Of a stretch of 34,137 nucleotides of DNA, positions 1 to 34,137 are shown piece after piece (position 1 is the stretch's first letter; every line of letters begins with the position of its first letter). The position numbers were made by a program, and so were the translations under genes. The notes under the pieces are model-generated. The model worked only from the letters and a program-made list of their open reading frames with translations. It made no database searches and was not told the DNA's origin. Source of the stretch: Candidatus Sulfotelmatobacter sp. (GTDB lineage Bacteria > Acidobacteriota > Terriglobia > Terriglobales > Acidobacteriaceae); contig JADGNQ010000056.1 of the NCBI GenBank assembly GCA_017883385.1, forward strand, positions 1 through 34,137, in the 5' to 3' direction.

Positions 1-49
<49 letters not shown>

Positions 50-388
50 GCTCCGTTCGTTCACCAACTACCCCTGGCGAGCAATTCCAGCAGGATTGTT
101 TGACCGGAGGGTGACGGAGCCGATGCTGCTAAATCCGTCCATTCGTCCTGGCCTCATCGAGCCTTGCAGCAAACTCGCCACGGAGGAACACTAACGGACC
201 ATTGCGGTCTGGATATCAGCATCCCTACGTCGACATCAGTCTTGTAAGCTTACCACGGAAGGTCGATCGGTGCAGCGTCGCGTCCCGGTTCGCGGCACTA
301 TGCGAGTTCACTTTCCACCTTCGACAACGCGCCCCTGCTCCCGGAGTTCTTGAGCCCGCTGGCGCAAACCTGTCCCCCTTGACGACAA
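50..388. other. Intergenic region upstream of tRNA-Lys
   Basis: I see no convincing gene here. The reading frames on either strand have unlikely compositions and no plausible ribosome binding site. The segment should carry the promoter of the leftward tRNA, but I could not find a clear -35/-10 pair. Confidence 0.5.
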
Positions 389-416
389 GAAGGGCCGGTC
401 ACGGGACCGGCCCTTC
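389..416 (-). terminator. Hairpin terminator of the first TonB-dependent receptor
   Basis: A 12-bp perfect GC-rich stem (389-400 with 405-416) closes a 4-nt loop, about 30 nt after the receptor stop codon. In the gene's direction the stem is followed only by TTGTCGTC, so the U-tract is weak. On the plus strand it is followed by a short T run (agctttt), so it could work in both directions. Confidence 0.65.
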
Positions 417-444
417 AGCTTTTCCCCCAATGCAGACTTCGTCC

Positions 445-3400
445 CTAGAACTCCACCCGCAGCCCAAACTGCATCTGCCGAGGTGCGGCGGTGCTGGTGA
501 TTACGCCGAAAGAACTGGGAAGGGTAAAGTCCGCCACTCCTCCGAATCCATTCAGCGGCAAAGCGAAATTCGTATGGTTGAATGCGTTGAAAGCCTCGGC
601 ATGGAATTCCACATGGAACCTCTCGGTCACCTTGAAATTCTTGATGAGGGCGAGATCCGTGTTGGAGAAGTGCGGCCCATGGAGATTGTTGCGTGGGCCC
701 ATCTCTAATCCCAACGGACCAGAGAACGACCCAGCCGCCGCTGCGGGATCGGCAAAGAATTGGACGGCATTTCCGTTGTTGGGGTCCGAGTGGATGCCGC
801 TCCGAATCGCATGGGTGTCGCCGTTGAAGATGCCGGGAGCCACTGCCGCAAAGCCGATCGGGAATGCGCTGGACCCGGTCCGGAACGCTAGACCTGTGCG
901 CCAGCTCACGATCGCCGAGAGGCTCCAACCACCAATGACTTGGTTCATCCAACCGGAGGCATTGCTTCCAAACATTTTGCCTCGCCCAAATGGCAGTTCA
1001 TAGATCCCGGTCATGTTGATCGAGTGACGCACGTCGAAGTCAGAGTCCCCTTTGCAGACCCTTAGATTCGTAATATCGCAAACGAAATCAGTAAAAAACG
1101 AATTCGCCGATACCGACGCGTTGTCAATCGAATGCGAATAGGTGTAGTTCAGGTCGAACTGTAGGCCGTTGGAGTATTTCTTGTGTAGTGTGGCCAGCAG
1201 GCTGTTGTAGCTGGAGAACGACTTGTTGGTCACGTATACGTTGGTATCGAACTGCGGGCTGAGCCCAATCCCTGGTGCAAAGCCGACGCCAAACAGGGAG
1301 TTGATGATGTTCATGCCTTCCGTCGTGTCCGACAGATCGCCGCGCAGCACCAGCCCGGAAAATGGGCCGTTGGCCAGGTAGTCGGTTGCTCCCGGAAAAG
1401 CCACATTCTCGAAGAACGGAACCGGATTCACCGTATAGCCGTTCTGCGGATCGGGAGTCTGGTTTCGCATTTGCAGAGAGAGGTTAGCGAAATCTTTGGA
1501 CAGCAGATCTCCGGAAACTGGATCCCTGAAATCCACCATCTGGCCGCCGTCGGCTTGGATCAGCAGACGCCGTCCCAGACGACCGAAGTAACTCACGTCG
1601 AGCTGGAACTTTCCTGGTAGTTCCCGTTGGATCCCCAATGTGAAAACGAAGTTGTAGGGAGTCTTCAGATGCGGATCGACGGCGTAGTTAAAGGTGCTCA
1701 CGGCCTCGCCATACGCCTGACCAGAGACGGGGTCGACAAAGGGCGTAAAGGGGTTCGTAGGCTGTTGCGGAGTGGCGAGATTCGATGGCAGGGCGGCAAC
1801 GCTAGTGAATTTTGGATCGTTCGCCAAGTCGGTCGCCGGGTCGCCCGTCCCAAAATTCGTTGTGGTCTGGCTCGAGAACAGGTAGCTATTTCGGTTCTGC
1901 TCGAAGTTGACCGCCTCGGTGCCGGGATGATCGAAGACGATCCCAGCGCCAGTACGAATCACCGTTTTGCCATCTCCTAGCAACCGGCCAAGGAATCCCT
2001 TGCTGGCTGAGGGGTTGTAGGCAAGGCTGAAGCGCGGCGCAAAGTCTTTCCAGTCGTTCTGGTAGAATGCCGGACCGTGGTTGGCCTTGCCCCCTTTGCT
2101 GTACGTGACAAAGGGAATTGTGTTGTTTCCGGATATTCCTTGCGCCGCCGCAGCCACGCGGCTCTTGAAGAATGTGTCCAAATCCATGTTCGGAATGGCC
2201 TCATACCCCTGCGTTTCATAGGGCACAGAATAGAACTGCCAGCGCAGTCCATACGTCATGGTCAAGTCCTTGCGCAGTTTCCAGCTGTCTTGGGCGTACA
2301 GTTCGGTTTCGTAGTAGCGCCACTTGCGAATGTTGCCGGTATCCTGGGGAGTGGCCTGCTGGCTTAGGTTATAGTTCAGGTTTTGCTGCACCGATGCAAC
2401 CCTGCCCACCAGAAATGCCAGCGACGTGTCCCATTCGGTGGTGGCCACCGCAAAAGGATCTCGCTGAATGTCGCCGGGCCGCACGCTGGAGTCCAGCCCG
2501 AAAAGATTGCCTCCCAGTCCCATGGTGATGGCGTTCAGATCCAGGGTTTCGTTCGAGAGTGCACTAATGGGCTTGAACGTGCCGCCAACCTGAACGTTGT
2601 GGGTGCCGCGCTGGTACGAGAAGTCGTCGCGGAACACCGGAATCGTGATGTCTCTCCGCTGTGTGCTTTGCGACTGGTATGGAGAATCGAGGATTGGCTG
2701 ATTCGAGCCGTTGTTCGCGAAGATGCTGAAGTCGTTGGCTCCCGCGGGATTGAAGTGAACCGGGAAATTCAGCCGCGACCGTGATTCGCCAAAGATAAAC
2801 TGGTTAACTTTGTTCGCACCTATTGTCCACGTATCTCCGACCGAGAAGTTGTAGCTGGTGTCGATGATGAAGTGCGTGACCGGATCGCCGGGAAACTGCA
2901 TCGTCGCGCCGTTTACGTTGTCGCCCAGTTTTTCTCCGATGATGGCATACTTGGCAAACAACCGGTGGTTGTTCTTGATGTTTAAATCTAACTTCCCAAT
3001 CAGGTTGCTCTCGGAACGATTCTCCGGAGCGTTGAATCGGAGCCCACCAGTATTGATGCCGTCGCCGGCATTCAAATCGTTGGCGACAGGATAGCGTCCA
3101 TTGACGAAGGTAGTGAGCGGGGCATCGGCTGAGAGTCCGAACATGCCCTGCAGGTCTGCCGCCGTGAGTTGCGTGATGCATTGCGGCTGCGTATTGATGC
3201 GGCTGTTTTCGTTGCATCCAGCATTGCTGCTGTTGATATAGGCGATGCCGCCGTTGCGCAGATTGCCGATCGGCTCGACTGAGCTATCGAGCGGCACAGT
3301 GCGCTCGACGGAGTCGGTTTGCGTGTCTCTCCGGCCGTTGTAGTCGATGAAGAAGAATGCTTTGTCCTTCTTGAGGGGCCCTCCCAAGGTTACGCCAAAC

Positions 3401-4287
3401 TGGTTACGGTGCAGATCGGTCCGTGGAACACCAGCGCGGATGTTGAAGAAGCTATTCGCTGAGGTTGCCGTGTTCCACACGTAGTCGGAGAGCGATCCGT
3501 GCCATTGGTTGGTTCCGCTCTTGGTCACGAGCGTAATTTGGGCTCCGCTGCCTCGGCCTTCGGCGGCCAGAGGATTAGCAGTCTCGCCGCGGAACTCCTG
3601 AATGGAATCCACGGGCGAATTGGCCGTGGCCGTAAAGGCCTGGCCAGTACCAAAGTCGTTCACGTCGATACCATCCAGGGTCATGTTGCCTTGATCTTGG
3701 CGTGATCCTGTAACGGCTCCGCTCCGGCTGTTATTGGGATCATCAACGCCGGCTGCGGCCACGACGACGCCCGGCTGGTATTGCAGTAGTGCAGCAACCG
3801 AATCACGGAACAGCACCGGCAAATCATGGACCTCCCGCATGTCAAAGTTGTTGCCGATGCTCGTGTCCGTCGTGTTGAGGGTCACAGCGGAACCTACGCC
3901 ACTCACTTCTACCGTCTCCGTGGTCGCGCCAACCTTTAGTTGCGCGTTTTGCGTGTGAGTGGCGTTCACTGCCAGATATACGTCTGAAACCTTCACTGTC
4001 TCAAAGCCCTGCTTGCTGATCGTTATCTGGTATCCGGGACCCGGGTGCAACTGGCTGAACAAATACGCGCCCACAGCGTTTGTCTTGGCTTCGTAGGCAG
4101 TGTTCGTTTTGGTGTCCAGCAGCTTCACCCCTGCATCGGACACCACCGCGCCTGTTGTGTCGGTGACCACGCCCGTCAGCGAGGCCGCATCCTGCGCCAC
4201 CACAACACTTGACAGGCCGCATAACAGTGCCAGTGTCAGCACACTTCCCCAACCGCGAGTCCAGGCAGAACGGATGGCCGATTTCAT
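445..4287 (-). CDS. TonB-dependent receptor, Oar-like, with N-terminal carboxypeptidase-regulatory domain
   Basis: A 1280-aa outer-membrane protein. A signal peptide covers about residues 1-32 and ends near VVVAQDA. It is followed by an Ig-like carboxypeptidase-regulatory domain (about residues 33-125, from SLTGVVTDTTGAVV). Next comes a plug-like region with the TLDGIDVND and VTKSGTNQWHGS motifs typical of the acidobacterial Oar-like receptors, then a long beta-barrel ending in an aromatic residue (VEF), as expected for BAM insertion. Family members are thought to import large substrates such as glycans or peptides, but the ligand cannot be read from sequence. An in-frame upstream extension to 4392 exists; I chose the second of two adjacent ATG codons (4287) because AAGGAG lies 6 nt before it. 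The ATG at 4290 is the alternative and is only 3 nt from the SD. A hairpin follows the stop. Confidence 0.92.
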   Translation of the reverse strand: MKSAIRSAWTRGWGSVLTLALLCGLSSVVVAQDAASLTGVVTDTTGAVVSDAGVKLLDTKTNTAYEAKTNAVGAYLFSQLHPGPGYQITISKQGFETVKVSDVYLAVNATHTQNAQLKVGATTETVEVSGVGSAVTLNTTDTSIGNNFDMREVHDLPVLFRDSVAALLQYQPGVVVAAAGVDDPNNSRSGAVTGSRQDQGNMTLDGIDVNDFGTGQAFTATANSPVDSIQEFRGETANPLAAEGRGSGAQITLVTKSGTNQWHGSLSDYVWNTATSANSFFNIRAGVPRTDLHRNQFGVTLGGPLKKDKAFFFIDYNGRRDTQTDSVERTVPLDSSVEPIGNLRNGGIAYINSSNAGCNENSRINTQPQCITQLTAADLQGMFGLSADAPLTTFVNGRYPVANDLNAGDGINTGGLRFNAPENRSESNLIGKLDLNIKNNHRLFAKYAIIGEKLGDNVNGATMQFPGDPVTHFIIDTSYNFSVGDTWTIGANKVNQFIFGESRSRLNFPVHFNPAGANDFSIFANNGSNQPILDSPYQSQSTQRRDITIPVFRDDFSYQRGTHNVQVGGTFKPISALSNETLDLNAITMGLGGNLFGLDSSVRPGDIQRDPFAVATTEWDTSLAFLVGRVASVQQNLNYNLSQQATPQDTGNIRKWRYYETELYAQDSWKLRKDLTMTYGLRWQFYSVPYETQGYEAIPNMDLDTFFKSRVAAAAQGISGNNTIPFVTYSKGGKANHGPAFYQNDWKDFAPRFSLAYNPSASKGFLGRLLGDGKTVIRTGAGIVFDHPGTEAVNFEQNRNSYLFSSQTTTNFGTGDPATDLANDPKFTSVAALPSNLATPQQPTNPFTPFVDPVSGQAYGEAVSTFNYAVDPHLKTPYNFVFTLGIQRELPGKFQLDVSYFGRLGRRLLIQADGGQMVDFRDPVSGDLLSKDFANLSLQMRNQTPDPQNGYTVNPVPFFENVAFPGATDYLANGPFSGLVLRGDLSDTTEGMNIINSLFGVGFAPGIGLSPQFDTNVYVTNKSFSSYNSLLATLHKKYSNGLQFDLNYTYSHSIDNASVSANSFFTDFVCDITNLRVCKGDSDFDVRHSINMTGIYELPFGRGKMFGSNASGWMNQVIGGWSLSAIVSWRTGLAFRTGSSAFPIGFAAVAPGIFNGDTHAIRSGIHSDPNNGNAVQFFADPAAAAGSFSGPLGLEMGPRNNLHGPHFSNTDLALIKNFKVTERFHVEFHAEAFNAFNHTNFALPLNGFGGVADFTLPSSFGVITSTAAPRQMQFGLRVEF

Positions 4288-5028
4288 CATGATCTCCTTG
4301 CGAATACGAATCGCTTCGAGCGGAAAGCACACCTCAACCGCCTCCTGCCCAAAGCCGGGGACACCTGTCTGGCAAAGCAATCGCTGGTCCATAACAGATA
4401 GCTGTAAGCTTTCGCCAATCGGTGGCTACACATTTCGTTCGGTGTTGTTAGTTACGAAGAAGCTGCCATTTTCGGTATTGCCGCTTATGAGAATCGGAAT
4501 AACTCCCGGCAAAGGCGCGCTGACCGCAGGCGGGTCAAGAGAGGAGTAGCACGCTGTGGATTCGCAGACGAGGCTTTATCGCCATCCTGCGCATTCAGGC
4601 CTCGAACATAACTTCGTCTCCAAGACAGTGCATTGTTTCGGAAGACACTGCGAAGCGAAAAACGAAACACACGATCAATTCGATCCGTGTTTGTTAATGC
4701 ACTGGCGATCGACCGAGCGACGGGCCTCCGGAAAAGAACTGATGGACTGCGCAATAGAAATAAACGTCCGAGAGACGAGAACGAAATCGGCCAAAGGACG
4801 CGGCAGACACAAGTGTCTCGCGCAAACTCTGACGGTCCAGGAAGGAAAGAGATTCTCGAATTCGGGAGCGCAAACGTAGCGCGCGGCGCGCAAGACTCCC
4901 GCTCGGTTCTGCTGCCGGGGGAAAAAGAGAGAGTCGTCTGCTGGATCGACGAGACGAGCACAGACTAAGGCGCAGATTGCCTTAGGCTCTGGCGGCGCGG
5001 CGGGCACCGCGCCGTTTTCAAAACGAAG
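4288..5028. other. Long intergenic region; possible structured plus-strand transcript in its right half
   Basis: None of the overlapping open frames looks like protein: they are arginine-rich or low in hydrophobic pattern and lack an SD. The part next to 4287 must hold the receptor promoter, although no clear hexamers were found. The right half (about 4660-5018) contains several consecutive hairpins on the plus strand. They include an AGACAC/GTGTCT stem near 4808, a 5-bp GGGAG/CTCCC closing stem near 4863-4903, a TCGTCT/AGACGA stem near 4934, a CTAAGGC/GCCTTAG stem at 4965-4985, and a GC hairpin followed by TTTT at 4993-5018. This suggests, but does not prove, a noncoding RNA. Confidence 0.4.
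4993..5018 (+). terminator. Intrinsic terminator-like hairpin facing right
   Basis: A perfect 8-bp stem (4993-5000 with 5007-5014) of almost pure GC has a 6-nt loop and is followed by TTTT. The T run is only on the plus strand, although no plus-strand protein gene lies upstream. It could end a noncoding transcript from the 4.4-5.0 kb gap. It also sits just past the stop of the leftward gene at 5029 and could serve that gene weakly. Confidence 0.45.
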
Positions 5029-5376
5029 CTACGACCGCTGGCGAGCCTCCGCGGTCAAACCGCGCGAACCTTCGCTTGCTGCCGGACGCCGTGGTGGTAA
5101 CTGGTCAGCTGCGATCGGCGGCCGGTGCTCGACCGTGCCGATCACCGGCGCCTCATCCATGCCATCGGCGTAGGCCATGGATGCAAAGCGCTGTTCACCA
5201 CACATACGGTCGATCATGCGCTGCTGACGTCCGCTTAACACAGCGTGAGGAAGAATGGGAAAATTGCGAAACATCCACAGCAGATACACGCGCTGGAGGA
5301 ATGAAGGCATTACATAACGCGGACCAATCGGTGTCTGCACTTGCACCACACCGGCCGCGAGCTTGTCGATCAACAT
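5029..5376 (-). CDS. Small conserved-looking hypothetical protein (115 aa)
   Basis: I do not recognise a named domain. The N-terminal half has the composition of a real protein: VQVQTPIGPRYV, then an aromatic, hydrophobic stretch (YLLWMFRNF), then a basic helix LSGRQQRMIDRM. It resembles short acidobacterial hypothetical proteins I have seen that carry a GxRY...LYLLWIFRxF...LxxRQQxLID pattern. The C-terminal third (after about residue 75) is Pro/Arg/Ala-rich and probably disordered. I chose the start at 5376 because AGGTGG lies about 9 nt upstream; an in-frame ATG at 5430 is possible. It is downstream of, and co-directional with, the PilZ gene, 227 nt away. No signal peptide is evident, so the product is probably cytoplasmic or peripherally membrane-bound. 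Confidence 0.62.
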   Translation of the reverse strand: MLIDKLAAGVVQVQTPIGPRYVMPSFLQRVYLLWMFRNFPILPHAVLSGRQQRMIDRMCGEQRFASMAYADGMDEAPVIGTVEHRPPIAADQLPPRRPAASEGSRGLTAEARQRS

Positions 5377-5603
5377 ACTTTGGGCCCACCTGGAACCTGA
5401 AATTGGCCAGAGCAATTCTAGGGCCGCCATTATTGCACCACCAACGATGCAATGGGAAGCTTTTTTTCACAGACCTAGGGGCAGATCACCCAGAGAACGA
5501 ATCCGCGGGGGCCCTGACCGTGAACTTTTTGGGAATCTTGATCGGGAAAACTTCCTGAAATGGACCCACTGATCGCGCCACGATTGATCCAGACGAGGCG
5601 GCA

Positions 5604-5924
5604 CTAAGCCGTGGCTTCCGGCATGATTTCCATGCGCCGGATCTGGGCCGCCACGCCGAACTCTTTTCCCTCTTCCTCTACCCGGACGATGGTGGCCTGG
5701 CAACAAACCCAGCACTTCTGGCCCGAAGTGAGTTCGGGGGGAAGGATCAGAACCAGTTCAACCTCCGCGCCCTTTTCCATGCGGGACTTGGTATAGAGGT
5801 AGACGCCGTTGGCGCTGACGTCACGAGTCTGGGCAGTTTGATCGGCGCCCTGTGCGGTGCGCACACGCGTAGGAACGCGGGTGGCGATTCTTGTTCCGGC
5901 GCGGCGCTCGGTGTCAGCCTTCAT
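5604..5924 (-). CDS. PilZ-domain protein (putative c-di-GMP receptor)
   Basis: A 106-aa single-domain protein. It has both parts of the PilZ c-di-GMP signature: an arginine-rich N-terminal box (ERRAGTRIATRVPTRVR, about residues 6-22) and the D-x-S-x-x-G motif (DVSANG, about residues 36-41). The rest looks like beta strands of a PilZ barrel. It is cytoplasmic, with no membrane segment. The acidobacterial habit of stand-alone PilZ proteins fits, and the target pathway is unknown. The ATG at 5924 fits the usual short lead-in to the Arg box. A GTG at 5942 in the same frame is an alternative, and AGGTGG lies between the two, so the start is uncertain. The broken GGDEF gene at 21850-24142 is the only other c-di-GMP gene in the window. 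Confidence 0.87.
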   Translation of the reverse strand: MKADTERRAGTRIATRVPTRVRTAQGADQTAQTRDVSANGVYLYTKSRMEKGAEVELVLILPPELTSGQKCWVCCQATIVRVEEEGKEFGVAAQIRRMEIMPEATA

Positions 5925-6021
5925 GGCGGGCAAAGTGCCCACCTAATGTACACCAACGCGTCAAGTGGGACGAGGGATTCCCGCATCCATTCCCGCACGC
6001 AGCCGGGCTTCGCCCACGCTG

Positions 6022-6040
6022 GACAGCCGAGGCGGCTGTC
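6022..6040. repeat. Palindromic element in the TPR-PilZ intergenic region
   Basis: GACAGCCG (6022-6029) and CGGCTGTC (6033-6040) form an 8-bp stem with a 3-nt loop, 27 nt beyond the stop of the TPR gene. There is no U-tract in the gene direction. It may be a weak terminator or a dispersed palindromic unit. The word ACATGTT occurs three times between here and 6075. Confidence 0.5.
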
Positions 6041-6066
6041 GCCACATGTTCCCTGCTACATGTTCA

Positions 6067-7533
6067 TTACATGTTGGGGCGTTTGGCGCGCACTGCGGGG
6101 ACCACCAGCGCTTGCTCCATGGTGGGGACGTTGGTGCCGCGCAGCTTGGCTTCTACTTCGTGCAGCTTGTCGGTCTGAAGGGTCTGGTAGTAGGCCTGAA
6201 CCAGCAGTTCCAGGGTGAAGGGATTGTCCTGATCTTCTTCCAGCTGCGCGATGGCGTCTTCGTATTTCTTCTGGTCCATGAGCAGAGCGCCGGACGCGCC
6301 GTGGTACGAACTCTGAATCACGCGGTTGCGGCTGCCATTGGCCAGAGCTTCGAGCTCGTGCAGCGACTTGTCGGCCAGCGGCTGGTTGCCGGAACGAGCG
6401 GCGCGCACGGCGCGGTTGCGAAGGATGCGCGACATCTCTTCGTCGCGGTCCGAGGCTGAGATCGTCGGGCGATGGCTGAGCGACTCTTCGGCCAGCTTCA
6501 GATGTTTCTGAGCAGCATTGTCGTCGGTCTGATATTCGGCCATGTGACGGAGCGCCTGCGCTTCCTGCAGGTCCTGCTCCTTGGCGTGGGCGTTCTCGGC
6601 GATTTCCAGGTATTCCTTGTCGGCTTCGGCAAAGTTGCCGTCGCGCACAAAGGTCATCGCCTTCTGCATGCTGTAGGTCAGGCGATCAGCTTCGGTGTGG
6701 GCGAAGCGGATGGCCTTGTCGTATTCAATGCGGGCCTGGTCCTGGTTGCCCATGAGTGCGTAGGTGTCGCCGAGGCCGAGTTGCGAAGTCACAAAGTCAG
6801 GATCAATCTTGAGGGCAGCGCGATAGTGCTGGAGCGAGCCTTCGAAGTTTCCCGACATGCGGAGCAGTTCTCCGTAGGAATCCTGCGGGTTGGGCTCTTT
6901 GGGCAGCAGGACGACATAGCGATCCATGGCTGCGAATGCCTTGGCAAATTGCCGGTTACGGGCGTCGATGTAGGCCAGATCGTTCAGCGCCGCGGGAAAG
7001 TTCTTGTCGATCGACAGCGCCTTTTCCATGATTCGCTGCGCCTGCTCGTTGCCGTCTTCCAGCATCAGCCAGTTGCCAGCGAGATAGAGCACGTGCTTGT
7101 CGCGCGGATACATCTCGAGCAGGTCGTTCATGGCAGTGATGCCACCGAGGTAGTCGCCATCTTGCACCTTGGAAATCCAGGCGACCATCAACTGCTCGCC
7201 GGGAGTTAACTTGGGCGCGAGTTCCCTGGCCTTGGCGCGAGCCGTGCTGACTTCCTGGGGATTGCCACTGTTGAACGCGATCCACGCCCAAGCGACGGCG
7301 AGGTTGGGATCTTCTTTGACGGCCGCGCGCCACTCGTCATTGCAGCGCTCGAGATAAAGATTCTCGTAGTCCACCATGCCCTTTTCATAGAGCTCGCGAG
7401 CCTTGGCGGACGAGGTCGTGACCGGCAGCGTGGTGGAATCGCCCTTCTTGACGTGGTGCGCATAGAGCGGCGCGGCCAGACACAGACCAAGAGCTAAGAC
7501 GGCGCAAGTATTCATAGAGGCAATGCGGCGCAT
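6067..7533 (-). CDS. Secreted tetratricopeptide-repeat protein
   Basis: A 488-aa protein. Its N-terminal signal peptide (about residues 1-26, hydrophobic core VLALGLCLAAP, cleavage near LYA-HH) predicts periplasmic export. Several TPR-like helical pairs follow, for example AWAWIAFNSGNPQEV, AGNWLMLEDGNEQAQRIMEKAL (in two segments), GELLRMSGNFEGSLQHYRAA and GLGDTYALMGNQDQARIEYD. The C-terminal part is also helical, including KKYEDAIAQLEED. TPR arrays are protein-binding scaffolds; the partner is unknown. The ATG at 7533 has GGAG 6 nt upstream. The gene stands alone, with PilZ 142 nt downstream and a large repeat-rich gap upstream. Confidence 0.87.
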   Translation of the reverse strand: MRRIASMNTCAVLALGLCLAAPLYAHHVKKGDSTTLPVTTSSAKARELYEKGMVDYENLYLERCNDEWRAAVKEDPNLAVAWAWIAFNSGNPQEVSTARAKARELAPKLTPGEQLMVAWISKVQDGDYLGGITAMNDLLEMYPRDKHVLYLAGNWLMLEDGNEQAQRIMEKALSIDKNFPAALNDLAYIDARNRQFAKAFAAMDRYVVLLPKEPNPQDSYGELLRMSGNFEGSLQHYRAALKIDPDFVTSQLGLGDTYALMGNQDQARIEYDKAIRFAHTEADRLTYSMQKAMTFVRDGNFAEADKEYLEIAENAHAKEQDLQEAQALRHMAEYQTDDNAAQKHLKLAEESLSHRPTISASDRDEEMSRILRNRAVRAARSGNQPLADKSLHELEALANGSRNRVIQSSYHGASGALLMDQKKYEDAIAQLEEDQDNPFTLELLVQAYYQTLQTDKLHEVEAKLRGTNVPTMEQALVVPAVRAKRPNM

Positions 7534-8350
7534 CGGGATCTCCGGAACAGAGTTTTGTGGGGAGGAGACTACTAGCGCAGGGTAACATCGGCGTAATGAG
7601 GGGACGAGGTGACGAAAGACGTAGAGCGAACGCGATGAGGTGGCTGATTGTGGCGAAGACGATTTGGTGTTTTCCTGTGACGCGGTTTCCGTCTTTGGGC
7701 TGGATGTTACTGGTTGGTTAACCCCATCCCCCCTTCCCCCCTGTCTATTAGAATCATTGAGTTAGCGTGAAATTGAAAATTAATCTATGGGGTCAATAAG
7801 TTACGGGCAAAATCTTGTGGAATAAGGACTTAGGTGCGATTTGCGGCTGGGCCTCACTGTAGGGGTTGGGTTTTTGTGGGAGGCCGGCTGGATCGCCTTC
7901 CAAGCGATGGTTCAGCCGTGTGCATTGCCGTGTGCATCGAGGATGAGGTGCCGTTCCTTCGGGGTCAGTGTTCGTACCTTTCTTCCGCCCCTCTGGGCCT
8001 CAGGTGATTCTCCGCCTACTACCCATGGCTTACGCCATTGGCTGCATTCTGCCGCCGCTTCGCGGCTTGGAGCGGATCGCTCCCACTTTGTTAGAGGGCC
8101 CTCAAATGATGACACAGACTCCTGAGGGACTCGTTCGACTTTCCCACTGGCACCCCCCACAACGAGTCTGTGTGAGAACTTCAGGCGCCCCTCTGGGACG
8201 CGCTCTGGTTTTCCGCTTTCCCCCGGCGCTGGAAGCGCCGGGCTATTGTCAGACGCCCCTACGGGGCGAGTTCGTCTTGTTGCGAGTGGACAGGCGGTGG
8301 AAACGGCTGGCTATTTTCGGGACGCCTTCCGGCGCGGGGTGGCGCACGCG
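7534..8350. other. Large non-coding region between the TPR gene and the second receptor
   Basis: I see no gene: the frames here are short, read through palindromes and lack SD sites. The part next to 7533 must contain the TPR promoter. A pyrimidine tract (7728-7744) leads into a conspicuously AT-rich block at about 7745-7836, unlike its GC-rich surroundings. From about 7987 to 8334 there is a cluster of short palindromes and direct repeats, annotated separately. Confidence 0.6.
7987..8334. repeat. Cluster of short palindromes and direct repeats (REP-like)
   Basis: The hairpins are an imperfect CCATGGC/GCCATTGG (8023-8041), GCCGC/GCGGC (8054-8066), GGAGCG/CGCTCC (8069-8083), a 9-bp CCCGGCGCT/AGCGCCGGG (8222-8242), CGCCCC/GGGGCG (8254-8268) and CGCC/GGCG (8323-8334). 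The 11-mer GCCCCTCTGGG occurs at 7987 and 8187. A module GGCTATT, then about 7 nt, then ACGCC leading into a hairpin occurs twice (from 8242 and from 8309). GACTCGTT and AACGAGTC near 8129 and 8161 are inverted. The arrangement resembles bacterial REP/palindromic units, but I cannot measure copy number here. Confidence 0.6.
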
Positions 8351-8383
8351 AAAAAAGCCCCTGCCGCAAGCGGCAGGGGCTTT
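8351..8383 (-). terminator. Rho-independent terminator of the second receptor gene
   Basis: A 14-bp stem (8354-8367 with 8370-8383), very GC-rich in the centre, is followed in the gene direction by a run of T (six A on the plus strand, 8351-8356). It starts about 22 nt after the stop at 8406. It is a textbook intrinsic terminator. Confidence 0.9.
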
Positions 8384-8405
8384 GGAACTGAGACCCACGA
8401 GTTCG

Positions 8406-11400
8406 CTAGAACTTGAAGACGGCTGACAACTGAATGCCGCGCGGACCGCCGCCACCAATGAACGGGTTGCCGATGCCCACGTCGCCGGTGGCGGTGATGG
8501 GCAGTGGACCGTTTGTGACCTCACGGTTGCCGCTAAGCGCGAAGTTGCCGCCAGCACCTGCATCCGCAATGAACGCGGGGAGGAGCGGATTGGCGAAGTT
8601 CGGGTGGTTGAGGATATTGAAGAAGTCAACTCCGAGCTTCATGTTGAGACGTTCCGTAATTGCGGTTTTTTTGTAGAAGGAAAAGTTCAACTCCTTGAAC
8701 GTTGGACCGCTAAGAGAGTTGCGTCCCATGTTGCCAAAGTGGCGGGTTCCGATCTGACAGTCTGAGGCGACGCCTCCAGCCACGGTCACGCTGGGATCGA
8801 CCGTACAGGGAATCGCAAACGAAGTGAGATCCAGGTAGTGGTATGGATCACGCTTGTGGTACACGATGGGGCCAACCACATCCGGACGGTCGAACGCGTT
8901 GCCGCTTCCGCTGTAGTCATCCCAGAAGTTGTAGTTGAGGTGGAAAGGTTGTCCGCTCTGCATGGTAAGAATGCTGTTGACGCCCCAGCCATTCTTAAGC
9001 TTCTGCATACTCCCACCCATGGTGGGGAAGTCGTAGGCGAAGTTCCAGGTGAGGCGGTGAGGGATATTGAAATTCGACGGGCCGTATTCCAACTGGGGTT
9101 GCGTGCTGTCGTTGGGCTGCGCGGCATTGGGCTCGAAGTCTTCGCCGTCGCTGGAGTTGTCGAGCGACTTTGAATAGACGTAGTTTACGATCGAACTGAT
9201 ACCGTGCCACCCGGTGATGCGGAGGCTGGCTTGCAGCGCGTTGTAATTGGACTTGCCGGTGGAGTTCTCCTGCAGCACGTAGAACGCGCCATAGGGATTC
9301 GCATTGAGCGGGCGCGCCGCCCCGCCGAAGTCATTGATGCAGTTGCATGCAATATCCGCGGCATTGATCTGCGCCGTGCTGGGCTGGGCGAGATCGAAGA
9401 ACCTCCACAAGTGATGCCCCTGCGATCCCACGTAGCCTAGCTGCAACACGGCCTTGCTGGAGAGCTGCTGCTGGATGTTCAGGTTGTAGTTCTCCATGTA
9501 GGGCGTCTTGATGTTGCGGTCGAAAGTGAAGGCGTCGCACTCGAAGCTGCAGCCGGTGGTGGCGGCATATACAGGCTGCCCTGCGACGATGGTTCCGCCC
9601 ACCGCGCCCGTCGAAAGAATGGGTGCCGGGCCAACGTTGTTGTAGGCGGGCCCGGGACCAAAGAAGGGAGCATACGGCAGGTGGCCGAGCACCATGTCCT
9701 GAGAAAATGCATCGTAGAACAGACCGAAACCGGCTCGAATTACGGTCTTCGACTTGCCAGTCACGTCCCATGAAGCACTGACACGGGGAGCAAAGTCTTT
9801 CTTGTCCGGATTGTAAAGACTGCTCAATCCTGGCTGCCCAACCTGGGTCAACGTAAACGTGCCCGTTCCGGGTGCGGGAGAAATGCTGGTGATGTTGCTG
9901 AGCAGGTTGTTCTTTTCTTTCACGACGCCGAAGTAGTCCCAGCGCAAGCCGTAGTTGAAGGTGAGCCTCTGGGTCGCGCGGTAGCTGTCCTGGATATAGA
10001 AGCCGACGTTGTTTTCGTAGGTGTGACGGGTCGAGTTCCCAAAGTATTGAAAACCGTCCGTGACGTTGCCCGCAAGGAAATTCTGAATCGGAAGAAGGCC
10101 CTCGTCGCTGGTTGTGTCCTTGAAGCGGAGGCGGCCTCGGAAATACTTGTCGAAGTACTGTTGTACCGAAGTACGGTGGAAGTCAACGCCGACCTTCACG
10201 TCATGCTTGTTCATCTTCCACGAGAAGTTATCGAGGACCTGATTGTTACTGTCGAAACGATGGCGGGGAACGCTGCTCGTCGCGCCCAGCTGAGCCATCC
10301 CACTGACGAGAATGATCGGCAGGCCGGAGTCAAAGGGTGAGGTGCCGTTGCACAAGGTGGTATCGGTGGCGCCGCAGAGGCCGATGGAACTGGGGTGGAA
10401 ATTCTGGTCCGCGGGGAAAAATCCTTCCGCGAACCGGTTCCAGCCGTAGCGAAGTTCGTTGATCTTATTCGCTCCGATGGTATGGGTGTAAGAGAGAGAC
10501 ACCAATTGCACGCGGGTTGGAGTGTAAGTGTTGAACCCGGGCAACTGTCCGCCCGTTGCCGTCAAGGCCAGCGGGAACGACTGCACGCTATCGCCAAAGA
10601 AGTAACGTCCGGTAAGGATGTTGCTGGCGTTAAAGTTCTGGTCGATCTTGGCGATGATGCTCGTCAGCTTGTTGAAGGAAGGAGATACAACGGAAGCGGC
10701 TCCCGCGGTCTGGAGAGGAACACCTTGGGACACATTTGGAGCCGGCCACGGATGCTTAGCCAGAAGGGCCGCAATCACCGGATTGCTGGCGTCACTAGGC
10801 TGAAGCGATCCGTCCGCCGCAGTCCCCGTGGGCACGCTGGCAATCGTAACTACCCCGACGGGTTCCTCCTGACCTTCGTAATCGAGGTAGAAGAACGTCT
10901 TGTCTTTCACAATCGCACCGCCCAGCGAGGCGCCATACTGATTGTTGTGGAACGGAGCTTTTGGATTCGTCGTACCGTCTGCGTTCCTGACCGGGTTGAA
11001 GTAGTTCCGCGCATCCAATGCACTGTTACGGAAGTAGTCGGCGGCGCTGCCGTGGATGGCGTTTGTGCCGCTCTTGGTTACGATATTAACCACCGCGCCC
11101 GCGTTGCGGCCGTATTCTGGCTGGAAATTCGAGAGCACGTTCACTTCAGCGACGGCGTCGATGGGCAGAATCGTGGAGGGCGTTCCGAACACGCCGGCCT
11201 GGTTGATGGCTGGGTCGTTGCGGTAGCCATCGTTCATGTCGGTGCCGTCGAGCAAATAGTTGTTGGAGCGGCCGCGGGCTCCGTTCATCGAGAACTCACC
11301 GAAGGAACCGGGGGAGTCGGATATCTGGTCGGGAGATCCCGAAACGCCGGGGTTCATGTAGATCAGTTTGGTGTAGTCGCGTCCGTTTACTGGCATGTCT

Positions 11401-11822
11401 TCGACCGTCTGGGCGGTGAGCACGCCGCCGAGGGTATTCGTCGTGGTTTCCACCATCGGCAACTGGTCGGCTGAGACTTCTACCTTGGTTGAGACTTCGC
11501 CAGGCTTCATGGCGGCGTCCACACGGCGCTCGCCAGCTACGTCGACTGTGACGCCGGTGGCGATGAAGGTCTGGAAGCCGGCTTGGGTGACGGTGACGGT
11601 GTAGGGGCCGATGGGGAGTTCGGGCAGGGAGTAGCTGCCGTCGGCGCTGGTTACGGTCTCGCGCTGCAATCCCGTGCCGGTGTTTTTCACGGCTACCTTG
11701 GCTCCGGCGACTACCGCGCCGGAAGCGTCGGTTACGGTTCCGAGGATGGTTCCGCGGAAGGTTTGTGCCGACAGGGTGACGGCGGCCAGAAGGACAAAAA
11801 TCAGGATGATGCGCGCTCTCAT
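8406..11822 (-). CDS. TonB-dependent receptor, Oar-like, with N-terminal carboxypeptidase-regulatory domain
   Basis: An 1138-aa outer-membrane protein. The signal peptide covers residues 1-19 (ILIFVLLAAVTLSA-QTF). A carboxypeptidase-regulatory Ig-like domain follows (about residues 23-110, from GTILGTVTDASGAVVAGAKV). The plug region has VEDMPVNGRDYTKLIYMNPG, NNYLLDGTDMNDG and VVNIVTKSGTNAIHGS, and the barrel ends in the aromatic AVFKF. It belongs to the same family as the 1280-aa receptor at 445-4287 but is clearly diverged, so this is not a recent duplication. Uptake of polymers or other large ligands is the family inference; the substrate is unknown. The ATG at 11822 is preceded by AAGGAG with a 5-nt spacer. 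A candidate promoter is at 11970-11997 and a strong terminator follows the stop. Confidence 0.93.
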   Translation of the reverse strand: MRARIILIFVLLAAVTLSAQTFRGTILGTVTDASGAVVAGAKVAVKNTGTGLQRETVTSADGSYSLPELPIGPYTVTVTQAGFQTFIATGVTVDVAGERRVDAAMKPGEVSTKVEVSADQLPMVETTTNTLGGVLTAQTVEDMPVNGRDYTKLIYMNPGVSGSPDQISDSPGSFGEFSMNGARGRSNNYLLDGTDMNDGYRNDPAINQAGVFGTPSTILPIDAVAEVNVLSNFQPEYGRNAGAVVNIVTKSGTNAIHGSAADYFRNSALDARNYFNPVRNADGTTNPKAPFHNNQYGASLGGAIVKDKTFFYLDYEGQEEPVGVVTIASVPTGTAADGSLQPSDASNPVIAALLAKHPWPAPNVSQGVPLQTAGAASVVSPSFNKLTSIIAKIDQNFNASNILTGRYFFGDSVQSFPLALTATGGQLPGFNTYTPTRVQLVSLSYTHTIGANKINELRYGWNRFAEGFFPADQNFHPSSIGLCGATDTTLCNGTSPFDSGLPIILVSGMAQLGATSSVPRHRFDSNNQVLDNFSWKMNKHDVKVGVDFHRTSVQQYFDKYFRGRLRFKDTTSDEGLLPIQNFLAGNVTDGFQYFGNSTRHTYENNVGFYIQDSYRATQRLTFNYGLRWDYFGVVKEKNNLLSNITSISPAPGTGTFTLTQVGQPGLSSLYNPDKKDFAPRVSASWDVTGKSKTVIRAGFGLFYDAFSQDMVLGHLPYAPFFGPGPAYNNVGPAPILSTGAVGGTIVAGQPVYAATTGCSFECDAFTFDRNIKTPYMENYNLNIQQQLSSKAVLQLGYVGSQGHHLWRFFDLAQPSTAQINAADIACNCINDFGGAARPLNANPYGAFYVLQENSTGKSNYNALQASLRITGWHGISSIVNYVYSKSLDNSSDGEDFEPNAAQPNDSTQPQLEYGPSNFNIPHRLTWNFAYDFPTMGGSMQKLKNGWGVNSILTMQSGQPFHLNYNFWDDYSGSGNAFDRPDVVGPIVYHKRDPYHYLDLTSFAIPCTVDPSVTVAGGVASDCQIGTRHFGNMGRNSLSGPTFKELNFSFYKKTAITERLNMKLGVDFFNILNHPNFANPLLPAFIADAGAGGNFALSGNREVTNGPLPITATGDVGIGNPFIGGGGPRGIQLSAVFKF

Positions 11823-11969
11823 TTGGGCTCCTTGAAACTGATCAGGTTTTGGGGGAGTGACGGTGCTCTGCGGGAGGTCGGATTACTTCAGTAACTTCTG
11901 GGAACGCTTGCAATTCCTTGCATACTAATAAGATGCGCCGCCCCGCCCGCAAAGGTAAGCTGTAAGAAC

Positions 11970-11997
11970 ATTATCGAAACCTGCTGCCCAGAGTCAA
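11970..11997 (-). promoter_or_regulatory. Candidate sigma-70 promoter of the second receptor
   Basis: On the minus strand, TTGACT (11992-11997) and GATAAT (11970-11975) each match the consensus hexamer at 5 of 6 positions, with a 16-nt spacer. The predicted transcript would have a leader of about 140 nt before the ATG at 11822. Confidence 0.55.
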
Positions 11998-12040
11998 CCA
12001 GGTAGTTATGAATGGGGGCGATAGATTTTACGAATAAGCA

Positions 12041-12200
12041 AGCTGTCAGCTATCAGCCGTCAGCTCTTAGTTGGCGGCTTCCCCGTTCAAAACAGGCAAC
12101 GCGCACGAATAGAGGACCCTTCCAGCGAAGCCAAGGGCCTTTCCGGCACACAGTGATTGTGACGTCTTGGCTGAGAGCTGAAGGCTGACAGCTGAAAGCT
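12041..12200. repeat. Heptamer-phased imperfect inverted repeat (locus A)
   Basis: The arms 12041-12070 and 12171-12200 are reverse complements at 26 of 30 positions, separated by 100 nt. The right arm is four consecutive 7-mers of consensus CTGANAG starting at 12171, 12178, 12185 and 12192, and a fifth related word at 12199 overlaps the stop codon (TAA on the minus strand) of the gene at 12204. The left arm is built of 7-mers of the form TCAGCNN at 12046, 12053 and 12060. No transposase lies between the arms and I see no target-site duplication. Confidence 0.85.
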
Positions 12201-12203
12201 GCC

Positions 12204-13877
12204 TTAGAACGTGAAGGCTACGCCGCCGCGGACGGAGCGGGCGGACTGGACCAGGTAGACGGTTTGGCCGTCCTGGCCGAGGACGGGAACGTAGCCCTGC
12301 GCCAGGAGGTTGCGGAGGTCAATGATGGCCTCCATGTGGCCAGCGAGGAATCCCATGCTGGGGATGGGCTGGCGGATGAAGACGTTGAGGAAGGGGTCGC
12401 TCTGTCCGGGAGACGAGTTAAACATGTCGACGGGGGTGATGGCAGAGCCATTGACCCACCGGTAAGAGGCGATCCAGCGCGTGTGGGCGCGCGGGAGAGT
12501 TCCGCTGAACTTGGCGGCGACGGCATGACGGCGCTGGGTGCTGATCCATCCCTGGGCATCCTGCAGAGGGACATCGGGCTTCGAGAGATCAAGAACGCCG
12601 CCGAAAGCATAGTCGAGAGTGGCGGTGAGATCGGTCGAGAATTTGTGCTGCAACACGACGCGCAGTCCGTTGGTATCGAGGGTCTTGCCCGCGTAGCTGA
12701 ACGTGCCGGAGGAAACGTCAGGCAGGAGGAAGCCGCCAGCGGCAGTGGCTTCTCCGATTCCGGTCAGGGCAGGGTCGGTGACGCGATCGGAAAACACGGC
12801 GACCTGCACGTTGTTCTTCCCTAGCCGCCGGGACAGGCTCAGTTCCTGATGATGAGCGTGCTCGACCCTGGGGGAGAAAGCCATCAGGCTGACGCGTGGA
12901 TTCGACTCGCTCAGGTCCGCGGGCGAGGAATCGAAACCCTTCTCGGAGCGCAGGTCGGGACGGGAAGTGGCGTAGTCGTATTCCAGAACAGTGTTGGGCG
13001 AGAGGTGGAGATCGGCCGAGCCGTAGGGGCGAAACGCGGTGACGTGGCCGAGGAACTGGATGGTCTGAAGCTCGCTGCCAAACTTGAACTCGAGAATGTC
13101 GCCGACGGAAAACTGGTCGCCCGCGGAAAGAGCCAGCGCCTGCAGAGCGGCGTTGTGCAGGTTGGGATCGGAAGCGGCGAAACGGCGCACGGTCAGGGCA
13201 AGTGACGGTTGAGAGCCGTTAAGCATGCGGCGGGAATAACCGGCGCGCAGAACGGCGGCGGGCAGGCCTTGTCCGTAGCCGACGTTGCCGGTGAAGGCAA
13301 GGTGGCCGTCGGAGAAAATCGAGCGCTCCAGGGTGAAGCCGGTGCTCATGCCCGATCCGCTACCGTAACCGCCGGCGGCTGACCCGCCGAAGAAGGAGAG
13401 CGTGCCGCGCAATTCGTGGCCCTGGTTTTCGGCGAGGGCGGGATCGTTGAAGATGCGAAGAATAGGGCGGTTCGCGACCGAACGCAGCGTCCACTTCCAG
13501 TCGTCGTCATCGGGAAGGGCTCGAACGGGGCCAAGCTGCATGACACCGAGCAACGTGCTCAGGGTGACGTTGACGTTGATGCTGGCGCCGGCGCGCAGGC
13601 CAACTTTCTCACGCAACGCGGGCAGGAAGGACGGAGCTGTGACTTTGAGGGTATAGAGGCCGGGCAACAAACCGTTTGCGGTGTAGTAGCCGGCGCCGTC
13701 GGTGAAGACCGTGAAAGTGCGATTGGCAGCGCCGAGAATCTGCACGACGGCGCCCATCTGGGGATCGCCGGTGACATTGCGAACGTATCCCGAGATCGCT
13801 CCGGGCCGTTCAGCGGCCCAAACGGGGAGCGATAATCCCAACAGAATAACCCAGGTTCCGAGCTGTCGCAGTCTCAC
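12204..13877 (-). CDS. Outer-membrane barrel protein with carboxypeptidase-regulatory-like N-terminal domain
   Basis: A 557-aa protein. The signal peptide covers about residues 1-22 (WVILLGLSLPVWA-AE). An Ig-like carboxypeptidase-regulatory domain follows (about residues 26-110, PGAISGYVRNVTGDPQMGAVV and GLLPGLYTLKVTAP). The rest alternates like beta strands with glycine-rich turns and ends in a terminal aromatic (GVAFTF), as in outer-membrane barrels. It is half the size of the two Oar-like receptors and lacks their plug motifs (LDG.D, VTKSGTN), so TonB-dependent transport is not assured. The start is a GTG at 13877 with a G-rich AGGGGGTGGGG tract just upstream. It lies 34 nt downstream of the GWxTD gene on the same strand, so the two are probably co-transcribed. 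No terminator is seen at its 3' end; instead, repeat locus A begins 3 nt past the stop. Confidence 0.78.
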   Translation of the reverse strand: MRLRQLGTWVILLGLSLPVWAAERPGAISGYVRNVTGDPQMGAVVQILGAANRTFTVFTDGAGYYTANGLLPGLYTLKVTAPSFLPALREKVGLRAGASINVNVTLSTLLGVMQLGPVRALPDDDDWKWTLRSVANRPILRIFNDPALAENQGHELRGTLSFFGGSAAGGYGSGSGMSTGFTLERSIFSDGHLAFTGNVGYGQGLPAAVLRAGYSRRMLNGSQPSLALTVRRFAASDPNLHNAALQALALSAGDQFSVGDILEFKFGSELQTIQFLGHVTAFRPYGSADLHLSPNTVLEYDYATSRPDLRSEKGFDSSPADLSESNPRVSLMAFSPRVEHAHHQELSLSRRLGKNNVQVAVFSDRVTDPALTGIGEATAAGGFLLPDVSSGTFSYAGKTLDTNGLRVVLQHKFSTDLTATLDYAFGGVLDLSKPDVPLQDAQGWISTQRRHAVAAKFSGTLPRAHTRWIASYRWVNGSAITPVDMFNSSPGQSDPFLNVFIRQPIPSMGFLAGHMEAIIDLRNLLAQGYVPVLGQDGQTVYLVQSARSVRGGVAFTF

Positions 13878-13911
13878 TCCACCCCACCCCCTGGGGGGAA
13901 TTCGCAGGGAG

Positions 13912-15672
13912 TTACTCTACTGCAAACATCGCCGACGGATCAATCGTCTGCTTGGAGACGTTGTCGTTCACCTTGATTTCGATCTTGTAGATGCCGGGTT
14001 GCAGATTGGCAGCCGCGATCGACTTTTGCAAGGTCACCTGTTCGCCGACGTTGCCCATGGTATCGGTGGACTCGGTTTTCTGGACCACGGATTTGCTGGT
14101 TGCAACGTTGGTGATGTTGTATTCAAAAGTGGCGGAAGGCTTGTGCGTCTTCTCGTCCACGCCGAGATTATAGACCTGCATCCAGAAATTCAGCTTCTGG
14201 TCTTTATCTTTTTTAAAAAGAGCCGGCTTGCCGTCGGCGGGGGCGACGCGGGGCCGGACCTTGGTGGTGCCGATGACGAAACTGCCGGTGCCGATCGCTT
14301 TGGTCGGAACCGCTTCCATCTGGTCGGCGACGATCAGAGTGGAGGTTGCCAATTTGTCTTCGGAGAAGTCAGGAACGACGATGCTGTGGCTCCATACGCC
14401 TTTACGGTCGCCATTCACGTCTTTCACGGCGATGTTCAGCTTGTAGCGGCCGGGACGCAGGGGAAGCGCCTTCCAGTAGACGGAGGCGTTCTCGGCGGTG
14501 CGGGGCAAAAGCTCGGCGGGCACATCGACCTGTACCGTGTCTTCGAAGGTCTGGACGATTTTGCCGGTCAACGTGGTCAGGCGAGCGAAGATGTTTACGG
14601 TTCCGCGCTGCACTCCATCTTTGTTGACGAACGTGATGTCGCGATTCTTCATCTGGATGGTCACCGGGACCAGGACGGTGTCACTGGTGACTTTCACGAA
14701 GTCCGAGCGCACATCGAAGGGCATCGGATTGAGGATCATCTTGGAGCTGACAGCCTCTTCGAGATCCTTGAACTTGACCGGAGGAGCGGCCTGCAGTTTG
14801 GCGAACTGCTCCAGGCGATCGAACTGCTTGGTCTGCAGCATGCTGCTCTCGGGGCCGGTGCCCAGGCGCTCCATACCGTTGCCAGTAAAGCGCGACGCTT
14901 TACTCGACATTCCCATCTGCTCCCAGAAGGTCAAGCCGGCGTTCGGCGTCATCAGCAGAGCGTCCTTTTCGGAGCGGTCCATGGTCATGTGATACTCGCC
15001 GCACATGCAGGTGTCGACGAACTCCATGATGATTTCCTGGCCGATGCCATCGAGGTAGCGGTAGCGCCAGGTTTCAAAGGGGAAGGTCGAGGTCTCGCCG
15101 CCGCCTTCTTCCATGGGGCGTTCGTAGGTTCCTCCCGAGGGATGCGACTCGATCTCATCGGGCTTGCCGTACATGATGTACATGCGGCCGCGGTCGGTGC
15201 GCCATCCCGGGACGCCGGCAGCGAAATGCTCGTTGGCGTAGGCGATGCGCTGGTAGTGCTCTTCCTTATATTCGTTCTCTTCGGTATCGGGGGTAGGGTC
15301 GCGACGCTGCCAGAAAGCTTCGATGAAATTGTCGCGCTCTTCATCGTTCGAAAGCTGCTTGAAGGCCGCCCGCTCTTCGTCCGAGATGATCCAGACGACG
15401 TCCTGTTCGAGCCACTTTTTGTAGGAGCCCTTGATTTCCTTGGAGTAGTCCTTCATCTGCTGCTTTTTCTTCTTGGCTTCGATGGGACGCTTCAGGGGGT
15501 CTGGAGCATCGTCGGCGGGCTGCGCTTTGGCAGGGCTGGCCGTATCCTGGGTGGGCTTGTCAGTGGCCGACTTCTGGTCTTGGCTATCCTGGGCGACGGC
15601 GCCGGAGGCCATTAGGCCCACGGATACCAGCAAGATTCGGAGAAGCGCTTGATATGAAGTAACCCGGAACAT
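13912..15672 (-). CDS. GWxTD-domain secreted protein
   Basis: A 586-aa protein. The signal peptide covers about residues 1-27 (LLRILLVSVGLMASGAVA-QD). A low-complexity Asp/Lys/Pro linker follows (about 28-72). The GWxTD domain begins near residue 80 (YKKWLEQDVVWIISDEERAAF) and contains the defining motif GWRTD at 156-160, followed by RGRMYIMYGKPDEIE. The C-terminal half is beta-rich, with two to three Ig-like segments (about residues 310-586; for example LRPGRYKLNIAVKDVNG and LQPGIYKIEIKVND). GWxTD proteins occur in Acidobacteriota and Bacteroidota-type genomes and their function is unknown. The ATG has CAGGAG 8 nt upstream. A candidate promoter is at 15708-15737. It probably forms an operon with the barrel gene downstream, which suggests a joint envelope role. 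Confidence 0.88.
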   Translation of the reverse strand: MFRVTSYQALLRILLVSVGLMASGAVAQDSQDQKSATDKPTQDTASPAKAQPADDAPDPLKRPIEAKKKKQQMKDYSKEIKGSYKKWLEQDVVWIISDEERAAFKQLSNDEERDNFIEAFWQRRDPTPDTEENEYKEEHYQRIAYANEHFAAGVPGWRTDRGRMYIMYGKPDEIESHPSGGTYERPMEEGGGETSTFPFETWRYRYLDGIGQEIIMEFVDTCMCGEYHMTMDRSEKDALLMTPNAGLTFWEQMGMSSKASRFTGNGMERLGTGPESSMLQTKQFDRLEQFAKLQAAPPVKFKDLEEAVSSKMILNPMPFDVRSDFVKVTSDTVLVPVTIQMKNRDITFVNKDGVQRGTVNIFARLTTLTGKIVQTFEDTVQVDVPAELLPRTAENASVYWKALPLRPGRYKLNIAVKDVNGDRKGVWSHSIVVPDFSEDKLATSTLIVADQMEAVPTKAIGTGSFVIGTTKVRPRVAPADGKPALFKKDKDQKLNFWMQVYNLGVDEKTHKPSATFEYNITNVATSKSVVQKTESTDTMGNVGEQVTLQKSIAAANLQPGIYKIEIKVNDNVSKQTIDPSAMFAVE

Positions 15673-16100
15673 GAGAGGGACTCCTGCCAGACAACCGTCG
15701 TCTGCCTATTCTAGGCCCTAAAGTCGAGTGAAAGCAAGGTTAAGTCGTGCCCCGAGAACTAACTAAAACGAACCGCAACCTGTCTAGTTTAGAAGCCGGG
15801 GGGAAGGCCGGGAGTTGCCTGAGCCGGTGACGAATCCGTGAGTGGCCGGATGGGAAAAGGCTATAATGGGAGGTTCCGGGGGCAGTAGCTGCAACTCTCC
15901 TTCGTAACGGGTCTCGGCCACCACTGCAATTCCTGATCGGGAACTTTCTCGGCACCAGGATCGTAACAGAGGGTGTGTGTCCGTCACCCTGATCGAAGCA
16001 GCTCAGGGGCCATCTGTGTAAGTCCAGGTCGTGGCGAAGGTTGGCCTGCTTCATTTGGCTTACTTCTAAGGAGAAATAACCCCGGACAGCGACGGGAATC
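15673..16100. other. Divergent intergenic region between the GWxTD gene and the adaptor gene
   Basis: This divergent promoter region contains no gene. The leftward promoter candidate is at 15708-15737. For the rightward gene, a perfect TATAAT occurs at 15862-15867, but no good -35 lies 16-18 nt before it. If used, it would give a leader of about 230 nt. That leader has small hairpins but matches no riboswitch I know. AAGGAG at about 16070 is 24 nt from the ATG, too far for a normal SD. Confidence 0.55.
15708..15737 (-). promoter_or_regulatory. Candidate promoter of the GWxTD gene
   Basis: On the minus strand, TTGCTT (15732-15737) and TAGAAT (15708-15713) are separated by 18 nt, giving a leader of about 28 nt before the ATG at 15672. 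The -10 matches consensus at 5 of 6 positions; the -35 is weaker. Confidence 0.4.
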
Positions 16101-17498
16101 ATGAAAGCTTGGAAAAAAATCGCAATTGGCGCCGGCATTGTAGTTCTGGTCGCAATCATTGTCGGTTTCACCGTTCATCAGAGCAGCAAGAATGTAGTGA
16201 CGGTGCAGACCGGGAAGGTGCTGCGACAGGATCTGGCGACGGTGGTGAGCGCTTCGGGTGAAATCAAACCGAAGACTTACGTAAATATCGGCGCGAACGC
16301 CTACGGAAAGATCACCCACCTGTACGTGAAGGAAGGCGATCAGGTAAAGAAGGGGCAATTGCTGGCACAGCTCGAAAACGTGCAGTCGGCGGCGGATGTG
16401 AATGCGAACGAAGCCTCGGTACAGGCAGCGCAAACGGATGCGATCGCAGCCGAGGCCAACCTGAAGACCGCCCAGGCCGACTTGCTACGCGCCCAAGCTG
16501 ATTACGACCGCAACAAGCTCGACTGGGAACGCGCGCAGAGCCTGTTCAAGGATGGACTGATCGCGAAGTCAGACTTCGACAGCCGCAGGAATGCGTGGGC
16601 GACGGCGGATGCCGGATTAGTGCAGGCGCAGGCTCGAGTGGCGCAGGCCAAGGCGCAGAATGACTCCGCCGACAAGCATGTGACCCAAGCCCATGCGAAT
16701 CTGACCCGCGTCACCGACGTGCTGCAGAAGACGACGTATGCCGCGCCTTATGATGGCGTCGTCACCAATTTGCCAGTGCGTGAGGGCGAGTCAGTCGTCA
16801 TCGGAATTCAGAATGCGCTGGGCAGTACGTTGATGACGATTGCCGATATGGCGATCATCACAGCCGAAGTGAAGGTGGATGAGACCGACATCGTGAACGT
16901 ACGGTTGGGTCAGTCCGCTGAGGTCACCATCGACGCCATTCCGAAGAAGATTTTCCACGGCACGGTTTCTGAGATTGGCGACAACGCGATCGTGCGCTCC
17001 AGCGGGGTGTCGACTTCGCAATCGACGACGGCGAGCGAAGAAGCGAAAGATTTCAAAGTCGTGGTGACGTTGAACGATCCGCCAAAGGACTTGCGTCCGG
17101 GACTTTCGACGACAGCGAAGATTACGACCGCGACTCGCAGCAACGCTCTGGCGATTCCGATTCAGGCGCTGACTCTGCGTAGCAAGGATCAGATCGAACA
17201 GCAGAATAATCCGCCGGGCTCGGTGCATGCTGCACCACCCGCGGCCAAGGAAGTTGCATCCAAGACCAAAAAAGGGGATGACGTGCAGGGAGTGTTCGTC
17301 ATCCGCAGCAAGAAGGCGGTATTTGTTCCGGTCGCCACCGGCATTACTGGGACGACCGACATCGAAGTGCTGGACGGAGTGAAAGAAGGGGACGAGGTCA
17401 TTACCGGGAGTTACAAGATCCTGCGCACGCTGCGTCCCGGGAGCAGCGTGAAGATCGACAATACGGTCCCCAAGAAGGAAGACGAAGAAGCTTCATAA
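16101..17498 (+). CDS. Periplasmic adaptor of a MacAB/RND-type efflux system (HlyD family)
   Basis: A 465-aa membrane-fusion protein. One N-terminal membrane segment (about residues 7-25, IAIGAGIVVLVAIIVGF) anchors it in the inner membrane. A lipoyl/barrel-sandwich half follows (GKITHLYVKEGDQVKKGQLLAQLE, in two parts, about 70-95). A long Ala/Gln-rich coiled-coil hairpin spans about residues 100-205. The second lipoyl half is AAPYDGVVTNLPVREGESV, and beta-barrel and membrane-proximal domains (about 250-450) follow. Family members bridge an inner-membrane transporter to an outer-membrane channel. It is upstream of a MacB-type ATPase gene in the same direction, 156 nt away, with repeat locus B between them. 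The ATG at 16101 has only a weak GACGGG-like SD. No permease or TolC-type channel gene lies in this unit. Confidence 0.9.
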   Translation: MKAWKKIAIGAGIVVLVAIIVGFTVHQSSKNVVTVQTGKVLRQDLATVVSASGEIKPKTYVNIGANAYGKITHLYVKEGDQVKKGQLLAQLENVQSAADVNANEASVQAAQTDAIAAEANLKTAQADLLRAQADYDRNKLDWERAQSLFKDGLIAKSDFDSRRNAWATADAGLVQAQARVAQAKAQNDSADKHVTQAHANLTRVTDVLQKTTYAAPYDGVVTNLPVREGESVVIGIQNALGSTLMTIADMAIITAEVKVDETDIVNVRLGQSAEVTIDAIPKKIFHGTVSEIGDNAIVRSSGVSTSQSTTASEEAKDFKVVVTLNDPPKDLRPGLSTTAKITTATRSNALAIPIQALTLRSKDQIEQQNNPPGSVHAAPPAAKEVASKTKKGDDVQGVFVIRSKKAVFVPVATGITGTTDIEVLDGVKEGDEVITGSYKILRTLRPGSSVKIDNTVPKKEDEEAS

Positions 17499-17522
17499 CC
17501 TTAGCTGGCTTAGCACGTCCAA

Positions 17523-17612
17523 ATAGGGATCAGGGTCTAGGGGTTAGGGCTGGAAGCATCGGAGAAGACCAGGCAGCGATGCAGAGCAATGCTAGTCCCT
17601 AGGCCCTGATTG
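17523..17612. repeat. Heptamer-phased imperfect inverted repeat (locus B)
   Basis: The left arm is four consecutive 7-mers of the type NTAGGGN/TCAGGGT (17523, 17530, 17537, 17544). The right arm is three 7-mers of the type CTAGNCC/CTGATTG (17592, 17599, 17606). The segments 17529-17546 and 17593-17610 are reverse complements at 15 of 18 positions. The loop contains a nested perfect 6-bp stem, GCATCG/CGATGC (17556-17561 with 17577-17582). It lies entirely between the adaptor and ATPase genes. Confidence 0.82.
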
Positions 17613-17654
17613 GAAAGATCGGAGAGGTCAGTGGCACCGGACCAGGAGAAAAAC

Positions 17655-18413
17655 ATGGCAACCGCAGAAGTCATCAGTATGCCCACCACCGCGAACCTAG
17701 CCCCGCCGGAATCATGCATGATCGCGGCCGAGGATCTCTGGAAGACCTACGACATGGGCTCGGAGCAGCAGGTGCACGCCCTGCGCGGGGTCAATCTGCG
17801 CATTCAGCGCAACGAGTATGTCGCCATCATGGGTCCTTCCGGCTCGGGCAAGTCGACGCTGATGAACCTGATCGGCTGCCTCGACACGCCTTCGCAGGGC
17901 AAGTACTGGCTGAACGGCCAACTGGTCAGCGAGCTCGACGACGATGAACTGGCCCGCATCCGTAACAAAGAGATCGGATTCGTATTCCAGACTTTCAACC
18001 TGCTGGCCCGGGCGACGGCGCTGCACAATGTGGAACTGCCCTTGATCTACGCCGGGATTCCGACCGAGCAGCGAATGGAGCGCGCCAAGGGTTCGCTGGC
18101 AGCGGTGGGCATGGAAGCCCGCATGAGCCACAAGCCGAATGAACTCTCCGGCGGTCAGAGGCAGCGGGTCGCAATCGCGCGCGCGCTGGTGAACAAGCCC
18201 TCCATCATTTTGGCCGACGAGCCTACCGGCAATCTGGATTCGCAAACCGGCATTGAAATCATGGCGCTGTTTGACCGGCTGCACGCCGAAGGAAACACGA
18301 TCATTCTGGTCACGCACGAGGGCGATATCGCCGAGTATGCCCACCGGGTTATTCACATCAAGGACGGAGTAATCGCCAGCGACCAGAGCAAGGGCCCGGG
18401 GCAACGCAGCTGA
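17655..18413 (+). CDS. ABC transporter ATP-binding protein, MacB/LolD type
   Basis: A 252-aa cytoplasmic ATPase with a complete set of catalytic motifs: Walker [10 protein letters not shown] (60-68), Q-loop glutamine at 112 (FQTFNL), signature LSGGQ (164-168), Walker B IILADEP (184-190) with the catalytic glutamate, D-loop, and switch histidine 221 (VTHEGD). The LNxIGCLD and EPTGNLD variants are typical of the MacB/LolD/FtsE group, which powers mechanotransmission rather than classical transport. The ATG at 17655 has AGGAG 6 nt upstream; an in-frame extension to 17610 lacks an SD. It partners the adaptor upstream. A clear terminator follows, so the nearby permease gene (19053-21701) is in another transcription unit. 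Confidence 0.93.
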
Positions 18414-18437
18414 GCTTCGACGGTTCTGGATTTTATG

Positions 18438-18465
18438 ACGCCCAGCCTAAACCGCTGGGCGTTTT
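18438..18465 (+). terminator. Rho-independent terminator of the adaptor-ATPase unit
   Basis: A 9-bp stem (18438-18446 with 18454-18462) has a 7-nt loop, is followed by a T run (18462-18465), and begins about 25 nt after the ATPase stop codon. Confidence 0.88.
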
Positions 18466-18645
18466 GCTTATGTCAGAGTCCTCGGAGACCAAGCCCAGCT
18501 AGCTCGCGTGTAGTGCGGATCAAGACACCAAGTGCGACCACTTCTGCGGCTAGCCCGCGCGAGGCGTAGGCCTGCCGTTTCTCGTACGTTTGCCAGGGAC
18601 AGCATCGGCATGGGAGTGAAACATACGGGAGCATGCTGGATCACT

Positions 18646-18691
18646 TTCCTGTTGTTTTCCCAAAGGAAGTGTGCCATGCTTCCTGTTGGAA
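18646..18691 (+). promoter_or_regulatory. Possible operator just upstream of padR
   Basis: The 9-mer TTCCTGTTG occurs at 18646 and 18680. The second copy is part of a small palindrome, TTCC-TGTT-GGAA (18680-18691). GGAAG and CTTCC flank an in-frame ATG at 18676. PadR regulators usually bind palindromes in their own promoter, so this is a candidate autoregulatory site. If translation starts at 18676, the palindrome would be inside the gene. Confidence 0.3.
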
Positions 18692-18708
18692 ACCAAAATG
18701 ACGGCGCT

Positions 18709-19056
18709 ATGAAACAGAAAACGGATGTCTTACAAGGTACGTTGGCGTTAATGGTCCTCAAGACCCTCGATGTCCTGGGGCCGCTGCACGGCTACGGAAT
18801 CGCGCGGCGCATCGAGCAGATCAGCGGAGATCTGCTGGCCGTGAATCAAGGGACTCTATATCCGGTGCTATTGAAGCTGGAGCAAGAAGGTGCAATCGAA
18901 TCCGAGTGGGGAGCCTCGGAGAATAATCGCCGGGCGCGTTTTTATCGACTGACACGCCAAGGGCGTAAGCAGTTGCAGGTCGAAACCCAAGATTGGCAAC
19001 AAACGTCAGAAATCATAAGCCGGTTCTTCGCAGCCAAAGCGGAGGATCTGCCATGA
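18709..19056 (+). CDS. PadR-family transcriptional regulator (acidobacterial type)
   Basis: A 115-aa winged-helix repressor. It opens with the family-typical TDVLQGTLALMVLKTLDVLG. The recognition helix and wing contain the PadR hallmarks GPLHGYGIARRIEQIS and NQGTLYPVLLKLEQEGAIESEW, followed by ARFYRLTRQGRKQL. The dimerisation helix is short, as in the acidobacterial subfamily that sits in front of duplicated MacB-like permeases. I chose 18709 because it matches the usual N-terminus. An upstream ATG at 18676 in the same frame has a better SD (AAGGAAG) and would add 11 residues. The stop codon overlaps the start of the permease gene by 4 nt (ATGA), so the two are translationally coupled. Confidence 0.9.
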   Translation: MKQKTDVLQGTLALMVLKTLDVLGPLHGYGIARRIEQISGDLLAVNQGTLYPVLLKLEQEGAIESEWGASENNRRARFYRLTRQGRKQLQVETQDWQQTSEIISRFFAAKAEDLP

Positions 19057-21701
19057 GACTTCTGAGGCGCTTCTTCACCCGTCTGGCGAACTCAGTGACG
19101 GGGCGCGTTCATGACGAACGATTGAGGGAAGAGATTGAGGAGCATATCGCCCTGCAGACCGCCGAAAATGTTCGGGCCGGTTTGCCACCGGTTGAGGCAC
19201 GTCGCCAGGCCTTCCTGAAGTTTGGCGCGGTGGAGAGTATCAAAGACGACTACCATGCCGAGCGAGGAATGCAGTTCATCTTCTGGCAGGACCTGCGCTT
19301 CAGCGTTCGCGTCTTGCGCAAGTCTCCCGGATTCACAACGGTAGCGATTTTAACGCTGGCACTAGGAATTGGCTCGAACGCCATAGTCTTCAGTGTGCTG
19401 AATGCGTTGATACTGCACCCGCTGAATGTGCCTCAGGCGGAGCGCCTCTACCAAGTCATGCGCGGTAAGGAAAAAGCAGGCAATCATTCGTTTCCAGACT
19501 ATCTCGATCTGCGCGATCGCAACCGCACCTTCGACGAACTGGTAGCGTATGACGGGGCCGTAGCAGGGATCGATACGGGCGGAGACCCATCCAGCGCCTG
19601 GGTCGCGCTGGTGACCGGAAACTACTTCGACGGACTGCGCCTTCAGCCGTATCTTGGCCGTCTATTCCACCCCTCCGATGAGCATGGCGCGAACAGCGCT
19701 CCGTACATCGTGCTCACTCACGGGTATTGGCACAGCCATTTTCACGATGATCCTGGCGTGGTGGGCCGTGTGGTTCAGGTGAATAAGAATCCTTTTACGA
19801 TTGTGGGCGTGGCGCCGCCGGAGTTTCACGGGACTCTTGTGTTTTTCTTTCCCGATTTCTTTGTGCCGATCGTGAATCAGGAACAGCTCGAGGGGAAGAA
19901 TAACTTGAACGAGCGCGGCAAGCGTTGGGTCTTTTCGGTGATGGGGCATCTGAAGGCGGGAGTCACCCGGGAACGAGCGATTGCCGATCTGAACTCAATT
20001 GGCGCCGATCTGGAAAAGAGCTATCCCAAAGAAGACACCGACATGGCCTTCTCCTTGGCGCCTCCAAGTCTTTATGGCGATCGCCTTGGAGCTCCAATGA
20101 AAGGGTTTCTAACCGGGCTGATGGTGCTGGCCGGGTTGATTCTGCTCGCCGCATGCACCAACCTGGGCAGTCTGTTTGCCGCGCGCGCCGCTGACCGTTC
20201 CCGGGAAGTTTCCTTGCGGCTGGCCCTGGGATCGAGCCGCAGGCGCATTCTGCGGCAACTATTTACCGAGGCGACGCTGATCTCACTCATCGGAGGCTCC
20301 CTCGGGATCTTAGGCAGCGTGTTGCTGGTGCGCGCTCTAAGCCTGTGGCAGCCATTCACCAGGTATCCCATCCATCTCCAGGTGAAGCCGGATGCAAATG
20401 TGTATGGATTAGCCCTGCTGCTGGCTTTGGTGAGCGGATTCGTCTTTGGCGCGGTCCCGGTGCGGCAGATACTTCGTACCAACCCGTATGAGGTGATCAA
20501 GGCAGGACCAAGCGGCAAGGCTGGGCGGCGGCTTACCCTCCGCGACCTGCTGCTGGTCACGCAAATTGCCATCTGTGCGTTGCTCGTCACTTTCTCGCTG
20601 GTTGCCGTGCGTGGACTGGTGCGCTCGCTACACAGCAATTTCGGTTTTGAGCCGCAGAACGCAACCTTGGCGGATATAGATCTAAGCATGGCCGGTTACC
20701 GCGTTGACCAGATGCCCGCGATGCAAAAGCGCATGCTCGATGCCGTGGAGGCAATTCCGGGGGTAGAGTCTGTGGGTTTGGTGAACCCGGCGCCACTCTA
20801 CGCGGGCTCGGTCAGCGACCTTGTCTTTACTGACAAAACGGCAGACCTAAGGCCAGCGAATGCGGCTGCTCAGGTCGTCGTGTACAAGATATCTCCCGAA
20901 TATTTCCACGCAGCGGGCACCGCTCTGCTGTCCGGAAGAAGCGTCACATGGCATGACGACAAAGATGCGCCGCGGGTAGCGGTGGTCAATGCGGAGTTCG
21001 CGCGAAAAATCTTTGGCTCCGTAACCGCTGCAATGGGCGAATACTACAAGCTAGAGGATGGAACGCGCATCGAGGTGGTGGGCATTGCGGAACAGGGAAG
21101 ATATACGAGCCTCACCGAGGATCCAAAGCCAGCCATGTTTCTTCCAATCCTGCAGTCGCCATCGAGTGAGACATGGATGGTGGTGCGTTCGAACCTCGAT
21201 TCGCAGCAACTGGTGCCGGCCATCCGGAACACGCTGCGAGACCTGGATGCAGGGCTGCCGGTCTACATCCAAACCTGGACCAAGGAAATGGACCATCCTC
21301 TGTTTGCCAGCCGTATGGCGACGCTGTCGTTGGGAGTGCTGGGCATGATGGGCGCGATGCTGACGGTGACCGGCATCTTCGGAATGGCGGCGTACTCGGT
21401 CAGCAAGCGGCTGCGGGAGTTGGGAATTCGTATGGCCCTCGGTGCGCAGCGTAAGGAAGTGTTGCAGGCAGCGTTGGGACGCGCATTCAAACTGCTGGCC
21501 TTTGGTTCAGCGGCGGGATTGCTCCTCGGAATTCTGGCGAGCCGAGTGCTGGCTTTCGTTGTGTATCAGGCGACACCCCGCGACCCGCTGGTACTGGCGG
21601 GCGTTGTTCTCGCCATGTCGTTGCTGGGTCTGCTGGCTACGTGGATTCCAGCGCAACGTGCCCTGTCGATTGATCCTCTGAGACTGCTGCGCGAGGAGTG
21701 A
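19053..21701 (+). CDS. ADOP-type MacB/FtsX-like permease
   Basis: An 882-aa inner-membrane protein. The N-terminal cytoplasmic helical domain (about residues 1-75; LREEIEEHIALQTAENVRAG, then the ARRQAFLKFG motif) is the hallmark of acidobacterial duplicated orphan permeases. Two MacB/FtsX modules follow. Module 1 has a first membrane helix at about 93-117 (TVAILTLALGIGSNAIVFSV), a large periplasmic MacB core domain (about 120-355), and three C-terminal helices with SLRLALGSSRRRILRQLFTE. Module 2 has a periplasmic domain (about 545-745) and three helices with LRELGIRMALGAQRKEVL. The ATG at 19053 has GGAGG 7 nt upstream. The family lacks a dedicated ATPase, hence 'orphan'. Here a MacB-type ATPase and adaptor lie just upstream in a separate unit. 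Confidence 0.93.
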   Translation: MRLLRRFFTRLANSVTGRVHDERLREEIEEHIALQTAENVRAGLPPVEARRQAFLKFGAVESIKDDYHAERGMQFIFWQDLRFSVRVLRKSPGFTTVAILTLALGIGSNAIVFSVLNALILHPLNVPQAERLYQVMRGKEKAGNHSFPDYLDLRDRNRTFDELVAYDGAVAGIDTGGDPSSAWVALVTGNYFDGLRLQPYLGRLFHPSDEHGANSAPYIVLTHGYWHSHFHDDPGVVGRVVQVNKNPFTIVGVAPPEFHGTLVFFFPDFFVPIVNQEQLEGKNNLNERGKRWVFSVMGHLKAGVTRERAIADLNSIGADLEKSYPKEDTDMAFSLAPPSLYGDRLGAPMKGFLTGLMVLAGLILLAACTNLGSLFAARAADRSREVSLRLALGSSRRRILRQLFTEATLISLIGGSLGILGSVLLVRALSLWQPFTRYPIHLQVKPDANVYGLALLLALVSGFVFGAVPVRQILRTNPYEVIKAGPSGKAGRRLTLRDLLLVTQIAICALLVTFSLVAVRGLVRSLHSNFGFEPQNATLADIDLSMAGYRVDQMPAMQKRMLDAVEAIPGVESVGLVNPAPLYAGSVSDLVFTDKTADLRPANAAAQVVVYKISPEYFHAAGTALLSGRSVTWHDDKDAPRVAVVNAEFARKIFGSVTAAMGEYYKLEDGTRIEVVGIAEQGRYTSLTEDPKPAMFLPILQSPSSETWMVVRSNLDSQQLVPAIRNTLRDLDAGLPVYIQTWTKEMDHPLFASRMATLSLGVLGMMGAMLTVTGIFGMAAYSVSKRLRELGIRMALGAQRKEVLQAALGRAFKLLAFGSAAGLLLGILASRVLAFVVYQATPRDPLVLAGVVLAMSLLGLLATWIPAQRALSIDPLRLLREE

Positions 21702-21805
21702 ATCGGGCTTATTGAAAGACTGATCACCGGGCTAGAGCTCTAACTCCCAAATAGGACATCTCAAACTCAAACCGCTTAAGTTGGCGCTTACGGGATCAAG
21801 GGCGG

Positions 21806-21833
21806 GTCTTGCGTGGACACAAGTCTTGCGTGG
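21806..21833. repeat. Short direct repeat between convergent genes
   Basis: The 11-mer GTCTTGCGTGG occurs at 21806-21816 and 21823-21833, a 17-nt unit repeated once. It lies in the 148-nt gap between the convergent permease and GGDEF genes. No terminator hairpin is obvious in that gap. Confidence 0.6.
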
Positions 21834-21849
21834 TCCTTCAGCCTTAGTT

Positions 21850-24142
21850 TCAGGACTTGGCGATATCGACGTGGGTGAGCTCTGCGTCAGGGACTGACGG
21901 CAGCGCGGCGTCGACGACGCGGTCCCGGCCTTCCCTCTTCGCGGAGTAGAGGGCGGCGTCGGCCGCCTCGAGCAGTTTTTGGGGGGACGTGCCGTGGTGC
22001 GGAAGCACGGCAACACCCACGGAGACGGTGATCGTTCCGAGCGACTGCCCCTGGTGTAGTACCGTCAATTCACGCAGCTTCGATCGAATGCGCTCCGCCC
22101 GGGCGTGCGATGCGTTGAGGTCGGCGGTGGGAAGGATGATGACGAACTCCTCACCTCCGAAACGGCAGACCATGTCTTCGACGCGAATACTCTTGGTCAG
22201 GAACGATGCGGCCTCACGCAAGACTGTATCGCCTGCGTCGTGACCATAGGTGTCGTTGAATTTTTTGAAATGGTCGAGGTCGAGCATCAGGATGCCCAGA
22301 GGCTGCTCGGCGCGCACGGCGCGGCGAATTTCGCGCTCCAGCATCTCGGTCAGGTAACGGCGGTTGTACAAGCCGGTCAAGGGATCTTTGATGGACTGGG
22401 TACGCAGCGCTTCGCGCAGCCTGATGTTGGCCAGGGAAAGTCCCACTTGCCCCGCAAAAGTAGTTTTGAACGACAATTCCGCATCGGCGAGGGTGGGAGC
22501 TTGGTCGGTGGCCTGAAAATGCAGGATGCCGAGCGCTTCGCCTTGCGCGAGGATCGGGATGCAGAGGTAAGTGTTCTGCACGCCGCTGGCGTGGGCACAG
22601 GGTGCGGTGGTATCTCCGGCAACGACCAGGTGCGGGTGGCCGGTTCGTAGCGCCCAACAGGAACTGGGCTCAAACACAGGCACCGGAAGCTGACAATCCT
22701 GCCACTGGCCCGCGACCTCGACCAGATTACGCCCGGCATTGAGCAGGCCAACCGCCCCACGGCTGGTGGGGAATATCTTCGGGGCGAAGCCGAGGGCCGC
22801 GGCGAACACCTCGTCTTTACTCACACAGCTCTGCAGAAGTTCACCCATCTTGGCCAGCAGCGTCGCTCGCTGCGAGCGCGCGGTAAGGTCCTGCAACATC
22901 CTCTCGTTCTGCTCGTCGAGTTCCCGGCGGGCGTAGTCGCGTTCCACCATCTCTTGTTGCAGGCGGGTATTAGCGTCGGCCAATTCTTCGGTGCGTTCCT
23001 TGATTTGCTGCTCGAGGATTTGCTGGTTGTGTTTTTGATCTTCGATGTCGGCGCAAGCACCAAACCATTTAACAATGGTCCCGGCCGAGTCTCTCATGGG
23101 CGTGGCGCGCACCAGGTGCCAGCGAAAACCTCCCGCGGCGGTCCGCAAGCGGTACTCCATGTCGAACGCCGCGCCGGTTTGGCGGGCTCGCTCCCAATTC
23201 TCCACGGCCACGGGCAGGTCGTCCGGATGGATAGCATCTTGCCAACCCCATCCCAAAGTCTGGTCTTCGCTGAACCCTAGTGAGTTCGTAGAAGCGGTGG
23301 TTGCTGTAGTCGATGCCGCCTCCGGGAATCGCCGTCCAGACAATCTGTGGGATTGCCTCGGCCAGTATCCGAAAACGGGATTCGCCATCGCGCGCGGCGT
23401 GAGCCAGGGCCTTCTGCGTCCCCAAGATCCGATCAAGGAACGAGGTCGAGATTGCCAGAAGCATTACCAGAAAGCTGGTCACACTGATGACCACGATGCC
23501 CAGGGAAGAAATTCGCACGGTATATCGAGGGCTGAACGGCGTATCGCAGGCGTAAAATTTTACCGCCCACATTCCGGTGTAGTGCATCAGGGGAATCGCA
23601 CTTCCCATGAGCAACGCACTGAGAAGCTTGCGGGTGGCCTTTTTCTCCTGCCGGACGCGAAATGTCAGTATCAGCGCGACCAGAGATGTGACCACGGCCA
23701 GAACCGCGGAAAGACCAACCCTGTCCCAGTTGTAGTTCATCATGGCCGACAGGCGCATGGCGTCCATCCCGATGTAGTGCATGGCGGCAATTCCCCCGCC
23801 CATGACGAGGCTGCCCGCGATTTCTTGCGCCACGCTCATGCGCTCGCGGCTGACCGTAAACAAAGCGACCGCGGAGGCCGCAACCGCCGCCAGCAGCGAC
23901 AGGATCACCGTGGGATAGTGGTACAGAACCGGCACCGGCAGAGTGAAGGCCAGCATCCCGATGTAATGCATGGCCCAGATTCCTAGGCCCATCGAGACGG
24001 CTCCGCCGGCGAGCCAGACGAATCTCGACCAGCGGCGCGCCGCCGTGACTCGGCCGACGAGGTCGAGAGCCGTGTATGCCGCGAACATCGCAAGCGCGAC
24101 CGAGAGCGCGACGAGGTGGTAGTCGTAGTTTCCGTGAAGCAT
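21850..24142 (-). pseudogene. MHYT-PAS-GAF-GGDEF diguanylate cyclase, frameshifted within PAS
   Basis: Two overlapping frames together encode one protein of about 763 aa. The first frame (from the ATG at 24142) gives a membrane MHYT domain with three motifs (MHYIGM, MHYIGM, MHYTGM near residues 58, 121 and 186) and the beginning of a PAS domain (RFRILAEAIPQIVWT to NHRFYELT, residue 288). The second frame continues the PAS (GFSEDQTLGWGWQDAIHPDD), then a PAC, a coiled coil, a GAF (about ORF residues 190-345) and a GGDEF domain. That domain has an intact active site GGEEF and an upstream I-site RVED five residues before it. Removing one base at about 23278 restores a continuous protein. The catalytic domain looks functional, so this may be a sequencing error, a recent mutation or a phase-variable state. 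Diguanylate cyclases make c-di-GMP from GTP. MHYT domains are proposed to sense gases via metal ions. Confidence 0.85.
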
Positions 24143-24363
24143 CGCCCCTGACGTGTGGACCTCCCAGGACTATCGTGGGCAGATAGATGCGGAGTTGCTG
24201 CAGCGCGCCCGATCTGCTGGACTAGATATCGGCAGTGGTGGCCTTCTTCTGCATTAGATGAAGCTAAGGAACCTACACAATCGAGAGGTGACAGGGAGTG
24301 GGCGTCAGGCCAGGAGCAACGATGTGAGGGACCGCAATCGGAGGATGATCGCGGGGCGCAAAG

Positions 24364-24388
24364 AGAGACGTAGCGGAGCTACGTCTCT
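24364..24388 (-). terminator. Possible terminator of the transpeptidase gene
   Basis: A perfect 11-bp stem (24364-24374 with 24378-24388) with a 3-nt loop lies 22 nt after the stop codon at 24411. In the gene direction it is followed only by CTTTGCGCC, so the U-tract is poor. The remaining 24143-24363 must hold the promoter of the MHYT gene, but no clear hexamers were seen. Confidence 0.5.
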
Positions 24389-24410
24389 ACGAAGAGAGGC
24401 CAGTGGACTC

Positions 24411-25640
24411 TTACGGCGTTGTGCTGATCGTCTTCACTGCGGCGGTGTCAGACGGCAGGCCGGGGCGCGCGACGAAGAAGTTGTGGTCGTACATGTTGCG
24501 ATAGATGCGGCCGGTAATCTCGGCGGCTTTAGGACCGAAGGTGGGGCGTCCACCCTGCAGGAAAACAACCACCACGACGCGTCCGATGCTGGTGTTGGCG
24601 TAGGAGGCGAACCAACCGAAGCGGGTTCCGGCGTGCGAGCAGGTTCCGGTTTTGCCCAGGATTTCTTCTTCGTTGAAATTGAGGCGGAGGCTACGGGCAG
24701 TGCCATACTGTACCGCACCGGCCATGCCGTCAGAGATTTCGGGAATGAGTGGAGCGATGTCGAGTTGCCGCTTGACGCGGGGCTGAAAGTTCGCCACTTC
24801 TTCGGGAGAAGCCGGATGCTGCAAGTAGTAGAGCGTTCCACCGTTGGCAATCGCGGAGACCATCGCGCCCAGTTGCAGCGGCGTCATGGAAACGCCCTCG
24901 CCGTAAGAGCACATCTTGCCTACGCCGCCGAGCCTAGTGGGAATCGCTTCGTCGGGATAGCTGCCCAGTTGCTCGCCGGCAATGTCGTAACCGGCAAGTT
25001 CGCCGAGTCCGTATTCGTGAGCGTAATAGGCGACCTTCTCAAAACCGAGCTTGCGTCCGAGCGCTTCGAAATATGCGTTATTCGAGTGCGCCAGGGCTGT
25101 GGTCATGTTCATACGGCTGCGGCCGCCGAGAACGACCTGAGTTTCTTTCGAGACCACACCCTCGCTGAGCGCGGCCAGGGCCACGGAAAGCTTGATGGTA
25201 GAGCAGGGCTGTGCGCCGCTGGAAAGAGCCAGCTTCTGGTTCACCATGGCCAGCACACGTCCGCTAGTCGGTTCGATGGCGACAACCGTGCCGTTCATGT
25301 TGCCCAGGGCGTCGATAGCCGCCTGGCGCACGATGGGATCTTCGCCGGCAGTCACATCACCCGCTGTGATGTCTGCGGCAAACGAGCTCATGTGAAAGCG
25401 CTCGTGATAGCGGTGGCGCGTGCCCACGGAAGCCTGCGTGAGATTCGCGCTGCGGCTGCGCGCCAAATGGCGAATGCGGCGCCGGGTGCGCTGGCTCTCA
25501 CTGATCTTTTGTGATTTCGATTTCGCCGGGGCGTGCGTGTTGATATGCGCGGCCCAGCTCACGCCGGCCAGAGGCAGAGCAACCAGAAGAGCGGCCAGAA
25601 AACCAAAAAACAGACGAAGAAGACTTGTTCCCTTGGACAT
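24411..25640 (-). CDS. Stand-alone penicillin-binding transpeptidase (class B-like)
   Basis: A 409-aa protein. The N-terminal hydrophobic segment (about residues 7-30) is a signal anchor or signal peptide. A basic, Ser/Arg-rich linker (about 38-83) leads into a penicillin-binding transpeptidase domain with all three active-site motifs: STIK (147-150, nucleophile Ser147), SNN (186-188) and KTGT (330-333). It lacks the dimerisation/pedestal domain of FtsI or PBP2, being only about 410 aa against roughly 600. It may cross-link peptidoglycan or act as a regulatory DD-peptidase in the periplasm. Placement just downstream of ftsZ in the same direction suggests a division link. The ATG at 25640 has GGGGAG about 14 nt upstream, which is longer than ideal; an in-frame start at 25688 has no SD. 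Confidence 0.85.
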   Translation of the reverse strand: MSKGTSLLRLFFGFLAALLVALPLAGVSWAAHINTHAPAKSKSQKISESQRTRRRIRHLARSRSANLTQASVGTRHRYHERFHMSSFAADITAGDVTAGEDPIVRQAAIDALGNMNGTVVAIEPTSGRVLAMVNQKLALSSGAQPCSTIKLSVALAALSEGVVSKETQVVLGGRSRMNMTTALAHSNNAYFEALGRKLGFEKVAYYAHEYGLGELAGYDIAGEQLGSYPDEAIPTRLGGVGKMCSYGEGVSMTPLQLGAMVSAIANGGTLYYLQHPASPEEVANFQPRVKRQLDIAPLIPEISDGMAGAVQYGTARSLRLNFNEEEILGKTGTCSHAGTRFGWFASYANTSIGRVVVVVFLQGGRPTFGPKAAEITGRIYRNMYDHNFFVARPGLPSDTAAVKTISTTP

Positions 25641-26015
25641 CTTGTTGAATTCACTCCCCAGAATCTGACTACTTCGATGCACGCACAATGCCAGCGGGCG
25701 GTAACCTCAGCGATTATCGCTCAACTTCCTGATAGTACGAGTCTTAGCGCATTTCTGGCAACGATAAAGTTTCGATGGCTAGAAACGTTAATATTCATCT
25801 AACCCATTACAAGACAAGTACATACGAGCGCATTACCTCGGTTCAGACCCCTTCGGTAATGGGTTACCAGGTTACTGGAAAGGTACTTCCCAGTGTGAAA
25901 AGCTTTTCCTAACTGACCTACGAGCTTTGAGCCATGAGCTTTGAGTCATGAGCGGTCGCGGGAGCTCACGAGCTCTCTCGAGGCTCTTAGCTCGCAGCGC
26001 TTAGCTCGTGGCTCT
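25641..26015. other. Intergenic region between ftsZ and the transpeptidase
   Basis: This gap holds no gene. It contains a relatively AT-rich stretch (25730-25830), where the transpeptidase promoter is likely. There is a small palindrome, GCGAT-T-ATCGC, at 25710-25720. A perfect 11-bp inverted repeat, TAACCCATTAC (25800-25810) with GTAATGGGTTA (25856-25866), also lies here. Repeat locus C occupies 25922-26012. Confidence 0.6.
25922..26012. repeat. Heptamer-phased imperfect inverted repeat (locus C)
   Basis: The left part is five consecutive 7-mers of the type GAGCNNT/GAGTCAT (25922, 25929, 25936, 25943, 25950), of which the first two words repeat almost exactly. The right part is five 7-mers of the type TCNNAGC/TCGTGGC (25978, 25985, 25992, 25999, 26006) in register. 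GAGCCATGAGC (25929-25939) and GCTCGTGGCTC (26004-26014) are reverse complements at 10 of 11 positions. The next heptamer contains the ftsZ stop codon. Confidence 0.82.
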
Positions 26016-27317
26016 CTACATCACTTCGTTGCGCTTGCGCAGAAACGCGGGGACGTCGAGATCATCCTGCTCGAAGTTGGTGACGATGGCGCCGCGCATG
26101 GTGTCGAGCGAAATGACGTCGGCGGCCACGCGCTCCGATGCATGAGCCATCGGTGCCGGAGCCATGTCGTCTACGTAGGCGCGGTCGTCCGTGGCGGCCG
26201 GCTGGGACATGATGTGCTCGGGCCTCGGCTCGGGATCGCGCGGGCCCGCGCCGTCGGGAAAGTCCATGTCAGCATCAAGCGCGGCGGCGTGCGTGGCCGA
26301 GAACGACGTGTGTGTTTCCTGAGGGCGATGCCGCGCCGACCGGACTTCGCGGAAACCGGTAGCGATGACGGTGATCTTCACCGCGTCTTTCATCTTCTCG
26401 TCCATCACGGCGCCAAAGATTATATTTGCGTCTTCATGGGCGGCGCTCTGGATGATCGAACAGGCTTGCTGCACTTCGGCCAGTTTCAGCGAAGAGGAAC
26501 CGGTGATGTTGATGAGGATGCCGCGCGCGCCGTCGATGGCTCCGGCTTCGAGCAGCGGAGACGCGATAGCCTTTTGAGCGGCCTCGATCGTGCGCTTTGC
26601 GCCGCTGGCTGAGGCCGTGCCCATGACGGCATAGCCCATGCCGGCCATGATCGTCTTCACGTCGGCGAAATCGCGGTTGATGATGCCCGGGATAGTGATG
26701 ATGTCGGAAATCCCCTGCACGCCTTGACGAAGAATGTCGTCGGCGATGCGGAAAGATTCAAAGAAGCCGGCGTCCTCCGCCACTGCGAGGAGCTTTTCGT
26801 TGGGGATAACGATAGTGGTGTCGACGGACTCCATTAGTTCGGCGATGCCGCGCTCGGCCTGCGCCATGCGGCGTTTGCCTTCGAACGAAAACGGCTTGGT
26901 GACGACTGCGACCGTGAGGGCGCCCATCTCGACGGCCAGGGAGGCAATGATGGGGGCGGCGCCGGTGCCAGTGCCACCACCGAGGCCGGTGGTGACGAAA
27001 ACCATGTCGGCGCCTTCGAGGGCTTCGATGATTTTGTCGGAATCTTCGAGTGCGGCCTTGCGGCCTACTTCGGGATTCGCACCTGCGCCCAAGCCATTCG
27101 TCAGCTTCACGCCGAGTTGCAGCTTCACTGGCGCGTGCGACATACGCAGCGCCTGCAGGTCGGTGTTGGCAACGATGAATTCGATGCCCTCGACGCCGGC
27201 ATCAATCATGCGGTTGACCGCGTTGCCGCCGCCGCCGCCCACGCCGATGACCTTAATCTTGGCGTCGTTGCGGGCCTCTTCGTTGAAGCTAATGCGAATG
27301 CTTGAGTCGTTTGTCAT
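26016..27317 (-). CDS. ftsZ: Cell division GTPase FtsZ
   Basis: A 433-aa tubulin homologue that polymerises into the Z-ring at midcell. The sequence shows the N-terminal nucleotide-binding loop [17 protein letters not shown] (21-37), the tubulin signature GGGTGTG (113-119), and the T7 synergy loop NRDFADV (214-220) supplying the catalytic aspartates. A variable acidic/Pro linker covers about 330-415. The conserved C-terminal peptide [15 protein letters not shown] (last 15 residues) binds FtsA and other partners. I chose the ATG at 27317 because AGGTGG lies 5 nt upstream; the GTG at 27326 falls inside that SD. It is co-directional with ftsA but separated by a 154-nt gap filled with a repeat. 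Confidence 0.98.
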
Positions 27318-27342
27318 TTTGTCCACCTGATTGAGTTACGTT

Positions 27343-27466
27343 CTTCTTTGCGACCTTTGCGGCCTTTCTCTGCGGACTCCGCGGTTAAAGGCTTTCCGCT
27401 CGCGCTGGCAAGAAGCTTTTAACCGCTGAGTACGCCAAGAACAGCCACGAAGAACGCAAGAACCAC
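27343..27466. repeat. Imperfect inverted repeat with about 9-nt periodicity between ftsA and ftsZ (locus E)
   Basis: The segments 27371-27394 and 27413-27436 are reverse complements at 20 of 24 positions. Outward of this core the similarity weakens, and both arms show reiterated words: NNCCTTTGC/T at 27343, 27352 and 27361 on the left, and AAGAAC-type words on the right. The loop is 18 nt. The element fills most of the ftsA-ftsZ gap and ends 6 nt from the ftsA stop codon. Confidence 0.75.
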
Positions 27467-27471
27467 TACGA

Positions 27472-28692
27472 TTACGCTCCCTTACCGACGAACAGCGCTT
27501 TCAATCTTGATCCCCAACGATCTTCCTGCAGGCCGCGGGCGATGCGGGCACGCTGGCCGTAATTCACCATGCCGAGTACAGTCGCAAACTCGGGCTCGGA
27601 CAAAGTCGATGGCATCTTGGCCAGTGGAGCGGGCCAAGATAGCCGCACGGACCGGCGCAGCACGGACTCCGCGACGTCGAAGATTCCGGGCAGACGTGAC
27701 GCTCCTCCGGTGAGAACGACGCCGGCATGGCAGACATCGAACATGCCACTCTGGCGGAGAGTGTCGCGCATCATTTCGAACAGTTCGCGCGCACGTGGCT
27801 CCAGAATCTCGGCCACGAGGCGCTGCGGCAGCAGCCGTGACGGGCGATCTCCGACGGACGGAACTTCGACTTCATTGCCCTCGGGAATCAAGGTAACGAT
27901 CGCATTGCCATATACCTTCTTGATCTTCTCGGCTTCCGCGAGCGGCGTGCACAAGCCAACGGAGAGGTCACTGGTGAAATGGTCGCCGCCCACTGGAATG
28001 ACTCCCGTGTAAGCGACCGCACCCTGCTGAAAAACAATCATCTCGGTAGACCCGGCGCCGATATCGGCGAGACAAACACCCATTTCGCGCTCGTCGGAGC
28101 GCAGCACCGAGTCGGCGGCGGCCAGCGGCTCGAAGACTGTATCGTCGACGTGGACTCCAGCTTTGTTGACGGCCGTGATTACGTTTTGCGTGGCGCTGGT
28201 GGCCGCCGTCACCATGTGCACCCGCACTTCCAGGCGCGATGCCATCATGCCCAGCGGATCGTGCACGCCGGCCTGGTCGTCGAGAATGAATTCCTGAGGC
28301 AGCAGGTGCAGGATCTCGCGATCCGCAGGCAGAGGAATGGCGCGAGCCCGGTCGACGGCCTGTTTGATCTCATCGCGTCCAATTTCGCGCGGACGCGTGC
28401 CCAGGCTGATGCCGCCGTGGCTATTGACCCCGCGCACATGGGCTCCCCCGATGCCGACGATGGCCTGCTCGACCGCCGCACCCGCAACGTCTTCGGCGGC
28501 TTCGACTGCCTTCTGAATCGCGGCCACTGCCTTGTCGAGTTCGACGATGACGCCCTTGCGCGAGCCGCGTGATTCAGCCACGCCGTGCCCGCGGTAGCGC
28601 AGGCCGTTGTCGGTGAGCTCCGCTATCAGCGCACGCGTCTTGGCGCTGCCGACATCAATTGCGGTTAAGAAACTTCCCTGCTGGTTCCCCAT
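27472..28692 (-). CDS. ftsA: Cell division protein FtsA
   Basis: A 406-aa actin-like ATPase that tethers FtsZ filaments to the membrane. Visible features are the phosphate-1 loop FLTAIDVGSAKTRALI (8-23), the phosphate-2 motif VCLADIGAGSTEMIVF (about 206-221), the adenosine motif VVLTGGASRLPG (about 318-329), and the 1C/SHS2 region (about 80-170). The C-terminal amphipathic membrane-targeting helix is preserved (WGSRLKALFVG). The ATG at 28692 has AAGG immediately upstream and GAGG 12 nt away. It lies only 24 nt after ftsQ, so the two form an operon. Confidence 0.97.
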   Translation of the reverse strand: MGNQQGSFLTAIDVGSAKTRALIAELTDNGLRYRGHGVAESRGSRKGVIVELDKAVAAIQKAVEAAEDVAGAAVEQAIVGIGGAHVRGVNSHGGISLGTRPREIGRDEIKQAVDRARAIPLPADREILHLLPQEFILDDQAGVHDPLGMMASRLEVRVHMVTAATSATQNVITAVNKAGVHVDDTVFEPLAAADSVLRSDEREMGVCLADIGAGSTEMIVFQQGAVAYTGVIPVGGDHFTSDLSVGLCTPLAEAEKIKKVYGNAIVTLIPEGNEVEVPSVGDRPSRLLPQRLVAEILEPRARELFEMMRDTLRQSGMFDVCHAGVVLTGGASRLPGIFDVAESVLRRSVRLSWPAPLAKMPSTLSEPEFATVLGMVNYGQRARIARGLQEDRWGSRLKALFVGKGA

Positions 28693-28716
28693 GCCTTATG
28701 AATTCCTCGACTGCAA

Positions 28717-30075
28717 TTAATTTGGACTCGGGTTCACTGGCTGCTTCGCAATCGCTGCACTCGGTTTCGGAATCGCCGGATGCGCTGCCGCCGACGAAGC
28801 GGATTGCACCGGTTTTTTGCCTTCCGATTTCTGTGATGCCCCACTCGTTTTCGGGCCTGCAGGCTTCGGGCCCGGCGCGGAAGTTTTCGCCACAACTTTT
28901 TTTGGAGCAGGCCCCTTGGCCTTGGCCTTAGCGGTCGCCTTCTTGACCTTCGGTCTGGCCACCGGCTTTTTTGCAGCAGCCGACTTCGGATCGAGTTTTT
29001 TCTCGGTCAGCTCAAATGCCGGCTTAGGAAGAGTCCGATCATGCGGAATCATGCGCGTGATCAGCGACGCCGGCTTCACGCCCGCGGCCGCTGCTGCCTT
29101 CGCCGCTGCGGGCCCGAGCGCGGCCTGCTTCGGCCGTCCTTCCATGTCAGGATTGACGATCACCTGATTGTCGTAGCGCAGGTTCACCGACTCCAGCTTC
29201 TGAAACTGTTGCCGCCATTCCTGCACATGGCTCACGTAGGTCTTGTAACGCTTGAGATATTCCGATGAACCGAGTTCCACCAACACGTCGCCCGCGGGAT
29301 CGTTCACCCGCACCTTCAGATTCTCGAGATCGGAGAGATCCACTTCGCTCAGGTCCTGCGAATAGCGAGCGCCTCCGGAATCCAGGTCTTGTACGAGCTC
29401 GTTGTAGGCCCTCATGCGCGGGGCCCGCGTGGAGAGCGGCTCGCCGGGATTCATCCCAAGAATTACTGGGAAGGAGTATTTGTGCTTCTGCGGCAAGTCC
29501 ATCAGCGTGCCGCCGGCATCGATCAGGGAAATACGCGGGCCGACACGGGCGAACGCCACGGGAGTGCGCTCGTGAATTTCCACCTTCAGCCGGTTGGGTA
29601 CGAAGCGCATGACGCTGGCCGATTCGACCCAGGGAATCTGTTCGAGTTGCGTCTTCTGCTGCGCCAGCGGCACGAAGAAAATGTTGCGTCCGATGTCGGC
29701 GCCCATCACTTCCATGATTTGGGCCTTGGTCACATTCTGCATGCCGGTGATTTCGATGTTGTCGCTCGATTCCACGCGGAAGCGCCACGAGCGTTCACCG
29801 TATTCATACAAACCGGCGGCGATGACAGCGACGACGCACAGAATTGCGGCTGCCAGGGATGCCCATAGCAAGCGGCTTGCAGTTTTCTTGGGCAGTGAAC
29901 TGCGGCGGGCGGAGACACGCTTTTGCCCGCGCAGGAAAGGCGATTCCTCGGCTACATCCAGGTCGACCAGGCGCGCGTCATCGAGCTCCTCGCGCGCGGA
30001 TTCAATGGGAGAACGCTCGGCGCTGGATGGGTACAACTCTTCCTGCAAGATGGTGCCGCTTGATTTCCGCGCCAT
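28717..30075 (-). CDS. ftsQ: Cell division protein FtsQ with an unusual Lys/Ala/Pro-rich C-terminal tail
   Basis: A 452-aa bitopic inner-membrane protein. The N-terminus is cytoplasmic and charged (1-65). One membrane helix lies at about 69-89 (LLWASLAAAILCVVAVIAAG). The POTRA domain is about 106-175 (NIEITGMQNVTKAQIMEVMG; PNRLKVEIHERTPVAF), followed by the FtsQ beta domain (about 180-310, ending YDNQVIVNPD). FtsQ normally ends near here. This protein continues for about 140 residues with a low-complexity tail (311-452) very rich in Ala, Lys and Pro, for example KVKKATAKAKAKGPAPKK, which would lie in the periplasm. FtsQ scaffolds FtsB/FtsL in the divisome. The ATG at 30075 has no convincing SD. 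The 24-nt gap to ftsA indicates an operon. Confidence 0.95.
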   Translation of the reverse strand: MARKSSGTILQEELYPSSAERSPIESAREELDDARLVDLDVAEESPFLRGQKRVSARRSSLPKKTASRLLWASLAAAILCVVAVIAAGLYEYGERSWRFRVESSDNIEITGMQNVTKAQIMEVMGADIGRNIFFVPLAQQKTQLEQIPWVESASVMRFVPNRLKVEIHERTPVAFARVGPRISLIDAGGTLMDLPQKHKYSFPVILGMNPGEPLSTRAPRMRAYNELVQDLDSGGARYSQDLSEVDLSDLENLKVRVNDPAGDVLVELGSSEYLKRYKTYVSHVQEWRQQFQKLESVNLRYDNQVIVNPDMEGRPKQAALGPAAAKAAAAAGVKPASLITRMIPHDRTLPKPAFELTEKKLDPKSAAAKKPVARPKVKKATAKAKAKGPAPKKVVAKTSAPGPKPAGPKTSGASQKSEGKKPVQSASSAAAHPAIPKPSAAIAKQPVNPSPN

Positions 30076-30428
30076 CAGTTCAGGTCAGTTGTCGTGAGGA
30101 ATCGCTGAGCCTTCAAACTATAACTTTATTTCTCGAATTGAGATAGACAAAAGATTGGTTCTTTTGCACAGGCAGGAACCCGGCTGGGAACGAGTTGGCC
30201 GGAGTGGCGGCATTCTGCCCTCCGAGCGCAAGCAAGGGGGTGGAGGAACCAGTCGCGTTGCTCGTGGAATAGAGAAGCCCGTTCCTCCCCTATGCCGTCG
30301 CTTCCGCTCCGGCTCCGGTCGGAATGACAAGGCATCGAGGATGGCAGCGATTCGCCGGAAAAAAACGCGGGCGCGGCTTGTTTTCCGCGCCCGTCATTCC
30401 CAGGAGGAAGAAGCTCGATCTCGGTTCC
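30076..30428. other. Intergenic region upstream of ftsQ, with palindromic repeats and a terminator
   Basis: There is no gene. 30116-30160 is AT-rich and probably holds the ftsQ promoter, but the hexamers are not clear. 30150-30345 is a palindrome-rich block: GATTGGTTC near 30152 pairs with GAACCAGTC near 30245 at 8 of 9 positions, and on the minus strand there is a GTCATTCCGA module leading into CGGAGC/GGAAGC hexamers (about 30303-30330). GCATTCTGCC at 30210 is also found in the palindrome cluster at 8044. The terminator of the upstream gene occupies 30359-30393. Confidence 0.6.
30359..30393 (-). terminator. Rho-independent terminator of the 181-aa secreted-protein gene
   Basis: A perfect 9-bp stem CGGGCGCGG/CCGCGCCCG (30368-30376 with 30385-30393) is followed, in the gene direction after CG, by a run of seven T (A on the plus strand, 30359-30365). 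It lies 36 nt after the stop at 30429 and separates that gene from ftsQ. Confidence 0.9.
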
Positions 30429-30974
30429 TTAAATCGGGCCAGAGCCCGACTCGATGTGAATCTCCGGAGCCACCGGCATTGTGATCCTCGGCAGTCGCGG
30501 AATGTTCACGCGAACCCGGGGACACGCGGAGACTTGGGGCGTGCGAAGGACCACTTGGGTGAGGGCCACTGCCGGGACTCGGATGTGAGCCGTCTGGGCT
30601 TCAACCCGAGCCTGAATCTGGGCTTCCAGGCGCTCCCGGTTCGCCTCCAGCCGCACTAATTGGGCCTCTCGCCGGTCGGACATGACTTCGAAACGGTTGA
30701 ATCCCGTGTCTGTAGTTGCGATCTCTGTTTGAACCCGCGCCAACGCTGTGGACAATGGGCAGGAGGCCGTCTCGTTTCGCTCGGTGACGAACTGCGCCTC
30801 GGAGAGGAACCGGTCGGCGCGTCCGCTGGCCAGCGCCAATACTGCCGCCGAGCTGTGCTCGACTCGATCCGCCACCGCGTGCGCCCACTGCAGGCCGCCA
30901 TCGTGGTAGCTGGCGTTCAACCCGGCTGCCAGTACGCCTGCCGCCAGCCATCCCCATGCTTGTGTCGTTTTCAT
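30429..30974 (-). CDS. Hypothetical secreted protein (181 aa) between murC and ftsQ
   Basis: I do not recognise this family. The N-terminus (about 1-22, MKTTQAWGWLAAGVLAAGL) looks like a signal peptide. The middle (about 85-130) is a charged helix likely to form a coiled coil (RREAQLVRLEANRERLEAQI). The C-terminus is rich in Val, Pro, Arg and Ile (CPRVRVNIPRLPRITMPVAP). Two cysteines, in ETASC and SACPR, could form a disulfide. The ATG at 30974 has AAGG close upstream. It has its own strong terminator before ftsQ. A periplasmic structural or envelope role is only an inference from the signal peptide. Confidence 0.7.
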   Translation of the reverse strand: MKTTQAWGWLAAGVLAAGLNASYHDGGLQWAHAVADRVEHSSAAVLALASGRADRFLSEAQFVTERNETASCPLSTALARVQTEIATTDTGFNRFEVMSDRREAQLVRLEANRERLEAQIQARVEAQTAHIRVPAVALTQVVLRTPQVSACPRVRVNIPRLPRITMPVAPEIHIESGSGPI

Positions 30975-31124
30975 CGCCTTAACCCCTTCTGGCTGATAGA
31001 CGAAGGGCGTTTCGAACCGTTAGCAAGGAAAGATACGGAGTGAGAGTCGGCAAGGTTCCGGCTGAGCGGGCGAGGCAACCGCCCGGCAGAAGCGCATAGT
31101 CCAACGGAGGGGGCTGCCTTGCGG

Positions 31125-32255
31125 TTAGCAGGGACCCGAAATCACGTTCTTGACGTTGGAGAACGAGTTTGGAGTGACAGTATTGGTGCCGTGAATGTCA
31201 ACGATCCCCCACAAAGCGTCGTTGACGAGGTTGTGAATCACGGTATTGCCCGTACCGGTGCAGTTGAAGCTGATCCCTGCTCCGTCCTTGAGATTCGGAA
31301 ACAATAAGTTGTTCTCGACCAGGTTGTTGCTCGCGCTGATGACGATAGCCGAACCAGCTAGTGATACCTGGTTTGACTTTATCGTATTGGACGTGCCGAG
31401 CGACCATATCCCCACGGTGAAATTCTCGACCGTGTTGCCGGTTACCGTCGAATTCGCCGGGAAAGCGATTCCAACTCCAGCAGATACTCCCGCCGGGGCG
31501 GGATGCGTGATTACGCGGTTGTACAAGATCGAGCCAGTAGAACCCTGTACATCAATCCCACCGTATACCGGAGTGCCACTGAAAGAGGTCGAACTAATGA
31601 CCGAGTTCGACGTGATGTTGACAGTCATACTGGGAGGAACGACTCTTCCGTTCGTACGTATGCCCTCCGCGTCGAAGTCGTGAACAGTGCTGTTTGCGAC
31701 GCTGACCGTCTTGGCGGGAGCTGTAGTGCCTTCGAGAAAAATCCCAAAGCCATTTCCGTTTCCCTTCTGCCGGTAGGTCGCTACATTGGTGACCGTTCCC
31801 GATGAGTTCTGGTAGTAGATGCCTTCGATCCAGCCGTCGAGATTACCGTTGGCGCTACTATTCCCATTCACCGCGAGGTTGCTGATATTGACCAGTCCAG
31901 ACTCAGTACCTTGTACCAGGATCTGGAAAAACATGGCCGCGCCGTTGGCAGGCGCTATTACGCTCTTGGTCAATCCTCCGGGTGGCACGGTAACTGTCGG
32001 ATTGGCGGCGTTCCCAGCCTGCACTCCGCGCAACGTTAGCGGTTGAGAAATCGTTACCTGTTCCGGGTATGTTCCGGGACAGATCAGGATTGTTGAGCCA
32101 GCCGATACACTGACGACGGCTTGCGATATCGTGGAATACGTTTTGAGATGCGGCAGGCATGCGCCTACAGCCACAGTCTGCGTGACGGCGGCAGGCGCCA
32201 GAAACAGTATCGCTACAACGGGGATCAAGGAGGCGCGGACGGATGCCATGTTCAT
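31125..32255 (-). CDS. Secreted right-handed parallel beta-helix protein
   Basis: A 376-aa protein. The signal peptide covers about residues 1-26 (LIPVVAILFLAPAAV-TQT). A beta-helix core begins near CLPHLKTYSTISQAVVSVSAG, with the conserved TILICPGTYPEQVTISQPLTL entry seen in pectate-lyase-like and NosD-like repeat proteins. Many N-rich rungs follow (NSTVTGNTVENFTVGIWSLG, NTIKSNQVSLAGSAIVIS, NLVENNLLFPNLKDGAGISF). It ends in GPC. Such folds bind or cleave polysaccharides or form surface scaffolds; no catalytic set could be identified. The ATG at 32255 has AGGAG 6 nt upstream. A strong sigma-70-like promoter lies at 32333-32361, so it is transcribed independently of murC. Confidence 0.83.
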   Translation of the reverse strand: MNMASVRASLIPVVAILFLAPAAVTQTVAVGACLPHLKTYSTISQAVVSVSAGSTILICPGTYPEQVTISQPLTLRGVQAGNAANPTVTVPPGGLTKSVIAPANGAAMFFQILVQGTESGLVNISNLAVNGNSSANGNLDGWIEGIYYQNSSGTVTNVATYRQKGNGNGFGIFLEGTTAPAKTVSVANSTVHDFDAEGIRTNGRVVPPSMTVNITSNSVISSTSFSGTPVYGGIDVQGSTGSILYNRVITHPAPAGVSAGVGIAFPANSTVTGNTVENFTVGIWSLGTSNTIKSNQVSLAGSAIVISASNNLVENNLLFPNLKDGAGISFNCTGTGNTVIHNLVNDALWGIVDIHGTNTVTPNSFSNVKNVISGPC

Positions 32256-32332
32256 GGGATACTCCTGAGCTGAACTTGACTGGGCCTCTCGCCGACAACC
32301 CAACGGGGAGTTCGGGTGGGTCGAGGGTGGCT

Positions 32333-32361
32333 ATTATGTACGCTTCAAAGTCGCGAGTCAA
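32333..32361 (-). promoter_or_regulatory. Strong sigma-70-type promoter of the beta-helix gene
   Basis: On the minus strand, TTGACT (32356-32361) and CATAAT (32333-32338) are separated by exactly 17 nt, and both hexamers match consensus at 5 of 6 positions. Transcription would start near 32326, giving a leader of about 70 nt. Confidence 0.68.
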
Positions 32362-32431
32362 CCGTGCGGAGCGTAAGAACTCGATTGCTGCTGAAGTAGG
32401 GGATAGAGGCTTGGGCCCCCGGCTCGGACGA

Positions 32432-33850
32432 TTAGGCCTTCGCATGCACAGCCCGATCCGTTAGCTTCTCCAGAAGCATGGAGCCCAACTGAGACACGCT
32501 GCCTGCACCCAGGGTGAGGATCATGTCGCCGTCTTGGGCGGCGGCCACGGCTGAATTCACAGCTTCGCCGGAGGAACTCACATGCCGCGCCGCCTTTCCG
32601 CTCTTCTCCGCGATCCGCTGCGCCAGGATTTCGCCCGTGATGCCCTCGATGGGCTTTTCGCTGGCGGCGTAGATGTCGAGGACGAATAGCGAATCGGCAT
32701 CGGCGAAGGCGGTGGTGAATTCTTCCATCAGGTCGCGGGTGCGGGTGTAGCGGTGGGGCTGGAAGATGACGTGCACCTTGCGAAAGCCGCACTGGCGCGC
32801 CGCGGCCAGCGTGGCCTTGATCTCGGTGGGATGGTGGCCGTAGTCGTCGATGACGCTCACGCCGGCGGCGCGTCCGCGCAACTGGAAGCGGCGGTCGACG
32901 CCGCGGAACTGGTCGAGCGCGGCACGGATCGCATCGACGCTAACGTCGAGGCCCACGCCCACGGCAATCGCCGCGGTCGCGTTCAGGACGTTGTGCACGC
33001 CGGGGACATGCAGCGTGAATTCGCCCAGATCATTTTTTCGATAGCTGACGCGAAAATTGTTCAGCGGCGGGTGCCCCATTTCTCGCGCGTCGTTTGCGCG
33101 AGAAGGGGGGATTTTGATCAGAAAGTCGGAACCACGCCTGGTGCCATAGGTCACGGTGCGCCGCTGCACATCGGGCAACAGGCGCCGCAGCAGCGGATCG
33201 TCGTTGCAGGCGACGATCATGCCGTAGAACGGCACGCGGTCCATGAAGTCGAGGAACGTTTTCTTCACGTCGCGCATATTGCGGTAGCAGTCCATGTGCT
33301 CGCGGTCGATGTTGGTGACAACCGACAAGATAGGCGACAGCTTCAGAAAGGAGCGGTCGCTCTCGTCGGCTTCGGCCACCAGATATTGTGATTTGCCGAG
33401 GCGCGCGTTCGACCCCATGGCGTCGACGCGGCCGCCGACTACGACAGTGGGATCGAGCCCGCCCGCAGCCAGCACCGCCGCTACCATGGAGGTCGTGGTC
33501 GTCTTACCGTGCATGCCGGCGATGGCGATGCCGTACTTCAGTCGCATCAACTCGGCCAGCATCTCTGCGCGCTGGATGACTGGGATGTGCAACTTGTGCG
33601 CTTCGGTGACTTCGGGATTCTCCGTTGCGATGGCGGAACTAGTGACGACGACCTCGGCTCCGGCGATGTTTTCGGCGCTGTGTCCTTCGAAAGTGGTCGC
33701 GCCCAGGCTGGCTAAACGTTGCGTGACGCCGGAACTTTTCAGGTCAGAGCCCGAAACCTTGTAACCGAGATTCAGCAGCACCTCGGCAATACCGCTCATG
33801 CCGATGCCGCCGATGCCTACGAAATGAATGCGCTGAATTTTGGCGAACAT
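32432..33850 (-). CDS. murC: UDP-N-acetylmuramate--L-alanine ligase MurC
   Basis: A 472-aa cytoplasmic ligase that adds L-alanine to UDP-MurNAc using ATP, the first step of the peptidoglycan stem peptide. The sequence shows the N-terminal Rossmann motif HFVGIGGIGMSGIAEVL (9-25), the ATP-binding loop AGMHGKTTTTS (111-121), the central-domain EADESDRSFLKLSP and TNIDREHMD, and the C-terminal-domain DDYGHHPTEIKATL and QPHRYTRTRDL. Length and motif order are normal. The ATG at 33850 is preceded by CCTAGATTT rather than an SD. The upstream gene is murG. The intergenic DNA, including the expected SD position, is an arm of repeat locus D. Confidence 0.97.
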   Translation of the reverse strand: MFAKIQRIHFVGIGGIGMSGIAEVLLNLGYKVSGSDLKSSGVTQRLASLGATTFEGHSAENIAGAEVVVTSSAIATENPEVTEAHKLHIPVIQRAEMLAELMRLKYGIAIAGMHGKTTTTSMVAAVLAAGGLDPTVVVGGRVDAMGSNARLGKSQYLVAEADESDRSFLKLSPILSVVTNIDREHMDCYRNMRDVKKTFLDFMDRVPFYGMIVACNDDPLLRRLLPDVQRRTVTYGTRRGSDFLIKIPPSRANDAREMGHPPLNNFRVSYRKNDLGEFTLHVPGVHNVLNATAAIAVGVGLDVSVDAIRAALDQFRGVDRRFQLRGRAAGVSVIDDYGHHPTEIKATLAAARQCGFRKVHVIFQPHRYTRTRDLMEEFTTAFADADSLFVLDIYAASEKPIEGITGEILAQRIAEKSGKAARHVSSSGEAVNSAVAAAQDGDMILTLGAGSVSQLGSMLLEKLTDRAVHAKA

Positions 33851-33854
33851 AAAT

Positions 33855-33939
33855 CTAGGGGTCAGGGATCGGGGCCAGGGGTCAGCAAGATCGATCTCGG
33901 TTTACTGATCCCTGACCACTGACCCCTGGTCCCTGCTCT
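33855..33939. repeat. Heptamer-phased imperfect inverted repeat (locus D) spanning the murG-murC junction
   Basis: The left arm is five 7-mers (33855, 33862, 33869, 33876, 33883) built on AGGGG/CAGGGN. The right arm is five 7-mers of consensus CTGNYCC starting at 33905, 33912, 33919, 33926 and 33933. The arms are roughly reverse complements (about 22 of 30 positions, allowing one gap). The 15-nt core includes the perfect palindrome AGATCGATCT (33888-33897). The right arm is inside the murG reading frame, and the left arm ends 4 nt from the murC start codon. Confidence 0.85.
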
Positions 33940-34137
33940 CCTCGATTCCTCCAACTCGCGCCGCCATCGCCGCGATATCTCGTGCTGCATTCGGATGCGA
34001 CAACTCCCGAGCGGCGTGGCTCATCTGCTGCAGGCGACGCGGATCCTGCAAGAGCGCCGCGATCGTTTCGGCTAGCCAGACTCCCTCCAGCTTCGACTCC
34101 TCGACTACCACCGCGGCTCCGTGCTTCGCCAGGGCTT
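33902..34137 (-). CDS. murG: C-terminal end of MurG (partial, cut by the window edge)
   Basis: Only the last 77 codons are present. Reading leftward from the edge gives ALAKHGAAVVVEESKLEGVW, then LAETIAALLQDPRRLQQMSH and NAARDIAAMAARVGG. This matches the C-terminal helices of UDP-N-acetylglucosamine--N-acetylmuramyl lipid transferase, which forms lipid II at the inner membrane. The position directly before murC supports this. The final residues (ESRDQGSVVRDQ) go beyond the usual MurG end and are encoded by the repeat arm of locus D; RDQ recurs after 7 residues because 21 nt equals three heptamers. The start and the catalytic part are outside the window. Confidence 0.85.
   Translation of the reverse strand, partial: ALAKHGAAVVVEESKLEGVWLAETIAALLQDPRRLQQMSHAARELSHPNAARDIAAMAARVGGIEESRDQGSVVRDQ

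Follow-up and report, generated by a model that had tools for sequence, protein, structure and literature searches.

Degenerate heptamer arrays arranged as inverted pairs, with one array (W) before a loop and an opposite-orientation array (W') after it, make up a class of hairpin element found in three species of one genus of soil bacteria. The data establish this architecture, an excess over chance, a preference for co-directional junctions, anchoring at stop codons, a near-constant W–W' order, and turnover of both word and word length between species.

The four junction elements and their genes

The window, i.e., the whole 34,137-nt stretch of DNA that was analysed, contains four such junctions. 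The elements and their flanking genes are as follows.

Element A, 12035..12206, minus strand: found by folding and lag-7 self-similarity; in the minus-strand sense, 5' arm 12206-12171 (word CAGCNNT), loop of 100 nt, 3' arm 12070-12035
CarboxypepD_reg domain protein, 12204..13877, minus strand: upstream gene of A, stop codon 12206-12204
TonB-type outer-membrane beta-barrel protein, 8406..11822, minus strand: downstream gene of A
Element B, 17528..17611, plus strand: found by folding, weak heptad; 5' arm 17528-17547 (word AGGGNTC), 3' arm 17592-17611
HlyD-type membrane-fusion protein, 16101..17498, plus strand: upstream gene of B
ABC transporter ATPase, 17655..18413, plus strand: downstream gene of B
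Element C, 25915..26013, minus strand: immediately after the ftsZ stop codon, found by lag-7 self-similarity and folding; aligned arms 26007-25977 and 25945-25915 (word GAGCNNN)
ftsZ, 26016..27326, minus strand: upstream gene of C
Penicillin-binding transpeptidase domain protein, 24411..25682, minus strand: downstream gene of C
Element D, 33852..33947, minus strand: found by lag-7 self-similarity and folding; aligned 5' arm 33947-33912 (word AGGGNTC), overlapping the murG 3' end; 3' arm 33885-33852, terminating at the murC start
murG 3' end, 33902..34137, minus strand: upstream gene of D, identified by position and truncated where the contig ends
murC (Mur ligase), 32432..33850, minus strand: downstream gene of D

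Seven segments in the whole window score at least 9 for lag-7 self-similarity. Six of them are the arms of A (12041-12063 and 12170-12200), C (25915-25951 and 25983-26013) and D (33857-33884 and 33905-33937), and the seventh, 4024-4044, lies within a gene. With the threshold raised to 11, four segments were observed versus none in one Markov-1 simulation. The first-pass annotation had described inverted arms in heptad register at all four junctions. This is correct for A, C and D, which each consist of two degenerate heptamer arrays in opposite orientation, with lag-7 segments in both arms, and partly so for B, a strong hairpin whose heptad phasing is weaker than theirs: its arms score 8 and 7 at lag 7, which is still the best of lags 4-11. 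Folding z-scores against dinucleotide shuffles are -5.08 for B, -3.16 for C, -4.44 for D, and -2.40 for A, of which 150 of the 172 nt (12041-12190) were folded. At its gathering score, Rfam yields three matches in the window, none of them at the four junctions. The words of B and D belong to a single family, AGGGNTC, and therefore the window holds three word families rather than the four distinct words originally listed.

The flanking genes confirm that each of the four elements lies between same-strand genes, and the reported location of A, C and D at the 3' end of the upstream gene holds as well. A few nucleotides separate the ends of A and C from the upstream stop codon, while D enters murG, whose last residues and stop are encoded by the array (the tail reads ...GGIEESRDQGSVVRDQ followed by the stop). 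In three relatives (L123, L127 and L131) the stop comes, by eye, one residue past EE; in four others (L125, L126, L128 and L149) it is also within the hairpin.

Abundance, position and arm order

A search of 2.37 Mb, drawn from three species of the genus, found 38 inverted heptamer elements, with loops of 2-215 nt between the arms. Intergenic DNA alone contains 36, versus none in 30 Markov-3 simulations (ten for each of the three genomes), which bears out the expectation that such structures exceed those of random sequence; each of seven other periods gave 0-4 elements per genome. Among arrays scoring at least 12, seven of 95 are coding, and 70 arrays scoring at least 10 have no detected partner. 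The element counts are lower bounds, since the finder misses B, given its lag-7 arm scores of 8 and 7, as well as pairs with both arms in one segment (e.g., G012C1 112660, 528523 and 649298). For octamer and decamer hairpins, the analysis covered two junctions and a simple count of pattern matches.

The predicted enrichment at co-directional junctions and at stop codons was also found. Thirty-three of the 38 elements are co-directional, two convergent and two divergent, and one is at a contig edge, a co-directional excess (Fisher p = 8e-4) in comparison with 775 co-directional, 164 convergent and 262 divergent regions. In 28 of the 33 co-directional cases the element starts no further than 13 nt beyond the stop codon of the upstream gene; random placement gave a mean of 15.4 such elements and a maximum of 23 in 5000 trials.

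The same words (AGTTCTC, AGCTNCT and AACGACY, among others) turn up repeatedly, both inside one genome and across genomes, and by eye the words fall into roughly ten families in the genus. Consequently, they are not strictly locus-specific, although the part of that earlier claim concerning turnover at orthologous junctions stands. Within a word family, one orientation is nearly always the 5' arm. For AACNACY, 20 elements have one orientation and none the other, and of 89 AACNACY arrays, 23 have their partner on the 5' side and none has it on the 3' side; elsewhere, a single element of opposite polarity, with W' first, was found. A GTDB scan, run without a control, returned inverted AACNACY pairs at 13 cyanobacterial loci, of which a single genome contributed four. 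A phylum-wide pattern search was not word-specific: it matched 20 of 297 genomes (785 matches, of which one genome alone gave 504), versus 27 of 297 (210 matches) for a reversed control pattern that also has period 7.

The 5' arms are G+T rich on average (0.58 and 0.69), with 26 above 0.5 and 10 below in the genus, and 40 above and five below elsewhere. In the retrieved part of PMC8794818, it is argued that intrastrand template switching, combined with G-U tolerance, makes the 5' halves of RNA stems richer in G and U. Here, the mismatches counted on the sense strand comprise 40 G-U and 33 A-C (p = 0.48), i.e., no G·U excess. Strict template switching leads one to expect mirrored tracts, unless these are erased by slippage. 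With arms defined without using complementarity (n = 28 in each test), mirrored unit order is absent in the three genomes (19.0 observed versus 18.9 shuffled) and only slight in loci from other taxa (22.8 versus 21.6). An earlier apparent excess (in-register pairing of 0.85 versus 0.72 shifted; 20.3 versus 17.5) was discarded, as it was obtained with arms pre-chosen by complementarity. Base-pair selection within the genus is hence not supported by either G·U excess or mirrored unit order. Contig ends were also considered as marks of unstable arrays, and one of 50 contig starts (12 of which read N) versus five of 3000 interior windows are too few for this purpose.

Orthologous junctions and the origin of the hairpins

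The hairpin and its place can persist while the word, and sometimes the word length, differs between species. A hairpin scoring at least 12 is present in 18 of the 25 orthologous murG-murC junctions measured, versus 30 of 150 sampled background junctions, and across species it is built of 7-, 8- or 10-nt words or is of a non-periodic type. The ftsA-ftsZ junction has a hairpin in 7 of 14 orthologues (7 of 10 within the genus); the word measures 7 nt in three of these hairpins and 8 nt in another three, and the remaining one is of another type. At both junctions the orthologues are mutually non-independent. These two junctions display the word turnover that had been anticipated and often keep the hairpin. 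The same orthologue comparison is less favourable at the window's other elements: at junction A, arrays are kept in a minority of orthologous loci, and by eye the element of B is found only in G000 among 30 loci and that of C in 2 of 12. Both arms switch word together, as at a junction named by eye as NADH-dehydrogenase-like, where the arms are AGCTNCT in G027 and GGCTCTT/AGCTCTT in G012. The same word is sometimes common to the orthologous junctions of two species.

The first-pass annotation proposed either a mutational process or a selected RNA structure; on the data, a mixture of these two candidate readings is favoured. Tentatively, as a plausible account that falls short of probable, we prefer to see the elements as REP-like hairpins that grow by slippage in 7-nt steps and by template switching and are kept after stop codons. 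On this account, a degenerate array W would begin a few nucleotides from the stop codon and be followed, after the loop, by W'; the arms may grow and change by replication slippage in 7-nt steps, and the inverted arm could be made, and held to the same word, by template switching within the fold-back, so that the arms shift word together and the order of unit variants is not kept. Retention would reflect a stem-loop that the RNA tolerates or benefits from after a stop codon, possibly, as with REP/BIME hairpins, by protecting mRNA 3' ends or by damping or separating the expression of operon neighbours.

A purely mutational, neutral origin, in which slippage and fold-back synthesis act anywhere and purifying selection spares arrays only just after stops, where the sequence has no other task, is possible but less than likely. 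It agrees with the lack of G-U excess, the unmirrored unit order within the genus, the restriction of the B and C elements to one or two species, and the extension of the MurG tail by array sequence, yet even where ample intergenic space is free, with the next start as far as 412 nt off, the elements are still mostly at the stop, and the 18 of 25 murG-murC hairpins are kept with unrelated words, albeit among non-independent orthologues. Mobile palindromic elements, REP- or MITE-like, inserting after stop codons are improbable. Although the same words occur at many loci, the G027 elements 114364 and 117008 share their unit order (with loops alike by eye), the near-fixed W-W' order is compatible with inherited ends, and hairpin types replace each other at murG-murC, there is no fixed element sequence and the loops are mostly unrelated. 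Among the 31 loops of at least 18 nt compared for a MITE-like conserved interior, three pairs share short matches of 11-14 nt, and 29 match at one or two places in all sequence analysed (self included), the other two at 10 and 12. Nor is there a lag-7 array scoring at least 10 in the 2.0-3.3 kb surrounding any of five Y1 transposase genes (PF01797), which disfavours a RAYT/REP link.

That strong hairpins follow stop codons would suit intrinsic terminators, but TTTT occurs within 14 nt past the 3' arm in one of 33 cases and several elements lie between genes of apparent operons, which makes this reading very improbable. The same applies to translational coupling, in which the next gene would have its ribosome-binding site provided or masked by the 3' arm, akin to the proposal for TAACTGA repeats: the 3' arm ends at most 13 nt from the next start in 14 of 33 elements, but the other 19 end 21-412 nt away and two elements lie between convergent genes. 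G-quadruplexes, as suggested for the Xanthomonas and Nostoc heptamers, are hardly credible here, given that four GGG tracts on one strand occur in only 2 of 38 elements, despite the G-rich words of B and D and a period and near-stop position matching those in the retrieved part of Rehm et al. 2015 (PMC4692102). An order of W then W' would also be expected from GT-rich recombination signals or from telomere-like addition at the two ends of a break.

The persistence of place and fold under a changing word or period makes selected versus mutational origins of stop-codon hairpins testable, and the near-fixed arm order is a handle on the process making the elements.

Comparison with known repeats

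The STRR heptanucleotide repeats of cyanobacteria are direct repeats of fixed words. They are likewise heptamer arrays; here, comparing architecture rather than words, the paired arms are inverted and the words varied, with unpaired direct arrays also present. The TAACTGA repeats of Beggiatoaceae (MacGregor 2015, PMC4679880) are also intergenic heptamers, but they consist of a single word repeated directly, with one indirect repeat and rare related words; we read TAACTGA as a W'-type word, lying mostly just upstream of starts.

REP palindromes of the GTAG and CGTC families, as described in the retrieved part of PMC3733652, are intergenic hairpins that prefer unidirectional or convergent junctions and may supply a stop codon, and the present elements are similar in setting and in possible stop-codon supply. 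REPs, however, are conserved in sequence and in their tags and in some cases are associated with transposases, whereas no conserved element sequence was found here. Judged on arms and loops, the elements differ from REP palindromes (conserved over 20-40 nt) in that their arms vary by word family and their loops are mostly unrelated.

The statement that no named family has inverted arms was too strong: Rehm et al. 2015 (PMC4692102), in the part retrieved, describe inverted GGGAATC heptamer pairs near the stop codons of aligned ORFs in Xanthomonas, and the class is thus partly known already. The same part mentions three heptanucleotides of Calothrix and the over-representation of heptamers among bacterial simple repeats, found in 2007, for which the sole explanation it cites is a polymerase-footprint hypothesis. 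Shared with its GGGNATC class (Xanthomonas, Nostoc) are the 7-nt unit, intergenic tandem arrays, and a position between aligned ORFs close to the stop. That class has G-rich words read as G4, whereas most words here are unable to form G4, which suggests that an explanation by quadruplexes, as given for Xanthomonas, cannot extend to the wider class. Also unlike it, as far as the retrieved part goes, are the roughly ten families in one genus and the turnover of words and periods at orthologous junctions. Heptamer arrays of many phyla, including those of Xanthomonas, Beggiatoaceae and cyanobacteria, might even be one class of post-stop hairpin with near-obligatory arm order, G+T-leaning word first. 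In that rather unlikely case, the order would be the footprint of a directional DNA process in 7-nt steps (intrastrand template switching or other 3'-end fold-back synthesis) rewriting the word while selection keeps the hairpin at the stop. Arm-order polarity is a new point.

Inverted heptamer arrays in the window and in the genus

At four gene junctions of the window, A to D, the first-pass annotation had described inverted arms in 7-nt phase. In the whole window, lag-7 self-similarity is found in both arms of A, C and D, as described, and in one other segment only. B is a strong hairpin (folding z -5.08) whose arms have 7 as best lag, yet with weak scores of 8 and 7. All four lie between same-strand genes, as had been stated. 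At D (murG-murC), the tail of MurG, named from its position, reads ...GGIEESRDQGSVVRDQ*, and the MurG of orthologous loci such as L123, L127 and L131 stops one residue after EE, judged by eye. The array at D has replaced the murG stop region. Other non-coding features of the window are:

8022-8067 and 8222-8268, forward strand: the Acido-Lenti-1 RNA family (Rfam RF01687) is represented twice, flanked by a pair of opposite-strand genes
about 25795-25910, reverse strand: conserved block (AAGCTTTTCAC...GGTAAT...GGGTTA) after ftsZ, downstream of element C, matched in 7 of 11 same-genus loci by a loose search expression; it may serve the next gene as a leader or promoter

The 552-kb sample of G000, the genome from which the window comes, contains 16 lag-7 segments scoring at least 12, where three Markov-3 simulations average 1.0; lags 8, 10 and 11 yield 2, 1 and 0. 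In the same-genus genome G012, 620 kb contain 27 lag-7 segments (0.3 in Markov-3); enlarging the sample to 1.42 Mb yields 52, with 13, 4, 2 and 23 at lags 8, 10, 11 and 13. For 400 kb of G027, also of this genus, the count is 27, with 6, 1 and 2 at lags 8, 10 and 11. Lag 14, the double of 7, equals lag 7 in height. Multiples-of-three lags are also high, but segments at lags 6, 9, 12 and 15 are mostly coding, whereas those at lag 7 are not.

Intergenic heptamer arrays with an inverted partner number 36 in the three genomes, versus 0 in 10 Markov-3 simulations per genome, so the excess over chance that remained to be checked is present; periods 5, 6, 8, 9, 10, 11 and 13 yield 0-4 inverted elements per genome, with the maximum of 4 at period 9 in G000. 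The whole 2.37-Mb sample holds 38 elements (~16 per Mb), with a median arm of 31 nt and a median loop of 30 nt (range 2-215), and 70 arrays scoring at least 10 without a detected partner, part of which hold both arms in one segment (i.e., are missed pairs). Inverted heptamer elements are real and common in this genus.

Period-13 direct arrays, mostly intergenic, also occur in the G012 and G000 samples (the 23 in 1.42 Mb of G012 score at least 12), with an inverted partner in 0 of 18, or two under a looser count. Some contigs start inside long perfect heptamer arrays (L036 1-95, the start of G000 contig C4; G001 contigs C54 and C196), a hint that such arrays break assembly.

Position, words and orthologous junctions

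Among the 38 elements, 33 lie between co-directional genes, 2 between convergent and 2 between divergent ones, and one (D) at a contig edge. In comparison with 775 co-directional, 164 convergent and 262 divergent regions of at least 60 nt, between genes called by our own simple hexamer caller, this co-directional excess has a Fisher p of 8e-4. In 28 of the 33, the 5' arm starts between -19 and +13 nt relative to the upstream stop, versus a mean of 15.4 and a maximum of 23 elements in 5000 random placements within their own regions. The next start is 0 to 412 nt away. Both proposed enrichments, at co-directional junctions and at stop codons, are thus borne out.

The heptamer words are not free: most 5'-arm words fit the loose pattern RGYNNYY, set by eye, with exceptions such as GAGCNNN. 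The leading word is AGTTCTC in G000 and AGCTTCT in G027. Whole-genome matches to AGCTNCTAGCTNCTAGCT number 80 in G012, 76 in G027 and 3 in G000, and it is present in 36 of 41 genus genomes (reversed control, one match); 24 of the 41 have AACGACY arrays, and 3 match the reversed control. Words held to be locus-specific therefore recur across loci and genomes, although they do differ between species and junctions. In the phylum, the AACNACY pattern matched in 20 of 297 genomes (785 matches, 504 in one genome) and its reversed control, itself of period 7, in 27 (210 matches); hence this search shows patchy heptamer arrays rather than a special status of AACNACY.

At junction A (30 loci, one incomplete), CAGCNNT arrays occupy the same place in G000, G028, G025, G004 and G027, G007 has an AGGGGTC-type array there and G040 a weak one; the remaining 22 have no lag-7 segment of at least 9 within 200 nt. 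By eye, the element at B occurs in G000 alone among 30 loci, and that at C in G000 and G007 among 12 same-genus loci. At D, 25 junctions were measured among 30 fetched loci, 5 being not measurable. By eye, heptamers occur in 2 (G000, G022), the 10-nt word CACGGATTTN in 11, an 8-nt word in 4, a GATCCTTCGACTGCG-type sequence in 5 and none of these in 3. Hairpins scoring at least 12 are found in 18 of the 25, versus 30 of 150 background junctions (sampled from 475) and 1 of 150 shuffled ones, G000 scoring as a miss since its murG runs off the contig. In 16 of these 18, the hairpin starts between -9 and +18 nt relative to the stop.

The ftsA-ftsZ junction carries 7-nt words in G012, G011, G003, G008 (single arm) and G005 (degenerate), the 8-nt word GTTTCAAA in G004, G001 and G002, and another hairpin in G000. 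A score of at least 12 is reached in 7 of 10 genus junctions, starting 2-14 nt past the stop, and in none of the 4 measured in the outgroup. When G012 is compared with G027, some junctions have a common word (AACGACY, AGCTNCT); at one, AGCTNCT has given way to units of the GGCTCTT type in both arms. The expectation of word turnover at orthologous junctions thus holds, for word and period, at murG-murC and ftsA-ftsZ, but the elements at A, B and C are missing from most orthologues.

Octamer-array hairpins (GTAATTTG-, TGAGTGAT- and GTTTCAAA-like) that share the inverted design of the heptamer elements occur at murG-murC (L146, L133, L142, L144) and ftsA-ftsZ (L004, L005, L006). In many murG-murC orthologues (e.g., L123, L127, L134), the CACGGATTTN hairpin starts at the murG stop codon; a simple two-unit pattern of this word has only 6 matches in the 2.37-Mb sample. 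A dispersed intergenic sequence, CTCAGGATGAC, has 52 matches in the G000, G012 and G027 samples, 33 at co-directional junctions, and is also present at several murG-murC junctions.

Order of the arms and possible origin

Given that an inverted pair reads alike on both strands, an array followed by its inverted copy (W-W') is distinct from the reverse order (W'-W). Scanning the GTDB collection with AACNACYx3AAC gave at least 118 stretches, with 80 loci among the matches listed. Among these matches, 23 of 89 AACNACY arrays have an inverted partner (score of at least 12, within 200 nt) on the 5' side and 0 on the 3' side. Three elements were counted from both arms, leaving 20 W-W' elements; going by their records, 13 are cyanobacterial (four from a single genome), 3 come from Bacteroidota, 2 from Acidobacteriota and one each from Clostridia and Kiritimatiellae. 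By eye, among the matches listed, W-W' versus W'-W within 200 nt is 16 to 0 for AGCTNCT, 5 to 0 for AACGACY and 3 to 0 for AACNACY. In a recount of arms with at least 2 RGTNGTT or AACNACY units, W comes first in 16 and W' in 1 of 45 elements from GTDB and genome G099, and in 5 and 0 of 38 in the genus. The sole exception, at 5055 of L265, is one of a cluster of six arrays and has W blocks to either side. This cluster (L265 4629-5278, AGTGGTT and complement) sits in a single intergenic region of a bacterium from termite gut.

Pairs of 5'-arm words at distance at most 1 among the 38 elements have the same orientation in 53 cases and the opposite in 7. Mean 5'-arm G+T is 0.58 in the genus (26 above one half, 10 below) and 0.69 in the GTDB and G099 loci (40 above, 5 below), where the selecting pattern favours G+T. 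Octamer elements are above one half in 7 of 7 and nonamer ones in 2 of 6 (4 below); for 154 non-heptamer stems the mean is 0.53, with 64 above and 46 below.

Within a word family, common descent could account for the arm order; across phyla it explains this less easily. Our own proposal, REP-like post-stop hairpins grown by 7-nt slippage and template switching, is a reasoned guess to which we give slightly less than an even chance. Template switching can create and correct stems, and PMC8794818 argues that in RNA stems it favours G-C and U-A at the expense of the reversed pairs, the same direction as the arm order here. Although the arms share a word, no mirrored unit order is found between them in the genus, which fits arms freely exchanging or regrowing units, and strict pairing less well. 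Wobble pairs in the arms show no excess.

Relation to published elements

This kind of element is known in part. The first-pass annotation knew of no named family with locus-specific words and inverted arms, yet Rehm 2015 (PMC4692102) describes inverted heptamer pairs, aligned ORFs and a stop-codon bias for GGGNATC; MacGregor 2015 (PMC4679880) describes TAACTGA repeats. No published account of the class in Acidobacteriota was found in a search mostly of the 12-20 best-ranked titles, with subscription journals mostly outside it. Likewise not found in print were the multiplicity of words, the exchange of both word and period at junctions that stay fixed, and arm order as a cross-phyla rule. REP hairpins near stop codons can affect translation. 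The position of the heptamer elements at stop codons recalls these hairpins, which can themselves supply the stop codon (PMC3733652).
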